DNA of 64,000 nucleotides from Thiomicrorhabdus immobilis (lineage in GTDB: Bacteria > Pseudomonadota > Gammaproteobacteria > Thiomicrospirales > Thiomicrospiraceae): positions 248,001-312,000 of the forward strand of contig NZ_AP024202.1 of assembly GCF_021654855.1 (NCBI RefSeq), in the 5' to 3' direction. The notes beneath the pieces are model-generated. The model did not search any database and had not been told where the DNA came from. It saw only the letters and a program-made list of their open reading frames with translations. Both the position numbers and the translations under genes were made by a program. Positions within the stretch are counted from its first letter, which is position 1. Each line of letters starts with the position of its first letter. Shown here piece after piece: positions 1 through 64,000 of the stretch.

Positions 1-631
1 GGTTTGGGAACGTACTTTTACTGAAGATGCTAACGGTAAGTTAGTTTCAGACAAAGCACTTTATAAGCAAGATAAGAACGGTAAGTGGGTTCTTGCGGAT
101 TGGAAAGCTGGCGACGGTGTTCGTCCTTACACTCCTCTTGAATTAGCTGGTCGTGATTTATATCTTCGTGAAGGTTGCTATATTTGTCACTCTCAAATGA
201 TTCGTCCATTCCGTGATGAGCGTGAGCGTTATGGTCACTTCTCACTAGCGACGGAATCTATGTATGATCACCCGATGCAATGGGGTTCTAAGCGTACTGG
301 TCCTGACCTAGCTCGTTTAGGTGGTAAGTATTCAGATGAATGGCAAGTATTACACTTGTTACGTCCTCAGGATATGGTTCCAGAATCAGTAATGCCTGCA
401 TATCCATGGTTGGCTGAAAGAAAAGTATCTGAAGATTTCTTTGGAACTAAGCGTGATATGTCAACACGTTTATCAGTAATGCGTACATTAGGTGTGCCTT
501 ACACAGACGAAGAGATTGAAAACGCTAATGCGGCTATCGAGGGTTATACCGAGATGGATGCAATGGTTGCTTACCTACAAGTATTAGGAACGATGGTTAA
601 GCTGGATGACAGCAAAGTCTACCGTCGTTAA
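1..631 (+). CDS. ccoO: cbb3-type cytochrome c oxidase subunit II, CcoO (3' part)
   Basis: This is the C-terminal part of the membrane-anchored monohaem subunit of the cbb3 terminal oxidase, which passes electrons from CcoP or soluble cytochrome c to the CcoN catalytic subunit. The reading frame is open from base 2, so the start and the membrane anchor lie upstream. The haem-binding CYICH motif (codons at 176-190) is followed by [10 protein letters not shown] and by the conserved segment [20 protein letters not shown]. The Met-ligand region [15 protein letters not shown] is also present. Before the haem motif there is a hydrophilic stretch of about 35 residues ([16 protein letters not shown] and onwards) that I do not associate with typical CcoO. 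It is followed by ccoQ and ccoP, the normal order. Confidence 0.95.
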
Positions 632-637
632 TAAATT

Positions 638-820
638 GTGAGTAATTTAGAACGTTATTTTAGTACAGACTGGGCGTCGATGACGACCCAGGATTGGGCA
701 GGTTTAATCATTACAGTGTTGGTATTTCTTGGCATGCTCATTACGTTTTATTTGGCATTGCGTCCTAGTAAGCGTAAAGAGATGGAAGAGCAAAAGTACA
801 AAATACTGAATGATGACTAG
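638..820 (+). CDS. ccoQ: cbb3 oxidase small subunit CcoQ
   Basis: A 60-residue protein with one membrane helix (about residues 21-42, LIITVLVFLGMLITFYLAL) and a charged cytoplasmic tail rich in Lys and Glu, as expected for CcoQ/FixQ, the small subunit that stabilises the cbb3 complex. It starts with GTG six bases after the ccoO stop; no in-frame ATG fits better and the ribosome binding site is weak, so translational coupling to ccoO is likely. CcoQ is poorly conserved, so the call rests mainly on its place between ccoO and ccoP and on its topology. Confidence 0.88.
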   Translation: MSNLERYFSTDWASMTTQDWAGLIITVLVFLGMLITFYLALRPSKRKEMEEQKYKILNDD

Positions 821-842
821 TCATTTTTGAGGAGATTTAAAT

Positions 843-1751
843 ATGGCACATCATAATCCATGGCCAGATGAAGGTAACACTGGTCATATTTGGGATGAAG
901 ATATCCGCGAATTAGATAACCCACCACCGCTTTGGTGGATGCTATCTTTCTATGCTGGTTTCATCATGATTGTTTTCTACGCTTTGTATTATCCAACGAT
1001 TCCTTTAACGGATGAGATGGGTGAGCATACAAAGGGTATGGCAGGATGGACTCAGGTTAATGAATACAATGAAGATTTTGCAGTATTGAAAAATTGGCGT
1101 GTAGCTAAGTTTGCAGATAAAGAAGAGAAGTTGGCTTCAATGTCTGTTACCGACATCATGAATGATGAAGAACTTAAGTCATATGCTGTTGCTACTTCAA
1201 AAGTATTATTTGGTGATTACTGTGCAGCATGTCACGCTGCCGGTGGTGCTGGTAACCCAAACTTCCCTGTATTGGCTGATGATGATTGGCTATGGGGTGG
1301 TAATATCAAACAAATTGAAGCTTCATTGATTCAAGGACGTATTGGTAATATGCCTGCTAAAGGTATGATGGGTAACCTTACAGATCAAGAAATTGAAGAT
1401 GTGACTGATTACGTAATCGCGTTATCAGAAGGTAAAGGTGGTGATGCTTCAGTTGCTGCTGGTAAAGCGGTTTATACTAAAGGTATGTGTTTAGCATGTC
1501 ACGGTCCTGCTGGTAAGCCATTGGCTCCTGCTGGTGCGGCAAACTTAACAGACCAGGTATGGCGTTTCTCATCTGATCGTGATGCGATTAAAGGTGTAAT
1601 CACATACGGTGTGAATGTTAAGAAGAATGGTGAGTACATCGCTGGCACACGTCAAGCAATCATGCCATCATTTAAAGAACGTTTACCTAATGCGGATGTA
1701 AATATTAAGCGTTTAGCGGTATATGTACACTCATTAGGTGGAGGTCAGTAA
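843..1751 (+). CDS. ccoP: cbb3-type cytochrome c oxidase subunit III, CcoP (dihaem)
   Basis: The dihaem electron-entry subunit of the cbb3 oxidase, 302 residues. The N-terminus HHNPWPDEGNTGHIWDEDI, followed by the NPPPLWWM segment and one membrane anchor (about residues 32-52), is characteristic of CcoP. Two haem motifs are visible: CAACH at residues 127-131 and CLACH at 216-220. Each is followed by a cytochrome c fold, with possible axial Met residues in NMPAKGMMGN and AIMPSF. A good ribosome binding site, GAGGAGA, lies at 829-835. The gene ends before a hairpin terminator, so the ccoNOQP transcript probably stops at about 1810. Confidence 0.96.
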   Translation: MAHHNPWPDEGNTGHIWDEDIRELDNPPPLWWMLSFYAGFIMIVFYALYYPTIPLTDEMGEHTKGMAGWTQVNEYNEDFAVLKNWRVAKFADKEEKLASMSVTDIMNDEELKSYAVATSKVLFGDYCAACHAAGGAGNPNFPVLADDDWLWGGNIKQIEASLIQGRIGNMPAKGMMGNLTDQEIEDVTDYVIALSEGKGGDASVAAGKAVYTKGMCLACHGPAGKPLAPAGAANLTDQVWRFSSDRDAIKGVITYGVNVKKNGEYIAGTRQAIMPSFKERLPNADVNIKRLAVYVHSLGGGQ

Positions 1752-1782
1752 GTTGGCTTTCAAACCACAAAACTGATAAAGT

Positions 1783-1815
1783 AAAAGGAGAGCTTATGTT
1801 CTCCTTTTCTGTTTT
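1783..1815 (+). terminator. Probable intrinsic terminator after ccoP
   Basis: AAAAGGAGA (1783-1791) pairs perfectly with TCTCCTTTT (1800-1808) across an 8-base loop, and a T-rich tract interrupted by C and G follows. The stem is AT-rich at its base, so termination may be partial. Confidence 0.55.
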
Positions 1816-1831
1816 TGGTAGTTTAAAAATC

Positions 1832-1845
1832 TTGATTTTAATCAA
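1832..1845. promoter_or_regulatory. Perfect FNR/Anr-type box
   Basis: TTGATTTTAATCAA matches the FNR/Anr consensus TTGAT-N4-ATCAA at all ten fixed positions. It lies between the ccoP terminator and a 46-codon membrane ORF whose ATG is only 15 bases downstream of the box. A class II FNR promoter (box centred at -41.5) would place the transcript start near 1880, inside that ORF, with TTAAAT (1870-1875) as a possible -10. A start near 1835 would make the box a repressor site instead. A role in oxygen control of this short unit is inferred. Confidence 0.6.
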
Positions 1846-1860
1846 CTTTGGAGAGAAGTT

Positions 1861-2001
1861 ATGAATGAATTAAATAGTGATTTTGTTCTTTGGATTTCAA
1901 TTGGCGCTTTAGTATTGAGTATTGTTGCATTGATTGGGTTTGGTTGGAAAGCAACTCGTGGTATTGAAGGCCTTGAGTCTGACGAGCATAAAAAAGATTA
2001 A
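1861..2001 (+). CDS. Single-pass small membrane protein between ccoP and ccoG
   Basis: A 46-residue ORF (ATG 1861, TAA 1999-2001) with a clear ribosome binding site, GGAG at 1850-1853. It has a short N-terminus (MNELNSDF), one strongly hydrophobic helix (about residues 9-28, VLWISIGALVLSIVALIGFG) and a charged tail ending EHKKD. I do not recognise a named family. The position inside the cbb3 cluster, size and topology resemble the accessory single-helix subunits known from cbb3 oxidases (CcoQ, CcoM), but CcoQ is already encoded upstream. Terminator hairpins on both sides and an FNR-type box just upstream suggest its own transcript. Function unknown. Confidence 0.7.
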   Translation: MNELNSDFVLWISIGALVLSIVALIGFGWKATRGIEGLESDEHKKD

Positions 2002-2004
2002 GCT

Positions 2005-2057
2005 TTTCTATAAACAAAAATAGGTCCATTGATTGGGCCTATTTTTGTTTATAGAAA
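2005..2057. terminator. Strong bidirectional hairpin terminator
   Basis: A perfect 20-bp stem (2005-2024 with 2038-2057), extended by three more pairs including one G-T, encloses a 7-base loop. A-rich and T-rich arms make it usable in both directions. It separates the small membrane ORF from ccoG. Confidence 0.8.
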
Positions 2058-2140
2058 TAGATAAAAAACATTACTTATGCTAAGCCTATTATTTTTAATA
2101 GAATAGGTTTTCATTTTCGACTGGTAGCAAGGATAGCCCT

Positions 2141-3607
2141 ATGTCAGATAAAAAAGAGTTGTACCGTGATAATGGTCAAACTGGTTCAGTACTCGATGAG
2201 ATGTCTCTAGATAACAAGAATCTTCAGAATATTGGTGTAGAGATACTTCCAATCCATACCGGCGGAACGGTTCATGCCAAACGTATGCCAGGTAAGTTTC
2301 GCTCGATCAAGTGGATTACCGCCTCATTTTGGATTGCTTTGTTTGTGTTTCCTTATCTGCGTTGGGATGGACATCAGGCTTTGCTGTTTGACCTAGCTAA
2401 TCGTCAATTCCATATTTTCGGTATTACCATTCTGCCGCAAGACATTTGGATGCTTGCGATGGTGTTGCTGTTTTTTGCATTATTGCTGGCTGCTTCTACC
2501 GCTGTTGCCGGTCGTTTGTGGTGTGGGTATTTCTGCTTTCATACCGTCTGGACAGACGTTTTCACATGGTTAGAAGAGAAGTTTGAAGGTCAGCCTAATA
2601 AACGTATCAAATTAGATGAATCGAAAATGAGTCTTGAAAAACTCAAGATTAAGTTACCTAAGTTTGCGGCATGGGCGTTCATCGCATTCATGACTGCATT
2701 TAGTTTTGTTGCTTACTTCACCGATGCATTTGACTTGTGGGCACGTTTGTTCAGCTTTGAATGGGGGACAACAGAAACCACGGTCATTTTAGTGTTGGCG
2801 ACTTCTACCTATTTCTTCGCAGGGATTTTACGTGAACAAACCTGTATTGGTTTTTGTCCATATGCACGTATTCAAGGTGCAATGATTGACACTCAAACGG
2901 TTGTTCCAACCTATGATGTCGATCGTGGTGAGCCAAGAGGAAGAATGAAACGTGTCAAGCCAGGTGAGGAAGCACCGGAGTTGGGTGATTGTATCGATTG
3001 TAACTTGTGTGTCGCGGTCTGCCCAACTGGCGTTGATATCCGTCGTGGTCAACAATTCGGTTGTATTACTTGTGGATTATGTATCGATGCATGTGACTCG
3101 GTTATGGATAAGATCAAGAAACCGCGAGGATTGATTCGTTATGCATCACTCGCTGAATTTGCGGGTCAAAAATTACCTCCGTTATTTAAAAGACCGCGAG
3201 TCATTGTCTATAGCGCGATTATGGGGTTTGCCGCCATTATGATGGTATATGGTTTGTTGACCATGTCACCTATCGATTTGAAAGCGCTGCATGAGCGTTC
3301 ACCTCTATTTGTGCAGATGAGTGACGGTAATATTCAAAATAAATGGACCATTAAGGTGGTAAACAAATCCAATGAAACGATGCTTGCCAATATCTCTGTT
3401 AGCGGGCCTGAAGGGTTGACTTTCGTAGCTGACAAACAGATAACGATTCAACCAGGTAACGTTGGCGCCACGACCTTATTGGTGAGAATTCCTAAAAAGA
3501 ATTTAGTCGACACCAACACACCAATTACCATCTTGGTGAATGATGTGAATAATCCGGCTATTAAAGCTTCTTACAATACCAGCTTTCTCAGTCCTAAAAA
3601 ACGTTAA
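2141..3607 (+). CDS. ccoG: CcoG (FixG/RdxA) ferredoxin-like cbb3 assembly protein
   Basis: A membrane-bound protein needed for cbb3 oxidase assembly, implicated in copper handling in the family, 488 residues. Five or so hydrophobic segments are visible, with the conserved GRLWCGYFCFHTVWTD motif near residue 130. A di-cluster ferredoxin region starts at residue 284 (CIDCNLCVAVCPTG) and continues with CITCGLCIDACD, giving ligands for two 4Fe-4S clusters. The C-terminus is an Ig-like periplasmic domain (about 390-488), normal for FixG. Ribosome binding site AAGGA lies about 10 bases before the ATG. It is separated from the oxidase structural genes by the small ORF and from ccoH by a terminator hairpin. 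Confidence 0.95.
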   Translation: MSDKKELYRDNGQTGSVLDEMSLDNKNLQNIGVEILPIHTGGTVHAKRMPGKFRSIKWITASFWIALFVFPYLRWDGHQALLFDLANRQFHIFGITILPQDIWMLAMVLLFFALLLAASTAVAGRLWCGYFCFHTVWTDVFTWLEEKFEGQPNKRIKLDESKMSLEKLKIKLPKFAAWAFIAFMTAFSFVAYFTDAFDLWARLFSFEWGTTETTVILVLATSTYFFAGILREQTCIGFCPYARIQGAMIDTQTVVPTYDVDRGEPRGRMKRVKPGEEAPELGDCIDCNLCVAVCPTGVDIRRGQQFGCITCGLCIDACDSVMDKIKKPRGLIRYASLAEFAGQKLPPLFKRPRVIVYSAIMGFAAIMMVYGLLTMSPIDLKALHERSPLFVQMSDGNIQNKWTIKVVNKSNETMLANISVSGPEGLTFVADKQITIQPGNVGATTLLVRIPKKNLVDTNTPITILVNDVNNPAIKASYNTSFLSPKKR

Positions 3608-3657
3608 TAAGTTAGTCATAATGTAATGTAAATTAACGTTTGATTTATCGCTATAAT

Positions 3658-3693
3658 AGCCCTACTTGGAAAGCCCTAAGTAGGGCTTTTTTG
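3658..3693 (+). terminator. Intrinsic terminator after ccoG
   Basis: AGCCCTACTT (3658-3667) pairs with AAGTAGGGCT (3678-3687), followed by TTTTTTG. It ends only about 20 bases before the ccoH ATG and covers the region where the ccoH leader would begin, so it may act as an attenuator between ccoG and ccoHIS rather than a complete stop. Confidence 0.75.
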
Positions 3694-3713
3694 TTTATTT
3701 TAGGAGAAATTCA

Positions 3714-4235
3714 ATGACTGATTCTAAGCCAGATACTCGTGATTGGAGCGTAGCTTGGAAAAATCCCTTTGTAATCGCATGGGTAGTAATTCTAGTAATA
3801 GTGTTAAGTGTGAACTTCTTTATGGTGAGTATGGCAATAGTCACCAATCCAGGGCTGGTAGTTGATGACTACTATGAGCAAGGCAAACACATGGATACCA
3901 TTCTTGCCGAAGAGAAACGTATGGAGCAGATTGGATGGCAATTAGAAGTCGATTTGCCGATTTTAAGCGAAGCTAAACCTGATACGATAAAACTGGCGGT
4001 TAAAGATAAAGAGGGTAATCCTTTAGAGGTTGATACGGCAATTCTCTATTATTATCGTCCTTCAGATAGAAAACTGGATGGGCAGATCAGCATGAATAAA
4101 GTCGATGGTGTTGGAATGTACCAGCAGACCATCAGTCTACCTGTTAAAGGAAAATGGGATTTGATAATGGAAGTCACTAAAGGGGATATCCGTTTCAATA
4201 TTGGTCGCTCAATTATGGTTCAAGATCCTGAATAA
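3714..4235 (+). CDS. ccoH: CcoH (FixH) cbb3 oxidase assembly protein
   Basis: A 173-residue FixH family protein required for stable assembly of the cbb3 complex. It has a short cytoplasmic N-terminus ([14 protein letters not shown]), one membrane anchor (about residues 19-43) and a periplasmic domain. The segment [12 protein letters not shown] just after the anchor is a typical FixH signature. AGGAG at 3702-3706 gives good initiation. The stop codon is one base from the ATG of ccoI, so the two are probably coupled. Confidence 0.93.
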
Positions 4236-4236
4236 A

Positions 4237-6702
4237 ATGTCAAACTCCTGCTTTCATTGTGGTCAAGCCATTCCAAATGAAGATTTGGTATTAAGGCCGA
4301 TCAAGGGAAAAACCCAAAGTTTCTGCTGTAATGGCTGTGCCTCTGTTTGTGAGGTCATTCATGAAGCCGGAATGGAGAGTTTCTATAAAAGAACCCCTTC
4401 TGGGGAGCTTCTATCTCCTCCACCTCCACCCAATAAAGACGTGGAGTTTTTCGATTACGATGAAGTGCAATCGCAATTTGTTGAAAACCTATCAGACCGC
4501 CGTGAAATTACCCTAATGTCAGAAGCGATCCATTGTGCGGCATGTGTATGGTTGATAGAGCATACTTTGGCAAAAATGGATGGCTTATTGCTCGCACGGG
4601 TAAACTTCACCAATAAGCAGATCAAAATCCGTTGGGATAATAGCAAAACCAAACTCTCTACCATCATTAAAGAGTTAAATTCGATTGGTTATGATGCGAC
4701 CCCTTATGACCCTTCAGCTAGTGAAGCCGCTTATAAAAAGGCGAATCGAGATTTACTCTATCGTTTAGGCTTTGCCGGCTTTGCGATGATGAACGTGATG
4801 TGGTTCTCCGTTGCACTCTACACGGGTGCGGCGGATGATAGCGAGTATCGAAATTATTTTCATTGGTTAGAGTTCATCATTGCCACTGCGGCATTGGCCT
4901 ATTCTGGTCAACCTTTCTTGAAAGGTGCATTGACTGCACTTAAATCTCGAACCGTTGGCATGGATGTTTCCATCAGCCTGGGGATGTTAACCACCTATTT
5001 TTATTCATTATGGGTGACCATCGAACCCACACATTCCGGTGATGTCTATTTCGATACCCTAATCGATTTTATGTTCTTACTGTTGATTGGGCGTTATTTA
5101 GAGGCGATATCTAAAAACAAAGCGATTGATTCTTCACGTCGATTAATGGAATTGCAACCTAAGGTTGCCAGAAAAACCCATGATGGAGTGGAAGCGATTG
5201 TTCCAGTAAGAACGCTACTTCGCGGTGACTCTATCGTCGTCAAGCCAGGTGAACAGATTCCGGTGGATGGTGTTGTTCTAAACGGGCAAAGCATGGTGAA
5301 CGAATCCATGCTAAGCGGGGAATCCAAAGAGGTCAGCAAGGGTGTCAATGATGCCGTCATTGCCGGCACATTGAATGTCGATGGCCACTTGACCATCACG
5401 GTCGAGAAAATCCTTCAGGATACTCAGTTAGGTAAGATTGTGCATATGGTGGAGGAGGCTCAAGGTTCTAAAGCACCTATCCAGTGTACTGCCGATAAGA
5501 TTATGCCTTGGTTTGTCTCCACCACCATTTCATTGGCATTGGCGAGTTTTGTGTTTTGGTTTTTCAATGAAAGCCTCGAATTTGCCGTTATGACGGCGAC
5601 GGCTGTTTTAATCATTACTTGCCCATGTGCGTTTGGATTGGCGACACCGATGGCGATTGCTGTGGCTTCTGGTGTGTCTGCGCGTAATGGCATCTTGGTT
5701 AAAAATGGTACGGTGTTGGAGATTCTGCACTCGATAGAGCATTTTGTGTTCGATAAAACCGGTACTTTGACTAAAGGTAAGATGAAGGTGGTTAAAGAAG
5801 CCTACGTGGATTCTGATTCGCGCGAAACCATTCTCAAAGCCACGGCTTCAATCGAGCATTTATCGGAGCACAGTCTGGCTACTGCCATCGTAGAGTCTGT
5901 AAAACAAGAGTTCAATTATGGAACAAATAGTTGGCTTAAAGTAGATGGATTCAAAATCACTGCAGGTAAAGGTGTCGAAGGCAGTATTGATGGTGTTTTC
6001 TATCAAATAGGTACGGCGGGTTGGCTGGCTTCATTGGGGATTGCCATTCCGCAAGAGTTGAATGTACAGGCACTTAAGCAAGCAAAATTGGCGCAAACCG
6101 CTGTTTGGATTGCCAAAGACGCCGTTGTGCAAGGGGTGCTGTTTTTGGAAGACGAGATTCGTCCAGAAGCGGTTGAACTGATTGCCAGGCTAAAAGCCAA
6201 AGGTAAAAAGGTGACCTTGCTGAGTGGCGATTTGCAGGTTGTCGCTGATCGAGTTGCCGAACAGTTGGGTGGTATGAATGTCATTGCCGAAGTGCTTCCC
6301 GACGATAAGAACGAAGTCATTCGCAGTCTTCAAGCAAAAGGGCAAACGGTTGCCATGATTGGTGATGGTGTCAATGATGCCCCGGCATTGGTGAGAGCGA
6401 ATGTGGGGATTGCTCTAGGTTCGGGAACGGACGTTTCGATGGAAAGTGCGGATATCGTGTTGATGAATAATGAATTGCTTGCGGTTGACACGGCGATTGA
6501 GCTTTCAGCGAAAACACTGCGCACCATTAAACAGAATATCGCCAGTTCGATTACCTATAACTTGATTATGGTTCCGCTTGCAATGACGGGGGTATTAACC
6601 CCCTTGATTGCCGCGATCACGATGCCATTAAGTAGCTTGGTTGTTATTGGTAATGCCGCACGAATTCGCAGTTTTTTCAATAAGAAAAAGCAGACAAACT
6701 AA
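4237..6702 (+). CDS. ccoI: CcoI (FixI) copper-exporting P1B-type ATPase
   Basis: The heavy-metal P-type ATPase that supplies copper for cbb3 oxidase maturation, 821 residues. The N-terminus carries the Cys-rich domain typical of FixI (CFHCGQ, then FCCNGCASVC) and a heavy-metal domain with CAAC (EAIHCAACVWL). The core has the CPC metal site at residues 462-464 (TCPCAFGLATP), the phosphorylated Asp at 506 in DKTGTLTKG, and the hinge GDGVNDAPAL. I use ATG 4237; an upstream in-frame TTG at 4201 lies within ccoH and would add a tail unrelated to the family. ccoS follows after 33 bases. Confidence 0.96.
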   Translation: MSNSCFHCGQAIPNEDLVLRPIKGKTQSFCCNGCASVCEVIHEAGMESFYKRTPSGELLSPPPPPNKDVEFFDYDEVQSQFVENLSDRREITLMSEAIHCAACVWLIEHTLAKMDGLLLARVNFTNKQIKIRWDNSKTKLSTIIKELNSIGYDATPYDPSASEAAYKKANRDLLYRLGFAGFAMMNVMWFSVALYTGAADDSEYRNYFHWLEFIIATAALAYSGQPFLKGALTALKSRTVGMDVSISLGMLTTYFYSLWVTIEPTHSGDVYFDTLIDFMFLLLIGRYLEAISKNKAIDSSRRLMELQPKVARKTHDGVEAIVPVRTLLRGDSIVVKPGEQIPVDGVVLNGQSMVNESMLSGESKEVSKGVNDAVIAGTLNVDGHLTITVEKILQDTQLGKIVHMVEEAQGSKAPIQCTADKIMPWFVSTTISLALASFVFWFFNESLEFAVMTATAVLIITCPCAFGLATPMAIAVASGVSARNGILVKNGTVLEILHSIEHFVFDKTGTLTKGKMKVVKEAYVDSDSRETILKATASIEHLSEHSLATAIVESVKQEFNYGTNSWLKVDGFKITAGKGVEGSIDGVFYQIGTAGWLASLGIAIPQELNVQALKQAKLAQTAVWIAKDAVVQGVLFLEDEIRPEAVELIARLKAKGKKVTLLSGDLQVVADRVAEQLGGMNVIAEVLPDDKNEVIRSLQAKGQTVAMIGDGVNDAPALVRANVGIALGSGTDVSMESADIVLMNNELLAVDTAIELSAKTLRTIKQNIASSITYNLIMVPLAMTGVLTPLIAAITMPLSSLVVIGNAARIRSFFNKKKQTN

Positions 6703-6735
6703 CACTGTGTATAGGAAGATTTAGGAAACAGGCTG

Positions 6736-6984
6736 ATGGATGTGATTTATGGGTTAATCCCGATGATGTTGTTTTTTGGGTTTTTAGTTGTTGTGGTCTT
6801 CATCTGGATGGCTAAAAACGGTCATTTTGATGATATGGATGGTCAAGCCAATAGAATTTTTATGGATGATGACTTTCCTGAAGATATTCAATCGGATACC
6901 CCAAAAAACACCGATAAAAAGAATCAAGAACAAGCTGGTGAAGCTAAAAAGCAATCGACTAAGCCCGAACCTGAAGCCAAATAG
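6736..6984 (+). CDS. ccoS: CcoS cbb3 oxidase maturation protein
   Basis: An 82-residue CcoS/FixS family protein, a single-helix protein needed for cofactor insertion into CcoN. The N-terminus MDVIYGLIPMMLFFGFLVVVVFIWMAKNG followed by HFDDMDGQANRIFMDDD is diagnostic. The C-terminal 30 residues are a low-complexity Lys/Glu/Pro tail longer than the usual short CcoS tail. It is the last gene of the cluster on this strand; a 24-bp perfect palindrome lies 76 bases beyond its stop. Confidence 0.93.
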   Translation: MDVIYGLIPMMLFFGFLVVVVFIWMAKNGHFDDMDGQANRIFMDDDFPEDIQSDTPKNTDKKNQEQAGEAKKQSTKPEPEAK

Positions 6985-7060
6985 CTCAAAATGGAGAGAA
7001 TTTGGGTAGTAAGTAGGGCTAAGACTGATTAAATAAAGTTTGGTTTGTGGCTTTCAAATC

Positions 7061-7084
7061 AAACCTACCAGGCCTGGTAGGTTT
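7061..7084. repeat. ACCAGGCCTGGT copy 1, extended to a 24-bp perfect palindrome
   Basis: The exact 12-mer lies at 7067-7078 and is flanked by six more self-complementary bases on each side. It sits in the intergenic gap where ccoS (+) and the next gene (-) converge. As RNA it could form a stem, but there is no loop and no T-run, so a terminator role is doubtful. Confidence 0.9.
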
Positions 7085-7151
7085 ACAGAGTTTTCCAATT
7101 GCAATGAACTAAAAATTGTACGTATGCTAGCTGTTTGTATTGGTAGGGTGG

Positions 7152-7811
7152 CTACTGTTTTGAGGTGTATTGCAACGCTTCCGGACCTTCCGCATCAATA
7201 ATAAGCTCCAAACCTAACTTATCAAAAAACCAATGCGCTAATCCATCCGATTGGATTTCCTTGCGATCAGGTTGTCCAAAACGTTTATCGATTGCACGTT
7301 CAGTTAAATTGTTTCTAGGGATAAGAGCCATGCTCGAAATCGGCGAATTGAAGAACTTGGCTATTTCAGAGGTGTAAAGCTCAACCTCACGCTCACCAGA
7401 GGTGGTTAGAGAGGTTTTTTTCCCATTGCTATAGGCATTCTCTAGTTCTTCATTCGTCGCTTCTAATTTTAGGGTTAAGCCGGCTTTAATTGAGCCGATA
7501 TAGATAACCGGAAAATAAGCCTCCAGCGATTTATTCGATTCATCCTTATCGGAGAATAGTTTAACCTCAACATCCTTGCCATAAAGTGCCATAGCATCGC
7601 TTAATGTGGATTTATGTAGGGTCAAGCCTAAAGCATGCAGTTTTCCTTGCCCATCAAAGCTCGAGTTCCATGGTAAATGAGCCGTGTCTACCGGTTCACG
7701 ATCTGGCTGAATTAACAGCATTAATGAAAAACCAATCGTACTGATAAAAAATAGAATCCAAAAAACAGGCAGTTTCTTTGGAGTGTGTTTTGTCTGACTC
7801 GGTTTGGACAT
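7152..7811 (-). CDS. Unrecognised membrane-anchored protein
   Basis: A 219-residue protein with a Lys-rich N-terminus, one hydrophobic segment (about residues 15-34, VFWILFFISTIGFSLMLLIQ) and then a mainly polar domain probably facing the periplasm. I see no Cys lipobox and no motif that I can assign. It overlaps the upstream gene by one base (TAATG), so the two are almost certainly cotranscribed and may act together. The last third (DKRFGQPDRKEIQSDG, then WFFDKLGLELIID) looks like a folded alpha/beta domain. No function is proposed. Confidence 0.7.
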   Translation of the reverse strand: MSKPSQTKHTPKKLPVFWILFFISTIGFSLMLLIQPDREPVDTAHLPWNSSFDGQGKLHALGLTLHKSTLSDAMALYGKDVEVKLFSDKDESNKSLEAYFPVIYIGSIKAGLTLKLEATNEELENAYSNGKKTSLTTSGEREVELYTSEIAKFFNSPISSMALIPRNNLTERAIDKRFGQPDRKEIQSDGLAHWFFDKLGLELIIDAEGPEALQYTSKQ

Positions 7812-8410
7812 TACTGGTTATCATCCATTTTTTTGGTATTACCATGTTGTGCTTCGTCACTGCCTTCGCCCAGCTCTTCATTAGCCGTTTCACCACGTGG
7901 TAGGAATTTTTCGATTGCAGGATTCGAGATACCGTTTCCGGCATCATATACCGCAATACCTGTCTGCATGAAGGTGATCAAGACTGCGACAAAGATAACC
8001 ACTGCGGCAAAACGTAATGTAATCACTTCACCTAAATTGGTCTGATTGCCTTCGGTTGAAAAGTCATTCATACTGAATCCGCCAGGGAAAATCATATCAA
8101 TCAGTAGATACAGTCCGACCATTCCTAAAGCGATGGCATAACTGATCAGCAATATTCTGCCTCGTCTCCAAGCCATAATCCAATGTGACGCAACAAACCA
8201 AGTATCATTTTGAGATACCCTTTTGCTGGTCATGTATAGGTATCCAATCACTAAGCTAGAAATCAAAGGAATAAGAATTAATTCCAGGGAATCGCCAATC
8301 TCTAGAATGATCATCGACATGAAAAGGTGGGTGATAATGATGTTTATATTGAAAATATGGTGAGGTGTTTTAGCACGTCTTTTTTCATCGTCGGTTACGC
8401 GATAATGCAT
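7811..8410 (-). CDS. Unrecognised multi-pass membrane protein
   Basis: A 199-residue protein with four likely membrane helices (about residues 24-40, 43-60, 86-107 and 132-152) and a long acidic, hydrophilic C-terminal tail of about 45 residues (NPAIEKFLPRGETANEELGEG and onwards). The N-terminus MHYRVTDDEKRRAKTPHHIFN is polar. I do not recognise the family. It is followed with one-base overlap by another membrane-anchored unknown, and lies just downstream of an Hpt phosphotransfer gene on the same strand, so a link to signalling or the envelope is possible but unproven. Confidence 0.7.
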   Translation of the reverse strand: MHYRVTDDEKRRAKTPHHIFNINIIITHLFMSMIILEIGDSLELILIPLISSLVIGYLYMTSKRVSQNDTWFVASHWIMAWRRGRILLISYAIALGMVGLYLLIDMIFPGGFSMNDFSTEGNQTNLGEVITLRFAAVVIFVAVLITFMQTGIAVYDAGNGISNPAIEKFLPRGETANEELGEGSDEAQHGNTKKMDDNQ

Positions 8411-8482
8411 GTTGGCTGGTTCCTTGTTTGTCTACCCGTAGGCAATCAATAAAATAAGCAATCTATTTTAAGGCAGGAGTTT

Positions 8483-8830
8483 TTAAAATGTATTGATATA
8501 GTCTTTAAGTTCTTGTTCAACTGCAATACTTGCCGTTTTAATTTTGCTGAATAGTGAATCGAAATCGGCGGCATCATCGTTTTTAGCCTTTTGTTCCAAC
8601 TCAGCACAGAGCATCGATAAATTATTTGCACCGATATTCGCAGAACTTCCTTTTAATGAGTGCGCTTGAGATTGCACTGTAGCCGATGTCTTGCTGGCAA
8701 CGGCATCCTCAAGTTTAAAAAGGGTGTCAGGGGTGGATTCAAGATAGACGTTTAAAACTTCCTTGAGGTCATCGCCAATGATTTCTTTGAGCATGTCCAA
8801 GTTGCTGATATCAAGCTGCATGTTGGTCAT
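8483..8830 (-). CDS. Free-standing Hpt (histidine phosphotransfer) protein
   Basis: A 115-residue single-domain Hpt protein that would shuttle phosphate between the receiver of a hybrid kinase and a final response regulator. The phosphorylated residue should be His57 in AHSLKGSSANIG, the standard Hpt motif, within a four-helix bundle. I choose ATG 8830 because AAAGGA lies five bases upstream; a longer frame reaches back to 8992 but overlaps the upstream regulator and has no Hpt homology. It starts 22 bases after the receiver-GGDEF-EAL gene, and the hybrid kinase at 12571-14886 is a plausible donor. Confidence 0.88.
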   Translation of the reverse strand: MTNMQLDISNLDMLKEIIGDDLKEVLNVYLESTPDTLFKLEDAVASKTSATVQSQAHSLKGSSANIGANNLSMLCAELEQKAKNDDAADFDSLFSKIKTASIAVEQELKDYINTF

Positions 8831-8852
8831 ATTCCTTTTAGTAAATGTAAAA

Positions 8853-10931
8853 TTAGAGTGTGTTATATTTTTGTAGCCAAACAGTAAACTCATCTTTTGG
8901 CATAGGTTTACCGAATTTGTAGCCTTGCAAAATATTGCAATTATGAGACTGCAAAAAGGCTTGTTGCTCTTTTGTTTCAATGCCTTCGGCAACCACGGAA
9001 AGCTTCAAACTATCCGCCATGGCTAAAATGGTTTTGGCAATCGCCTGGCCTTCTTTGGTATCCAAGTTAATCACAAACGAACGGTCGATTTTTATGGTGT
9101 CGATAGGAAAGCTGTGTAAGTAAGCGAGTGATGAATATCCTGTACCAAAATCATCGATTGAAAGCGAAGCGCCAATCGCTTTGAGGCCATTCAAGATATT
9201 GATATTGGTCTCGGCATTACTCATCGCCAAGCTTTCCGTGATTTCCAGGTCAATGAAGTGAGCGGGTAAGGTCGTGTTGGTCACGACGTGTTGCACCAGT
9301 TCCATCAGGTTTGACTGGGTAAATTGGCGGCTGGATAAATTGATACCTATATGAAGTTCAGAATAACCCAAGGAGTGCCAAGTTTCAGTGTCTTTTACGG
9401 CGGTTTCCAGTACGAATTTACCAATTTCAATAATCATTCCAGTGCTTTCGGCGATAGGAATAAAGATACCAGGAGGGATAATGCCGCGTGATGGATGTCG
9501 CCACCGAACAAGAGCTTCAGAGCCTGTCGGTACCAGGGTGTTCGCATCTACCTGCGGCTGGTAGAACACTTCGATTTCATTGTTTTGCAACGCACGGCGC
9601 AAGTCATTTTCCAGGGCAAGAATATCTTGCGCGTTGTCATTCAACTCGGGTTTATAAAAGATAAATTGATTTCCGCCACGGGATTTTGCCGTAGTACGAG
9701 CGATATTGGCATTTTTGAGCAGTATTTCCGAGTTATCAGCATCATCAGGAAAGATTGAAATCCCAATGCTGTAGCTGATAAACAGCTCTTTTTGATCAAT
9801 AATGAATGGTGCGTTCAAATCCTGGGAAAAACGGTTCAGTAAAAGGTTCAATTCATGTTGAGATTGTAGGTTTGTAATCAATACAGCAAACTCATCACTG
9901 CCTAAACGAGCAACAAAATCACCCTCTCGGGTAATTCGACTTAATCTTTGCGCCAAAGAGGTTAATAGCTGGTCGCCTTGCTCTTGTCCCAGGTTCTCAT
10001 TAATCTGTTTAAAGCGGTCAATATCAAAAATGATGACGGCACTTAAACGTTGAGAAGATTGATTGGTCAAGTATTCATTTACCGTAGCGGTGAAGCTAGC
10101 CCGGTTAGGTAGTTCCGTGAGGCTATCGTGTTGAGATTGATATTGAATCAGAGATTCAGCCTTATGTAAGCGGCTTATATCCTGGGCAGAGCCAGTAATT
10201 TTAATGATTTGGTTGTCTCTGTCAAAGGTGACTTCACCCAAACACTCGATGTGTGTGAGATTACCATCATGTTGCAATATTCGGAAGCTGATTTGAATAT
10301 GAGACTGACCTTGACCCGCTTCTGCGATAGCTTGTTGAATAATCGGTTTATCTTTGGGCAGAATGTTAGATAAAAACTGTTCAAGGCTAATCCCCGTTTG
10401 TTTTGGGATTCCAAATAAGGCAAAAGCCGATTCGGAGCCAGACACTTCGTCGGTGGTGGCATCCCATTCCCAATATCCGAGTTTGGCGAGTTTTTGGGCA
10501 AAAATTAACTGGGACTGGCTACGGCGGAGTTTTTCCTCAATTTCGGAAGAGCGTAGCGCGTATTTCACACGCTGTGCCAGCAATTCCCAGTTAAGGGGTT
10601 TGGTTATAAAATCGGTTGCGCCAGAATCGAAGGCGAGTTCTATCGATTCGGTGTCTTCTAAGGAGGTGAGCATCAAAATAGGAACAGAGTGTTCTAATTC
10701 ATAATTTCGTATCGCTTTAATGGCCTCATAGCCATTCATTTCCGGCATCATGGCATCAAGCAGGATGAGATTGGGCTTGTTTTCAATATAACTGGAAAAC
10801 CCCTCTCTACCGTTTTTTGCATCAATAACCTGATAGCCATAATGTCGAAGTACTTTAGATACCGTTAAGCGTGTAACGGGATCGTCTTCAATAACCAGAA
10901 TAAGTGGTGGGTTAGCGGTTGTCGATAGCAT
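8853..10931 (-). CDS. Response regulator with PAS, GGDEF and EAL domains
   Basis: A 692-residue cytoplasmic regulator that could make or degrade cyclic di-GMP under phosphorylation control. The receiver (about 1-125) keeps the acidic pair (IEDDP), the phospho-acceptor in LILLDAMMPEMNG and the Lys of TKPL. A PAS/PAC-like sensor (about 145-255) follows. The GGDEF domain reads GSDEF instead of GGDEF but keeps the RxxD inhibitory site (REGD). The EAL domain (about 440-690) has a full catalytic set: EALVRW, NLSSRQF, EITES, DDFGTGYSS, KIDRSF, AEGIE. It is most likely a phosphodiesterase, possibly bifunctional. The adjacent Hpt gene suggests it sits at the end of a phosphorelay. Confidence 0.93.
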   Translation of the reverse strand: MLSTTANPPLILVIEDDPVTRLTVSKVLRHYGYQVIDAKNGREGFSSYIENKPNLILLDAMMPEMNGYEAIKAIRNYELEHSVPILMLTSLEDTESIELAFDSGATDFITKPLNWELLAQRVKYALRSSEIEEKLRRSQSQLIFAQKLAKLGYWEWDATTDEVSGSESAFALFGIPKQTGISLEQFLSNILPKDKPIIQQAIAEAGQGQSHIQISFRILQHDGNLTHIECLGEVTFDRDNQIIKITGSAQDISRLHKAESLIQYQSQHDSLTELPNRASFTATVNEYLTNQSSQRLSAVIIFDIDRFKQINENLGQEQGDQLLTSLAQRLSRITREGDFVARLGSDEFAVLITNLQSQHELNLLLNRFSQDLNAPFIIDQKELFISYSIGISIFPDDADNSEILLKNANIARTTAKSRGGNQFIFYKPELNDNAQDILALENDLRRALQNNEIEVFYQPQVDANTLVPTGSEALVRWRHPSRGIIPPGIFIPIAESTGMIIEIGKFVLETAVKDTETWHSLGYSELHIGINLSSRQFTQSNLMELVQHVVTNTTLPAHFIDLEITESLAMSNAETNINILNGLKAIGASLSIDDFGTGYSSLAYLHSFPIDTIKIDRSFVINLDTKEGQAIAKTILAMADSLKLSVVAEGIETKEQQAFLQSHNCNILQGYKFGKPMPKDEFTVWLQKYNTL

Positions 10932-11063
10932 GAAGAATTATGTTTTCCAAAGTTATGATGCGTATAGATTAGTTTAGCGATTTATACAGTGAATTAAAAT
11001 AAATAATCCAATGAATGGGTGTTTAATCCCATAAAGCTTAACTGAGATTAACTCTTGCTCAAT

Positions 11064-11501
11064 TCAAACTTCCAACCAAAATGTCACTGGGCCATCATTG
11101 GTCAATGAAACTTGCATGTCAGCCCCAAATTTACCCGTTTGGATGGAGGGGTGTTGTTGACGGCAATGTTCGACGAATTGATCGAAAAGCAGGGTGGCTA
11201 CCGCCGGTGATGCCGATGATGAAAAGCTGGGACGTAGCCCGCTTTTGGTATTGGCGGCTAAAGTGAATTGCGGCACCAATAATAGTTCCCCCTTTACCTG
11301 CTTCACGTTTAAGTTCATTTTGTCGTTTTCATCAGAAAAGAGTCGGTAGTTTAATAACTTATGAGTCATTTTTGTTATAGAGTCAATGTTGTCGTTCGGT
11401 TGAAATGCTGTCAAAACGACCAGGCCTGCTGATATTTCACCAACCGTTTTTTGTTCTACCTCAACTTTACCTTTCGTGACTCTTTGGATTAAACAGATCA
11501 T
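11064..11501 (-). CDS. dtd: D-aminoacyl-tRNA deacylase
   Basis: DTD hydrolyses D-amino acids and glycine wrongly attached to tRNA. The 145-residue product has the family motifs PQFTLAANTKSGLRPSFSSS and, at the C-terminus, the Gly-cisPro active-site motif TNDGPVTFW. I choose ATG 11501 (MICLIQRVTKGKV), one base past the stop of the upstream prolyl iminopeptidase; the frame extends 12 codons further but that part overlaps the neighbour and is not DTD-like. A one-mismatch copy of the window's 12-bp palindrome (ACCAGGCCTGCT, 11419-11430) lies inside the gene, coding AGLV. Confidence 0.95.
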   Translation of the reverse strand: MICLIQRVTKGKVEVEQKTVGEISAGLVVLTAFQPNDNIDSITKMTHKLLNYRLFSDENDKMNLNVKQVKGELLLVPQFTLAANTKSGLRPSFSSSASPAVATLLFDQFVEHCRQQHPSIQTGKFGADMQVSLTNDGPVTFWLEV

Positions 11502-11502
11502 C

Positions 11503-12459
11503 TTAACCAAGTAACTCCGCATACCATTCAGTTGCACTGACTAAGGCTTTAGCCGTTTCAGGTTCCATCGCAGAGTGGCCTGAATGATTACAGATAACCA
11601 GTTTTGAGTTCGGTAACGCTTTATGCAGTTCAAACGCTTGGTTAACCGGGCAAACCATATCATAGCGTCCATGAACAATGGTCATGGGAAGGTGGCTAAT
11701 GGAGCTGGCATTGTTGATTATTTGATTGGGTTCGATAAAGGCTTGATGTTGGAAATAATGACATTCGATTCTGGCCATAGCCAAAGCGTGGAACGGTTCC
11801 CCGAAATGGTTGACGGTGCTTTGATCGGTTTCAATATTTGAGGTACGACCTTCCCAGACAGACCAGGCCTCAGCGGCTCGCATACGGGCAACTTCGTTGT
11901 CGCTTGTCAATTGCTCATAATATGCCGCAATCATATCGTTACGTTTGTCAGGTTCTATCGGGGCAATAAAGTCCTCCCAGTATTCGGGGAAAAATGTATC
12001 CGCTCCCTTTTGGTAGAACCAGGCTAGGTCTTGGTCTCGGCATAAAAATATACCGCGCAAAATCAGACCTAAAATCCGTTCAGGATAGGTTTGCGCATAC
12101 AGTAGCGATAAGGTAGAGCCCCAAGAACCTCCAAACAGTAACCATTTATCAATCTGTAGATGACGACGGATCTTTTCAATGTCCTCAATCAGGTGAGCCG
12201 TTGTGTTATTGGTCAAACAGGCATGAGGTCTCGATTTACCACAGCCCCTTTGGTCAAACAAGACAATACGGTATACGGCAGGATCAAAGAACTGTCTATG
12301 AATCGGAGCATAACCACCACCCGGGCCACCATGTACAAACAGTACCGGAATTCCAAATGGGTTGCCGCACTCTTCAATATGTAATGTATGGGTGCTATCA
12401 ACTTGAAGACTGTGTTGGACAAAAGGTTCAATTGGGCTGTAAAGGTATTGAGCAAACAT
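11503..12459 (-). CDS. pip: Prolyl iminopeptidase (alpha/beta hydrolase, S33)
   Basis: A 318-residue cytosolic peptidase releasing N-terminal proline from peptides. The oxyanion motif HGGPGGG (about residues 43-49), DQRGCGKSRPH, the nucleophile Ser112 in GGSWGS, the Asp of GRYDMVCP and the His of GHSAMEPE match family S33. It is followed at one base by dtd, an operon pairing seen in other gammaproteobacteria. Start ATG 12459 gives the usual length. Confidence 0.93.
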   Translation of the reverse strand: MFAQYLYSPIEPFVQHSLQVDSTHTLHIEECGNPFGIPVLFVHGGPGGGYAPIHRQFFDPAVYRIVLFDQRGCGKSRPHACLTNNTTAHLIEDIEKIRRHLQIDKWLLFGGSWGSTLSLLYAQTYPERILGLILRGIFLCRDQDLAWFYQKGADTFFPEYWEDFIAPIEPDKRNDMIAAYYEQLTSDNEVARMRAAEAWSVWEGRTSNIETDQSTVNHFGEPFHALAMARIECHYFQHQAFIEPNQIINNASSISHLPMTIVHGRYDMVCPVNQAFELHKALPNSKLVICNHSGHSAMEPETAKALVSATEWYAELLG

Positions 12460-12521
12460 AGAATCTATAATCTTCCAGATTGAATATTGATTGTTATCAG
12501 TTTACTAGAAAAAATGCTTTT

Positions 12522-12574
12522 TTAAAGCGCTAAGCATCATAAGGCTTCAATTGAAAGGCTTCTTGGCGCTTTAA
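12522..12574 (-). terminator. Possible terminator of the hybrid kinase transcript
   Basis: GCGCTTTAA (12566-12574) pairs with TTAAAGCGC (12522-12530) around a 35-base loop that contains a further palindrome, TTCAATTGAA. Read on the minus strand it is followed by A- and T-rich sequence. The stem includes the kinase stop codon. The large loop makes this tentative. Confidence 0.35.
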
Positions 12575-14886
12575 GGGATCTCTTTTTTAGGTAAGAAATG
12601 TCTGAAAATGGCAATGAGTTTAGGCAGGTTAACAGGTTTGGTTAGGTATTCGTCCATGCCTGCAGAAACAAAACGTTCGCGATCTCCAGTCATCGCATTG
12701 GCGGTAAGTGCAACAATCGGTGTTAACCGGTTTTCTGAGTTTTGTTTTTCCCATAATCTAATCTGTTTGGTCGCTTCAATGCCATTTAAATTCGGCATGT
12801 TTTCATCCATTAGGATTAAGTCATAGTGTCGGTTTTTGACCGCTTCAATCGCTTGAAGCCCATCTTCGGCCAAGTCGAACGTTAAGCCTTGTTTTTTGAG
12901 GATAGCACTCATCAGTAATTGGTTGGTCTTATTGTCTTCTACCAATAAGATATGGCCATGATAATCTATGGCTTTATTGTCAAGTGCCACAGGTTTTTCA
13001 TTGATGGTGACGGTTTCGGCAGGAATGCTGAAGTAGAATCGACTGCCTTTGCCAAGAGTCGACTCCACCTTGAGTTCACCACCAAGCATACTGACTAATT
13101 TAGAGCTAATAGCTAATCCTAGGCCGGTTCCACCAAATTTGCGAGTAGTAGAGGTTTCTGCTTGAGAAAAAGCTTCGAAAATTCGCTCAACAGCATCTGG
13201 CGATATCCCAATCCCTTGGTCTTCCACTGAACAGTGAAGCAAGCCGTTGCTATAATCGATTTTTAAAGAAACCGACCTGTTGGCCTCGGTGAATTTGATT
13301 GCATTTGAGATTAAGTTTGAAAGCACTTGTTTGATTCTTAAAATATCGCTTTTTAGACCATTAGGCAAAGTTGGTGAAAGTATGATTGAAAATGAAATGT
13401 GTTTTTCACTGCAGCGGGCACGGAACAGATCCGCGGTGCTTGCAAACTCTTTACTTGGATTGAAAGCCACAGGGTCAATATCAAGTTTGCCACTCTCAAT
13501 TTTACTGAAGTCTAGAATATCATTGATAATGCCTAATAAAGAATGACTTGAATTATCAATCGTATTTAAATATTTGGTGCTTTCAGGGTCATGATGCTTA
13601 TCTTTCAGTAGTCCAATAAAACCAAGAATGGCGTTGAGTGGTGTGCGGATTTCATGTGACATATTCGCCAGGAATACCCCTTTGGCTTGAGTCGCCTCTA
13701 ATGCTCGGTTTTTCTGTTCCTGTAGGTCGGCGTTGATTCGTTCATTCTCAGAAATGTCAAACATGGAAATAATATAGCGATGGTATTTGTCGGATTTAAC
13801 GGCATTAATCTGAAAGGTGGTGATGCTGCCTTTATAGTCGATTTTGCATTTATGCGTTAAATTTGGGAACTCAATTAAGTAATCTATCCAGTTTCGGTCG
13901 TCGAATTGGTAGACCAGTCCAGGCTCCTTAACGAATAAGTCACATATACAGTTATAGTCCTCAGCAAAAGATTCTAGGGAGTCGTAGTCGGAGAATAGTT
14001 TGAAGAACCCGCCACTGGCATCAATGATTTTCACCCCGTCATTGACGATAATGATATTGGATTGCGAATCTAAAATATCTTGGGTGTAATCTTGATTGGT
14101 CTGAATTTGGTGGGTTGTGGTACGTATATTACGGCTTAATTTATAAAATCCTAAAAGGCCTAGTAGCAAAACGCTGATTGTCAAAGTCAGCTGAAGGTTT
14201 CGATATTGGTTTTTTTTCTCATTAACGATCTTCAAAGTCTGTTGAAAGTCGAGCTTGTTTTGGTAAAAGATATGGTTCGCATCTTCTTTAATGCGATGGA
14301 ATATGGGTTTGAAAAACTTAACTTGTAGTTTTAAGTCTGAAATCGCCTCGGCAAGCTCGGGAGATTGAGAATTTCTGAGGCTGTCGATATGTATCAATTG
14401 CTGGGTAAGTAGAGTGATTTTTTGATTGATGATATTAAATTTCGGCAAAATATCTGAATACGAGAAAGAAAATTTATTTAACAGTTTTGGCTGGTAAAAA
14501 AGGATTTCAAATTGCTCTTCGGTATTAGGTAAATTCAAATCAATCCGATGTTTATAGGTTCCACCTTGGTTAAGTATGCTAAGAACGTGTTCGATTTCCG
14601 CTTCTGATTCAAGGATTTCATTGGTGATAATTCTTCTCAAGTGAACGTTTGGAAAAGCCGCCATTTGGAAAAAGTTAGATTCGATTTTGTGAATTTCCAG
14701 AACAATTTCTTGGCCAAGAATATTTTCGACTTCTGAGTTTCTTACTTGGCGATCCAGGTCAGATATGAAGTTTGAGATGCTCAAGTTTAGAACAGCTTGC
14801 GAGCCAATCCCGATAATGAAAATAATCAAAAGCCAAAATAGGTTTTTGGGGGTTTGGTTGATGAGTTTGTTCGGTTTAGGTAGCAT
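12571..14886 (-). CDS. Hybrid sensor histidine kinase with C-terminal receiver
   Basis: A 771-residue inner-membrane sensor kinase. There are two membrane helices (about 15-37 and 232-250) around a periplasmic, helix-rich sensor region of about 195 residues. A cytoplasmic PAS-like segment follows. The HisKA motif NMSHEIRTPLNA has its phosphorylated His at residue 411; HATPase motifs NAIKF, EDQGIGI and GGTGLGLAIS are intact. The receiver has VEDNKTN, LILMDENMPNLNG and TKPV. Output must go through an Hpt protein, and a free one is encoded at 8483-8830. The solute-binding lipoprotein gene two bases upstream is probably its periplasmic ligand-binding partner. Confidence 0.93.
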   Translation of the reverse strand: MLPKPNKLINQTPKNLFWLLIIFIIGIGSQAVLNLSISNFISDLDRQVRNSEVENILGQEIVLEIHKIESNFFQMAAFPNVHLRRIITNEILESEAEIEHVLSILNQGGTYKHRIDLNLPNTEEQFEILFYQPKLLNKFSFSYSDILPKFNIINQKITLLTQQLIHIDSLRNSQSPELAEAISDLKLQVKFFKPIFHRIKEDANHIFYQNKLDFQQTLKIVNEKKNQYRNLQLTLTISVLLLGLLGFYKLSRNIRTTTHQIQTNQDYTQDILDSQSNIIIVNDGVKIIDASGGFFKLFSDYDSLESFAEDYNCICDLFVKEPGLVYQFDDRNWIDYLIEFPNLTHKCKIDYKGSITTFQINAVKSDKYHRYIISMFDISENERINADLQEQKNRALEATQAKGVFLANMSHEIRTPLNAILGFIGLLKDKHHDPESTKYLNTIDNSSHSLLGIINDILDFSKIESGKLDIDPVAFNPSKEFASTADLFRARCSEKHISFSIILSPTLPNGLKSDILRIKQVLSNLISNAIKFTEANRSVSLKIDYSNGLLHCSVEDQGIGISPDAVERIFEAFSQAETSTTRKFGGTGLGLAISSKLVSMLGGELKVESTLGKGSRFYFSIPAETVTINEKPVALDNKAIDYHGHILLVEDNKTNQLLMSAILKKQGLTFDLAEDGLQAIEAVKNRHYDLILMDENMPNLNGIEATKQIRLWEKQNSENRLTPIVALTANAMTGDRERFVSAGMDEYLTKPVNLPKLIAIFRHFLPKKEIP

Positions 14887-14888
14887 TG

Positions 14889-15728
14889 TTATTGAACCCT
14901 CTCGGCAATGGGTGTTATGTTTTTCAATGCGATTTGTAACTCTTCATCGGTTAAAAAGCCATACTCTGCAAACACCTCCAAACCATGTTTGCTACTGGCA
15001 AAGTTCATGAATTGGATGGTTAAATTAGGTTTTTTTGAGTAGGAGAGTAGGCTCATTTCTAATTTTTGAGGCTTTGCAATGGATTCGGGTAATAGAATGG
15101 CATCCATAAAGTCAGCGGTTTCAGGCCATTTTGTGGTGGCATACCAGTTCAATGCAACATCGGCATCTTGTTCTTTGATGGCACGAAAAATTCGATGTGA
15201 ATCCGTCGTGAAGTAGGTGGCGTTATCGTAAACCGCTTTCGTTAATCCGGCTTTATCTAGGATTGCTTTGGCATTTTTTCCTACCGCTCCAGATTCGGGT
15301 GAGGAGAGTACCACTGAATACTGTGGATTAGTGAGTTGCTTAAGATCATTGGTTAGGTGTTTTGGGTTGCCTTTAGCGACAACCAAGGCGATTCGGTTAT
15401 AACCGACAAATACTTTTTCTTGGAGAAGGGTTTCACCTTGCTTAAGGCTTTTAATTCGATAAGAATCTGTACCAGGGAAGAATATGTCCCCTTTCTTTTC
15501 CGCTTTAATCGTTTTATAGAGGAAGCCCGAACCACCTTGCTTGATGTCTATTTTTACCGAGTGTTGCTGTTCAAATTCTTTGGCCAATACACTTAATGGG
15601 CGGATCATGGTGATGCCGCTATAGATTGTTAAGTCGATGGTATTGTTATTGGTGGGGTTTTCAGGGGTGTCACATCCGCTTAATAAAGAAGAAGTCAGTA
15701 ACGCTAACAGTAAAAAATATTTACGCAT
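14889..15728 (-). CDS. Solute-binding lipoprotein (ModA/SBP_bac_11-like), probable kinase partner
   Basis: A 279-residue periplasmic binding protein of the type II fold, resembling ModA-like anion-binding proteins. The lipobox LLSGC puts the lipidated Cys at residue 19. Segments YSGITMIRPLSVLAKEFEQQ and QGGSGFLYKTI, and the serine-rich LSSPESGAVGKNAK, fit this family. There is no ABC permease or ATPase gene beside it; instead it is cotranscribed with the hybrid histidine kinase two bases downstream. That suggests it senses a ligand for the kinase rather than transporting it. The ligand cannot be read from the sequence. Confidence 0.85.
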   Translation of the reverse strand: MRKYFLLLALLTSSLLSGCDTPENPTNNNTIDLTIYSGITMIRPLSVLAKEFEQQHSVKIDIKQGGSGFLYKTIKAEKKGDIFFPGTDSYRIKSLKQGETLLQEKVFVGYNRIALVVAKGNPKHLTNDLKQLTNPQYSVVLSSPESGAVGKNAKAILDKAGLTKAVYDNATYFTTDSHRIFRAIKEQDADVALNWYATTKWPETADFMDAILLPESIAKPQKLEMSLLSYSKKPNLTIQFMNFASSKHGLEVFAEYGFLTDEELQIALKNITPIAERVQ

Positions 15729-15870
15729 CTGGTACGAAACCCTTAATGATTCGATAATAAACGGTTCTTCAACTTGTCTTTCAATATATCTTTTATATCC
15801 AAGAAAATGTCAGAAGATGAATTTTTATTCTATCACCTAAATTGTTAAGGTTTTTGGAATTTTAGGCATA

Positions 15871-15899
15871 AAAAAACCGGCTTAAAAGCCGGTTTTTTA
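15871..15899. terminator. Bidirectional terminator after typA
   Basis: AACCGGCTT (15876-15884) pairs with AAGCCGGTT (15886-15894) around a very tight loop, with A-run and T-run on either side. On the minus strand it ends the typA transcript and separates it from the solute-binding protein gene. Confidence 0.85.
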
Positions 15900-15917
15900 T
15901 TAAATTAATCTTAAAGA

Positions 15918-17738
15918 TTAACCTTTAGAACGACCTGCACGTTTACGTTCGTTTTCAGTTAATAACTTTTTACGAATACGTACGCTTTCAGGCGTTACTT
16001 CAACTAATTCATCATCATCGATAAATTCTAGAGCTTGCTCAAGAGAGAAACGAACTGGTGGTGTCAATGTTAAGGCTTCATCTGTACCAGAAGCACGCAT
16101 GTTGGTTAACTGCTTACCTTTGATAGGGTTTACCGTTAAGTCATTTGCGCGGCTATGAAGACCGATAACCATCCCTTCATAAATCTCTTCACCATGACCA
16201 ACGTATAAACGACCACGGTCTTGTAGGTTGAATAATGAGAATGCTAAAGCTTTACCGGTTTCCATCGAAATCAATACACCACGAGTTCTTTCACCAACCG
16301 TTCCTGCAAATTTAGGACCGTAATGAGAGAAACTTGAGAAGATTAAACCTTCACCCTGAGTTGCCGTCATGAATTCAGTACGGTAACCGATCAATCCACG
16401 TGAAGGGATGATGAAGTCGATACGTACACGACCGTGTCCGTCTGGAACCATGTCTTGCATTTCTGCTTTGCGTAAACCTAAACCTTCCATGATAGTTCCT
16501 TGCGCTTCTTCAGGAACATCAACCGTTAGGGTTTCGTAAGGTTCTTGCATCTCGCCATCCACTTCACGGAAGATAACTTCTGGACGAGAAATCCCCATTT
16601 CAAAACCTTCACGACGCATGGTTTCGATTAATACTGATAAGTGAAGTTCACCACGACCAGATACACGGAACTTGTTCGCATCTTCAGTGTCTTCAACACG
16701 TAGCGCCACGTTAGTTAACAATTCTTTGTCCAAACGCTCACGAATCTGACGAGAGGTCAGTAATTTACCTTCGCGACCAACAAACGGCGAGTTGTTAACC
16801 TGGAAAGTCATGCTTACAGTCGGTTCATCAATCGTTAATGCCGGTAACGCTTCAGGGTGGTTAGGATCACAAATCGTTTCTGAAATGTTTAGAGGGTCGA
16901 AGCCAGCGAATGCAACGATGTCACCCGCATGTGCTTCATCAATGTTAATACGCTCAAGACCGTGGAAACCAAATAGTTCACCCATCTTACCGTTACGAAT
17001 ATTACCTTTTGCATCGACAACACGAACCTGCATACCTACCTGTACCGAACCACGTTTAATACGTCCAGTACCGATAACACCTTTATAAGTATCATAGTCT
17101 AGAGAGATACACTGTAGCTGGAAAGGTCCGCCTAGATCAACGTCTGGTGGAGAAACTTTATCGATAATCGTTTGGAAAACAGGCTGCATGTCGCCTTCAC
17201 GAACGTCTTCATCGAAACCAGCAAAACCATTTAAACCAGAAGCGTAAAGCACATCAAAATCCATCTGCTCGTCTGTTGCACCTAGACGGTCAAACAGGTC
17301 AAAAGTCTGGTCTAAAACCCAGTCAGGACGTGCGCCAGGACGGTCGATCTTGTTGATAACAACAATCGGCTTTAGGCCTTGGGCTAGTGCTTTTTCAGTT
17401 ACAAAACGTGTTTGAGGCATAGGGCCTTCAACCGAGTCAACCAATAGTAAAACAGAGTCAACCATCGATAAGATACGTTCTACTTCACCACCAAAGTCGG
17501 CGTGGCCTGGAGTGTCTACAATGTTGATACGGTAATCATTCCACTTAACAGCGGTGTTTTTAGATAGGATGGTGATCCCACGCTCTTTTTCAAGATCGTT
17601 AGAATCCATCATACGCTCACCCATATCTTTACGTTCATCCAACGTACCAGATTGCTTTAATAGTTGGTCTACCAAGGTTGTTTTACCGTGGTCAACGTGG
17701 GCAATAATTGCGATATTGCGAATATGTTGAGTTGTCAT
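15918..17738 (-). CDS. typA: Translational GTPase TypA/BipA
   Basis: A 606-residue ribosome-associated GTPase involved in 50S assembly and stress adaptation. The G1 motif is [16 protein letters not shown]3 is [16 protein letters not shown], and [12 protein letters not shown] gives the G4 NKID. The C-terminal domain signature [17 protein letters not shown] is also present. I use ATG 17738 (MTTQHIRN) rather than the TTG one codon earlier; GAGAG lies about 8-12 bases upstream. The gene stands alone between a terminator and a 270-bp spacer. Confidence 0.96.
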
Positions 17739-17836
17739 CAAATGGCTCTCTATTTTACGAGTGGTTTCTTAGACTTAGATAATCCAGATAAGATTTTAAG
17801 AGGATTGTGTAGGTTTTAAGAATTAAAAAAGAGGGT

Positions 17837-17842
17837 ATTATA
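17837..17842 (-). promoter_or_regulatory. Candidate -10 element for typA
   Basis: On the minus strand this reads TATAAT, about 95 bases before the typA ATG. No good -35 hexamer stands 16-18 bases away, so the assignment is weak. The rest of the 17739-18010 spacer is AT-rich and holds a 9-bp inverted repeat (17924-17932 with 17972-17980). Confidence 0.35.
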
Positions 17843-18010
17843 ATGAAATTAAACGGAATTTATAGGAAATTGATGAATTTTATTTATAGAACTTGTTAAT
17901 AAGATTAATCACTTAGCGGATTTTGAACTTACCGACTGGTTTGGAATTGCGTTGTATCGATAAAATAATCAGTAAGTTCAGATACTGTGTCTTGAGTTAG
18001 GGAGGAGGTT

Positions 18011-18529
18011 TTATTTTTTAAAAGTATCGGCATAACTTCCATTATGGGCGATAAAGCTTTGTAAAACCCCATAAGCCATGGTGCCCAATAACAGTCCAAT
18101 CAAAGTGAATAATGCGCTGATTTTACCTTCACCGAGCATGGCCGGTACCGTGCCGGGGCAAGAAGCGGTCATTGCCCAGCCAATACCAAATAAAAACGCG
18201 CCGGCTACTAGACCCTGCTGATAAGGTTTTTTAACGAAGTCCACTTCCATGCCAGTCGTTACCGCTTGAATATGGTATTTTTTCATCAGATAGACACCGA
18301 TCATCGCAACCACAACCGCCGTGCCGATGACTTTCATTAATTGCAGGTCGATAAACAAAAACATCTTGGCGTGGTAGTCGAAGGTGGTGGCGCCAGCATG
18401 GCTCATCAGGAACCCAAAAGTTGCTCCCATGATTAACGCCAAGATATTTGCTCTATAAGCATATACAAAGGAGATGATGGTTAGCTTTAAGCTCTCAATA
18501 GGCGGTTTTTTATGCGATTCATTTTCCAT
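18011..18529 (-). CDS. YeeE/YedE-family (DUF395) half-permease, second of pair
   Basis: A 172-residue membrane protein of the YeeE/YedE (sulfur transport) family, with about five helices. The conserved motif GIGWAMTASCPGTVPAMLGEG holds the Cys typical of the second half of these transporters, which move thiosulfate-like or other sulfur species in studied members. The gene begins next to the end of the other half; an alternative TTG at 18550 would give a 4-base overlap, but ATG 18529 (MENESHKK) gives a more natural N-terminus. A pair of half-length genes replaces the single long YeeE. In a sulfur oxidiser, uptake or export of a sulfur compound is a reasonable inference. Confidence 0.85.
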   Translation of the reverse strand: MENESHKKPPIESLKLTIISFVYAYRANILALIMGATFGFLMSHAGATTFDYHAKMFLFIDLQLMKVIGTAVVVAMIGVYLMKKYHIQAVTTGMEVDFVKKPYQQGLVAGAFLFGIGWAMTASCPGTVPAMLGEGKISALFTLIGLLLGTMAYGVLQSFIAHNGSYADTFKK

Positions 18530-18546
18530 AACGATAACCGTGATTC

Positions 18547-19032
18547 TCAAAAATTAAATAAAAGTTGAGTCATTAAAAATGCACTCATAAAAAACACCAC
18601 ACCCGCTAAAAGGCTAGGAGGGTTCATCATCGCGCCACCCACCAAGGCGTGGCCTGTTGTGCAAGCACCTGCTAAACGAGCCCCAAAGCCCAGTAGCATG
18701 CCTCCAAAAATCAGCCAAATTGCCTTGGCTGCATTTGATTGAGGCAACACTTGGTCATACATGCCCATGTCAAAACTCCAATGCCAAGGTTCTGCTGAAC
18801 CTAAAGCACTGAGTAAACCACCGATTGGAATTCCGATCAAAAACCAGAGTTTTGGGTTGTTTTTATCGCGGTACTCACCTTCATGGTAGTAGCTCATGTT
18901 TTTACATATATAGCCACATACATTTCCGTAACCGGTTGAACAACCAGCTGGTTTACCAATTAGCCAAAAATGCAAAATTACAAATAAACCAATCGCTAAG
19001 CCTCCGAGCCATCCACTCCAGACCGTAATTTC
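18547..19032 (-). CDS. YeeE/YedE-family (DUF395) half-permease, first of pair
   Basis: A membrane protein of about 161 residues of the YeeE/YedE family. It has the conserved Cys-bearing loops GKPAGCSTGYGNVCGYICK and GARLAGACTTGHALVGGA, the latter being the family signature. I choose ATG 19032 (MEITVWSGWLGG), which fits the usual N-terminal helix; the frame continues upstream to a TTG at 19098 adding 22 hydrophobic residues, and that longer form cannot be excluded. The downstream half-permease follows directly. The first conserved loop has two extra Cys residues (NVCGYIC), which could bind metal or a persulfide. Confidence 0.83.
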   Translation of the reverse strand, partial: EITVWSGWLGGLAIGLFVILHFWLIGKPAGCSTGYGNVCGYICKNMSYYHEGEYRDKNNPKLWFLIGIPIGGLLSALGSAEPWHWSFDMGMYDQVLPQSNAAKAIWLIFGGMLLGFGARLAGACTTGHALVGGAMMNPPSLLAGVVFFMSAFLMTQLLFNF

Positions 19033-19250
19033 CATAACCGCAAACCCTAATAACTTCAAAATATAGGGTATTGTTAATGGTTTTATTAAGCGAGTCAATA
19101 CAGGGTTTTTAGTAGATGGATAAGGAGGGCTTATTTAGGAAAACGGTGATATAAGTTCGCCCTAATGTGAAGTTGGTTAACTTGTTGATTATAAGTCGCT
19201 ATTTTGGCTAAGAGGAATATGGTTCAGCATTGGTGACGAGCTGTGTCGGT

Positions 19251-20135
19251 CTAGGTGTTGTGATCTGGTTTTTTCTTTAGGTTTTTTATCAAAACGATTA
19301 CTGTTCCAACAATTAACCCTGCAACAAACTCGCTAACCAAACTTGGCCACGTTTCCATAAGATGATGCACGTATTCGATGTTGTGGACAAACATTCCTCC
19401 ACCAACCAATAACATTGCGATAGTACCGATAATCATCAGTAAACGGATGAGTCTGGGTAATGATGTCACTAATGCTTGGCCGACTATGGTCATTATTTTG
19501 GAGGTGAAGCCTGAAGTTTCCAGTGATTTTTCCTGGAGGCGAAATCCCAAATCGTCCATGCGAACCATTAGAGCAACCAAACCATACACTGCAACCGTGG
19601 CGATTAACGCAATCAGGCTAACGATTAGAATTTGAGTTGTTAGAGGTTGTTCTATTACTGTTTCAAGTGCGATGAGGATGATTTCAATGGAAAGTATAAA
19701 ATCAGTACGAATCGCCGCTTTGATTTTAACGGATTCATTTTCTAGGAAATCTGTGCTGACTGATTCTTCTGTATGTCTAGTCTGATGTGTGGTGGTTTTT
19801 AGATGCATTAGCCATTCATAGATTTTTTCGGCACCTTCATAGCTCAAATATGCGCCACCAATCAATAAAATCGGCACCAGTAGCCAAGTAGCGAAGTAGC
19901 TTAATAAAAAAGCCAGTGGCAAGATGATAATCTTATTGAGGATAGAGCCTTTAGTGATTTCCCAAAGTACCGGCAGTTCACGCGATGCGTGAAACCCGGT
20001 GGCTTTTTCAGCGTTGACCGCCAAGTCGTCACCTAAGAGGCCTGCTGTCTTTTTAGCCGCAATTTTGCCCATCGCTGCTGTATCATCCATCAACATCGCG
20101 ATGTCATCTAAAATCGCAAAAATTCCACTTGCCAT
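19251..20135 (-). CDS. DUF808 family membrane protein (YedI-like)
   Basis: A 294-residue multi-pass inner-membrane protein. The N-terminus ASGIFAILDDIAMLMDDTAAM and the following KKTAGLLGDDLAVNAEKATGF are diagnostic of DUF808. Five or six helices follow, ending in a Lys-rich tail. The biochemical role of the family is not known. It is followed upstream on the same strand by a small CPXCG protein 18 bases away, so the two are probably cotranscribed. Confidence 0.93.
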   Translation of the reverse strand: MASGIFAILDDIAMLMDDTAAMGKIAAKKTAGLLGDDLAVNAEKATGFHASRELPVLWEITKGSILNKIIILPLAFLLSYFATWLLVPILLIGGAYLSYEGAEKIYEWLMHLKTTTHQTRHTEESVSTDFLENESVKIKAAIRTDFILSIEIILIALETVIEQPLTTQILIVSLIALIATVAVYGLVALMVRMDDLGFRLQEKSLETSGFTSKIMTIVGQALVTSLPRLIRLLMIIGTIAMLLVGGGMFVHNIEYVHHLMETWPSLVSEFVAGLIVGTVIVLIKNLKKKPDHNT

Positions 20136-20153
20136 AAAATTTTCCTAATTTAC

Positions 20154-20348
20154 CTAGTAGATATCATCCTCTTCGCTCAACGCTTGGATATTAGCCACTC
20201 CGCAGTGATCTATATCAATGATTAAGTGAATGGGCCGACAACAGACAAAACAGTCTTCAATGTATTCTTGGTGGGGTTCTGATGGGTCAATCACCAATTC
20301 AGTGGTTTCCCAACAATAAGGGCATTGTATGTTTTGTGTGTCGAGCAT
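20154..20348 (-). CDS. CPXCG-motif Cys-rich small protein
   Basis: A 64-residue soluble protein with two Cys pairs, CPYCWE near the N-terminus and CFVCCRP in the middle, matching the small CPXCG family that probably binds zinc. The acidic C-terminus (EEDDIY) is also typical. I choose ATG 20348 because AGGTGA stands about 8 bases upstream; a GTG three codons earlier is less well placed. The family has no established function. Confidence 0.88.
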   Translation of the reverse strand: MLDTQNIQCPYCWETTELVIDPSEPHQEYIEDCFVCCRPIHLIIDIDHCGVANIQALSEEDDIY

Positions 20349-20497
20349 CGGTATCACCTGGTTTTTAAATCTTCAATGATTTTTATTTTAACGATAACTT
20401 TATCGAGTTACTGAGAAATAAAGACATGCTTAAACTAAAGTTTCAGTTTTAAGTGCCGATAACTTAAAAGTAGGATTTTATTTGTAAGGTGATTGAT

Positions 20498-20716
20498 ATG
20501 GATATTTCAGGTGTTTCAGCGAGTGGCATGGTCAGTGCAGTATTGGCACAAAAGGAAGTCTACACTCAAGAACAAACCAGTGTGGGTATGCTTAAAAAAG
20601 CCTTAGACACCCAAACACAAAATGCGTTGGCTTTAATTGAATCGATTCCGCAAATAACACCAAGCACACAAGGGCTACCAGCCAATTTAGGGAACAATAT
20701 CAATACCACTGCTTAG
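20498..20716 (+). CDS. YjfB-like small protein (putative motility protein family)
   Basis: A 72-residue protein starting MDISGVSASGMVSAVLAQKE, which matches the YjfB 'putative motility protein' family; the pattern of Ala, Gln and Thr in a helical N-terminus and a Pro/Asn tail is typical. AAGGTGA five bases before ATG 20498 decides the start over GTG 20489. No flagellar genes are nearby, so its role here is uncertain. Confidence 0.75.
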   Translation: MDISGVSASGMVSAVLAQKEVYTQEQTSVGMLKKALDTQTQNALALIESIPQITPSTQGLPANLGNNINTTA

Positions 20717-20724
20717 TTTTTGAT

Positions 20725-20744
20725 GGCTGTTCAGCCTTTTTTTT
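20725..20744 (+). terminator. Weak intrinsic terminator after the YjfB-like gene
   Basis: GGCT (20725-20728) pairs with AGCC (20733-20736) and is followed directly by eight T residues. Confidence 0.5.
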
Positions 20745-20820
20745 ACCCTATGCTCACAATTTATTGACGGCCATAGGATTTGCTAGGCCTGGTAAATTGG
20801 ATAGTTATCTATTTCGTTGA

Positions 20821-20869
20821 GAAGCCTTTTTTGAAATTTATAAATTTCTAATTTTATCTATCAGGCTTC
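20821..20869. repeat. Composite inverted repeat
   Basis: A 16-bp perfect palindrome, GAAATTTATAAATTTC (20833-20848), sits inside a 7-bp inverted repeat (GAAGCCT 20821-20827, AGGCTTC 20863-20869). It immediately precedes the nested-hairpin element at 20872-21057 and may be part of it. Confidence 0.6.
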
Positions 20870-20871
20870 CC

Positions 20872-21057
20872 CTTCCTTTCTTTGCTTGCCCAAAGAAAGG
20901 AAGCAAAGAAAAGGCACCCTGCTGATACAATCTATTTCACTAAGCTTGCTGGCTAAGATTTCAAAACTCGCTACGCTCAAACGAAGAACTTGGCTGTAGC
21001 GAAGCGGAGAGACAAGAAACAATGAAATCTTTTAACGCCCACTACGCTAAGTGAAAT
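20872..21057. repeat. Nested-hairpin non-coding repeat element
   Basis: Part one holds a 12-bp perfect stem (20872-20883 with 20892-20903, 8-base loop) that competes with an 11-bp stem (20877-20887 with 20901-20911), so two hairpins are mutually exclusive. Part two is a nested structure: ATTTCACT (20934-20941) with AGTGAAAT (21050-21057), AAGATTTCA (20955-20963) with TGAAATCTT (21023-21031), and CGCTAC (20969-20974) with GTAGCG (20996-21001). No convincing ORF crosses it. Similar 'AAAGAAAGGAAGCAAAGAAAA' style repeats occur in many gammaproteobacterial genomes as far as I recall, so a dispersed repeat or MITE-like element is likely. Confidence 0.65.
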
Positions 21058-21137
21058 GACGATTGCTTACAGAAGGGGGCTTTTTCTACGTTATCTCAAC
21101 TTTTACTGACAGGTTTCATCCTGGGCTGAAATATTTA

Positions 21138-21149
21138 ACCAGGCCTGGT
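21138..21149. repeat. ACCAGGCCTGGT copy 2 (intergenic)
   Basis: Exact copy between the nested-hairpin repeat and the metH terminator. A 10/12 relative (GCTAGGCCTGGT, 20782-20793) lies 350 bases upstream in the same gap. Confidence 0.9.
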
Positions 21150-21179
21150 AATTTGTTGAATTGCTTGTCCATAAAAGCA

Positions 21180-21212
21180 AAAAAGCCTAAGAAACGATTT
21201 CTTAGGCTTTTT
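21180..21212. terminator. Strong bidirectional terminator at the 3' end of metH
   Basis: A perfect 15-bp stem (21180-21194 with 21198-21212) with a 3-base loop and A/T tracts at both ends. It lies 24 bases beyond the metH stop codon. Confidence 0.88.
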
Positions 21213-21236
21213 AGTTTTAAGAAGTTGAAAATTGTT

Positions 21237-24200
21237 TTAGTTGGCAAAATCTTCTGGGTCATACCCTAAGTTGGGGGCCAACCAGGTTTCGGCTTTTTCG
21301 ACTGTCCAGCCTTTGCGGTGGGCGTAGTCTTCTACTTGGTCGCGACCTAAAGAGCCAACCCCAAAATAACGTGATTCCGGATGGGCGAAATAGGTGCCTG
21401 AAACGGCTGCTGTTGGATACATCGCAAAACTGCTGGTGATTTCCAGGCCGATTTTTTCATCGGGTTTAAGTAGCTCCCATAGAATGCCTTTCTCGGTGTG
21501 GTCTGGGCAAGCTGGGTAACCAGCGGCAGGGCGAATCCCTTGATAACGTTCACGAATTAAATCTTCGTTTTCCAACGCTTCGTCTGGTGCATAGCCCCAA
21601 TCTTCTTTACGTACAATCTCATGCAAGGTCTCAGCAAAGGCTTCGGCAAAACGGTCTGCCAGGGCTTTGAGCATAATGGAACGATAATCATCGTGTTGCG
21701 CTTCAAAACGCTCGGTATGTTCATCAATCCCAATACCGGCCGTTACCGCAAAGAAACCGATGTAGTCGGCCACACCAGAGTCTTTTGAAGCGATAAAGTC
21801 AGACAGGCAGTTATTGGCGCCACCGCGTTTTTTCTCCGCCTGTTGACGTAGATGATGGAAGCGGTGAATCACTTCTGAGCGGCTTTCATCGGCGTAGACT
21901 TCGATATCATCGCCCACACGGTTGGCTGGGTAGAAACCGTAAACTGCTTTTGCGGTCAACCATTTCTCTTCGATGATTTGTTTAAGCATAATTTGCGCGT
22001 CAGCAAAGACTTTTTTGGCTTCTTCACCGACCACTTTGTCGTCCAAAATACGCGGATAAAGACCATGTAATTCCCAAGACTGGAAGAATGGAGACCAGTC
22101 AAAACGCTCAACCAGTTTTTCCAACGGGAAATCCTCTAATACCTTAGTGCCTAAAAACTTAGGTTTAACCGGCGTGTAATCCGACCAGGCCTGGTCAGTT
22201 AAAGAAGGGTTTTCTCGCGCTTTATTGATTGGGATTCGACGTACCTCTTTAGCACGCGCTTTACGCTCTTCACGCACCTGTTCATATTCGGCGCGAATCT
22301 TGGCGGCAAAATCGCCTTTTAAATCGGCAGAAATCAAACTTTGCGCCACACCTACGGCACGCGAAGCGTCTTTAACATAGACTACCGGATGATCATATTG
22401 CGGTTCGATCTTCACCGCGGTGTGTGCTTTAGAGGTGGTTGCGCCGCCAATCAGTAGCGGTAAATCCATATTGCGTTCTTTCATAAGCTTGGCCACATTC
22501 ACCATCTCTTCTAAAGAAGGGGTGATAAGCCCAGAAAGACCGATGACATTCGCACCTTCGGCAATGGCAGTGTCCAAGATTTTCTCGGCCGGCACCATCA
22601 CACCTAGGTCGATGACTTCAAAGTTATTACACTGTAATACCACGCCCACGATGTTTTTACCGATATCGTGAACATCCCCTTTTACCGTAGCCATGACGAT
22701 TTTACCCTGCACGCGGGTGGAGTCTTTTTCCGCAAGCAGGAACGGGTCAAGGTAGGCGACCGCACGTTTCATTACACGAGCCGATTTCACCACTTGCGGC
22801 AGGAACATTTTACCTGAACCAAACAGGTCACCGACCACGTTCATACCGTCCATTAACGGTCCTTCGATGACATTGATCGGTGCACCCAGTTTAACGCGGG
22901 CTTCTTCGGTGTCTTCTTCAATAAAGTCGGTAATGCCTTTTACCAGCGAGTGTTCCAGACGCTTCTCAACCGTAGCGTCACGCCACGCCAAATCCGCTTC
23001 TTTAGAGGCTGCGGTGCCATCACCCAAAAATTCGGCGGCAATCTCCAGTAAACGTTCACCGGCCTCTGGGTCTTTGTTGAGAATGACATCTTCAACCGCT
23101 AAACGTAAACGCTCGGGAAGGTCGTCGTAAATCGCCATTTGCCCGGCGTTGACAATCCCCATGTCCATGCCTTCTTTAATGGCGTAGTACAAGAATACCG
23201 AGTGAATCGCTTCACGCACCGGGTTATTACCACGGAATGAGAAGGAGACATTGGACACCCCGCCGGAAATCTTGGCGTATGGTAGGTTCTGTTTAATCCA
23301 GGTAACGGCATTGATAAAATCCAAACCGTAGTTGTTGTGTTCTTCAATCCCGGTGGCGACCGCAAAGATGTTCGGGTCAAAAATGATGTCTTGCGGTAAA
23401 AAGCCCACTTTTTGGGTTAAGACTTCATAAGAGCGTTTACAGATTTCGATTTTACGTTCAAGCGTATCGGCCTGACCGTCTTCATCAAATGCCATTACGA
23501 TGGCCGCCGCACCGTATTTTTTGACCAGGGTGGCATGCTTAATAAAGGCTTCTTCACCCTCTTTAAGCGAGATGGAGTTGACCACCCCTTTACCCTGAAT
23601 GCACTTCAAGCCCGCTTCGATGACTTCAAATTTTGAGGAGTCAATCATAATCGGTACACGGGAGGCTTCCGGTTCAGAGGCCAATAGGTTCAAGAAACGC
23701 ACCATGCACGCTTTGGCGTCCAGCATACCTTCGTCCATATTGACGTCGATGATTTGCGCACCATCCTCAACCTGCTTAACCGCGATATTGATGGCGTCGT
23801 CGTAGTTTTCTTCAATGATTAAACGCTTGAACAGAGCCGATCCGGTGACGTTGTTACGTTCACCGACGTTTACAAACAAGCTGTCTTCGTCGATGTTTAA
23901 CGGCTCTAAACCGGATAAACGACAAGCGGGTTTGATTTCTGGAAGCGCACGTGCCGGTTTGGCTTGTGCGGCTAAAGCCATCGCTTGAACGTGGTCGGGA
24001 GTCGTTCCACAGCAGCCACCGATGATATTGATCCAACCACGGTCAGCCCAGACAGCAATCTCTTCGGCCATTTGCTCTGGGGTCTCGTCGTATTCACCGA
24101 ATTCATTCGGCAGGCCGGCATTCGGGTGGATCGAGACATAGGTTTCGCAGACACGGCTTAATTCTTGCACATAAGGACGAAGTTCTTCAGGCCCTAAAGC

Positions 24201-24947
24201 GCAGTTTAAACCGACTGAAAGTGGTTCGGCATGCGCCACCGCATTATAAAACGCTTCGGTGGTTTGCCCCGATAAAGTACGCCCTGAGGCATCGGTGATG
24301 GTACCCGAAAGTTGAATCGGTACTTCATAACCGACTTCATCTTCAACCTCTTTGACCGCAAAAATAGCGGCTTTGGCGTTTAGGGTGTCAAAGATGGTTT
24401 CAATCAGAATGGTGTCCACGCCACCTTCTAACAAAGCATGGGTGGCTTGTTTGTATGCGATGACCAGTTCATCAAACGAGGTGTTGCGGTAACCAGGGTC
24501 ATTCACATCTGGAGAAATCGAAGCAGTGCGGTTGGTTGGCCCAAGCACCCCGGTGACAAAACGCGGTTTGCCGTCTTCGGCTTCGGCAATGTCACAGGCT
24601 TCACGCGCCACTTTGGCGGCGGCGATATTAATCTCGGTGACATACTCTTGCATGTCGTAATCGGCTTGGGCAATGGTGGTGGCGTTGAATGAGTTGGTCT
24701 CAAGAATATCCGCACCCTTACGCAAGAACTCAAGATGAATCTCACGAATCACTTCCGGTTTGGTGATGACTAGGATGTCATTATTGCCTTTGATGTCCAT
24801 GTGATAATCGGCAAAACGCTCGCCACGAAAATCTTCTTCGGTCAGATTCAGGTTCTGAATCATGGTGCCCATGGCTCCATCAAGAACCACCACACGTTCT
24901 TTAAGAAGGTTGCGAAGAGTTTGAATGCGTTCTGTACGTTTTGTCAT
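21237..24947 (-). CDS. metH: Cobalamin-dependent methionine synthase MetH
   Basis: Transfers a methyl group from 5-methyltetrahydrofolate to homocysteine through methylcobalamin; 1236 residues, full length. Domains in order: homocysteine-binding (about 1-330, zinc ligands in VGLNCALG and IGGCCGTT), pterin-binding (about 350-620), the cap and B12 domain (about 650-890) with the lower axial ligand His760 in GDVHDIGKN, and the AdoMet activation domain (about 925-1236, with [12 protein letters not shown]). The linker before the activation domain contains DQAW at 918-921, encoded by a copy of the 12-bp palindrome. No cobalamin or SAM riboswitch is evident in the 259-bp upstream gap. It implies that the cell makes or imports B12. 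Confidence 0.98.
22184..22195. repeat. ACCAGGCCTGGT copy 3 (inside metH)
   Basis: Encodes DQAW, residues 918-921, in the linker between the B12 and activation domains. Confidence 0.9.
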
Positions 24948-25206
24948 GAGTTTGCCGTTTATTGATTGCCGTATTGCGTTACAAGAATTTCCAAGAACCG
25001 CACATTTTACCCGATTTAAAGCCCAACCACTAATTTTGAGAAGCGATTTTTATGAAATAAATACACGCTATATCCTATATGGCACCGCTCTAAAGTCATG
25101 GTATAAATAGGGTTTTTATTTAAGCATTAGAAGAGTCATACCTAGTTGTAGGTGAATCAAGTATAATTGCAGCTCTTTTAATCACCCAAAACATAAAGCT
25201 TAAATT

Positions 25207-26304
25207 ATGCTCTGCCAAGTTTATCCTGAACAATATGAATCGCAGTTGGCCGATAAGGTAACTCGATTAAACCAACTGCTCCCGCCATCCGCCCAAGACA
25301 AACCGCAAACCGTGTTTGCTTCTAGTCCAGAACATTACCGTGCGCGTGCCGAGTTTCGTATTTGGCATGAAGGCGATGAGTCGGATTACATCATGTTCAA
25401 TCAGGAAACCAAAGAGAAGGTAGCGATTAAAGAGTGCCCGATGGCGATAGAGTCGATTGCCGATTTGATGCCGAAATTAATGGCTGAAATCATCCGGCAA
25501 CCGGTGTTGCGTGAACGTCTGTTTCAGGTGGACTTTTTAGCGACGTTGAGCGGGCAAATGCTGGTGACCTTGATTTACCGTAAGTCAATCCAAGATGACC
25601 AGGCCTGGTTAGATGCGGCACAGGCTTTGAAAACTTGCTTGCCAATTACCCATATTATCGGCCGTGCGCGTAAACAGAAGATTCTATTGGACGAAGATTT
25701 TGTGGTGGAAGAGCTGCAGGTGGATGGTAAAAAATTCATTTACCAGCAAATAGAAAATAGCTTTACCCAACCAAATGCCAAGATGGCGCAAAACATGTTG
25801 CATTGGGCACGTAAGATGTCACAAGATGCAGAAGGTGATTTGATTGAATTGTATTGTGGAAACGGTAACTTCTCCATCGCCCTAAGTGAACATTACAACC
25901 GTGTGTTGGCAACGGAAATCTCCAAAACCTCGGTGGCATCGGCGCAATTCAATATCGCCGCCAACCAGGTAGATAACCTTACGGTCATTAAAATGGCCGC
26001 AGAAGAGATTAGCGCAGCCCTTCAAGGCCAACAATTCAATCGTTTAAAAGACATCGATTTGAATAGCTATGATTTTCAAACCATTTTTGTCGATCCACCG
26101 CGCTCTGGTCTGGATGATTTAACCCGCCAGATGGTGACTGAGTTCGAGCGCATTATCTATATCTCCTGTAACCCGGAAACTTTGGCGATTGATTTAGCCT
26201 CCATCCAGAAAACCCATGAGATTGTCGAAACCGCTTTGTTCGACCAGTTTCCGTACACCCACCATATTGAATCGGGTGTGTTTTTAAAGAGAAAGGAGCC
26301 GTAG
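25207..26304 (+). CDS. trmA: tRNA (uracil-5-)-methyltransferase TrmA
   Basis: Makes 5-methyluridine at position 54 of tRNA; 365 residues, the usual length. N-terminal [18 protein letters not shown] and [15 protein letters not shown] are diagnostic of TrmA. The SAM site is [15 protein letters not shown], the catalytic Cys is in [11 protein letters not shown], and VDPPRSGLD and the C-terminal [16 protein letters not shown] motif are intact. A TATAAT at about 25160 in front of the gene is a possible -10. The next gene starts directly after its stop codon. Residues 131-134 (DQAW) are encoded by the 12-bp palindrome. Confidence 0.97.
25598..25609. repeat. ACCAGGCCTGGT copy 4 (inside trmA)
   Basis: Encodes DQAW, residues 131-134, at a place where related TrmA proteins tend to have a similar D-x-W helix start. 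Confidence 0.9.
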
Positions 26305-27069
26305 ATGATTTTAGCTTGGATAGGTGCTCTGTTTATCGGTTTAACGTTAGGGTTGTTAGGTTCTGGCGGGTCGATTTTAACCGTTCCGGTTTTAACCTAT
26401 ATTGTGGGTCAAGAGACCAAAGTGGCGATTGCCGGTTCTCTCATGATTGTCGGGATTATCAGCATATTTTCAGCTATCCCTTACGCTAGACAAGGTCTGG
26501 TCAAGTGGCGCACCGTGGTGATTTTTGGTGTGCCAGGCATGGCCGGTGCGGTATTTGGGGCTTGGCTGGCACATTATGTCAGTGACGCTTTGCAGATGTT
26601 GATCTTTTCCGTGCTCTTGCTTGCCGCCTCTTACCTGATGTTTAAACCCGTCAAGCTGGATGCTGAAACGGAGCTTGAAGAGCGAGCGATGTTTAAAATC
26701 GCGATAGACGGCTTTTTAGTTGGCGGTGTCACCGGCTTAGTGGGTGTTGGCGGAGGTTTTTTGATTATTCCCGCTTTAGTTCTGCTTGGCGGCTTATCCA
26801 TGCGTTTGGCGGTAGGTACAAGTTTGGTGATTATTGCGGTCAAATCCTTTGCGGGCTTCTTAGAGTATTTAAAAGTGCTGGAGGCATTGCAACTGAGTGT
26901 AGATTGGCAAATCATCGGTATGTTCTCGGTAATCGGTATCGTCGGTGGATGGTTAGGACATAAAATCAGTAGCCAAATCAATCAAGAACAGTTAAAACGT
27001 GGTTTTGCGATATTTTTAGTATTAATGGGAGCGTTTATTCTGTATAAAAACCTTCCGAGTCTGTTCTAA
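26305..27069 (+). CDS. TSUP (TauE/SafE) family permease
   Basis: A 254-residue inner-membrane protein with about eight helices and the internal duplication typical of the family: GLLGSGGSILTVPVL in the first half and GLVGVGGGFLIIPALVL in the second. TauE/SafE proteins export sulfite, sulfoacetate or other organosulfur anions; which one cannot be read here. It begins at the base after the trmA stop, so it is cotranscribed with trmA, and a MOSC protein follows 49 bases later. In a sulfur oxidiser, sulfite export is plausible. Confidence 0.9.
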   Translation: MILAWIGALFIGLTLGLLGSGGSILTVPVLTYIVGQETKVAIAGSLMIVGIISIFSAIPYARQGLVKWRTVVIFGVPGMAGAVFGAWLAHYVSDALQMLIFSVLLLAASYLMFKPVKLDAETELEERAMFKIAIDGFLVGGVTGLVGVGGGFLIIPALVLLGGLSMRLAVGTSLVIIAVKSFAGFLEYLKVLEALQLSVDWQIIGMFSVIGIVGGWLGHKISSQINQEQLKRGFAIFLVLMGAFILYKNLPSLF

Positions 27070-27118
27070 CTGGTTAAACCAGAATAAAAATCGCGCCTCT
27101 TTCAAATAAGGAATGGCT

Positions 27119-27808
27119 ATGAAAATTGTTTCCGTGAATATCGGTAAAATCGTTGAAAAACCTTGGCGTGACGGCACTTCAACCGCGATTCATAAGCAAG
27201 CCGTTCAAGAGAGAATCAAGTTATCTAAATTTGGGCTTGAGGGTGATGAACAGGCGGATTTGAAAAGTCATGGCGGTGAAGACAAGGCGGTGTTGGTTCT
27301 GCCAAGCAGTGCTTATATGCGTTTTGAAATCGCCCATCCTTATGGATTTTTAGGTGAAAACCTAACCATCAATGATATTGACGAAGCGGAAATCCGTTTA
27401 GGGGATCGATTGCAAATCGGTTCTGTGCTGTTGGAGGTGACTCAGCCACGTTCGCCTTGCTGGAAATTGGATGCTTTGGTGACTGAAGACAGTCAGAAAT
27501 GGCAAGCCGGTGAGTTTTTAAAAGCCTATGGTGAAAGTGGTCATGTCGGCTTTTATTGCCGAGTATTAAGTGAAGGTTGGTTAGAAACCAATCACTCAGT
27601 GAGGTGGTTGACCCGTAGTGCTGAATCGGCTGAAAAGTTTCCAGCGGTGAGTATAAAAGACCTGTTCTTGGCTAAACTTAACCCAAGTAGCGAAAAAGAT
27701 TGGAAGACCTTGAAACGTGCGCTAAAACACCCCGCCTTGTCCAAAGCTTGGCAAGCCAGCATACAGCAACTGTTGGATAGCCGGGAAAGCAAAAAATCGA
27801 AACAATAA
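27119..27808 (+). CDS. MOSC domain protein (YiiM-like)
   Basis: A 229-residue MOSC protein of the YiiM type, a molybdenum cofactor carrying reductase that acts on N-hydroxylated compounds. GDEQADLKSHGGEDKAVLVLP and YGFLGENLTI mark the MOSC fold, and the conserved Cys that binds the molybdenum cofactor is in TQPRSPCWKLD. A C-terminal 3-alpha segment follows. I choose ATG 27119 because AAGGA ends about 6 bases upstream; the ATG two codons earlier abuts the same site too closely. It is the last gene before a terminator. Confidence 0.9.
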   Translation: MKIVSVNIGKIVEKPWRDGTSTAIHKQAVQERIKLSKFGLEGDEQADLKSHGGEDKAVLVLPSSAYMRFEIAHPYGFLGENLTINDIDEAEIRLGDRLQIGSVLLEVTQPRSPCWKLDALVTEDSQKWQAGEFLKAYGESGHVGFYCRVLSEGWLETNHSVRWLTRSAESAEKFPAVSIKDLFLAKLNPSSEKDWKTLKRALKHPALSKAWQASIQQLLDSRESKKSKQ

Positions 27809-27818
27809 AATTTAATCC

Positions 27819-27846
27819 AAAACGGCCAATTTTCATTGGCCGTTTT
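27819..27846 (+). terminator. Intrinsic terminator of the trmA-TSUP-MOSC transcript
   Basis: AAAACGGCCAAT (27819-27830) pairs with ATTGGCCGTTTT (27835-27846) around a 4-base loop. Confidence 0.88.
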
Positions 27847-27928
27847 TATTTACCTTCAGTTTGAAATTATTCACCAACGGATATTACGTTTGGTTTCTAG
27901 AAACGTTTAAGTGGCTGGTAACCAATAC

Positions 27929-28969
27929 CTAACCATGCGTTTTGATTGGACAGCGGTAAAGGTGTGCTTGACCATTTTTTAGTCCATCCTGGACGATTAA
28001 AAAATCGATGCTATGGGCTTGTTTCTTTATGAACTGAATCCCTTCAGGTTTGCCAGAAGATGGGGGGAGGTCACAGAGGTGAATCAGGTTGTCGCTGGGT
28101 GTGTCGTTAGCGGTAATGGCGTTTTCGGCGTTCCATAAACTCACTTGGTAGGGCAGTGGTTGGTCGCCAACAGCGCCGCTTAACACCAAAAATTGCTCAG
28201 GTTTTGAGAGGGGAACTTCAGATAAACCACGCACGCCATTTCCGGCCGTAGTGATATACAGCAGTTTGGATTTTTTGATGGCGAAGCGGTTTTTGGCAAG
28301 TTTTAAACGCAGTATTGGCACAATATTGCCTCGGAACACAGGGCCTCTAAATCCCAGAAGTAACCGACCTTGGCCATCAATCGCCAAACCTTCTATATCA
28401 ATGCCGTTCTCTTTGCTTGGTAAACCGATAAAGGGTTTTAATAAAGGGTGTCGTGTCAGCTCTTGTTGGATGGAGAGCGATTGTTGTTGAATGACCCTGG
28501 CGGCGGAATCCAATTCGAGTCTGACCAGTTTTTGTCTTGCCGGCTCAGCATAAATGGTTTGTAACCGTGCGATGTTGTCCTTTTGGTTAAGCGAGTTTTT
28601 AAGTTTTTTGCGTTTGGCACTGTGTGAGCCGAGCGCATATAAATATGGGGCTTGCCAGGCCAAAGCTTCGATATCCATCTCTTCAGAGTCATCACTTAAT
28701 TGAATCACATTAATCGATTTCCAGCTTTTTTTATTGTCGGCTTTGAAAATTTGGATTTGATTGCCTTCATCGGTCGCTAAAGCCATAAAGTTATCGGTAA
28801 TGACGACTCCGCTGATATTTAATGGATCGATTTTAAGCGGCTCAGAAAATGACCAGGCCTGGTCGTTTAGTATTTGAGCAATCGGTTTAGCCCAGGTCAA
28901 AGGGCTAACAATTAGGTTAGATAATAAAACCGTGAATAAGATGATAATGCGCATAGGTTTCCAATTCAA
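27929..28969 (-). CDS. DUF3616-type secreted beta-propeller-like protein
   Basis: A 346-residue protein with a signal peptide (hydrophobic about residues 7-25, cleavage likely after WAKP or nearby), so it is exported. Repeated blade-like strands such as GVVITDNFMALATDEGNQIQIF, DIEALAWQAPYLYALGSH and GIDIEGLAIDGQGRLLLGFRGP match DUF3616 and the related esterase-like phytase group. Enzymatic activity is not established for the family. DQAW at residues 36-39, just after the signal peptide, is encoded by the 12-bp palindrome. A second ATG five codons in is also possible. Confidence 0.8.
   Translation of the reverse strand: MNWKPMRIIILFTVLLSNLIVSPLTWAKPIAQILNDQAWSFSEPLKIDPLNISGVVITDNFMALATDEGNQIQIFKADNKKSWKSINVIQLSDDSEEMDIEALAWQAPYLYALGSHSAKRKKLKNSLNQKDNIARLQTIYAEPARQKLVRLELDSAARVIQQQSLSIQQELTRHPLLKPFIGLPSKENGIDIEGLAIDGQGRLLLGFRGPVFRGNIVPILRLKLAKNRFAIKKSKLLYITTAGNGVRGLSEVPLSKPEQFLVLSGAVGDQPLPYQVSLWNAENAITANDTPSDNLIHLCDLPPSSGKPEGIQFIKKQAHSIDFLIVQDGLKNGQAHLYRCPIKTHG
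28852..28863. repeat. ACCAGGCCTGGT copy 5 (inside the DUF3616 gene)
   Basis: Encodes DQAW, residues 36-39 of the secreted protein. Only 125 bp from copy 6. Confidence 0.9.
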
Positions 28970-28976
28970 TAAACTT

Positions 28977-28988
28977 ACCAGGCCTGGT
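28977..28988. repeat. ACCAGGCCTGGT copy 6 (intergenic)
   Basis: Lies seven bases upstream of the DUF3616 start on the minus strand, extended to a 16-bp palindrome by flanking TT and AA. It covers the place of that gene's ribosome binding site, so it could influence translation. Confidence 0.9.
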
Positions 28989-29102
28989 AATCTGGTGATA
29001 AATTTTACCCTAAGGCTTTACAAATATATCGGTTAATGCAACTTATTTTGGGGATAACTCGTTGCCAGTGTAGAATAAGCGGCAACAGAAAAGGTTAGAG
29101 CT

Positions 29103-29969
29103 ATGACAGACGAATCACAAACAAAATTAACCAAAAAAGAGCGCACCAAAGATTGGATTAAACCGCCTAAATCCATTATGAAATTGGTGGGTCGTGCCAT
29201 GGCGCAATACAAGATGTTGCGTGATGGTGACCGAGTGTTGTTAGGGCTTTCGGGGGGCAAGGATTCTATGGCGTTATTGGTGATTTTAAAGCACCTGCAA
29301 CGTCATGCCCCGGTTAAGTTCGAGTTGGCGGCCTGTACCATTGACCCTGAAATTCCAGGTTTCGATCCATCGCCACTTAAGGCGTGGTGTGCCAAGATGG
29401 ATGTGCCTTACTTTTACGAAACTGAAGACATGGTAGGCCTGGCTGAAGAACGTATGAAAGGCGATTCGTTTTGCAGTTTCTGTGCCCGTCAAAAACGCGG
29501 GATTTTATACACGGTTTGTCGTCGTGAAGGCTATAACGTCTTGGCTTTGGCACAGCATTTAGACGATTTGGCGGAAAGCTTTATTATGTCGGCCTTCAAT
29601 GCAGGTCAGCTACGCACCATGAAAGCCCATTATTTGAACGATGATGAAGACGTGCGCATCATCCGCCCGTTGGTGCGTGTCCGTGAAAATCAAACCCGTG
29701 ATTTTGCGATTGCAGCGGAATTGCCGGTAATCGAGGATAACTGCCCTGCGTGTTACGCCAAACCGCAGGCCAGAGCGGAAACCAAAGCGCTGTTATTGGA
29801 ACAAGAGAAAAAGAACAAGCATCTGTACGCCAATCTGTGGCGCGCCATGCAACCATTGATTGCCGATGATAACCATGAAGGGAATGCGGCACTCGATTTC
29901 GATTCAAATCCAAACGAGAAAGTTAAGCCGCTTGATAACGCTGATGCAATCGATGAAGTGGACCTTTAA
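29103..29969 (+). CDS. ttcA: tRNA 2-thiocytidine synthetase TtcA
   Basis: Thiolates cytidine 32 of certain tRNAs; 288 residues. The ATP-binding PP-loop SGGKDS is at residues 50-55. The iron-sulfur site CSFC (SFCSFCARQKRG) and the later ENCPACYAKPQ supply the expected Cys residues, and LALAQHLDDLAES is the conserved middle motif. The acidic C-terminal tail (about 30 residues) is longer than I expect. It overlaps the next gene by one base (TAATG). Confidence 0.96.
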   Translation: MTDESQTKLTKKERTKDWIKPPKSIMKLVGRAMAQYKMLRDGDRVLLGLSGGKDSMALLVILKHLQRHAPVKFELAACTIDPEIPGFDPSPLKAWCAKMDVPYFYETEDMVGLAEERMKGDSFCSFCARQKRGILYTVCRREGYNVLALAQHLDDLAESFIMSAFNAGQLRTMKAHYLNDDEDVRIIRPLVRVRENQTRDFAIAAELPVIEDNCPACYAKPQARAETKALLLEQEKKNKHLYANLWRAMQPLIADDNHEGNAALDFDSNPNEKVKPLDNADAIDEVDL

Positions 29970-30901
29970 TGGCTAAAAACCCGAAGAAAACCACTAAAAA
30001 AATCAATGACCAGGCCTGGTTAGGTGGTTTATTGAAAGCGCTGATTATTTTCTTTAGCTGGTTGCCGTTGCGTTTAAACCAGATATTGGGTACTGGCTTG
30101 GGTTATTTATTGTATTGGATTCCAAACAGTAACCGCCGAGTGGCAAAAATCAACTTGGCGCAAGTTTATCCACAATTAACTGAGCAACAGCGCCAGCAAT
30201 TACTTAAAGCGAATTTAATCGAGACGGCGAAGGCTACCACAGAACTTGGCCTTGTATGGTGTTGGGATAGCCCTAGTTTAGTGGGTCTGGTCAAACAGAT
30301 AAAAGGCCAAGAGCTGTTGGATAAAGCCGTTGCTGAAGGCAAGGGAATCATTTTTCTAGCGCCACATATCGGTTCTTGGGAGTTGATTGGAACCTATATG
30401 TCGATGTTATATCCATGCACATTTTTATATCGTCCTCCCAATGTGCCGTCCATTGAGAAGTTTATGGTGGATTCACGAGGGCGTTTTGGTGCTAAGTTAG
30501 CGCCGACCGACGCACGCGGAGTGAGATTGCTTATGAAGGCGCTTAAAAACAATGAGGTGACCGCAATCTTACCAGACCAAGACCCTGGCGAAGCAGGTGG
30601 GGTTTACGCGCCTTTTTACGGCAGACCGGCGCGAACCATGACCCTGGTCAGCAAATTACTGCAAAAAACCGAAGCTGCTCCGCTATTTGTGGTGATGCAG
30701 AGACTGCCCAAAGCCCAAGGTTATGTCTTGCACATTCTGCCAGCGGATGAAAAGCTGGCTAGCGAAAATCCAGAAGAAGCTACCCAGGCATTGAATATTG
30801 GCGTTGAAGCCTGCATTGCGGTCGCTCCGGAACAGTATTTATGGAGTTACAAACGTTACCGTAAACCGCCTACTGGAATCCAAGACATCTATAAAAAATA
30901 A
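29969..30901 (+). CDS. LpxL/HtrB-family lipid A acyltransferase-like protein
   Basis: A 310-residue inner-membrane-associated acyltransferase of the LpxL/LpxM family, which adds a secondary acyl chain to Kdo2-lipid IVA. One N-terminal hydrophobic helix (about 21-38) precedes the catalytic HX4E motif, His133 and Glu138 in APHIGSWELIG. LPDQDPGEAGGVYAPFYGRPART matches the family's substrate-binding motif. Translationally coupled to ttcA. DQAW at residues 14-17 is encoded by the 12-bp palindrome. Whether it acts as LpxL or LpxM cannot be told. Confidence 0.9.
   Translation: MAKNPKKTTKKINDQAWLGGLLKALIIFFSWLPLRLNQILGTGLGYLLYWIPNSNRRVAKINLAQVYPQLTEQQRQQLLKANLIETAKATTELGLVWCWDSPSLVGLVKQIKGQELLDKAVAEGKGIIFLAPHIGSWELIGTYMSMLYPCTFLYRPPNVPSIEKFMVDSRGRFGAKLAPTDARGVRLLMKALKNNEVTAILPDQDPGEAGGVYAPFYGRPARTMTLVSKLLQKTEAAPLFVVMQRLPKAQGYVLHILPADEKLASENPEEATQALNIGVEACIAVAPEQYLWSYKRYRKPPTGIQDIYKK
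30009..30020. repeat. ACCAGGCCTGGT copy 7 (inside the acyltransferase gene)
   Basis: Encodes DQAW, residues 14-17, in the variable N-terminus before the membrane helix. Confidence 0.9.
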
Positions 30902-31008
30902 TTCGGCCTGAAAAGCCTTTTTAGCGATAATCCATTCCGATATATAATCGGCCTTTCAATTCGAAAAAGAGTCCTGCAAAGGTTTCCCATCCTACAAGTC
31001 ACCCTTCC

Positions 31009-31935
31009 ATGAACCCATCCCATTTAATACAAACCACTCTTTTTACCTCGCTATCCATTATCGGTTTTTCGGCTAATGCGGTCATTTGTCGCTGGGCTTT
31101 AGACCACCAGTTGATTGACCCGATGAGTTTCAGTAGTTTGCGTTTGGGATCGGCCGCTGCCGTGTTGTTTGTGGTGATGTTTTGGTTTTCACTGCGTAAA
31201 GCCCAAATCAAAGCGGGTGAGAAGGCAGAAAAACCGCAAGTTGTCGGTCGTGGTAGCTGGAAAGCGGCGTTGATTTTATTTATCTATACGGTGTTCTTTT
31301 CATATGGCTATGTCGCGATAAGTACGGCAACGGGTGCGCTGCTATTAGCTGCGGTGGTGCAGCTGACGATTTTGGGTTATGCGTTACGACAAGGTGAAAA
31401 ACTGCACTCTGCCGAGTGGTTGGGTGTGGCGATTGCGTTATTGGGTTTGTGGTATTTGGTCTATCCAAAACTGACCACTCCCTCTTGGTGGGGATTGGTG
31501 ATGATGACCATTTCCGCCTATACCTGGGCACTTTATACCTTAAATGGGCGGAAATCTAAGAACCCTTTGTCCGATACCGCTTATAACTTCTACCGTACGC
31601 TACCCATGGTTGCCGTGGCGAGTATTCTGAGCCTGTTATTTACCGAACAGCTGTTTTTAACTTCAAAAGGGGTGTTGCTGGCGGTGGTTTCTGGCGCGGT
31701 TACCACGGGATTAGGTTATATCTTATGGTACTCCGCGTTGCCTAAAATCTCTTCGAGTTTAGCCTCGGCCACACAATTGTTGGTGCCGCTGTTTGCGGCA
31801 TTCGGTGCTATGTGGCTAATCGATGAGCCGATTACCGTGCCGTTTATGATTGCAGCCACCCTGATGCTGGGTGGGCTGGGGCTGGTTTTGCATGGTAGAA
31901 ACCAACATCGAAAAGCCAGTCGTAAGATAAGTTAG
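31009..31935 (+). CDS. DMT superfamily permease (EamA domain pair)
   Basis: A 308-residue inner-membrane protein with about ten helices in two EamA repeats. SSLRLGSAAAVLFVVMFW in the first half and SAYTWALYTLNGRKS in the second, then LVPLFAAFGAMWLIDEPIT, are typical. The drug/metabolite transporter superfamily exports amino acids, nucleobases or other small molecules; the substrate cannot be predicted. It converges with the CHAD gene 14 bases downstream; a second, unrelated-looking DMT gene lies at 32863-33768. Confidence 0.88.
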   Translation: MNPSHLIQTTLFTSLSIIGFSANAVICRWALDHQLIDPMSFSSLRLGSAAAVLFVVMFWFSLRKAQIKAGEKAEKPQVVGRGSWKAALILFIYTVFFSYGYVAISTATGALLLAAVVQLTILGYALRQGEKLHSAEWLGVAIALLGLWYLVYPKLTTPSWWGLVMMTISAYTWALYTLNGRKSKNPLSDTAYNFYRTLPMVAVASILSLLFTEQLFLTSKGVLLAVVSGAVTTGLGYILWYSALPKISSSLASATQLLVPLFAAFGAMWLIDEPITVPFMIAATLMLGGLGLVLHGRNQHRKASRKIS

Positions 31936-31949
31936 CCGTATAGGACTTT

Positions 31950-32702
31950 TTAAAAAGGCATTTTGCGTAGCGCTTTTCGTAGGTTTGAGATGGTTTGCGA
32001 TTTTTTGTCCTTCAAAAAAGTAATGCCATGTTGATAGGTTTTGGGGCTGATTAAGGCTTCGTGCTGTTTTAATAACTTTACCGCTTGGTAAAAATCATGA
32101 AACTCACCAAGTTCAGTCTGTATTAACTTGGTTAACTTTAAGAGCTGCTTTTCATCCGGGTAAAAACGTTCCAACTGATAGTGCAAACGTTTAATCACTA
32201 AACGGATTTTATGTAAGTGCTTGTCTTCTAGTTCAATAGACTTCAGTTCTTTAAGGGCTTTTTTTAGGCTTTTTTCAATTTCTTTATGGGTCATCTGATG
32301 ACGGTTTGAATCGTATTGAAGTGAGCGTTTATCGCTTGAGAAGTTTTCAATCTGACTCAAATCGTTGAGCCACTCTTCTTTCAGTACAATTCTAAAATCC
32401 TGGTTCATTTCTAGACGTTTCAATATCAAGGGTTGGCGAATATTGTCTAATTCAGCATGCCATTTCTTAGGCAGTTTCGGCAGGATTTCATTAAGAAACA
32501 CATCTAGATCCCGAATTTTATTACTGGATTGAATCAGTTTTTTTAAACTCAGAGTCATCGAATCTTCGGGGCTCATGACGACAATGGATTTACGCGCGGC
32601 AACACGCATGTCATGCAAACATTTAACGAGTTTGGTGTCATCATCGGATAAGCGGTTATAGCGAATGATGGCTTGATTTAATTTCTTTAAATTGTCTTTC
32701 AT
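31950..32702 (-). CDS. CHAD domain protein
   Basis: A 250-residue helical, Lys-rich protein with the conserved-His alpha-helical domain: VKCLHDMRVAARKS near the start and LEDKHLHKIRLVIKRLHYQLE further on carry the conserved His and basic residues that in characterised CHAD proteins bind polyphosphate. No CYTH domain is fused and no polyphosphate kinase gene is in view. High Lys/Arg content fits binding of a polyanion. Single-gene unit, convergent with the DMT gene on the plus strand. Confidence 0.87.
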   Translation of the reverse strand: MKDNLKKLNQAIIRYNRLSDDDTKLVKCLHDMRVAARKSIVVMSPEDSMTLSLKKLIQSSNKIRDLDVFLNEILPKLPKKWHAELDNIRQPLILKRLEMNQDFRIVLKEEWLNDLSQIENFSSDKRSLQYDSNRHQMTHKEIEKSLKKALKELKSIELEDKHLHKIRLVIKRLHYQLERFYPDEKQLLKLTKLIQTELGEFHDFYQAVKLLKQHEALISPKTYQHGITFLKDKKSQTISNLRKALRKMPF

Positions 32703-32862
32703 GATCTATCTATTAGCTCTTAAAGGTATCAGTGCTATTTTGTCATGGTGGTGACGCTAAGAATTTGAACAAATTGTTAAAAATTTGCTTTGCAGCGATG
32801 AATCTCGAGCAACAAGCTTTACATGACAAGAGTCGTTTGGGCGGGGTATATTGCAGATTGGG

Positions 32863-33768
32863 TTATTTGTTTTTATAACTGAGTAACGAAACCCCTGCAA
32901 CCACGCACAGCATCCCAAGCGCATGCCAGATGGTAAAGGCTTCATTCAGAATCCAAATGGCCAACCCCATTGTCATGATTGGGCCAAGAGAGCCGACGAT
33001 CCCCGTTTGCGCTGGACCAATTCGATGAATCGCCTCGCTGATCATAAAACTGGGAATGACGGTGCTGAAGACAGCAAGCAAGCCCAGCCATAACCAAGCT
33101 AACGGCGTTATCGTCAAATCGGCATAGTTGTTGAATATCGTAAAATGAATGAGTACGAAAATACTGGAAACACTCATTGCCAAACCGGTAAACCAAACGC
33201 TCCCCATCGCTTTGATTTCTTGCTTACCAAACAGCACATAAAATGAAAAGGACAATGCCGCCAATGCCACCAATAGCGTGCCAAGCGGTACATTCTCTCC
33301 AACCAACGATAACTCTTTATAAAACACAATCCATAGCCCGGTGTAGCTGATGAATAGGGAAATCACGATTTTGCGGGTTAAGGGTGTTTTGAAAAACAGC
33401 GCGCCCAATAAGGCGACCATTATCGGGTAGGTGAAGAGGGTTAAACGCTCCAGTTGGGCACTGATCATCTCAAGCCCTTTGAGGTCGAACCAGGATGAAA
33501 GATAGTAGCCTATGAAACCTAAAAAGGCGATTTTCAGCCACTTTTCAGAGAGGTTGTCCGGCACGGATTGTTTGTGTGCTAACCAGAATAAAACACCTAA
33601 ATAGAGCGGCAGGGCAATCGCCATACGTAACATCAATACGCTATCGGTATTGAGGCCCTCGGCATAAGCAAGCTTGATGAAAATCGACTTTAAAGAGAAT
33701 AATCCGGTGCCGATGATGGCAAGTAATAAACCGAGATTAAACGCCGATATGGGGAATCTTTGGCTCAC
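32863..33768 (-). CDS. DMT superfamily permease (EamA domain pair)
   Basis: A 301-residue inner-membrane protein with about ten helices and two EamA repeats; KSIFIKLAYAEGLNTDSVLMLRM in the first repeat and PIMTMGLAIWILNEAFTIWHALG in the second are typical. The substrate is unknown. It overlaps the upstream methyltransferase gene by four bases, which points to coupled translation, although no functional link between them is evident. Confidence 0.88.
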   Translation of the reverse strand: MSQRFPISAFNLGLLLAIIGTGLFSLKSIFIKLAYAEGLNTDSVLMLRMAIALPLYLGVLFWLAHKQSVPDNLSEKWLKIAFLGFIGYYLSSWFDLKGLEMISAQLERLTLFTYPIMVALLGALFFKTPLTRKIVISLFISYTGLWIVFYKELSLVGENVPLGTLLVALAALSFSFYVLFGKQEIKAMGSVWFTGLAMSVSSIFVLIHFTIFNNYADLTITPLAWLWLGLLAVFSTVIPSFMISEAIHRIGPAQTGIVGSLGPIMTMGLAIWILNEAFTIWHALGMLCVVAGVSLLSYKNK

Positions 33769-34355
33769 TTCTTACGGCCAACGTACCAGGCGTAACGTTG
33801 TTTAGGGCTGTCGGCTTGTGTGGCGTTTTCACTTGGCAACCAACCTTCGCCGTACACCAAGGTTTGTAGTTTTGACCAGGCCTGGTTGAATTCATTTGGC
33901 TGGATATAAAAGTCAGGATTTTGAGGGGCGTTAGCTTGAACTGGCGCTAAAAAGGTTTGGTAAAACAGCAAACCATTGGGTTTTAACGCTTCTTCAATGG
34001 CTTTGAATTGGCCACGGTCCAGATAGCGGCTGACCACTATCACGTCGAATTGCTGATAGGGCAGTAGCATCTGCTCTAGGTCCGTCAGTAGCGGCATGAT
34101 CGGTAAGTGATTCAGGCTGGCCCAGTTGTTTAATACCGTGAGTGCGCTATCGGATATGTCCCATGCATGGGTTTTCAAGCCACATTGCGCCAAAAAGCGT
34201 GCATTACCACCTAAGCCACAGGCCAACTCTAACGCCTGTCCGTTGAACGGCAACAATCTGCTATGTTGTTTTAAGACAAAACAAGGATTGGCTGGAGTGT
34301 TTAATGTGGACTCAGCATATTTAGCATCCCATTTTTCAGCGTTTTTTGAGTTCAT
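33765..34355 (-). CDS. Class I SAM-dependent methyltransferase (TehB-like)
   Basis: A 196-residue soluble protein. WDAKYAEST at the start and the SAM-binding motif I ALELACGLGGNARFLAQCG, then LLPYQQFDVIVVSRYLDR, define a class I methyltransferase fold similar to TehB and thiopurine methyltransferase relatives. The substrate is unknown. NQAW at residues 157-160 is encoded by a palindrome copy. It begins next to, but apart from, the trkH stop and is coupled to the DMT permease downstream. Confidence 0.88.
   Translation of the reverse strand: MNSKNAEKWDAKYAESTLNTPANPCFVLKQHSRLLPFNGQALELACGLGGNARFLAQCGLKTHAWDISDSALTVLNNWASLNHLPIMPLLTDLEQMLLPYQQFDVIVVSRYLDRGQFKAIEEALKPNGLLFYQTFLAPVQANAPQNPDFYIQPNEFNQAWSKLQTLVYGEGWLPSENATQADSPKQRYAWYVGRKK
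33875..33886. repeat. ACCAGGCCTGGT copy 8 (inside the methyltransferase gene)
   Basis: Encodes NQAW, residues 157-160, near the C-terminus. Confidence 0.9.
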
Positions 34356-34365
34356 GCTATTCCCG

Positions 34366-35817
34366 TCATTTACGCCAAAAAGCCGCCGTAAACAGCACCA
34401 GTAAGGTAAAGATTTCCAAACGACCTAATAGCATGGCGAAGGTGAGTACCCATTTAACCGGGTCACTCATGCCTTGGAAGTTGGCTGCGACTTCACCCAA
34501 TCCAGGTCCGAGATTGTTCATCATCGCCGCAATCGCCGAGAAAGCGGTCACTTGGTCAACTCCCAACGCCATGATGGTGAGCATCAAAATGGCAAAGGTA
34601 AAGACATATACCGAGAAAAACCCCCATACCGCGGTCATGACCTTTTCAGGAATGCTTTTACCGCTCAGTTTGACTGGCATAATCGCATTGGGGTGAAGTA
34701 GCCCGATAATCTCACGCATACCTTGTTTAAACAACAGTACAAAACGAATCACTTTCATGCCACCGGCGGTTGAGCCTGCGCAACCACCAATAAAACTCAT
34801 CAAAATCAACATGACCGGTAAAAAACCAGGCCATTCGGAAAAGTCGGCGTTGGCATATCCAGTGGTCGTGGCTAAAGAAACGGTTTGAAATAAACCGTAA
34901 CGGATGGCCTCTTCCCAGGTAGGGTAAACCGATTGTAGATAGAGGTAGAGAATGGCGATGATGGATGCACCAACCAAAAGCCCTGCGTAGGCTTTGAATT
35001 CGGGATCGTAAAAATAGGAGTAGCCACTCAAGCTTCGAAAGGCGGTGAAATGCAGCGCGAAGTTTATCCCTGATAAAAACATGAAAAAGATGGCGACCAT
35101 TTCAATATCCACGCTATTGAAGTAACCGATACTGGCGTCGTGGGTTGAGAAACCACCAATGGCGACTGTGGAAAAGCTATGGCTGAATGCATCGAACCAA
35201 CTCATTCCTGCAAACCAATAACTGATGGCACAGGCCACCGTGAGCCCAAGATAAATGAACCACAAGGCTTTAGCGGTTTCAGAAATCCTCGGGGCGATTT
35301 TAGAGTCTTTGATTGGGCCGGGGGTTTCCGCGCGGTAGAGCTGCATCCCCCCGATGCCCAACATCGGCAGAATGGCGACCGCTAAAACGATAATCCCCAT
35401 GCCGCCCATCCACTGCAATTGTTGGCGATACCAAAGAATGGAGTGGGGCAGTTCATCTAAGCCGATGATAACAGTGGCACCCGTTGTGGTTAAGCCCGAG
35501 AAGGATTCAAAAATCGAGTCGGTCAAGCTCAATGGCACTTCTTGAGCCAAAAAGAACGGTAACGCACCCGCCAAACCGAGTACCGTCCAGAACATGACCA
35601 CAATAATGAAACCATCACGAATCTTGAGTTCGCGGGAGTGGTTGCGAACCGGATACCAGATGATTAAACCGGTGAGTAATACGCCGATTAAAACGCTGAT
35701 GAAATCGTAGAAGGCTCCGTCTTGAAAGTATGCGGCCACAACGATAGGCGGTACCAGGCTGATGCTGTAGACCATCAGTAATAAACCAAAAACTTTTAAG
35801 ATGATTTTTGAGTGCAT
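34366..35817 (-). CDS. trkH: Potassium uptake channel TrkH
   Basis: The membrane subunit of the Trk potassium uptake system, 483 residues with about ten helices and four selectivity-filter P-loops: SGLTTTGATV, STVAIGGFSTHD, SLATTTGYANAD and MMNNLGPGLGEV. It partners the NAD/ATP-binding TrkA encoded 28 bases upstream on the same strand. The order ntrX-trkA-trkH is common in gammaproteobacteria. Confidence 0.96.
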   Translation of the reverse strand: MHSKIILKVFGLLLMVYSISLVPPIVVAAYFQDGAFYDFISVLIGVLLTGLIIWYPVRNHSRELKIRDGFIIVVMFWTVLGLAGALPFFLAQEVPLSLTDSIFESFSGLTTTGATVIIGLDELPHSILWYRQQLQWMGGMGIIVLAVAILPMLGIGGMQLYRAETPGPIKDSKIAPRISETAKALWFIYLGLTVACAISYWFAGMSWFDAFSHSFSTVAIGGFSTHDASIGYFNSVDIEMVAIFFMFLSGINFALHFTAFRSLSGYSYFYDPEFKAYAGLLVGASIIAILYLYLQSVYPTWEEAIRYGLFQTVSLATTTGYANADFSEWPGFLPVMLILMSFIGGCAGSTAGGMKVIRFVLLFKQGMREIIGLLHPNAIMPVKLSGKSIPEKVMTAVWGFFSVYVFTFAILMLTIMALGVDQVTAFSAIAAMMNNLGPGLGEVAANFQGMSDPVKWVLTFAMLLGRLEIFTLLVLFTAAFWRK

Positions 35818-35845
35818 AGTGAAAAATTTCTTTTAGGTTTATCGG

Positions 35846-37246
35846 TTAACTGAACCAGCTACGTTTGACTTCCGGTGAGAACAATTTGGCGATTTCTGCC
35901 GCATTTTCAGAATTGCTTAAGAAGAGAATGGCATGATCTTCAGCTTCAATTTCTAGGTCGCGATGGGCAATGATGACTTTGTCATTACGAATAATACAGC
36001 CCACCGTAATGTCGCTTGGCCAATCGATATCGCCGATTTTCTTACCGATGATTTCAGAAGTGTTTTCACTACCGTGAGCAATCACTTCCATCGCTTCGGC
36101 CGCACCTTTACGTAAGGTCGCCACTTTGACAGTGTCACCTTTGCGTGTGTAATGCAGTAAATGGCTGGTGGTGATGCTATCCGCTGAAAGGGCGACGTCA
36201 ATACTGTTGCGCTGAATCAATTCAACATAGGATTGGTTGTTTACCAGAGCGATGACACGACGCACCCCAAGTTTTTTCGCCAACATGCCTGAGATGATAT
36301 TCGCCTCATCGTTGTTGGTTACCGCAACATAAAGGTCGATTTCATCGATGTTTTCTTCAAGCAGCAAGTCTTTATCGGAAACGTCGCCATGAATGATAAT
36401 GGTGTTGTCTAAAGATTCGGCTATCTCTCGGGACTGCTGCATATTGCGGTCAATCAGTTTGACTTGGTGAGCCTTTTCTAGTGCCTGTGCCAGGTTAAAG
36501 CCGATATTGCCGCCACCGCCAATCATAATGCGGCGAGAAGGACGCTCTTTACTGCGGCGTAACTCATTTACGATAATTTGGATATGTGCGGCTTCTGCTA
36601 AGAAAAATACTTCATCACCCGCAAGGATGGTGGTATCGCCGGTTGGCATAACGACTTCATCTCGGCGGTAAACGGCAACAATACGGGTTTTGATGTTGTT
36701 TGGCAGGTGGTCGCGTAATGAACGAATCTTTTTACCCACCAACATGCCGTCTGCATAGGCACGCATCGCCACCAACCGAACCTTACCTTCGGCAAAGTCA
36801 ATGACCTGAAGTGAGCCAGGGTAATCGATTAACTGCAGGATATAGTCAGTCACCAGCGATTCCGGGCTGATTAAGACATCGATTGGAATGGCGTAGGTAT
36901 TGGCTTCGCGATCGAATAGTTCAGGGTGGTCAAGATAGGAGCGACTGCGAACACGGGCGATTTTCTTGCCGGTTTTATACATGCTGTGAGCCAAATGACA
37001 TGCGAGGATATTGGTTTCATCGTTTTGCGTGGCGGCAATCAGCATGTCGGCATCTTCCAAGCCGGCTTGAGCCAAAATGTCGGGGTGGGAACCATGGCCG
37101 ACAACGGTACGAATATCCAGTCTATCTTGCAAACGTTGCAGTTGTAATCGATCTAAATCAACAACGGTAACGTCATTGTTTTCCTGGGCTAACAATTCAG
37201 CAAGAGAAGAGCCGACTTGTCCGGCGCCTAATATAACGATATTCAT
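35846..37246 (-). CDS. trkA: Trk potassium system regulatory protein TrkA
   Basis: The peripheral regulator of TrkH, 466 residues, with two RCK units. The first Rossmann site is VILGAGQVGSSLAELLA with the ligand Asp in VVDLD; the second is IMIGGGGNIGFNLAQALE with LIDR. Two TrkA-C domains lie at about 140-220 and 375-455. It is encoded upstream of trkH and probably belongs to the same transcript as the NtrYX pair, although a 150-bp gap separates it from ntrX. Confidence 0.96.
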   Translation of the reverse strand: MNIVILGAGQVGSSLAELLAQENNDVTVVDLDRLQLQRLQDRLDIRTVVGHGSHPDILAQAGLEDADMLIAATQNDETNILACHLAHSMYKTGKKIARVRSRSYLDHPELFDREANTYAIPIDVLISPESLVTDYILQLIDYPGSLQVIDFAEGKVRLVAMRAYADGMLVGKKIRSLRDHLPNNIKTRIVAVYRRDEVVMPTGDTTILAGDEVFFLAEAAHIQIIVNELRRSKERPSRRIMIGGGGNIGFNLAQALEKAHQVKLIDRNMQQSREIAESLDNTIIIHGDVSDKDLLLEENIDEIDLYVAVTNNDEANIISGMLAKKLGVRRVIALVNNQSYVELIQRNSIDVALSADSITTSHLLHYTRKGDTVKVATLRKGAAEAMEVIAHGSENTSEIIGKKIGDIDWPSDITVGCIIRNDKVIIAHRDLEIEAEDHAILFLSNSENAAEIAKLFSPEVKRSWFS

Positions 37247-37396
37247 TGTTGTGGTGTCATCTCAGTTTTTAAAGTTAACCCACTTTGACAGAGGGTAATG
37301 GTTTCATTCTACACCAGAGCCGGACGCACATAGAAATGATTAAACCGAATTTCTCATATCCGATTAAACGTTTCTAACGATTTGAGGTACGGGCTT

Positions 37397-38737
37397 CTAT
37401 TGTGGGTTTTTAGGGTCTATGCCAAGTGCTTTTAATTTGCGGTACAAATTGGTTCTATCCACTCCGGAACGTTTGGCCGTTTCGGAGACGTTTCCGCCGG
37501 TTTCGCGTAATAGCTGGCTTAAATAACGAGCTTCAAACTGCTCTTTTCCTTCTTTTAGCGGCAGGCTGGTATCAACCACTTCACCAATCGAATTGCTTGC
37601 CTGAGAGTTCATCAGTAACTCTTTGACTTCGTCATCGCTGACATCATCACTGCCTAAAATCAACAGGCGTTGAATGAGGTTTTTCAACTCTTTTAAGTTA
37701 CCAGGCCAGGTGTGTTGGCGCAGAATGTTTTGTGCGGAAACGCTAAAATGGCGATACTCTAAACCTTCATAAGTGACGAAGTGGTTGACAAAGTATTCAA
37801 TCAGTTCTGGAATGTCTTCTGTGTGCTGACGTAACGCAGGGATATGCATTTGCATGACCTTCAAGCGTTGATAAAGGTCTTCTCTGAAATTCTGGTGGGC
37901 AACCATGCCCTCTATATCGGTTTTTGTTAACGCAATGACACGAATATCGATACAGATGGCATCACTGTCATCGTCTAGTTTATAACACTGTTTTAAAACG
38001 ATATTGGCTAGAATAGACTGCGCTTCTGCGGAAAGTTCTTCGATATTGGCGATAATCAAGGTGCCTTGATGGACTTCTCTTAAGGTTTTTTTAAGATTAT
38101 CCATATTTTCAGGTTGGCATAACTTGTTGAAGTCGAGAGAGTAGAAGTGTAAAAATGCAGAGGTATTGCGCTGACTTGTCTTGTGGATCGCCTCGGCAAA
38201 ACGGTGCTTTCCTGTGCCCGATTCACCGGTGACTAAAATCGGCATGGTGAATTTAGAAAGGCGTTCTAGGGTTTCGCGGAGCTGAATGACGGCTTTGCTT
38301 TTACCAACAGGCATAAAATGTTCAGGCTGTTTTTGCTTGAGTTGGCGATTTTCCTGGTTGAGTTGATTGTGTTCGATGGCGCGTTCCGCGGTCACGATCA
38401 ATTTCGCTAAAGACAGCGGCTTCTCAAGAAAGTCATAAGCACCTAAACGAGTAGCTTCAATGGCTGTTTCAATGGTGCCGTGCCCCGACATCATAATTAC
38501 CTTGGTGTTTTCTAGCACCCCTTCGTCTTGCATCTGTTTAAGTAGCGAAATTCCATCTATATCAGGCATCCAAACATCCAAGAATATGATGTCCGGTAAG
38601 AAACTACGCCAAGCTTGTTGGGCTTGAACACCATTAGCGGCGGTTTCGACTTGATATCCCTCTTCAATAAAAATTTCTTCCATTAAACTGCGGATATCGC
38701 GTTCATCATCCACAATTAATAATTTGCCTGGTTTCAT
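37397..38737 (-). CDS. ntrX: NtrX-like response regulator with a degenerate AAA+ domain
   Basis: A 446-residue NtrC-family regulator: receiver (about 1-120) with Asp54 in FLDVWMPDIDG and Lys in EKPLS, a central AAA+ domain and a Fis-type helix-turn-helix (GGNVSETAKRSGVDRTNLYRKLKALG). The AAA+ domain keeps Walker A (GESGTGKHRFAEAIH) and the Arg finger region (FREDLYQRL), but the GAFTGA loop that contacts sigma-54 is absent. The Walker B position reads GTLIIANIEEL where GTLFLDEIGDM is usual. It therefore probably does not drive sigma-54 transcription. It overlaps the kinase gene by four bases. Confidence 0.92.
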   Translation of the reverse strand: MKPGKLLIVDDERDIRSLMEEIFIEEGYQVETAANGVQAQQAWRSFLPDIIFLDVWMPDIDGISLLKQMQDEGVLENTKVIMMSGHGTIETAIEATRLGAYDFLEKPLSLAKLIVTAERAIEHNQLNQENRQLKQKQPEHFMPVGKSKAVIQLRETLERLSKFTMPILVTGESGTGKHRFAEAIHKTSQRNTSAFLHFYSLDFNKLCQPENMDNLKKTLREVHQGTLIIANIEELSAEAQSILANIVLKQCYKLDDDSDAICIDIRVIALTKTDIEGMVAHQNFREDLYQRLKVMQMHIPALRQHTEDIPELIEYFVNHFVTYEGLEYRHFSVSAQNILRQHTWPGNLKELKNLIQRLLILGSDDVSDDEVKELLMNSQASNSIGEVVDTSLPLKEGKEQFEARYLSQLLRETGGNVSETAKRSGVDRTNLYRKLKALGIDPKNPQ

Positions 38738-40920
38738 TCGTTCTCACTTGAGATTGTTGGAAGCTTTATTATAAAGCAGGTGCCGTTATTGGGTGAAGAG
38801 GTTAAGTTAATTTTGCCGTGATGTTCTTCAACAATTTTACGCACTACCGCTAGACCTAGGCCAGTTCCTTTTGGTTTATCTGTGGCGTAGGGTTCAAAAA
38901 TCCAGTTTTGAGCTTCTTCAGGGATGCCCGGACCATTATCGCAAATGGATAAGGTTAACCAGTCGGGGTCATCACTGTAGGTTTTAACTATGATTCTTGG
39001 CAAGATGGTGTTTTCGGTCGCTTCAATCGCATTCTTGATCAAGTTATGTAACAGCTGGCGCAAGCGTGAGCTGTCTACCAAGGTCTTTGGACAAGGCTCT
39101 TGGAGTTCGGCAAACACTTTCCAAGCGGCGTCTGGGTCACGATACATCTCGGTAATGTTAGAGATTAAGGTGTTGATTTTAGTCGGTACCAATTCCACTT
39201 CGGGTGTGTTGGCGTAATCACTGAAAGCTTGCACTAGTTTTTGCATGGTAGAAACCTGTTCGGTAATGGTTTCTGTCATTCGGGTGAGTAGGGCCTGGTC
39301 GGTTTCATCCAGTTTTCTGAACAGCTTATATTTTAAGCGTTCCGCTGAGAGCTGAATGGGGGTAAGAGGGTTTTTTATTTCGTGCGCAAGACGGCGGGCC
39401 ACATCACTCCATGCCGCATGTAATTGAGCTTGAACCAGTTCGGTAATGTCGTCGATAACGATAACGTAACCGCCGATTTTTTGGTCGATACTGGGTAGGG
39501 TGGAGCCATGGATCAACAGGATTTTTTGGCCTTTTTTACAGGCGAAATCAATCTGGGTTGACCACGGTTTAGAGCTTTTTTCAAACTTGGGGGCGATTTT
39601 ATTGACCAAGTCCATTAGGTGGGCGGTATCTTCGCGATCGGTAATATCGGCGATTTTTTTGCCGATATGGCGCTTCAAGTCGGTGTTGAGGATTTCTTGT
39701 ACGGCATCGTTAATGGTGCGGATGCGATAGTGCATGTCCAGCGTGACGACCCCGCTCGATAAGTTTTTGATGACGGCTTGAAGATAGAGTTTCTGTACCT
39801 CTGTTTGTTGATGCCCGAGCTTGATTTCGTTACGTGCTTGAGCGATACGTTGAATCATATCGTTGAAGGATTGGATTAAGTCTCCAAATTCGTCATTTTC
39901 GGGTACGGGCATTTTGACCGTGTAATCCCCTTTGGAAACCGCACGAGTTCCTTTGGCGAGCGTGCGGATTGGGCGGGTGAAGTTCTGTACGGCGGTAATG
40001 GTAAATAACACGGCAGTAACCAGGGTGAGTAGCAATACCATGGAGAGTATCAATACAAAACTGGCGGTAAGCGGGCCCTTAAGGTAAGAGAGCTCTTTGT
40101 ACTGCCCCGACGCGGTGGCGACTGAATCCGAAAGTAGGGTGATATCCGCGGGTACCGGGAAGATGACTTGTAATGCAAATTGATTGCTGAGCTGGCTGTC
40201 CGAGAATGGAATGACCACTCGAATAAAGTTCTCTTGCAAGGTTGCGCCAGCCCGGCTCTCAAGAGCCGCATAGGTTTTGCCATTACGAATTTGTTGAAAC
40301 AAGTTGGCTCCCGGAGCTTCCGGAAGGATTGCGGTGGCGTATTCACTACTGAATGCGACGAGCTGTTGGTTGATGTTATAAAGCGCGACCTCTTGAGCGT
40401 TAAGTTGCTGGCGTATCATATTGACCGCGAGGCTCGGCGATTCCGTCAATAGGGCTTTATTGGCCTTGGAGATGGAGAGTGTTAGTTTTAAGCTGTCACG
40501 GGTTTTATTGTCAAGGGTGATGCGAACCAGGGAGGTGGCGTTGTCCAAAGCGACTTCGGTTTTAACGTCAAACCATTGGTTGATGCCTTGCTGAATGAAC
40601 GTGAGAGAGAAGTAGAAAATGATCGCCGTTGGAATACCTAAAACTAAGCTGGCTATAACGGTTAGACGGACGGTTACTTTGGAGCCTGGGACTTTCTTGC
40701 GAAACTGGGTATAGAGTTTGAATACGGTTCTGAAGAGCAGGACCAATAACAATGTTACCCCGCCTATCGTAAAAAACAGCAAGGTCGAGTAGCTGTCGGC
40801 AAAGCTCGAAGCATTTTGTAGCGTTTGGCTCATCACCACCAAAGCCATCAGCAATAAGCTTGATATCAGGGTTACCCAACCATATTGTTTGATATAGCGC
40901 CAGTATGAATTCATTGCCAA
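38734..40920 (-). CDS. ntrY: NtrY-like sensor histidine kinase
   Basis: A 728-residue membrane kinase. Three N-terminal helices (about 15-32, 46-66 and 86-108), a periplasmic region of about 160 residues and a further helix (about 280-305) precede a HAMP domain, a PAS domain and the kinase core. The phospho-acceptor is His513 in RRLAHEIKNPLTPIQLSAERL; ATP-binding motifs NAIEAT, DNGPGIP and GTGLGLAVV are intact. The signal is unknown. It is coupled to the NtrX-like regulator downstream and overlaps the DUF4390 gene upstream by ten bases. Confidence 0.94.
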   Translation of the reverse strand: MAMNSYWRYIKQYGWVTLISSLLLMALVVMSQTLQNASSFADSYSTLLFFTIGGVTLLLVLLFRTVFKLYTQFRKKVPGSKVTVRLTVIASLVLGIPTAIIFYFSLTFIQQGINQWFDVKTEVALDNATSLVRITLDNKTRDSLKLTLSISKANKALLTESPSLAVNMIRQQLNAQEVALYNINQQLVAFSSEYATAILPEAPGANLFQQIRNGKTYAALESRAGATLQENFIRVVIPFSDSQLSNQFALQVIFPVPADITLLSDSVATASGQYKELSYLKGPLTASFVLILSMVLLLTLVTAVLFTITAVQNFTRPIRTLAKGTRAVSKGDYTVKMPVPENDEFGDLIQSFNDMIQRIAQARNEIKLGHQQTEVQKLYLQAVIKNLSSGVVTLDMHYRIRTINDAVQEILNTDLKRHIGKKIADITDREDTAHLMDLVNKIAPKFEKSSKPWSTQIDFACKKGQKILLIHGSTLPSIDQKIGGYVIVIDDITELVQAQLHAAWSDVARRLAHEIKNPLTPIQLSAERLKYKLFRKLDETDQALLTRMTETITEQVSTMQKLVQAFSDYANTPEVELVPTKINTLISNITEMYRDPDAAWKVFAELQEPCPKTLVDSSRLRQLLHNLIKNAIEATENTILPRIIVKTYSDDPDWLTLSICDNGPGIPEEAQNWIFEPYATDKPKGTGLGLAVVRKIVEEHHGKINLTSSPNNGTCFIIKLPTISSENE

Positions 40921-41594
40921 CTCAATGGGGTTTGTAAGGAGGTTTCAAACCACTGACTTTCAAGTTGCCAAGTTGAGGTGGTCAAGGCTTCTAAAATCAG
41001 TGGTGCCGGTAGTTTCCAATAATCTAAAGAGATTTTCATGCGTAAAGTATACCGCTGTTCCGGGTGCAATTCTGAAAGAGATGCAATCGGAAAGGCTTGC
41101 AAGGTAGCAAGCGTTTGCAAGGCCTCCTCTAAGGTAGTGAAAGATTGTGCTTTTTGATTTCGGTGATTATACAAGGCATACAGCCGGTTTACGCCATAAG
41201 CATAGAGATCGGTGCTATATTCCACCACATTCCGAATCCGTTCATATTTAATCCCCAAAGTTTGCGTGGCTTCGGTTAATTCAATTCGGGTGGTAAAACT
41301 CAACGGAATTTCATGGTGTATGGCATCAATCACCGTTTGCGGTAGGTTGAAACGGCTCTCGGAGTCGATCAGTAACTGTTTGTCTTTTTGGTAATCTCTA
41401 ACCTTGAGAATGGTGATTTCATTTTCAATTGCAGCGGATTGGGCTGTTACCAGGCCTGGTAGGATTAAAATCAGCACACTCAAAATGCTGCTTAAAACCG
41501 GGCGTATTTGCGATTTTTTGGGGTGAAATAGCTGATGACCAAGCTGTTGGCCGCTTTGCAAATTCATTGAAATAAATGCAAATAGCCAGGTCAT
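40911..41594 (-). CDS. DUF4390 exported protein
   Basis: A 227-residue protein of the DUF4390 family, typically encoded between rsmB and ntrY as here. A hydrophobic signal segment (about residues 31-51) ends at TAQSA, so the mature part is periplasmic and could serve as an accessory sensor for NtrY, which is an inference from gene order only. PGLV at residues 46-49, inside the signal peptide, is encoded by a copy of the 12-bp palindrome. An internal ATG nine codons in is an alternative start. Confidence 0.85.
   Translation of the reverse strand: MTWLFAFISMNLQSGQQLGHQLFHPKKSQIRPVLSSILSVLILILPGLVTAQSAAIENEITILKVRDYQKDKQLLIDSESRFNLPQTVIDAIHHEIPLSFTTRIELTEATQTLGIKYERIRNVVEYSTDLYAYGVNRLYALYNHRNQKAQSFTTLEEALQTLATLQAFPIASLSELHPEQRYTLRMKISLDYWKLPAPLILEALTTSTWQLESQWFETSLQTPLSWQ
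41449..41460. repeat. ACCAGGCCTGGT copy 9 (inside the DUF4390 gene)
   Basis: Encodes PGLV (residues 46-49) in the signal peptide; one of two copies read in the other frame. Confidence 0.9.
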
Positions 41595-41597
41595 GGA

Positions 41598-42935
41598 TTA
41601 CAGACTCTTCTGCAATAAGCAGTAAAAGAAACCGTCCATGCCTGAACGTCCTGGTAAATATTGGTTACCGGGTGTTTCAAAGGTTAGGGTCGTTTCTAAG
41701 GTTAGCGGTATGACGCTAGCACTGGGCTCGGATTCAATAAAGTTCTGCATCTGCAAAGTGTTCTCTTGCGGCAGTACCGAACAGGTTGCATACAGCAGTT
41801 GGCCACCAGGTTTTAAGGTCGGCCAAAGCGCTTTAAGGATAGCCCCTTGAATTTCCACCAAGGTCTCGATATCCTCTTCGGTTCTATGCCATTTAATGTC
41901 AGGATGACGGCGGATGATACCGGTCGCTGAACAGGGTGCATCCAGTAGGATTTTATCGAACAGCTGTTGGTCCCACCACTCATCTGGAATAGAGGCGTCG
42001 CCTACCGCATAGTCAGCATGCAACTCTAAACGGTGTAAGTTTTCAGCCAGCCGTTCCATCCTTTCAGGCGCTTTTTCTAAAGCAAAGACAAGTGCTTGGT
42101 TGTTGGACAATTCCAATAAATGTGTGGTTTTGCCACCCGGTGCGGCACAAGCGTCTAATATCCGTTCACCGGCTTTGGGTTGCAAGATATTGGCGGCTTG
42201 TTGCGCCGCACCGTCTTGCACACTGAAACCGCCTTCTTCATAGGTTGGCAGTTGGGTGATATCGGTGCTGTTTTCGAGAATCACGCCTTGAGGAGCGGTT
42301 GGATGCGCTGAGGCTTGAATGCCTACGTTATTAAGCTTTTCGAGAAAGGCTTCACGAGTTTGCTGGATGGTATTGACCCTTAAGGTCAAGGGTGCAATCT
42401 CGTTGTTGGCTTGCATGATTTCCTGCCACTCTTCCGGGTAGCCTTTACGCAACGCTTTGAACAACCATTGAGGATGGGAATATTTTTGCGCCGGTTTGAG
42501 GTCGACTTCATCACAAATCGCTTGTTGGTCACGGATGAAGTTACGCAATACGCCATTGACCAATGCCTTGGCCCAGGGCTTTTTAAGTTTTTGCACCACG
42601 GCAACGGTCTCGGAAACCGCTGCATGTTCAGGTGTGTCCATATACAGGATTTGATAAAGGCCAATCAGAATCAGTTGGTTGATATCTTCATCTTTGTCTT
42701 TGAGCTTCTTTTTCAGTAGTTGTGCACGGATGGCCTCTAAACGTGCCTGCCAACGCAAGGTGCCAATCACCAGGTTTTGGGTGAAATTACGTTCTCTACG
42801 GTCACTGAACTGAGCCAGGCCTTCAGGCAAACTTTGGCTTAATGAACGGCCGCTTTCAATAACCGTCAAACAGATCTTTAGGGCGATAAATCGGCTGTTT
42901 AAAACGGTTTGCTTATTCTCGGTAGCGTGGCTCAT
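41598..42935 (-). CDS. rsmB: 16S rRNA m5C967 methyltransferase RsmB
   Basis: Methylates cytosine 967 of 16S rRNA; 445 residues. An N-terminal NusB-like domain (about 1-150) includes [15 protein letters not shown]. The catalytic domain has SAM motif [14 protein letters not shown], the motif IV Cys in [19 protein letters not shown] and the motif VI Cys in [11 protein letters not shown]. It overlaps fmt by four bases, in the conserved order def-fmt-rsmB. Confidence 0.96.
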
Positions 42936-43897
42936 GAAAACTGATAACCCACCAAATTACGAGCCTGGGCAAAATCATACGCACTCATCGCCTTTTTACC
43001 TGCCGGTTGCACCAGTTGTAGACAAATCGGTTGGTCACCGGTAGCGACAATCAATCCTTGTTTGTTCAAACCTAGTACCAGGCCTGGTGAGTTTGCTGAT
43101 TCGTTCGTTGCAAATTCGGTTTGCTCTTCTGCGGTTAGTTGACGTGCTTGCCAGACTCGTAAAGGTTGTTCTTGATACAGTGTGTAAGCCACTGGCCAGG
43201 GGTTAAAGGCTTGGATTTTACGGATAATCTTCAGGGCGGGTTGCTGCCACTGGATTAAGGCCTCTTCCTTATGCATTTTTTCGGCATAAGTGACTAGGGA
43301 TTCATCTTGTTTTTCAGGGATGATGTTGCCATTTTGTAGACCGTCCAAAGTCGCCATCAGTGCCTTGCAACCTAATTCACTCAAACGGTCATGCAAGGTT
43401 TGCGCAGAATCTTCGTCGGTGATGTCGGTGCTCAGTTTATAAAGCATGTCGCCTGTGTCCAAGCCCGCATTCATCTGCATGATGGTCACGCCACTTTGCT
43501 GGTCACCCGACTCGATTGCACGTTGGATAGGTGCGGCGCCGCGCCATCTTGGTAGTAAAGAGGCATGAATGTTCAGGCAGCCCATTTTAGGCATATCCAA
43601 CACCACCTGCGGCAGAATCAGGCCATAAGCAACCACTATCATAATGTCCGCATTCAGGTCGTTTAAGATTTGTTGAGCTTCCGCATCACGCAAAGATTCG
43701 GGTTGGAATACCGGAATGTCATTTTCCAATGCAAGCTGTTTAACCGGGCTGGCGGTTAATTTTCGGCCGCGGCCTGCAGGCCGGTCAGGCTGGGTATAGA
43801 CCGCAACCACTTCATGCGGTGAATCGATTAATGTTTGTAATGGCGCAACTGAAAAATCAGGGGTACCTGCAAAAATAATGCGTAATGCTTGGCTCAT
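42932..43897 (-). CDS. fmt: Methionyl-tRNA formyltransferase
   Basis: Formylates initiator methionyl-tRNA; 321 residues. [18 protein letters not shown], the formyl-folate motif [21 protein letters not shown] and [17 protein letters not shown] are diagnostic. The C-terminal OB-like domain (about 205-321) contains PGLV at residues 271-274, coded by a palindrome copy. It lies six bases after def and overlaps rsmB. Confidence 0.97.
43077..43088. repeat. ACCAGGCCTGGT copy 10 (inside fmt)
   Basis: Encodes PGLV (residues 271-274) in the C-terminal domain, following a non-conserved Thr/Glu/Asn-rich stretch. Confidence 0.9.
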
Positions 43898-43903
43898 ATC
43901 GGT

Positions 43904-44410
43904 TTATTGCTCTTGTTCTTCCATTGACTTACGAAATTTCTGCAGTGCACGGGTGCGTTTCAATCCAGAGAGATGGTCAATGAACAGCGTGCCGTTTAAG
44001 TGGTCGATTTCGTGTTGTAAGCAGACCGCCAATAGGTCGCTGGCTTCCAATTCGATGATTTTGCCATCGCGATTCATGCCGCGAACGATAATGTCGCTCG
44101 GTCTTTTGACCTTCGCATAGATTCCCGGAATGGAAAGGCAGCCTTCCTCCCAGGTGATTTCACCTGCAGAACGGATGATTTCAGGGTTGATCAACGCAAT
44201 CGGTTGATCTTTGCTTTCTGAAATGTCGACCACAATCAAACGCTGCTGCACGGCAATTTGCGGTGCGGCTAAACCAATGCCGGGCGCGTCATACATGGTG
44301 TAGAACATATCGTCGATGAGTTTATCAATCTCATCGTTCATTTCAGGAATTGGCGCGCAGACTTCACGAAGTCCAGATTCAGGGTAGAGAACGATATCGA
44401 GTTTTTCCAT
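43904..44410 (-). CDS. def: Peptide deformylase
   Basis: Removes the N-formyl group from nascent proteins; 168 residues. The three family motifs are present: PGIGLAAPQ, EEGCLSIPG with the metal-binding Cys, and QHEIDHLNG with the two metal-binding His and the catalytic Glu. It is first in the def-fmt-rsmB block and divergent from dprA with a 48-bp gap that must hold both promoters. Confidence 0.97.
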   Translation of the reverse strand: MEKLDIVLYPESGLREVCAPIPEMNDEIDKLIDDMFYTMYDAPGIGLAAPQIAVQQRLIVVDISESKDQPIALINPEIIRSAGEITWEEGCLSIPGIYAKVKRPSDIIVRGMNRDGKIIELEASDLLAVCLQHEIDHLNGTLFIDHLSGLKRTRALQKFRKSMEEQEQ

Positions 44411-44458
44411 AGTGTCGTATATACTTCAGTAAATAATTGCGAACTATTATAGCCGACT

Positions 44459-45577
44459 ATGTCAAATTTTGCCGATTTACCCACAATGTTATCCATGCAG
44501 ATAGCGCATGTCTCCTTTAGGCAGTTGCAAGCGGTACAGCAGCACTTTGGAAGTTTACAAACCGCATTGGAATCACCGCAAGCCGACTGGCAACGTGGTG
44601 AATTATTGAGTGAAGCGCAATTGGCCATTCTGTTTGCGGATGATTTGCAAGCGCGGTTAGATGAAGCTTTAGCTTGGGGTGAAGAGAACAACCAGGCCTG
44701 GTTACTGTTAGGTGATAAAGAATATCCACAGTCGTTGACTGAAATCAGTGAAGCGCCGATTGTTTTGGGTGTCCGCGGCAATATCGAATTGTTGAGTGAT
44801 CCGCAAATCGCTATTGTGGGTAGTCGTCATGCTTCTCGATTAGGCGTGGAAACCGCAAAAGATTTTGCCAAACATCTCTCTTCACAAGGATTGGCGATTA
44901 CCAGCGGGCTGGCTTTGGGGATTGATACAGCGGCCCATAAAGGGGCTTTGGAAGGGGTTGGTAAAACCGTTGCTGTGGTGGCAACCGGTTTGGATCGCAT
45001 TTATCCAGCATCCAACCAAAAATTGGGTCATCAGATTGCTGAAGAGGGGGCGATGATCTCAGAGTTTCCTTTAGGCACTAAACCACTTAACTATAATTTC
45101 CCACGCCGAAACCGGATTATAAGTGGCTTGAGTTTAGGCACTTTAGTGGTGGAGGCTGCATTGAAGAGCGGTTCATTGATTACCGCAAGAACCGCTTTGG
45201 AACAAGGTCGGGAAGTATTTGCCGTACCTGGTTCCATTCATAATCCATTGGCGAAAGGCTGCCATCAATTAATCAAACAAGGTGCAAAACTGGTTGAATC
45301 CGGGCAAGATGTTTTAGAGGAGCTGTCAAGCAATCTACAGTCGACGTTGAATCTGTTTGCAGAGCAATCAACCGTTGAAAAGAAGTCAGCTTCAGCCGTC
45401 AACACCCAAAGTCAGAGTAAATTGTTGGAGTGGATTGGTTATGATGCGATTGGCTTAGATGAATTGGTGGTGTTGAGCAAAATGCCGGTGTCTAGTTTGC
45501 AAGGTGAATTGATGTTGTTGGAGCTTTCCGGTGAGGTTGAGGCCTTATCGGCGGCGCGTTGGCGAAGAATCAGGTAA
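44459..45577 (+). CDS. dprA: DNA processing protein DprA
   Basis: A 372-residue single-strand DNA binding protein that loads RecA on incoming DNA in natural transformation. The Rossmann-like core has IAIVGSRHASRLGVETAKDFA, ITSGLALGIDTAAHKGAL and FPRRNRIISGLSLGTLVVEA. The last 60 residues form the winged-helix DML1 domain. NQAW at residues 78-81, in the N-terminal variable part, is encoded by a palindrome copy. Its 3' end overlaps the convergent regulator gene by eight bases. With yifB/comM at 53538 it hints at competence. Confidence 0.95.
   Translation: MSNFADLPTMLSMQIAHVSFRQLQAVQQHFGSLQTALESPQADWQRGELLSEAQLAILFADDLQARLDEALAWGEENNQAWLLLGDKEYPQSLTEISEAPIVLGVRGNIELLSDPQIAIVGSRHASRLGVETAKDFAKHLSSQGLAITSGLALGIDTAAHKGALEGVGKTVAVVATGLDRIYPASNQKLGHQIAEEGAMISEFPLGTKPLNYNFPRRNRIISGLSLGTLVVEAALKSGSLITARTALEQGREVFAVPGSIHNPLAKGCHQLIKQGAKLVESGQDVLEELSSNLQSTLNLFAEQSTVEKKSASAVNTQSQSKLLEWIGYDAIGLDELVVLSKMPVSSLQGELMLLELSGEVEALSAARWRRIR
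44691..44702. repeat. ACCAGGCCTGGT copy 11 (inside dprA)
   Basis: Encodes NQAW, from Asn78, between the N-terminal helical part and the Rossmann core. Confidence 0.9.
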
Positions 45578-46496
45578 TGCTGCAGCGACAAACGACCGTC
45601 GAACCTGAATCTCGATATTCTAAAGAGTCGAAGCTTAAACGGTTGGCAATCATAATGCCGCGGCCATGGCTGTGTGTGGCACGGTTCTCTGAGTAGTCCA
45701 GGTAGTTTTCATAATCAAATCCATTGCCTTCGTCAGAAATGATGACTTCAAAATACTTCGCGGTACGTTTGACTCTGACCACCACCTTTTTGTGCTGGTT
45801 TTCAGGTAAGTCATGTCGATGTTGAATCTCTTTCTGCAGTTCTGATTTGTTGATTAATTGGGTTTTTAATTCGTAACCAATGCCTAAATTACCATGCTCG
45901 ATGGCGTTTAACATCAGCTCAAATAATCCAACGCCGATGCGCTTCTGATCGTTTGTCATGTAAGCTAGGACAGAAGAAAGGGCTTGAGCTTCTTGAATGG
46001 TTCTGAGTTGAAAAGTCGCTTCTTGTAAAAGAGGGTGAGCGGCATTGAAGTTTTTAAGATGCTGACTCAATTCACTGTGTTTTTCTTCGCTGTTCAAAGC
46101 CGCATGAATGACGGTTTCAAATAATGACACATCATAGGGGGGGATTAGATAGAAAAACACCCCTAACTCAACTCCCTTCTGAATCGCCGCAGATTGTGTG
46201 CAGTTGGCTTGTAAGATTAAAGGAATGAGATTGACGCTTGAGTTTTCTCGATAGGCTTGAAACTCATCGAAGTCATGACTATTTAAAATGCTTTCATCCA
46301 AGATGATGGCTTGGTGATGGAAGGCCGAGCTTTGATGTAAGGTTTTTATTGCCTGAGAAAGCGTCTCACAAAAAGTCAGTACAAAAGGACGGTTGTGCAG
46401 CAGATTTTGTAGATCAGTTCGGTTTGTTTGGCTCATGCCGATAACAATGAGTTGCTGTTCTGAGGGTTGCGACAAAATGTTTTCCGGGGTTGGCAT
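45570..46496 (-). CDS. Degenerate receiver fused to an RsbW-type ATPase domain
   Basis: A 308-residue two-domain protein. The N-terminal half has a receiver-like pattern (LIVIGMSQTNRTDLQNLL; AIILDESI with a possible acceptor Asp) but lacks the acidic pair and the conserved Lys (LIPPYD). The C-terminal half is a HATPase_c domain: FELMLNAIEHGNLGIGYELK gives the N-box, and ISDEGNGFDYENYLD and HSHGRGIMIANRLSFDSLEY give the G-boxes. This resembles anti-sigma or switch-protein kinases of the RsbW/SpoIIAB type. No anti-sigma antagonist gene is adjacent. It converges with dprA and is divergent from topA. Confidence 0.85.
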   Translation of the reverse strand: MPTPENILSQPSEQQLIVIGMSQTNRTDLQNLLHNRPFVLTFCETLSQAIKTLHQSSAFHHQAIILDESILNSHDFDEFQAYRENSSVNLIPLILQANCTQSAAIQKGVELGVFFYLIPPYDVSLFETVIHAALNSEEKHSELSQHLKNFNAAHPLLQEATFQLRTIQEAQALSSVLAYMTNDQKRIGVGLFELMLNAIEHGNLGIGYELKTQLINKSELQKEIQHRHDLPENQHKKVVVRVKRTAKYFEVIISDEGNGFDYENYLDYSENRATHSHGRGIMIANRLSFDSLEYRDSGSTVVCRCSIT

Positions 46497-46821
46497 TAAA
46501 TATCTACTATGCTGGTTAAAGCATCTGATTAACTATTTTATTTTAAGGGTTGTCACAAAATTATACCTAATAATCCTATTAATATATATGTCATTGAGTA
46601 AAAGGGCGTATTTATTTGGTGGTAGTCAAAAGTAATTGGATCAATTAACTCTATAAATGTATCCAAAAGTAAAATTAGTGTTTGCAAAAGCCCTAAAAAT
46701 TATGCATCTTAAAAAAAGAAGAAAATTTTTGAATGTTGAAAGTGCTGTTTTTAAAAGAAAAAACAAAAAGGCACTGGACATCAAACCGACACAGATAATA
46801 TTTTAAATTAGAGTTAACTAT
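46497..46821. other. 325-bp AT-rich divergent intergenic region
   Basis: Lies between the receiver/ATPase gene (-) and topA (+), so it must hold both promoters. It is rich in A and T with several A-tracts. I find no convincing -35/-10 pair, riboswitch or structured RNA. A 15-codon ORF (46588-46635) has no support. Confidence 0.6.
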
Positions 46822-49344
46822 ATGACGAATTTGGTGATAGTGGAGTCCCCCGCTAAAGCAAAAACCATCGAAAAGTATTTGGGTAAGGATTTTACGGTAC
46901 GTTCCAGTTACGGTCATATCCGCGATATTCAGAAAAAAGGTATGGGGATTGACCTTGAAAATGGTTTTTTACCAAATTACGAGATTTCGTCTGATAAAAA
47001 GAAAAATGTCACCGAGCTGAAAAAACTAGCTAAATCGGCCGATACCGTCTGGTTGGCAACGGATGAGGACCGCGAAGGGGAAGCCATTGCATGGCACCTA
47101 GCGGAAGCCTTGAACCTGGATATCAATACAACAAAACGTATCGTTTTTCATGAAATTACCAAACCGGCTATCCAGGCCGCGATTGCCTCGCCACGCACAG
47201 TGGATTTGGATTTGGTCGATGCGCAACAAGCGCGCCGTATTTTAGACCGTATTGTTGGTTTTGAACTCTCCCCAATTTTATGGAAGAAGATTCGTACCGG
47301 CTTATCTGCTGGGCGAGTCCAGTCGGTTGCTGTACGCCTGATTGTTGAGCGTGAAAGAGAAGTTGAAGCGTTTGAGGCCAGTTTTGTCTTTAGGGTTCAA
47401 GGTCAGTTGGAGTTGCTTGATTCGGCAGGCAAAAAAGTGGGTGAATTGGATGTTAAACGTACCGCAAGTTTTGATACTGAAGCCGAAGCCACGGCATTTC
47501 TAGAGGCGGTGGCTAAGGCCAATCTTTCCGTTATCTCTTTAGAAGAGAAACCGGCTAAACGTTCGCCAAAAGCTCCTTTTACCACCTCTACTCTGCAACA
47601 AGAAGCTTCATCTAAATTGGGCTTTTCGGTTAAGCAGACCATGATGGTCGCTCAGCGTTTATATGAGTCCGGAAAGATTACCTATATGCGTACCGACTCG
47701 GTGAACTTATCAGAGTTGGCGATTGAACAAGCTAAGAATACCATTACCGCTGATTACGGCGCACAGTACAGTATGCCGCGTCGATATAAAACCAAAAACG
47801 CCGATGCACAAGAGGCTCACGAAGCGATTCGCCCGACTGATTTTGGTGTTGAGAATGTAGGCGGGGAACGTAATGAGCAACGTCTATATCAATTGATTTG
47901 GCGTCGAGCGATTGCTTCGCAAATGGCCGATGCACAACTTAAGAGAACCACGGTTGATGTGGGGATTGATTTGTTACCAGGCGATAAGTTGACTGCCAAA
48001 GGAGAGGTGGTTAATTTTGACGGTTTCTTGAAAGTCTATGATTTTGATGCATCTGATGAAGGTGGTTTATTACCTCCGATGACCATTGGGCAAGCGTTAA
48101 GTGTTAAGGAGTTAGGTGCTAAGCAGAGTTATAGCAGACCGCCTGCACGTTACAACGAAGCGAGTTTAGTCAGAACGCTTGAAGAGATGGGAATTGGGCG
48201 GCCTTCAACCTATGCGCCAACCATTGATACCGTTCAACAGCGTGGTTACGTGGTTAAAGAGGATCGCGAAGGTAAGCCAAGAGAGTATCGCCAAATCAGT
48301 TTGGTCGATGGTAAGGTAACAGCGGAAACTTTGACTGAAATGGCCGGAACTGAGAAGAACAAACTATTTCCGACCGATATCGCTGGCATTGTTACTAATT
48401 TCCTAACCAAGCATTTTGGTGAGATTCTCGATTATCAATTCACCGCGAAGGTGGAAGATAAGTTTGACGTGATTGCCCAAGGGAAAATGCAATGGCAAGA
48501 GATGCTGGCTGAGTTCTATAACCAGTTTCATCCTAAAGTGATTGCTGCGGAAGATGTGTCAAGGGAAGAGGCTGGACAAGCCCGTTCTTTAGGCAATCAT
48601 CCGGAAAGCGGTAAACCGATGTTTGTTAAAATCGGACGTTTTGGGCCTTATGTGCAAGTGGGGGATGGTGAAAATGAAGAGAAGCCAACCTTCGCCAGTT
48701 TGATGCCAGGACAAAAGATGGATCTCCTGACTTTGGAGCAGGCTTTGGAACTGTTTAAATTGCCTCGTGAAGTCGGTGAAATGCCGGAAACATTTAAGGC
48801 AACTGCGGTGGATGGGTCTGAATTTGGGGTTGAGAAAGGACAAAAAATCATTGCCAAACAAGGCCCGTTTGGTCCTTATTTAGAATACGGTACTAAAATG
48901 TATGCACCGATTAAGGGGTTTGACCCTTTAAGCATTACTTTAGAAGAGTCGGTCGCATTGATTGAAAATAAAATTCAAGCTGATGCGGATAAGATTGTAA
49001 AAACTTTTCCTGGAACCGATGTGAAAATACTGAAGGGTCGATGGGGGCCTTATATCACGGATATCACCACCAAGAAAAATGCCAAAATCGCCAAGGATGA
49101 AGATGCTTTAGCACTCTCTTTTGAAGAGTGTGTTAAACGTTTGGATGAAGCGCCTGAGCCTAAAAAACGTGGACGAGCTGCCGCAGCTAAAAAAGCGCCT
49201 GCCAAAAAACCGGCTGCGAAAAAGGCTCCTGCGAAAAAGACAACGGCTAAGAAGCCGGCAACCAAAAAAGTAGCGACTAAAAAACCCGCCACTCGGAAAG
49301 CTCCGGCTAAAAAAGCACCAGTTAAAAAGGCCACTGGTGAATAA
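46822..49344 (+). CDS. topA: DNA topoisomerase I with a Lys/Ala-rich tail
   Basis: Relaxes negative supercoils; 840 residues. Toprim motif [18 protein letters not shown] at the start, [13 protein letters not shown] with the metal-binding acids, and the catalytic Tyr288 in [12 protein letters not shown]. The C-terminus carries Topo_C repeats ([37 protein letters not shown]) rather than Cys4 zinc fingers. The last 55 residues are a histone H1-like run of AKKAPAKK-type units. The upstream gap is AT-rich; a terminator follows. Confidence 0.97.
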
Positions 49345-49399
49345 CCGAGTTTTGCTGATTGATTAGCATACTCATAAGACAGGTTTCATTAACTTCCTT

Positions 49400-49426
49400 A
49401 AACCCGCGTAATGGCGGGTTTTTTTA
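49400..49426 (+). terminator. Intrinsic terminator of topA
   Basis: AAACCCGC (49400-49407) pairs with GCGGGTTT (49414-49421), followed by further T residues. Confidence 0.88.
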
Positions 49427-49515
49427 TGGATTTAAAATTAAACTCGTTAGTGGCTATTAATTTAGTAAAATATCCTGTTTTATAAAATCATCAGTTCAAG
49501 TAAAGAGACGTTCGC

Positions 49516-51279
49516 ATGAAGCAGCAAATCGCGCAGATTTTGACCGAAGTTGTTCAAAAACTAAAACAACAGGGTGTGATTCCTGAAGACACAAACCCAC
49601 GTATTAATGTGGAAAACACTCGAGATAAATCGCACGGTGATTTTGCAACTAACTTGGCGATGATGATGACTAAACAAGCCGGTATGCCGCCAAGAGAGTT
49701 GGCTCAAAAAATTGTTGAGCTGGTAGCCGATGCCGCTGTGGTGCAAAAGGTTGAGATTGCAGGGCCAGGTTTCATTAACTTTTTTGTCGATGATTCCGCC
49801 AAGTTTGATGTCGTTCAGGCCATTTTTGAGCAAAAAGCCGATTTTGGTAAATGTAATGTCGGTCAAGGCCGTTCCGTTTTGGTTGAGTTTGTTTCGGCAA
49901 ACCCAACCGGACCTTTGCATGTAGGCCATGGCCGTGGTGCGGCCTATGGTGCAAGTGTCGCTAACCTGCTTGAAGTTGCGGGCTTTAACGTCGCTAAAGA
50001 GTACTACGTCAACGATGCCGGCCGTCAAATGGATATTTTGGCGACTTCGGTTTGGTTGCGTTACTTAGAGCAGTGTGGTGAGCAATTCACTTTTCCAAGT
50101 AATGGTTATAAAGGCGATTATATCTACACTATTTGCGACAGCTTGCAGGCGCAATTTGCAACGACATTACAGAAGCCGGCTTTGGAGGTCTTCGCTGGGA
50201 TTACTCCTGATGAAGGTCAAGAGGGTGGCGATAAAGAAAAACATATCGATGATTTGATTCTTAAAGCGAAAAACTTGCTTGGCTCTCATCATTATGAAGC
50301 GGTCTTCAAGGCGGCCATCGACTCGATCCTTTCGGACATCAAAGAAGACTTAGCCGGTTTCAATGTTAAGTTCGATGAGTGGTTTTCAGAACGCTCTTTA
50401 ATGGATTCAGGCGTGATTGATGCAGCGATTTCTAAATTGCAAGAAGCCGGAAAAATCTACGAAAAAGATGGCGCTTTGTGGTTCAAATCGACTGAATATG
50501 GTGATGAGAAAGATCGTGTAGTCGTACGTGATAATGGGATTAAAACCTATTTTGCTTCGGATATCGCTTACCACTTCAATAAGCTAGAGCGTGGCTTTGA
50601 TGTCTTAATCGATATTTGGGGTTCGGATCATCACGGTTATGTTCCGCGTGTTAAGGCGGCAATGGAAGCGATGGGCACCAATGCAGATGCCTTGCAAGTA
50701 TTGCTAGTACAGTTTGCAGTGCTTTATCGTGGAGGCGAAAAGCTTGCCATGTCTACCCGCAGTGGTCAATTTGTCACGTTGCGTGAGTTACGAGAAGAGG
50801 TTGGTAGTGATGCCGCTCGCTTCTTCTATGTTCAGCGTAAATCAGAACAGCATATGGATTTTGATTTGGATTTAGCCAAATCAAAATCAAATGAAAACCC
50901 GGTGTATTACATTCAATATGCACACGCTCGAATTTGTCGTGTTTTATCTCAGGCGGAAAGCCAGGGGTATACATTAGATATTCAAGCAGGCCTGTCTAAT
51001 TTGAATAAGCTTGAAGAAGAGCATGAAATCAATCTGGCAACCGAACTTGCCAAGTATCCAGAGATTGTAGCGCGTGCAGCCGCAGTTTATGAACCGCATC
51101 AAATCGCCTACTATTTGAAAGATTTGGCACATGGCTTACATTCATATTACAACGCAAGTCAGTTTATCGTTGAGGAAGAGGCAACTCGACAGGCACGTTT
51201 AACGTTGATTTGTGCGGTACAACAAGTTTTACAGAATGGTTTGGCCATTATTGGTGTTTCTGCTCCAGAGAAGATGTAA
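49516..51279 (+). CDS. argS: Arginyl-tRNA synthetase
   Basis: A class I synthetase charging tRNA-Arg; 587 residues. The HIGH-type motif is SANPTGPLHVGHGRGA, and MSTRSGQFVTL is the family's modified KMSKS loop. The C-terminal DALR anticodon-binding domain includes LTLICAVQQVLQNGLAIIGVSAPEKM. The next gene, a SPOR protein, begins at the base after its stop; this argS-SPOR order is common in proteobacteria. Confidence 0.97.
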   Translation: MKQQIAQILTEVVQKLKQQGVIPEDTNPRINVENTRDKSHGDFATNLAMMMTKQAGMPPRELAQKIVELVADAAVVQKVEIAGPGFINFFVDDSAKFDVVQAIFEQKADFGKCNVGQGRSVLVEFVSANPTGPLHVGHGRGAAYGASVANLLEVAGFNVAKEYYVNDAGRQMDILATSVWLRYLEQCGEQFTFPSNGYKGDYIYTICDSLQAQFATTLQKPALEVFAGITPDEGQEGGDKEKHIDDLILKAKNLLGSHHYEAVFKAAIDSILSDIKEDLAGFNVKFDEWFSERSLMDSGVIDAAISKLQEAGKIYEKDGALWFKSTEYGDEKDRVVVRDNGIKTYFASDIAYHFNKLERGFDVLIDIWGSDHHGYVPRVKAAMEAMGTNADALQVLLVQFAVLYRGGEKLAMSTRSGQFVTLRELREEVGSDAARFFYVQRKSEQHMDFDLDLAKSKSNENPVYYIQYAHARICRVLSQAESQGYTLDIQAGLSNLNKLEEEHEINLATELAKYPEIVARAAAVYEPHQIAYYLKDLAHGLHSYYNASQFIVEEEATRQARLTLICAVQQVLQNGLAIIGVSAPEKM

Positions 51280-51954
51280 ATGGCTCGAGATTATCGGCAC
51301 GGACACGGTAAACATTCAAAACAACCGTTTCAACGAAAATCGCAAACAGCTCCCAAGCCCGGAGTTAACAGTCGTTCTTCTGTGCCAATAATTTGGGCAG
51401 GCGGCTTTTTGGTTTCAGCGGTTTTATTGGTTGGCTTTTTTGTCACACAGCATTTTGTGTCACAAGGGGCTAAGGCTGATAATCCGGCAGAAACTTCTAT
51501 TTTTAAGGCCGCTAAGGATCTCAAAGAGCAGACTGAAGACGCCGTGCAGGAAGTTTCTGAAAAATTGCAGCCTAAGCCCGTTGTTGTTGAGGCGGTGAAT
51601 GTTCAAACGGATGAAAATGTGAAGGAGGCCGAGGATAAGCCTTCATTCAGTTTTTATGATGGTTTGGGTAAGATGGAGGTCGTTGTTGATGCCGTACCTC
51701 TCTCTGTCGCTTTAGAGCAGCCTTATTACATTCAAGCAGGTACTTTTGGATCGGAAAAAATCGCGCTAAAAGAGCAACAACGTTTAGCTAAGCTGGGGCA
51801 AGATTTACAGTTATCAGTGTTAACCACCAAGACACGAACCTATTACCGTTTGCGTGTAGGGCCTTTTAGTGACCGTTTAGTCTTAAATAAGCGACGTAAT
51901 GAGTTAAGGCGCTTAGGGGTGGATACGTTATTGGTCAAAGCGCCTAAACATTAG
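51280..51954 (+). CDS. SPOR domain protein (FtsN-like)
   Basis: A 224-residue bitopic protein: basic cytoplasmic N-terminus (MARDYRHGHGKHSK), one membrane helix (about 36-57), a charged linker and a C-terminal SPOR domain (about 145-224; YYIQAGTFGSEKIALKEQQR and YYRLRVGPFSD). SPOR domains bind denuded septal peptidoglycan, so a role in cell division is likely. The place directly after argS matches FtsN-like genes in many gammaproteobacteria. The essential division motif of FtsN cannot be confirmed by eye. Confidence 0.88.
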   Translation: MARDYRHGHGKHSKQPFQRKSQTAPKPGVNSRSSVPIIWAGGFLVSAVLLVGFFVTQHFVSQGAKADNPAETSIFKAAKDLKEQTEDAVQEVSEKLQPKPVVVEAVNVQTDENVKEAEDKPSFSFYDGLGKMEVVVDAVPLSVALEQPYYIQAGTFGSEKIALKEQQRLAKLGQDLQLSVLTTKTRTYYRLRVGPFSDRLVLNKRRNELRRLGVDTLLVKAPKH

Positions 51955-51971
51955 TAAAACCTGACGTTTAT

Positions 51972-52005
51972 AATAAAAAAGGGCGAATATTCGCCCTTTT
52001 TTATT
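51972..52005. terminator. Bidirectional terminator, 34-bp perfect palindrome
   Basis: Two 17-base self-complementary arms with GGGCGAAT/ATTCGCCC core and A/T tracts. It serves the converging argS-SPOR transcript and the GGDEF gene. Confidence 0.9.
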
Positions 52006-52033
52006 GGTTATTCTCCAAACTCATGTCGAGTAT

Positions 52034-53089
52034 TTATGTAGCAGTGTTTTCGGAGAGATCGGTTTCCAAAACAATACGATTACGTCCGTCGTTTTTTGCT
52101 TTGTATAGAGCCTGATCCGCTCGACCGATGAAGTCTTCGCTGTTTTCCTTAGACCCCTTATAGCTAGCGATACCAAATGAAGCGGTTATGGTTGATATAG
52201 GTTCAACTTCATTTTTACGCTTAAGATGAGCCGATTCGATGGCTTGACGAATTTCTTCAGCACGTTCATGAGCTTCTTCTAAAGATGAGTTAGCCAGTAA
52301 AATGGCGAATTCTTCTCCACCAAAGCGACAGATGGTTTCATTGTCGCGCTTGGTTTTTTTCATAATGCTTGCATAGTAGCGTAAAACACTGTCACCAACT
52401 AAGTGGCCATAATTGTCGTTAAATTTCTTGAAGTGATCGATATCACTGATAATTAAGCATAATCCTGCGGGATTTTCCTGAGCATCAAAAATTAACTCTT
52501 CCATTGCGTTATTGAACGCTTTGCGGTTACCAAGTTCTGTCAGCTCATCCTGCATCGCTTCCGCACGGGCATCGATCAATTGTTGACGCAAGTGTTTCAC
52601 TTCTATGGAGCTTTGGGTCATCTCTTCCTGAAAGGCTTTACTGCTTTCTTTCATTGATGATGCGGCATGTAAGACACTGTTGGTAATGGCTTTAACTTGT
52701 TCGGCATTTAAATTAGGGTCGGAGAGTTTAGAGGTGCAAGCATCTAGTTCTTTAGTGTGGGTTTCTAATTTATCACTCCAGGCATGCATTTTTTTGACCA
52801 TGACACCAATCAGGCGTCTAAATGCCCGATCAAATTCTGATGCGGCATTGTCATCTTCTACGAGAAATTCATCATATAGACGTTTTCCTACACGGTCGTT
52901 ATAGCCAAATGGATCATTTAGAATCGCATCCATCGCTTGCCTAAACTTCGGATTGTCGCCTTTAAAGTATTGATACCAAACAAAATAATTTAAAGGTGTG
53001 GGATTGATATTTTGCTCATCAAAGGCAACGGTAATCGTATTGAATATACGTTTTGCTTTGTCTGGCGTGTCTTGAATATCAATTAGCAC
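52034..53089 (-). CDS. Diguanylate cyclase (GGEEF)
   Basis: A 351-residue soluble protein with an N-terminal helical domain of about 170 residues (opening DTPDKAKRIFNTITVAFDEQ and including PTPLNYFVWYQYFKGDNP, a module found in front of other GGDEF domains) and a coiled coil, then a GGDEF domain with DELTELGNRKAF and the active site CRFGGEEFAILL. The inhibitory site reads RDNE instead of RxxD, so product inhibition may be weaker. It should make cyclic di-GMP. Single-gene unit. Confidence 0.93.
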   Translation of the reverse strand: MLIDIQDTPDKAKRIFNTITVAFDEQNINPTPLNYFVWYQYFKGDNPKFRQAMDAILNDPFGYNDRVGKRLYDEFLVEDDNAASEFDRAFRRLIGVMVKKMHAWSDKLETHTKELDACTSKLSDPNLNAEQVKAITNSVLHAASSMKESSKAFQEEMTQSSIEVKHLRQQLIDARAEAMQDELTELGNRKAFNNAMEELIFDAQENPAGLCLIISDIDHFKKFNDNYGHLVGDSVLRYYASIMKKTKRDNETICRFGGEEFAILLANSSLEEAHERAEEIRQAIESAHLKRKNEVEPISTITASFGIASYKGSKENSEDFIGRADQALYKAKNDGRNRIVLETDLSENTAT

Positions 53090-53274
53090 GGTTAAAATTC
53101 CTTGTTTTATAGCTTAATTGTTATCGAATTCTACCACGAAATTTACTTGATAAAAGTGGTTTAGTCGGATGTTGATAAGCGGATTAAGATGGCTATTTTA
53201 TTGAACTTCGTATAGAGAATATTGCAATAAAGAGTTATAGTTTGCCTTTAATAAAAGCTTTTGAGGTCTATCCG

Positions 53275-53529
53275 ATGTTAAATCCTTCTCAACTTGAATC
53301 TGTTGCAAAAAAAATCGCAGAAATCATTCCGGAGGGCTTTGGAGAAATGCCTTCAGCCGTTCAGTCACAGATTAAAACCGTGTTGTCGAGTGCGTTTGAT
53401 AAGATGGATTTGGTTTCTCGTGAAGAGTTCGATATTCAAACCGCTGTTTTAGCGAAAACTCGTGCTAAGCTTGAGCTTTTGGAAAAACAGGTTGCTGAAT
53501 TAGAAAAGCATCTTTCCAGCGATAATTGA
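53275..53529 (+). CDS. ubiK: Ubiquinone biosynthesis accessory factor UbiK
   Basis: An 84-residue protein of the UbiK/BMFP (YqiC) family, which assists the Ubi complex under aerobic conditions. LNPSQLESVAKKIAEIIPEGFG at the start and the coiled coil at the end (AKLELLEKQVAELEKHL) are typical. I choose ATG 53275 because GAGG lies about 8 bases upstream; the frame extends 11 codons further from 53242 without family support. It is followed eight bases later by yifB, an order seen in other gammaproteobacteria. Confidence 0.92.
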   Translation: MLNPSQLESVAKKIAEIIPEGFGEMPSAVQSQIKTVLSSAFDKMDLVSREEFDIQTAVLAKTRAKLELLEKQVAELEKHLSSDN

Positions 53530-53537
53530 TTGTTTAA

Positions 53538-55073
53538 ATGTTTTTAGCCTCTTTATGCACACGCGCCGTTTTAGGAATGGATTCGCCATTAGTTACGGTT
53601 GAGGTGCATGCAAGTAATGGCTTACCTTCTTTTTCCATTGTTGGTTTGCCTGAAGCTTCGGTAAAAGAGAGTAAGGATAGAGTCCGTAGCGCTTTAATCA
53701 GTTCAGGTTTCAAACTACCTCCTAAAAGGATTACCGTTAACCTCGCTCCTGCCGATTTACCTAAAACCGGTGGCCGTTATGATTTAGCGATTGCTTTGGG
53801 TATTTTGATTGCCACTGAGCAGCTACATGTTGAGGATATAGGTCAATTTGAGTTTTTTGGTGAACTAGCTTTAACGGGCGAACTGAGAGGGGTTAAGGGG
53901 CTGATTCCAGGTTTGTTGGCGGCTCATAAAGACACCAAACGCGTTATTGTTGCGGCAGACAATGAAGAAGAGGCGCAGTTGGTATTACAAACCTATCCCG
54001 ACTTTGAGGGTGCTCTGTTTGCCGTCACCAATTTACGGGATGCTTGTCGGGTATTACAGCAAGAGTTCCCTCCGCTTAAAATCCAAGAAAACATTTCCAT
54101 CACCGAGGCTGACTATCCAGACGATTTGGCGGATGTACAGGGGCAATTCCAAGCTAAAAGGGCGCTGGAAATCTGTGCGAGTGGACACCATTCTATGCTG
54201 ATGGTCGGCCCCCCTGGTGCTGGAAAAAGCATGCTGGCTTCTCGTTTGGTGACGATTCTTCCTGCGTTAAGTTCTGAGGAAGCTGTCGAGGTCGCCAGTA
54301 TCCGTTCACTTGGTGGGCAAAATATTACGGCGCAAGGTTTTTATCAAAGACCGTTTGTGCATCCACATCATACCGCTTCAGCTGCAGCGATGGTGGGTGG
54401 CGGTACGACACCAAAACCGGGTGCGATGTCGTTAGCGCATCATGGAGTCTTGTTTTTAGATGAATTGCCGGAGTTCAACCGTGCCGTTTTGGAGGCCTTA
54501 AGAGAACCTCTAGAAACCAAGATGGTGAATATTTCCCGTGTTAATCAGCATGTCAGCTATCCTGCCAATAATTTATTAATCACTGCCATGAATCCTTCGC
54601 CGAGTGGATTTTTTCCCGATGACCCTAAAGGTCGATGTAAGGATACACCGGAACAGATCTTACGCTACCAGAAAAAAATCTCGGGTCCTTTGCTTGACCG
54701 TATAGACCTGCACCTAGAACTGCCTGCTGTGGATGTGTTGGATTTACAAGGTAAACCTAATAAGAATGCTACAGAGAACAGCGCTACCATAAGACAAAGG
54801 GTCGCTGTGGTTAGGGAGCGTCAGTTGGTGCGGCAGGGTTGCTTCAATTCACAATTACAACCGAATGAATTGCAGGATATTGTGGTACTTGACGCTCCAA
54901 GTCAGGCATTAATCGAAAAAGCGGTGAATGAATTAGGCTTGTCAGCCCGTGGTTATCATCGAATACTGCGTGTTGCCCGAACCATTGCAGATATGGAAGA
55001 ATCAGATAAAGTGGAAGCTCAACACGTTGCAGAAGCATTGAGTTACCGGGCGGCTTCTAAGGCGTTTGTTTAG
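53538..55073 (+). CDS. comM: YifB/ComM family AAA+ ATPase
   Basis: A 511-residue Mg-chelatase-like AAA+ protein. In naturally transformable bacteria the ComM member is a helicase for branch migration during integration of incoming DNA. N-terminal ChlI domain (about 1-130; GMDSPLVTVEVHASNGLP, SIVGLPEASVKESKDRVRSA), Walker A GPPGAGKS at residues 224-231, Walker B VLFLDELPEF, and a C-terminal domain with LSARGYHRILRVARTIADME. It directly abuts the next gene. Confidence 0.95.
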   Translation: MFLASLCTRAVLGMDSPLVTVEVHASNGLPSFSIVGLPEASVKESKDRVRSALISSGFKLPPKRITVNLAPADLPKTGGRYDLAIALGILIATEQLHVEDIGQFEFFGELALTGELRGVKGLIPGLLAAHKDTKRVIVAADNEEEAQLVLQTYPDFEGALFAVTNLRDACRVLQQEFPPLKIQENISITEADYPDDLADVQGQFQAKRALEICASGHHSMLMVGPPGAGKSMLASRLVTILPALSSEEAVEVASIRSLGGQNITAQGFYQRPFVHPHHTASAAAMVGGGTTPKPGAMSLAHHGVLFLDELPEFNRAVLEALREPLETKMVNISRVNQHVSYPANNLLITAMNPSPSGFFPDDPKGRCKDTPEQILRYQKKISGPLLDRIDLHLELPAVDVLDLQGKPNKNATENSATIRQRVAVVRERQLVRQGCFNSQLQPNELQDIVVLDAPSQALIEKAVNELGLSARGYHRILRVARTIADMEESDKVEAQHVAEALSYRAASKAFV

Positions 55074-55760
55074 ATGGATTCTATTTATATAACAGCGTTT
55101 ATCGTTGGTGTGCTTGGTGGTGTTCACTGTCTTGGAATGTGTGGAGGTGTAGTTGGCGGGCTGACTTTTAGCCTCGATAGCCGGGCGCAAACCAGTTGGT
55201 GGAAGATGATGCCCTATCAACTATTATATAACTTTGGACGAATCAGTAGTTATATGGTTATAGGCGCCTTATTTGGTGTCTTTGGGGCGACATTGGGCTC
55301 CTTGGCAGTGTTTTTACCTGCGCAGCAACTACTGCAAACCGTCGCCGGTCTATTTATGATCGCTTTGGGTCTTTATCTAGGAGGTTGGTGGTTTGGGGTA
55401 GCTAAAGTAGAGGTTTTGGGGCAAAAACTTTGGAAACGATTAGCTCCTTTTACGACGAAATTCACTCCAGTAAAACATTATCACCAGGCCTGGTTATATG
55501 GATTGGTTTGGGGATGGCTGCCTTGTGGTTTGGTTTATAGTATGTTGATTATGGCGATGAGTGCCGGTAGTGCTTTGAATGGTGCAGGAGTCATGTTGGC
55601 TTTTGGTTTGGGCACTTTACCCAACTTGATGTTAATGGGGGTTTTTGCCTTTCACTTCACCCGTTTATCCAGAATGCTTTGGGTGAAACGTTTAGCGGGT
55701 TTAAGTGTGATTCTCATGGGTGGGTGGCAACTCTATTTAGCGTATAGCGTTACAGTTTGA
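55074..55760 (+). CDS. DsbD_2 / 'sulfite exporter TauE/SafE'-type membrane protein
   Basis: A 228-residue protein with six or so helices. GGVHCLGMCGGVVG in the first helix and WGWLPCGLVYSML in the fourth carry the conserved Cys residues of the DsbD_2 family (PF13386), often found near cbb3 oxidase or copper genes. Transport of reducing equivalents or copper is a reasonable guess. HQAW at residues 137-140, in the central cytoplasmic loop, is encoded by a palindrome copy. It starts at the base after the yifB stop. Confidence 0.85.
   Translation: MDSIYITAFIVGVLGGVHCLGMCGGVVGGLTFSLDSRAQTSWWKMMPYQLLYNFGRISSYMVIGALFGVFGATLGSLAVFLPAQQLLQTVAGLFMIALGLYLGGWWFGVAKVEVLGQKLWKRLAPFTTKFTPVKHYHQAWLYGLVWGWLPCGLVYSMLIMAMSAGSALNGAGVMLAFGLGTLPNLMLMGVFAFHFTRLSRMLWVKRLAGLSVILMGGWQLYLAYSVTV
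55483..55494. repeat. ACCAGGCCTGGT copy 12 (inside the DsbD_2 gene)
   Basis: Encodes HQAW, residues 137-140, in the loop between the two halves of the permease. Confidence 0.9.
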
Positions 55761-55792
55761 AGTTTTCTGGAAAGGATAAGTGTTGCGATAAT

Positions 55793-55826
55793 AAAAAGCC
55801 AGGTGTGCTTATAACCTGGCTTTTTT
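55793..55826. terminator. Bidirectional terminator
   Basis: AAAAAGCCAGGT (55793-55804) pairs with ACCTGGCTTTTT (55814-55825). It serves the ubiK-comM-permease transcript and the converging tolC gene. Confidence 0.9.
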
Positions 55827-55848
55827 GATTCAGTATGGAATGTATTGT

Positions 55849-57195
55849 TTATTGGTCTGAGTAATCAGTATCAACCTCAACGTAGTTAACGTTAACTTTT
55901 AGGGTGTCTAATAACGTCCCCATGCCATTTAGAATTCGGTATTCGGCAATCATGTATTCACTTTCACTGGTTACCAGCGTTCTCAAGGCGCTGTTGTACT
56001 CATCTTCCGTGTTCAGCAGGTCAAGAAGTGAGCGTCTACCAAGACTGAACTGTTTACGGTAACCTACTAGAGTTTCGTAGGTTAATTTAATGTGTTGTTT
56101 AATGTAGACAAGCTGCTCTCCTACAAATTTACGAGCATCCCATGCGTAACGTAGGTTTTCAATCGTTTGACGACGTGCATTGTTACGAATCTCAGCGGCT
56201 TGTTGAACTGCGGCTGCGGTGCGGTCACGATTCGCTGAATCTTTACCACCATTGTAGAGGTTGTATCTCATGCGAAGCATCGCCTGAAGATCCTCATCCG
56301 TGCCTTTTATGCCATTGATATCCTCATCCCAACGTTTTTCAATCTCGATGTCAAGGCGTGGGAAATAAGGGCTTTTGGCACTGCGATGTTGAGCTTGTGC
56401 TTCAGCGATATCGGCATTGGCAGAACGTAAAGTAGGGTGGTTAAGTAACGCTATGTCGGTCGCTTCAGCTAAAGTGTCAGGAAATTGAAATTGCAATGCT
56501 GGCTTGATAAGGTCGTTATCGGGCATTCTTCCCAGAATACGTTGGAATTTACTTAAAGCGTCGTTGTAGTTATTGCGAGAGGCCATCTCATTTGAGCTGG
56601 CTAAGGCAAGACGAGCTTTGGCTTGATCCACTTCCACCTGGTTGCCTATACCGGCTTCACTGCGTTGCATGATTTGGTCTAGGATTCGTTCATGGGTCTT
56701 TTTGTTTTCAGATTCCAAACGAAGCAATTCTTGTTCTTTCAAGAGGTTGACATAGGCTTCTGTCATGTCTAGAGCAATTTGGCTGGCTTTGGATTCGGCA
56801 CTGAAAGCCGCTGCGTCCATGCTTGCTTGATGGCGTTGAATTTCATTCTCTGTCTTAAAACCCTCGAATAGGTTTTCAGTTACTCGAATCGAGGATTCCT
56901 TACGGGTTAAACTGGTATTTCTGTTGTTTAAAGACTCTTTTTTGGTTTCTTCCAGTCCAACACCCGCTGCGACATCAATGGTTGGTAACCAGCTGCCTTG
57001 TGCGCCATCAAGTTCCGCTTTGGCACCTTGATGGATTTTTAGTTGTTCTCTGAATTCGGGATTGTGAATGATGGCATCTTCAATGGTTGGTACCAGTTCC
57101 ATTGCATAGCCAGGGGTAGCTAAACTTGCTTGTAATAGGGCAAGGCCAAATACGTTTCTGAACCATTTTGAATTTAGTTGAAGGTGTTTCATCAT
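55849..57195 (-). CDS. TolC-family outer membrane protein of the type I secretion system
   Basis: A 448-residue outer membrane channel protein. A signal peptide (about 1-31, ending PGYAMEL) precedes two TolC repeats, with the segments EIQRHQASMDAAAFSAESKAS and NRDRTAAAVQQAAEIRNNAR and the C-terminal LGRRSLLDLLNTEDEYNSA typical of the LapE/AggA type. It forms the outer channel for the ABC transporter and HlyD protein encoded upstream on the same strand; a LuxR-type regulator gene lies between. Confidence 0.93.
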   Translation of the reverse strand: MMKHLQLNSKWFRNVFGLALLQASLATPGYAMELVPTIEDAIIHNPEFREQLKIHQGAKAELDGAQGSWLPTIDVAAGVGLEETKKESLNNRNTSLTRKESSIRVTENLFEGFKTENEIQRHQASMDAAAFSAESKASQIALDMTEAYVNLLKEQELLRLESENKKTHERILDQIMQRSEAGIGNQVEVDQAKARLALASSNEMASRNNYNDALSKFQRILGRMPDNDLIKPALQFQFPDTLAEATDIALLNHPTLRSANADIAEAQAQHRSAKSPYFPRLDIEIEKRWDEDINGIKGTDEDLQAMLRMRYNLYNGGKDSANRDRTAAAVQQAAEIRNNARRQTIENLRYAWDARKFVGEQLVYIKQHIKLTYETLVGYRKQFSLGRRSLLDLLNTEDEYNSALRTLVTSESEYMIAEYRILNGMGTLLDTLKVNVNYVEVDTDYSDQ

Positions 57196-57247
57196 AATTC
57201 CTGATAATTTAATATTAGAACTTTCTAATTTATTGATTTTATAGCTA

Positions 57248-57844
57248 TTATTGCCAGTTCTTGATTTTTAATACTAACGCAAGACGGTCAGAGACATCAA
57301 GCTTTTCAAATACATTATGTAAGTGGGCTTTTACTGTCCGTTCGGTAATTTCAAGTTGTTTGGCAATCTCTTTATTGGTCTTGCTTTGTAAAACCAACTC
57401 CGCGGCTTCCTGTTCTCGGTCTGTCAAAGAAGCTTTCCAGTCATTGTTTGGTTGGTTGCTCTTCATCAACGATTGGATCATGGCCTGCATGACATTTTGG
57501 CCTAACCAAATACTTCCTGCTTTGACTGTCTCTATAGCCTGCTCAATGCGCTCTACAGATGAGAAAGTGTTAATGTAGCCTTTTATCCCGTTTTCGAATA
57601 ATTGCAGGCCTTCTTGATTATTCGGTTCGTTTGCAAAGGCGATTACATCGTATTTTTTAGCAATTTCGACAATTTCGGATACGGTTGAACTAGGTGAAAT
57701 CTGTATCAGAATCATGTGTGATTCAGTATCGAAACGTGTAGCTAAATCAGTTAAATCATACAATACTTTTGCATCTGTCCCACAGGCGTTTAACCAGTTT
57801 TTCAATGCGTTTGGGTCTTGTACAAAAATCAGTGGTCGTTTCAT
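57248..57844 (-). CDS. LuxR-type regulator with a receiver-like domain lacking the phospho-acceptor
   Basis: A 198-residue regulator. The C-terminal helix-turn-helix is LTDREQEAAELVLQSKTNKEIAKQL followed by ITERTVKAHLHNVFEKL, a standard LuxR/FixJ domain. The N-terminal half follows the receiver fold but the acceptor position reads LIQIS and the first acidic pair is missing (FVQDPN), so it is probably not phosphorylated in the usual way. Its position between tolC and hlyD suggests control of the secretion system and its adhesin. A 116-bp AT-rich gap upstream probably holds a promoter. Confidence 0.9.
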   Translation of the reverse strand: MKRPLIFVQDPNALKNWLNACGTDAKVLYDLTDLATRFDTESHMILIQISPSSTVSEIVEIAKKYDVIAFANEPNNQEGLQLFENGIKGYINTFSSVERIEQAIETVKAGSIWLGQNVMQAMIQSLMKSNQPNNDWKASLTDREQEAAELVLQSKTNKEIAKQLEITERTVKAHLHNVFEKLDVSDRLALVLKIKNWQ

Positions 57845-57960
57845 TCGTATGTAAAACCTTTTTGGTTTTAATTCAATAGCTTGTAATTAAACCGAATTTT
57901 TGCGTATTTTATTACAAAAAAATCAGGTCCGTTTGTTTATTTTATTATAAGCAGGTCGCG

Positions 57961-59349
57961 TTATGATTCTCTTAGCGCGGTGTCTTTGGCCTTAATAATC
58001 GGTTTAAGTAAGTAGTCGAGAACAGTATGTTTACCGACAATGATATCAACCGTACTGGTCATCCCAGGAAGAAGGTATAAGGGGTTTTCTTTCGTCCCAA
58101 GATGGTTTTTATCGGTTTTAATGCGCGCTATATAAAAACTGTTGCCTTCTTCATCAGTAATGGTATCGGCCGATATACGCTCCACTGAACCATCCAGGCC
58201 TCCGTAGATGGCAAAATCATAAGCGGTAAATTTCACTTTAGCCTTAAGGCCAGGGTAGATAAAGCCGATGTCTGCAGGTAGGATTTTGGTTTCCAATACC
58301 AAGGAGTCGTCATCTGGGACGATTTCCACAATATCGCTTCCTGGTTGAACTACACCACCAATGGTGTTGACAAACATCTGTTTGATTGTCCCGTTCACGG
58401 GTGACTTGATATCCGTCCTGTCGACCCTGTCTTGCAGCGCTTCTTTGGATTTAATCAACTGTTCCTTTTCTGCCAAGGCCTGGTTCATTTGTTCATGAGC
58501 GTCGTTGGCAAAAGTCTCCTTTGCATCATCACGTTTGGAACGTGCTTCGGATATCGCCGATTTAAGCCTCGGTATGGAAAATTCAACCCCTTTTAGTTTT
58601 GAAAGCGCTTCATTCTCCTCACGTTCCAATTTAAGCAAATCAACTTGCGAAGCGATACCCTGCTTCACCAATGGCTTCATAAAACTAACTTCTTTTTTTA
58701 AGAGGTTTAATGAACGGGTTAATTGTTTTTGTTGGCTGTAGGCATCCTGCAAATCCAGTTTTTTCTGCTCTATTTGCTCTACCAAGATATTGTCGGAGGT
58801 GAGTAACTGTTTTTGGCGTGCTTCATAAAGATGAAATTCACGATCATACAAGTCTTGGATTTTAGGGTCGGAAATTTTTTCTTTGCTTACGATAAAAGGT
58901 TTATCAAAAGCCTCAGCCGCAAGACGCTGGGCTTTGGCGGTCAGTTCGGCTTCTCGCAGTTCACTCTCGCCATAAGAACTGGCAAATTGAGTGTTATCCA
59001 GTTTGATTAAAATCTGTCCCTTTTTGACCTTATCACCAGAATGAATGAATAACTCCTCAACGATTCCTCCTTCGAGGTTCTGTATAATCTGGATTTGCGA
59101 AGAGGGTACAACTTTACCTTCGCCGCGGACAATTTTATCCAGTTCGGCATAATTCGCCCAAACGATTAACCAGACAACAACCAAAAGAATCACCCAAACA
59201 ACCATTTGGGATCTAACCGTCGGTTTTTCCAGTGCCGCTTGACTTAAACTCGACATATAGGCGATGTCTTGCTCGGCAATACGTTCTTTACGAGATGGCT
59301 GTGCCATTTTACTCTCTTCAGGTAGGTTGTCTTTGTTGGCGTCTGTCAT
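57961..59349 (-). CDS. HlyD-family periplasmic adaptor of the type I secretion system
   Basis: A 462-residue membrane fusion protein with one N-terminal membrane helix (about residues 50-68, MVVWVILLVVVWLIVWANYA), a long coiled-coil hairpin (about 130-310) flanked by lipoyl halves (IQNLEGGIVEELFIHSGDKVKKGQ and VDRTDIKSPVNGTIKQM), and a C-terminal HlyD domain. It bridges the ABC transporter and the TolC protein. The ATG follows the ABC transporter stop by two bases. Confidence 0.94.
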   Translation of the reverse strand: MTDANKDNLPEESKMAQPSRKERIAEQDIAYMSSLSQAALEKPTVRSQMVVWVILLVVVWLIVWANYAELDKIVRGEGKVVPSSQIQIIQNLEGGIVEELFIHSGDKVKKGQILIKLDNTQFASSYGESELREAELTAKAQRLAAEAFDKPFIVSKEKISDPKIQDLYDREFHLYEARQKQLLTSDNILVEQIEQKKLDLQDAYSQQKQLTRSLNLLKKEVSFMKPLVKQGIASQVDLLKLEREENEALSKLKGVEFSIPRLKSAISEARSKRDDAKETFANDAHEQMNQALAEKEQLIKSKEALQDRVDRTDIKSPVNGTIKQMFVNTIGGVVQPGSDIVEIVPDDDSLVLETKILPADIGFIYPGLKAKVKFTAYDFAIYGGLDGSVERISADTITDEEGNSFYIARIKTDKNHLGTKENPLYLLPGMTSTVDIIVGKHTVLDYLLKPIIKAKDTALRES

Positions 59350-59351
59350 GA

Positions 59352-61544
59352 TTAGTTATTCTTATTAATTTTGCCTGTTTTTAGAGCTTCCAATACCGTT
59401 TGTTTAGCCCCATCGGCTATCAATTTACCGTTTTCTAGCACCATGAGCCTTTCAGTGAGTTGTAATAAGCTCATTTTGTGGGTTACTACTAAGGTTGTAC
59501 TGTTTAAAGTCCCTTGTTGTAAACGATTGATCATCAGTTGTTCGGTTTTCGCATCCATCGCATTAGTAGGTTCATCAAACAGATAGATAGGTGCATCCAG
59601 TAGTAAAGCCCTAGCCACTCCAATACTCTGTCTCTGGCCTCCTGACAAGGAGGTGCCGCCTTCATTCACTTTCAAGCTGTAGCCAGAAGGGTGCTGTTTG
59701 ATAAAATCATCGACTCCTGCCAATTTTGCGGCACGTATAATCGCAGAGTCTTCAACATAAGGGGCTCTATATGAGATGTTATCTCTAACATCTCCACTGA
59801 ATAAGGTGACATCCTGTGGAACATAGTTAATGTTGCGGCGGACTTCGGCCGGATCCAGTTGGGTGATGTCAATCCCGTCAATTAAGATGGAGCCTTCATT
59901 GGCTTTGTAGAAGCCTAAGATAAGTTTTTCGATAGTGGATTTTCCTGAGCCGATTCGGCCGATTATGCCGACTTTCTCGCCTGGTTCAATCACAAAACTC
60001 ACGCGGCTAAGCGCCGGTTTTGTCTCGCCAGGGTAGGTGAAACTAACGTTATTGAACTCAATGCGTCCTTCAAAAACAGGATGTTGAATAAAACGTTTAT
60101 GTAAAGGTCGTTCAACTTCTTTAACCATTAATTCATTGAGTGATGCCAAAGAGGTTTTGGTTTGTTGATAGCTGGTGATTAAGTTAGCAAACTGCCCCAT
60201 TGGTCCAATCGCTCTTTGACTCAGCATGACGGTGGCGATAAGACCACCCATGGTTAAATCACCTTCCTGAATGATGTATACCCCGGCAAGCACGATAATA
60301 ACCGTACTTATTTGTTGCATAAAGCCCGTCACACGACCAAGCGAACTTTGTAGCATTTTGGACTTTAAGCTGGCTTTGGCGATTTCTCCAATGGCTTGTT
60401 CCCAACGCCATTGAGCGCGTGCTTCAACCCCAAGGGATTTAATGGTATCCATCGCGCTCAAGGTTTCAATCAAAACGGCATTCTTTTGGCTATTGGCTTC
60501 ATAGGTGGCCTCAATAGCTCTTTTAACCGGGTTTCTAAGCATGAAACTGTAGAATAGTATGAACAAGATAATCGCGATAGGTATCAATACAATACTGCCG
60601 GCGATATAGAATATGACCAATAAAAAGATAACGGTAAAAGGTAAGTCGACCAAGGTCGCAATCGTTCCCGAGGTAAAGAAATTGCGAATACTGTCAAACT
60701 CTTTAAGTTGATTGGCCAATACCCCAATTGAGCCGCCTCTATTGTCCATGGTCAGGCCGAGTGTCTGTTCAAACAGTTTGCCTGACATGATGACATCACT
60801 CTTTTTCCCAGCCATTTCCAAGAAATAGGAACGCAAATATTTCAGCACAATATCAAACATGTAAACCACGCTAACCCCGATTGCGAGTACCCATAACGAT
60901 TCAATTGCGTTGTTAGGGACAATGCGGTCGTAGACGTTCATCACAAAAAGAGGGTTGGCGAGTACGAAAATGTTAATAACAATTGACGCGATTAGAACAT
61001 CACGGTAGATCGATTTCGAAGACCATAAGGTTCCCCAGAACCAATGACCTTCTTGAAAGCCCATAAGGTTTTCGGTTTTCTGTTCATTGAAACTTCTAGA
61101 GGTCAAATAGATTGCATACCCTAAATAGTCTTGATTGAGTTGTTCCAAACTAACGTTTTTTGAACCTTGTGGTGCTTCTGGCAGGACAATCTTTGCGGTT
61201 TGATTATCCAAGTCGAGCTCTTCCAGTATGCAGGCCTGGTTGTTGGATAGCGTTAAGATGCAAGGTAACACCAGATTGGATATGTCTTCTAACTTACGCT
61301 CTTTAAACGTGGCTTCGATGTTGGCTCTTTGGGCGGCACGTTTGAAAATTTCTGGAGTGATGTTGGCAGGGTCTATCGGTAAGCCTGCAATAAGAGACTC
61401 TTTTGAATAAGGCTGGCGGTTCAATTTGGTGTAAATAACCAGGCAGTCAAGTAAAGGACTATTGAGTTCTGAATGAGGTTTTCCCATCTTAGGGTCGGTA
61501 CCTTTTAGAATTTGGGTTTCATTGTCTAAGCTCTGGTTGGCCAT
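59352..61544 (-). CDS. LapB-like type I secretion ABC transporter
   Basis: A 730-residue inner-membrane ATPase. The N-terminal C39-like domain (about 25-160) has DCLVIYTKLNRQ in place of a protease motif, so it is a docking domain without protease activity, as in LapB and HlyB. Five or six helices (about 175-460) follow, then the ATPase: Walker A GRIGSGKSTIEKLILG, signature SLSGGQRQSIGVARALL, Walker B IYLFDEPTNAMD and the switch His VVTHKMS. The likely substrate is a large RTX adhesin, not encoded in the window. Confidence 0.94.
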   Translation of the reverse strand: MANQSLDNETQILKGTDPKMGKPHSELNSPLLDCLVIYTKLNRQPYSKESLIAGLPIDPANITPEIFKRAAQRANIEATFKERKLEDISNLVLPCILTLSNNQACILEELDLDNQTAKIVLPEAPQGSKNVSLEQLNQDYLGYAIYLTSRSFNEQKTENLMGFQEGHWFWGTLWSSKSIYRDVLIASIVINIFVLANPLFVMNVYDRIVPNNAIESLWVLAIGVSVVYMFDIVLKYLRSYFLEMAGKKSDVIMSGKLFEQTLGLTMDNRGGSIGVLANQLKEFDSIRNFFTSGTIATLVDLPFTVIFLLVIFYIAGSIVLIPIAIILFILFYSFMLRNPVKRAIEATYEANSQKNAVLIETLSAMDTIKSLGVEARAQWRWEQAIGEIAKASLKSKMLQSSLGRVTGFMQQISTVIIVLAGVYIIQEGDLTMGGLIATVMLSQRAIGPMGQFANLITSYQQTKTSLASLNELMVKEVERPLHKRFIQHPVFEGRIEFNNVSFTYPGETKPALSRVSFVIEPGEKVGIIGRIGSGKSTIEKLILGFYKANEGSILIDGIDITQLDPAEVRRNINYVPQDVTLFSGDVRDNISYRAPYVEDSAIIRAAKLAGVDDFIKQHPSGYSLKVNEGGTSLSGGQRQSIGVARALLLDAPIYLFDEPTNAMDAKTEQLMINRLQQGTLNSTTLVVTHKMSLLQLTERLMVLENGKLIADGAKQTVLEALKTGKINKNN

Positions 61545-61645
61545 ATTGTTTAAGCAGTCCTGGGTCTCTTTTAAGGCGAGTAGTAATTTTTATCTAGGCA
61601 TTAGGCAATCTTAGCATAGTCGAAAGAAACTCAAATTGTAAATTT

Positions 61646-61742
61646 AATGAATTGCCATAAAATTCTTCGATAATTAAGATCTTAGCTGCTTATATTAGTA
61701 AATGACCATAAGCTGTTATGAAGTCTTTTTTGGCAATTCATT
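61646..61742. repeat. 12-bp inverted repeat upstream of the secretion operon
   Basis: AATGAATTGCCA (61646-61657) and TGGCAATTCATT (61731-61742) are exact inverted copies 73 bp apart, with a shorter inverted pair (GCTTAT / ATAAGC) between them. They lie about 100-200 bp before the ABC transporter start on the minus strand and could be operator half-sites or the ends of a small element. Confidence 0.55.
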
Positions 61743-61825
61743 TCATTTTGATTCGATGCCATGTTGCTCGATGCTGGGAAGCTGCATGAATGTCTGCCAG
61801 TCTCTTTAAAATAGCCGCTGTATTA

Positions 61826-63766
61826 TTAATTTAACGCGGCTGGCGCACCAAATAAATAACCTTGAGAGTATCTGACCCCCAGTTCATTAAAGGCTTTTAA
61901 CTGAGTTTCATTCTCAACCGTCATGGCAATGACGTCAATGTCCAAGCCATCTGCCAGTTCACATAAGCTTGAAACATAGTTGCGGGTTTGTTCGTCATTT
62001 TCAATCGCTTTGGTGAATGCCGCATCAAGCTTGATGTAGTCCGGGCGAAGATCTTGTAGATAACGCATATTCCCCAGTCTTGTCCCGAAGTGGTCGATAC
62101 CAATGTTTATCCCCAGCTTTCTCAGATTATGGATAAGCGGCCAAGCTTTAGGTTTCTGTTCGATTACCAGGCGTTCCGGCAGTTCAAATGCGATACGTGA
62201 TGTTAATTTGGCGTTATCGGCTAATGTCTGTATCAAGGTTTTATGGAATTGTTCATTGTCCAATATCGCCTTGGATAGGTTGATGGAAAGCAGAGCGGTG
62301 TCGGGGTGAGTTTTTAGGTGCTGAATGGCTAGATTGATAACCAGTAAATCGATTTCTGCAGTTTTATGAAACTGTTCGACAGTGGGCATAAAGTACGCCG
62401 CAGAACGAATGGTGCCATCGGTATCTTTAAGTCGAATAAACAGCTCTTGGTCATGAACTTTGAGTTCGGTGTCGTAGGCACTTTGGTGAAACAGTAAGAA
62501 ACGTTTGTCTTTAATCGCTTGAGTCAGTGATTGCTCCCAACTGCTGTCTAGATTGGATTGATCCAGGTTGGTATTGTAGTAAAAGAACGTGTTTGAACCC
62601 TGTTTTTCGGCTTGTTCAATGGCAAAGTCTAAGTTACCCATGATTGGGCCTCGACTTTGGCCAGGTTGATAACTGGTATAGGCTAATGAGATGGATGTGC
62701 TCGCATCATCCGCTTGGATTGTTTTTAAGATATTCGGCATGGACTGACAAATTGTTTTGGCCGATTCTTCTATTTGATGAGCCACCAGTCCAGGAAGAAC
62801 CGCAACAAGTTCCGTTCCGTTTAGGCGAGCAAAGATGCTGTTTTCATGATGCAGACGGGTTTTCATCTCATCGGCAAGTGATTTCATCAGTTTATCGCCG
62901 GCCAGGTAACCAAATTGATCGTTGAGTTCCTTGAGTTGATTGACTCGTATCAGGCAAATCACACCTGCAGGAACATCGTCATTTGGGTCAAGCAGGCTGT
63001 CTATAATCATTTCAAAATGGCGGCGATTACTCAGCTGGGTAACGCTATCCTGATAGGCCATCCTTTGTAGTTTTTCTGCGGTATTGGCATCTCTTTCGAA
63101 TACCGATTTTAGTTTGGTGACCATACCGTTCATGGCAGATACGACTTGTCTAAACTCGATGGTCGATGGCAAGTGCTGTTGAATCAGATACTCTTTTTTA
63201 ACGATCGCTTCTGCCTGTTTCTCCATATCTTTTAATGGTTTCAACATGATTTGCAGGGTGTAGATTGCAATCAGGATGGCGATTAGCGCCGCTAAACTGA
63301 ACCAGGCTAATAGGTTGGTCGCCGCTTTCCATAATTCAATGTAGGCGTAACCCGCATGGCTGGCTACGTTAATTGTACCAACTGGAATCCAGCCTGCTTG
63401 AACCAGTGCTTGTGCTTCGGGTGTGTGGAACTCTATGGCGTTGATGAACCAATCCGGTACGTCATCCATTGATTTTGCATTTTCACGTTGATATAGAATG
63501 TTGTTTTCCATATCGATTAAGTTGATATGTGAATAATAACCACGGTCAAAAACTGCGTTGATCATGGTTTCCATGCTGGAGATGTCTTCTGGGTTTTCTA
63601 TGCTGCTCAACGAAAGTCCCAGTGAAGTTGCGGTATCCTGAGCGTGTGACTGCAACTGCTCTTGTAAGAATTGTTTTGTGTTATTCAGGTTTAAGGTAAA
63701 AGTACCCAAGAGTAAGACAATTACCATTGAGGTGATGAAAAGAATCATTTGTTTATTTAAACTCAT
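61826..63766 (-). CDS. lapD: LapD-like cyclic di-GMP receptor
   Basis: A 646-residue inner-membrane signalling protein. A periplasmic LapD/MoxY-type sensor (about 30-150, with HAGYAYIELWKAATN before the second membrane helix), HAMP, GGDEF and EAL domains follow in order. GGDEF is degenerate (ARLNGTELVAVLPG). The EAL domain lacks a catalytic set: QELFIRL for EALxR, DHFGTR for DDFGTG, and IAMTVENE for AEGVE. It therefore binds rather than degrades cyclic di-GMP, as LapD does when it sequesters the protease LapG to keep adhesin on the surface. Confidence 0.9.
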   Translation of the reverse strand: MSLNKQMILFITSMVIVLLLGTFTLNLNNTKQFLQEQLQSHAQDTATSLGLSLSSIENPEDISSMETMINAVFDRGYYSHINLIDMENNILYQRENAKSMDDVPDWFINAIEFHTPEAQALVQAGWIPVGTINVASHAGYAYIELWKAATNLLAWFSLAALIAILIAIYTLQIMLKPLKDMEKQAEAIVKKEYLIQQHLPSTIEFRQVVSAMNGMVTKLKSVFERDANTAEKLQRMAYQDSVTQLSNRRHFEMIIDSLLDPNDDVPAGVICLIRVNQLKELNDQFGYLAGDKLMKSLADEMKTRLHHENSIFARLNGTELVAVLPGLVAHQIEESAKTICQSMPNILKTIQADDASTSISLAYTSYQPGQSRGPIMGNLDFAIEQAEKQGSNTFFYYNTNLDQSNLDSSWEQSLTQAIKDKRFLLFHQSAYDTELKVHDQELFIRLKDTDGTIRSAAYFMPTVEQFHKTAEIDLLVINLAIQHLKTHPDTALLSINLSKAILDNEQFHKTLIQTLADNAKLTSRIAFELPERLVIEQKPKAWPLIHNLRKLGINIGIDHFGTRLGNMRYLQDLRPDYIKLDAAFTKAIENDEQTRNYVSSLCELADGLDIDVIAMTVENETQLKAFNELGVRYSQGYLFGAPAALN

Positions 63767-63891
63767 ACCTAAGTCCTTTGTAACACAGGGTGTTTTTCCC
63801 TGTATTTTAGCCTAATTTATTTTGTGTCTTCAGTGTTTACTCGATAAAGCGTTCAGTTCGCTAAACCTTCATTAAATCGTTTGTTGTCGTG

Positions 63892-64000
63892 TTATTGATT
63901 GTTCAATCTCTTGAGAAGGTTGTTCCAATTCTTCAGTTTGGATGTACCACCCGATACCGATTTACCTTTACCACGTTCACGAGCCAGCCAAAGGCCATCA
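63892..64000 (-). CDS. C-terminal tail of a probable GGDEF protein (partial)
   Basis: The last 36 codons of a gene that continues past the window. DGLWLARERGKGKSV lines up with the last helix of GGDEF domains (pattern ALYxAKxxGRNRVV), followed by a short tail, KLKNWNNLLKRLNNQ. A diguanylate cyclase is the most likely call, though with no active site in view it is tentative. It stands 125 bp upstream of lapD on the same strand. Confidence 0.55.
   Translation of the reverse strand, partial: DGLWLARERGKGKSVSGGTSKLKNWNNLLKRLNNQ

What the first reader, a model, noticed from the sequence alone, without database searches (positions are those of the whole stretch)
7061..55494. ACCAGGCCTGGT is a highly iterated 12-bp palindrome
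Seen directly: 12 exact copies at 7067, 21138, 22184, 25598, 28852, 28977, 30009, 33875, 41449, 43077, 44691 and 55483. A random 12-mer would be expected about 0.004 times in 64 kb. The hosts share no homology: metH, trmA, a DUF3616 gene, an acyltransferase, a methyltransferase, DUF4390, fmt, dprA, a permease and three gaps. A near copy with one mismatch is at 11419. Selection or insertion at DNA level, like HIP1 (GCGATCGC) in cyanobacteria, is the simplest reading. The core holds overlapping CCWGG and GGCC sites.
Basis: partly seen in the sequence, partly recalled or inferred. Interest (0 to 1): 0.88.

Follow-up and report, generated by a model that had tools for sequence, protein, structure and literature searches.

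The report
Genome-wide 12-base palindrome with dialects
A sulfur-oxidising bacterium and many of its relatives carry hundreds of exact copies of one symmetrical DNA word that is kept in place at the DNA level inside unrelated genes, most likely a 'self-DNA' signal of a kind known so far in only a few bacterial families.

Summary
In detail: 12 exact copies in the window, 446 in its single-contig 2.54-Mb genome. A 1.2-Mb sample has 192, against 0.03-0.41 expected (Markov order 0-4); the next 12-bp palindrome has 3. The real unit is longer, about AAANYN-ACCAGGCCTGGT-NRNTTT, with weaker A/T waves beyond. Copies arise by substitution: where residues are kept, same-word relatives keep the exact codons at 19 of 19 sites (control 15%), motif-free ones at 1 of 7. 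Of 58 family genomes 30 are rich in the core CAGGCCTG. One other uses ACCGGCCGGT (1025 copies). Another, in a 40-kb sample, uses an asymmetric word, ACCCGGCCTGTT-GAG-TTT, with the tract on one side only. The window's genome has no PF00145 or PF01555 DNA methylase, so the HIP1-methylase model is weak. Best reading: an uptake-signal-like word convergent with the Pasteurellaceae USS (0.48). Main rival: site of a dimeric chromosome-binding protein (0.27). Against the first: 7 of 30 rich genomes lack a recognised PilT. Uptake and the recognising molecule are untested.

The parts
7067..7078 (.). copy 1; gap between convergent ORFs; the flanks pair for 6 more bases (possible bidirectional terminator)
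21138..21149 (.). copy 2; gap just downstream of metH
22184..22195 (.). copy 3; in metH (21237-24947 -); codons CAG GCC TGG in 4 of 4 motif-bearing relatives aligned
25598..25609 (.). copy 4; in trmA (25207-26304 +); CAG GCC TGG in 5 of 5 motif-bearing relatives aligned, CAA GCG TGG and CAA GAT TGG in the two motif-free ones
28852..28863 (.). copy 5; in DUF3616 gene (27929-28969 -)
28977..28988 (.). copy 6; gap between ORFs 27929-28969 and 29103-29969
30009..30020 (.). copy 7; in lipid A acyltransferase gene (29969-30901 +)
33875..33886 (.). copy 8; in methyltransferase-domain gene (33765-34355 -)
41449..41460 (.). copy 9; in DUF4390 gene (40911-41594 -), read as PGLV; not kept in the 6 relatives aligned, with gaps at or beside it in 3
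43077..43088 (.). copy 10; in fmt (42932-43897 -)
44691..44702 (.). copy 11; in dprA (44459-45577 +)
55483..55494 (.). copy 12; in DsbD_2-type membrane protein gene (55074-55760 +)
11419..11430 (.). one-mismatch copy ACCAGGCCTGCT (an outer position, the class that is common genome-wide)
37700..37711 (.). one-mismatch copy ACCAGGCCAGGT
44459..45577 (+). dprA, part of the general transformation machinery; the same genome has matches for ComEA, ComEC and PilT/U

Best explanation
ACCAGGCCTGGT is the core of a signal of about 24-30 bp (AAANYN-ACCAGGCCTGGT-NRNTTT, with A/T tracts about a helical turn apart beyond), spread over the chromosome by point substitution plus a biased process. The mechanism I commit to: a DNA-uptake-type self-recognition signal. 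A DNA receptor at the cell surface or in the periplasm prefers fragments carrying the word, recombination then spreads and purifies it, and its exact form drifts into dialects, symmetric or not, as the receptor changes. Shown: over-representation, extended architecture, DNA-level conservation, substitution origin, dialects, patchy absence. Inferred: the receptor, uptake, and the drive.
For: The features given for USS and DUS in Redfield 2006 (PMC1626085, passages) are matched. [quoted passage not shown] 27:10, 17:7, 13:5 and 14:3 in G018, G030, G009 and G033. Redfield contrasts this with ordinary regulatory sites. (2) Preferentially non-coding but many coding: 104 of 192 not inside genes, which fill 89% of the sample. 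(3) Not insertions (exception at 41449 told above). (4) An A/T segment just outside the core ending in T, and weaker ones about one turn on; USS segments 2 and 3 are 12 positions apart. (5) Dialects in one family: ACCAGGCCTGGT; AACAGGCCTGTT/AGCAGGCCTGCT; TACCGGCCGGTA; and in G020 an asymmetric ACCCGGCCTGTT, whose tract is on one side only, as in USS: of 10 ACCCGGCCTG in 40 kb, 8 are followed by TTNRNTTT and none has an A-rich upstream side. (6) Intergenic copies gain extra pairing beside the core (0.49 vs 0.30 expected at +1) and are over-represented between convergent genes, 34 of 103 vs 13% of intergenic bases, like the terminator use of DUS (PMC3630211, passages) and USS (PMC5217627, passages). 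(7) G000 has matches for ComEA (just under the NCBIfam cut-off; HHH_3 by Pfam), ComEC, DprA and PilT/U. A ComEA match (E <= 0.001) is in 30 of 30 motif-rich and 20 of 27 motif-poor genomes (Fisher 0.003, not corrected for kinship; 0.003 with G020 set aside).
Against: Seven of 30 motif-rich genomes (G010, G035, G063, G075, G079, G080, G081) have no PilT above the cut-off, against the prediction I noted beforehand; G010 and G079 are incomplete. That Haemophilus influenzae does USS uptake without PilT is recalled; searches did not confirm it. Most motif-poor genomes also have ComEA and ComEC. The window's word is a perfect palindrome, which suits a homodimer better than a pilin receptor; I know of no palindromic uptake word (recalled). 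GspH/FimT-type pilins, the predicted USS-receptor class, were not found in G000. A phage-like contig carries 6 copies within about 1.6 kb. G035 is rich in the core but lacks the flanking tracts. Density, one perfect copy per 5.7 kb, is below the one per kb of USS and DUS. The asymmetric dialect rests on 40 kb of one genome.
Confidence: 0.48

Rival explanations
1. The palindrome is the binding site of a dimeric cytosolic protein that organises or marks the chromosome (a KorB/Noc/ParB-, SlmA- or Lrp-like role, families named from memory). DNA bends or wraps around it, and its specificity shifted in some lineages.
For: Perfect dyad with a purine about 8 bp and a T-tract about 10-12 bp from the dyad in the symmetric dialects, G035 excepted; A/T waves out to about 56 bp in intergenic copies; even spread round the chromosome, 60 stretches, variance 2.8 vs mean 3.2; fewer gaps under 1 kb than random for perfect copies, though not for the 8-bp core; sites kept at orthologous positions within the genus; a phage-like contig also carries it.
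Against: No depletion at the G+C-skew switch points, unlike Noc, SlmA or MatP sites (recalled). Consensus far stricter than usual for binding proteins. The asymmetric word of G020 with a one-sided tract does not suit a homodimer. Three G000 sites compared in each of two other motif-rich genera keep the codons in none of six cases, so single positions are dispensable.
Confidence: 0.27
2. HIP1-type palindrome created or kept by a DNA methyltransferase and linked repair.
For: Palindrome; one-base deviations concentrated at outer positions as reported for HIP1; alternate words in some relatives, as in Elhai 2015 (PMC4390886, abstract and passages).
Against: No PF00145 or PF01555 match in G000, G021, G027 or G033, all motif-rich. 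Sub-sites are not enriched on their own. Flanking tracts and the asymmetric word are not explained. Adenine methylase families (D12, HsdM, Eco57I) were not searched.
Confidence: 0.08
3. Preferred DNA gyrase (or other wrapping topoisomerase) site, placed downstream of genes to absorb positive supercoils.
For: Flank waves resemble the 10.75-bp gyrase motif (PMC6379681, passages); intergenic sites are enriched between convergent genes and depleted between divergent ones.
Against: With GGCC as the overhang the core has A at -4 and C at -2, while G at -4 and A at -2 were preferred by all gyrases and topoisomerases IV tested, from three species (PMC12324340, passages). Gyrase is universal but the motif is patchy; gyrase preferences are degenerate, this word is exact.
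Confidence: 0.06
4. Short insertion element (REP/MITE type).
For: Many identical copies; excess outside genes; gaps at or beside site 41449 in 3 of 6 relatives.
Against: 88 of 192 copies are inside predicted genes; no gap within the motif codons in 50 of 50 comparisons with motif-bearing relatives, 1 of 21 with motif-free ones and 1 of 4 with G023 (duplicates removed); no constant sequence beyond short-range bias.
Confidence: 0.02
5. Protein-level constraint (common QAW or PGLV peptide).
For: Coding copies fall mostly in two frames (39 QAW, 45 PGLV of 88).
Against: 104 of 192 are not inside genes; synonymous codons are kept exactly only in motif-bearing genomes; hosts are unrelated.
Confidence: 0.01

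Closest known systems
Uptake signal sequence (USS) of Pasteurellaceae (AAGTGCGGT / ACAAGCGGT; Redfield 2006, PMC1626085, passages)
   Same: Hundreds of exact copies, strict consensus, substitution origin, non-coding excess with many coding copies, A/T tract ending in T beside the core and further tracts about one turn on, sub-clade types; the asymmetric word of G020 has its tract on one side as USS does.
   Different: The window's core is a perfect palindrome with tracts on both sides; perfect copies are one per 5.7 kb against about one per kb; uptake is untested; different bacteria.
DNA uptake sequence (DUS) dialects of Neisseriaceae (Frye 2013, PMC3630211, passages)
   Same: Several dialects in one family sharing an invariant centre (here GGCC), some members without any, terminator-like intergenic copies.
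   Different: DUS has no flanking motifs and is not palindromic; its receptor ComP is known.
HIP1 (GCGATCGC) of cyanobacteria and alternate HIPs (Elhai 2015, PMC4390886, abstract and passages)
   Same: Highly iterated palindrome, present, absent or replaced by another word in relatives; outer bases vary most.
   Different: No methyltransferase of the two searched families in four motif-rich genomes; longer core; conserved flanks; one asymmetric dialect.
Gyrase binding and cleavage motif (PMC6379681, passages)
   Same: Symmetrical centre with A/T-G/C waves of about one helical turn on both sides.
   Different: Gyrase motif is degenerate; reported -4G and -2A preferences are not met.

Membership tests
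USS/DUS-type uptake signal | Over-represented exact word with more perfect than one-mismatch copies | tested here: met
   192 vs 113 in G000 sample; 27:10, 17:7, 13:5, 14:3 in four relatives; not met for this exact word in G035 (5:22), G025 (0:9) and G005 (0:5), which use other arms
USS/DUS-type uptake signal | Arises by substitution, not insertion | tested here: met
   No gap within the motif codons in 26 of 26 comparisons with same-word and 24 of 24 with variant-word genomes, duplicates removed; site 41449, not, has gaps at or beside it in 3 of 6
USS/DUS-type uptake signal | Preferential uptake of fragments carrying it | not testable with these tools
   needs an uptake or transformation assay
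USS/DUS-type uptake signal | Carried by genomes with competence machinery | tested here: inconclusive
   ComEA match in 30 of 30 motif-rich and 20 of 27 motif-poor genomes; PilT above cut-off missing in 7 of 30 motif-rich; ComEC in both states
USS/DUS-type uptake signal | Known type of receptor (ComP, or ComN/GspH-type minor pilin) | tested here: inconclusive
   PF12019: none in G000, 2 of 24 genomes of the genus examined, both motif-poor; prepilins with only an N-terminal motif recognised are present; ComP not searched
USS of Pasteurellaceae | A/T-rich segments outside the core | tested here: met
   strongest in G033 (18 sites); absent in G035
HIP (HIP1-like) | Highly iterated palindrome | tested here: met
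   446 copies; 192 per 1.2 Mb against 3 for the next 12-bp palindrome
HIP (HIP1-like) | Cognate orphan methyltransferase on an internal sub-site | tested here: not met
   no PF00145 or PF01555 in G000, G021, G027, G033; other methylase families not tested
REP/MITE repeat | Insertion, intergenic only | tested here: not met
Gyrase cleavage site | G at -4 and A at -2 of the cut | tested here: not met
   read from the motif with GGCC as the 4-bp overhang, against PMC12324340; no cleavage data

The most novel reading that the evidence does not exclude
A third, independently evolved family of self-DNA signals (or a new chromosome-wide recognition system) in Thiomicrorhabdus-type sulfur oxidisers: a word that exists in palindromic and one-sided forms, with at least four dialects, patchy absence, helically phased flanks, and copies carried by a phage-like element.
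Probability: 0.6. Interest if true: 0.86.

Novelty: new variant of a known kind. Interest (0 to 1): 0.78.

Why it matters
Preferred uptake sequences were known in Pasteurellaceae and Neisseriaceae only, as stated in PMC1626085 (2006, passages). A further case, with dialects, absences and competence genes side by side in one genus of free-living bacteria, would make the origin of uptake specificity and its receptor testable by comparison. If it is instead a chromosome-binding site, it is an unusually strict and evenly spread one whose binding protein is still to be found. Either way the word imposes residues on proteins: motif-encoded triplets are kept in 19 of 26 comparisons with same-word genomes, against 47% for other triplets (Fisher 0.01).

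Tried and rejected
Methyltransferase link: two family searches gave no match in the window's genome. ComEC as a marker: present in both states. GspH pilin as receptor: not found in G000. Origin/terminus zoning: none. Terminator as sole function: rejected, since coding copies share the extended flanks with little extra pairing. Gyrase: core does not fit. Papers: the word itself, uptake sequence with Thiomicrospira, and Thiomicrorhabdus with natural transformation gave no paper (open-licence library only). T. crunogena with 'palindrom' listed 9 papers, none read. PMC5217627 (passages) does not mention Thiomicrospira. Rfam: no match in the window. The ~12-bp wave at coding copies may be mixed with codon effects.

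Slips and changes: I took the ORF at 29969-30901 for fmt when choosing it as query; it is a lipid A acyltransferase. One search counted two window sites twice; one search tests the site counts after I removed duplicates by hand, the controls were left as they were. For that last reason I moved the odds of uptake from 0.40 to 0.48 and of the dimeric protein from 0.33 to 0.27. G023 was left out of the ComEA and PilT tests; G020 was counted as motif-poor and set aside. Gene calls come from my own script.
Full report
OBSERVATION. The window is bases 248001-312000 of a single 2,539,444-base contig with 446 copies; the word read backwards has none. In 60 evenly spaced 20-kb stretches (1.2 Mb) there are 192; Markov models of order 0-4 expect 0.03-0.41 and the next 12-bp palindrome has 3. 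Nearest named relatives, found through the acyltransferase gene, are a Thiomicrospira bin and Thiomicrorhabdus.

THE REAL UNIT. With the full word masked, GGCC is below expectation (2790 vs 3825) and CCAGG at it (893 vs 855-920), while CAGGCCTG still occurs 167 times (12 expected) and AGGCCT 345 times (163-207 expected), the excess being about those partial copies. So the enriched thing is the long word and its near copies. On both sides the second base is a purine in 94% and bases 4-6 are T in 63, 63 and 53% of 383 flanks, giving AAANYN-ACCAGGCCTGGT-NRNTTT. Coding copies share this (92% purine; T 52, 56, 46%), so it is not only a terminator. Weaker A/T waves go on to about 56 bp in intergenic copies, with most power at 11-12 bp. 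In G033, of another genus, they are strong: A/T 94-97, 88-91 and 86% at three tracts about 10.5-11 bp apart on each side (18 sites). They are absent in G035. One-mismatch copies (113; 60 control palindromes mean 0.9, maximum 3) differ mainly at positions 1 and 2 (94 of 113).

PLACEMENT. 104 of 192 are not inside predicted genes, which cover 89% of the sample. Of 103 with a neighbour on both sides, 34 are between convergent genes (13% of intergenic bases), 60 between co-directional (65%) and 9 between divergent genes (22%). Intergenic copies show extra pairing at +1 to +3; coding ones little. Copies are present at both G+C-skew switch points. Perfect copies have fewer gaps under 1 kb than random placement (12.8 vs 19.9%), but somewhat more under 100 bp (3.8 vs 2.1%, not significant), and the 8-bp core is spaced as at random.

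DNA-LEVEL MAINTENANCE. In alignments of G000 proteins with relatives, duplicates removed, same-word genomes kept the encoded triplet in 19 of 26 cases and all 19 had identical codons; other triplets in the same alignments 735 of 4999. Variant-word genomes: 15 of 24 kept, 14 with identical codons (control 1239 of 8132). Motif-free genomes: 7 of 20 kept, 1 with identical codons (control 413 of 4627). Three G000 sites compared in each of G033 and G035, of other genera, kept the codons in none of six cases. At the window's sites motif-free genomes often have the same residues with other codons, such as CAA GCG TGG. Site 41449 is not conserved and lies in a gapped stretch. So many copies are old within the genus, made by substitution and kept at the DNA level.

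DIALECTS AND ABSENCES. The exact word occurs 0 to 718 times in the 37 family genomes. CAGGCCTG separates 30 rich (409-1133) from 28 poor (0-74) of 58 family genomes; four more are G008 1173, G006 236, G022 5 and G029 3. G023, poor in CAGGCCTG, has 1025 ACCGGCCGGT (0-15 in the 36 other family genomes). G020, also poor, has a dispersed asymmetric word: ACCCGGCCTG 10 times in 40 kb (0.13 expected), 8 of 10 followed by TTNRNTTT and none with an A-rich upstream side. Its whole genome was not counted. The dialects keep central GGCC and, G035 excepted, a T-rich stretch some 10-12 bp from the dyad. Samples of six other poor genomes (G003, G014, G019, G024, G026, G031; 40-100 kb each) gave no dispersed word of comparable strength; the top 12-mers that I checked in five of them are mostly local repeats. 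Outside the family, 21 genomes of the class have 0 or 1 exact copy.

WHICH MECHANISM. Methylase: G000 has no match to PF00145 or PF01555, so a HIP1-type pairing, which Elhai 2015 ties to methyltransferases (PMC4390886, abstract and passages), is unlikely though not excluded for other families. Uptake: the listed properties of USS and DUS (PMC1626085, PMC3630211, passages) are met in turn, including strict consensus, substitution origin, outer A/T segments, dialects and terminator-like copies, and the one-sided word of G020 is built like USS. G000 has matches for ComEA, ComEC, DprA and PilT/U. Before the last genome search I noted two predictions. The first held: four ComEA-less small genomes are motif-poor (35-67 copies of the 8-mer). 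The second went against uptake: genomes without recognised PilT are motif-rich, 7 of 30 in all. A cytosolic dimeric protein therefore remains a serious rival. Gyrase fits the waves but not the core.

PHAGE. A scan of viral contigs for the word with one flank gave 16 stretches. One contig of 32.8 kb has six copies within about 1.6 kb, five of them in gaps between small ORFs, beside a primase. This needs explaining under every model.

VERDICT. A real, strong, family-wide system. DNA-level recognition is strongly implied; the recognising molecule and uptake are not shown. No description was found (open-licence papers only).

Noticed in passing
L302 positions 479, 711, 923, 1154, 1436, 2030 (IMGVR_UViG_2788499856_000001): A phage-like contig (primase by PHROGs; integrase by eye) carries six perfect copies within about 1.6 kb, five in gaps between small ORFs: 0.39 per kb over the 15.4 kb read, against 0.18 per kb in G000.
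   Followed up: partly
L292 (11 kb viral contig): Three copies of the 12-mer; ORFs look terminase- and portal-like by eye only.
   Followed up: no
G020 loci L285-L286: Asymmetric dialect ACCCGGCCTGTT-GAG-TTTT with a one-sided tract and in several copies a second T-run about 12 bases on.
   Followed up: partly
G033 loci L259-L262: Here the motif is embedded in strong A/T tracts about a helical turn apart on both sides, the clearest form of the extended signal.
   Followed up: partly
G018 locus L247, from base 43: 38 copies of GTGGATTGAAAC about 66 bp apart, which look like a CRISPR array (by eye).
   Followed up: no
G019 locus L232, from base 9908: 98 copies of TCGCTGCCGCCA at about 60-bp steps, a tandem array.
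   Followed up: no
G014 locus L284 about 12679; G031 locus L275 about 19172; G024 locus L245 about 1096: Other local tandem repeats with periods 5, 18 and 171 bp.
   Followed up: no
L223 3734-5417 and L180 3003-3533: Prepilins with only an N-terminal methylation motif recognised; candidates for minor pilins.
   Followed up: partly
G000 stretches at 550213, 592537 and 634862: Low G+C (0.377-0.390) with 3, 2 and 1 motif copies per 20 kb; comEA and pilT/pilU lie in this part of the chromosome.
   Followed up: no
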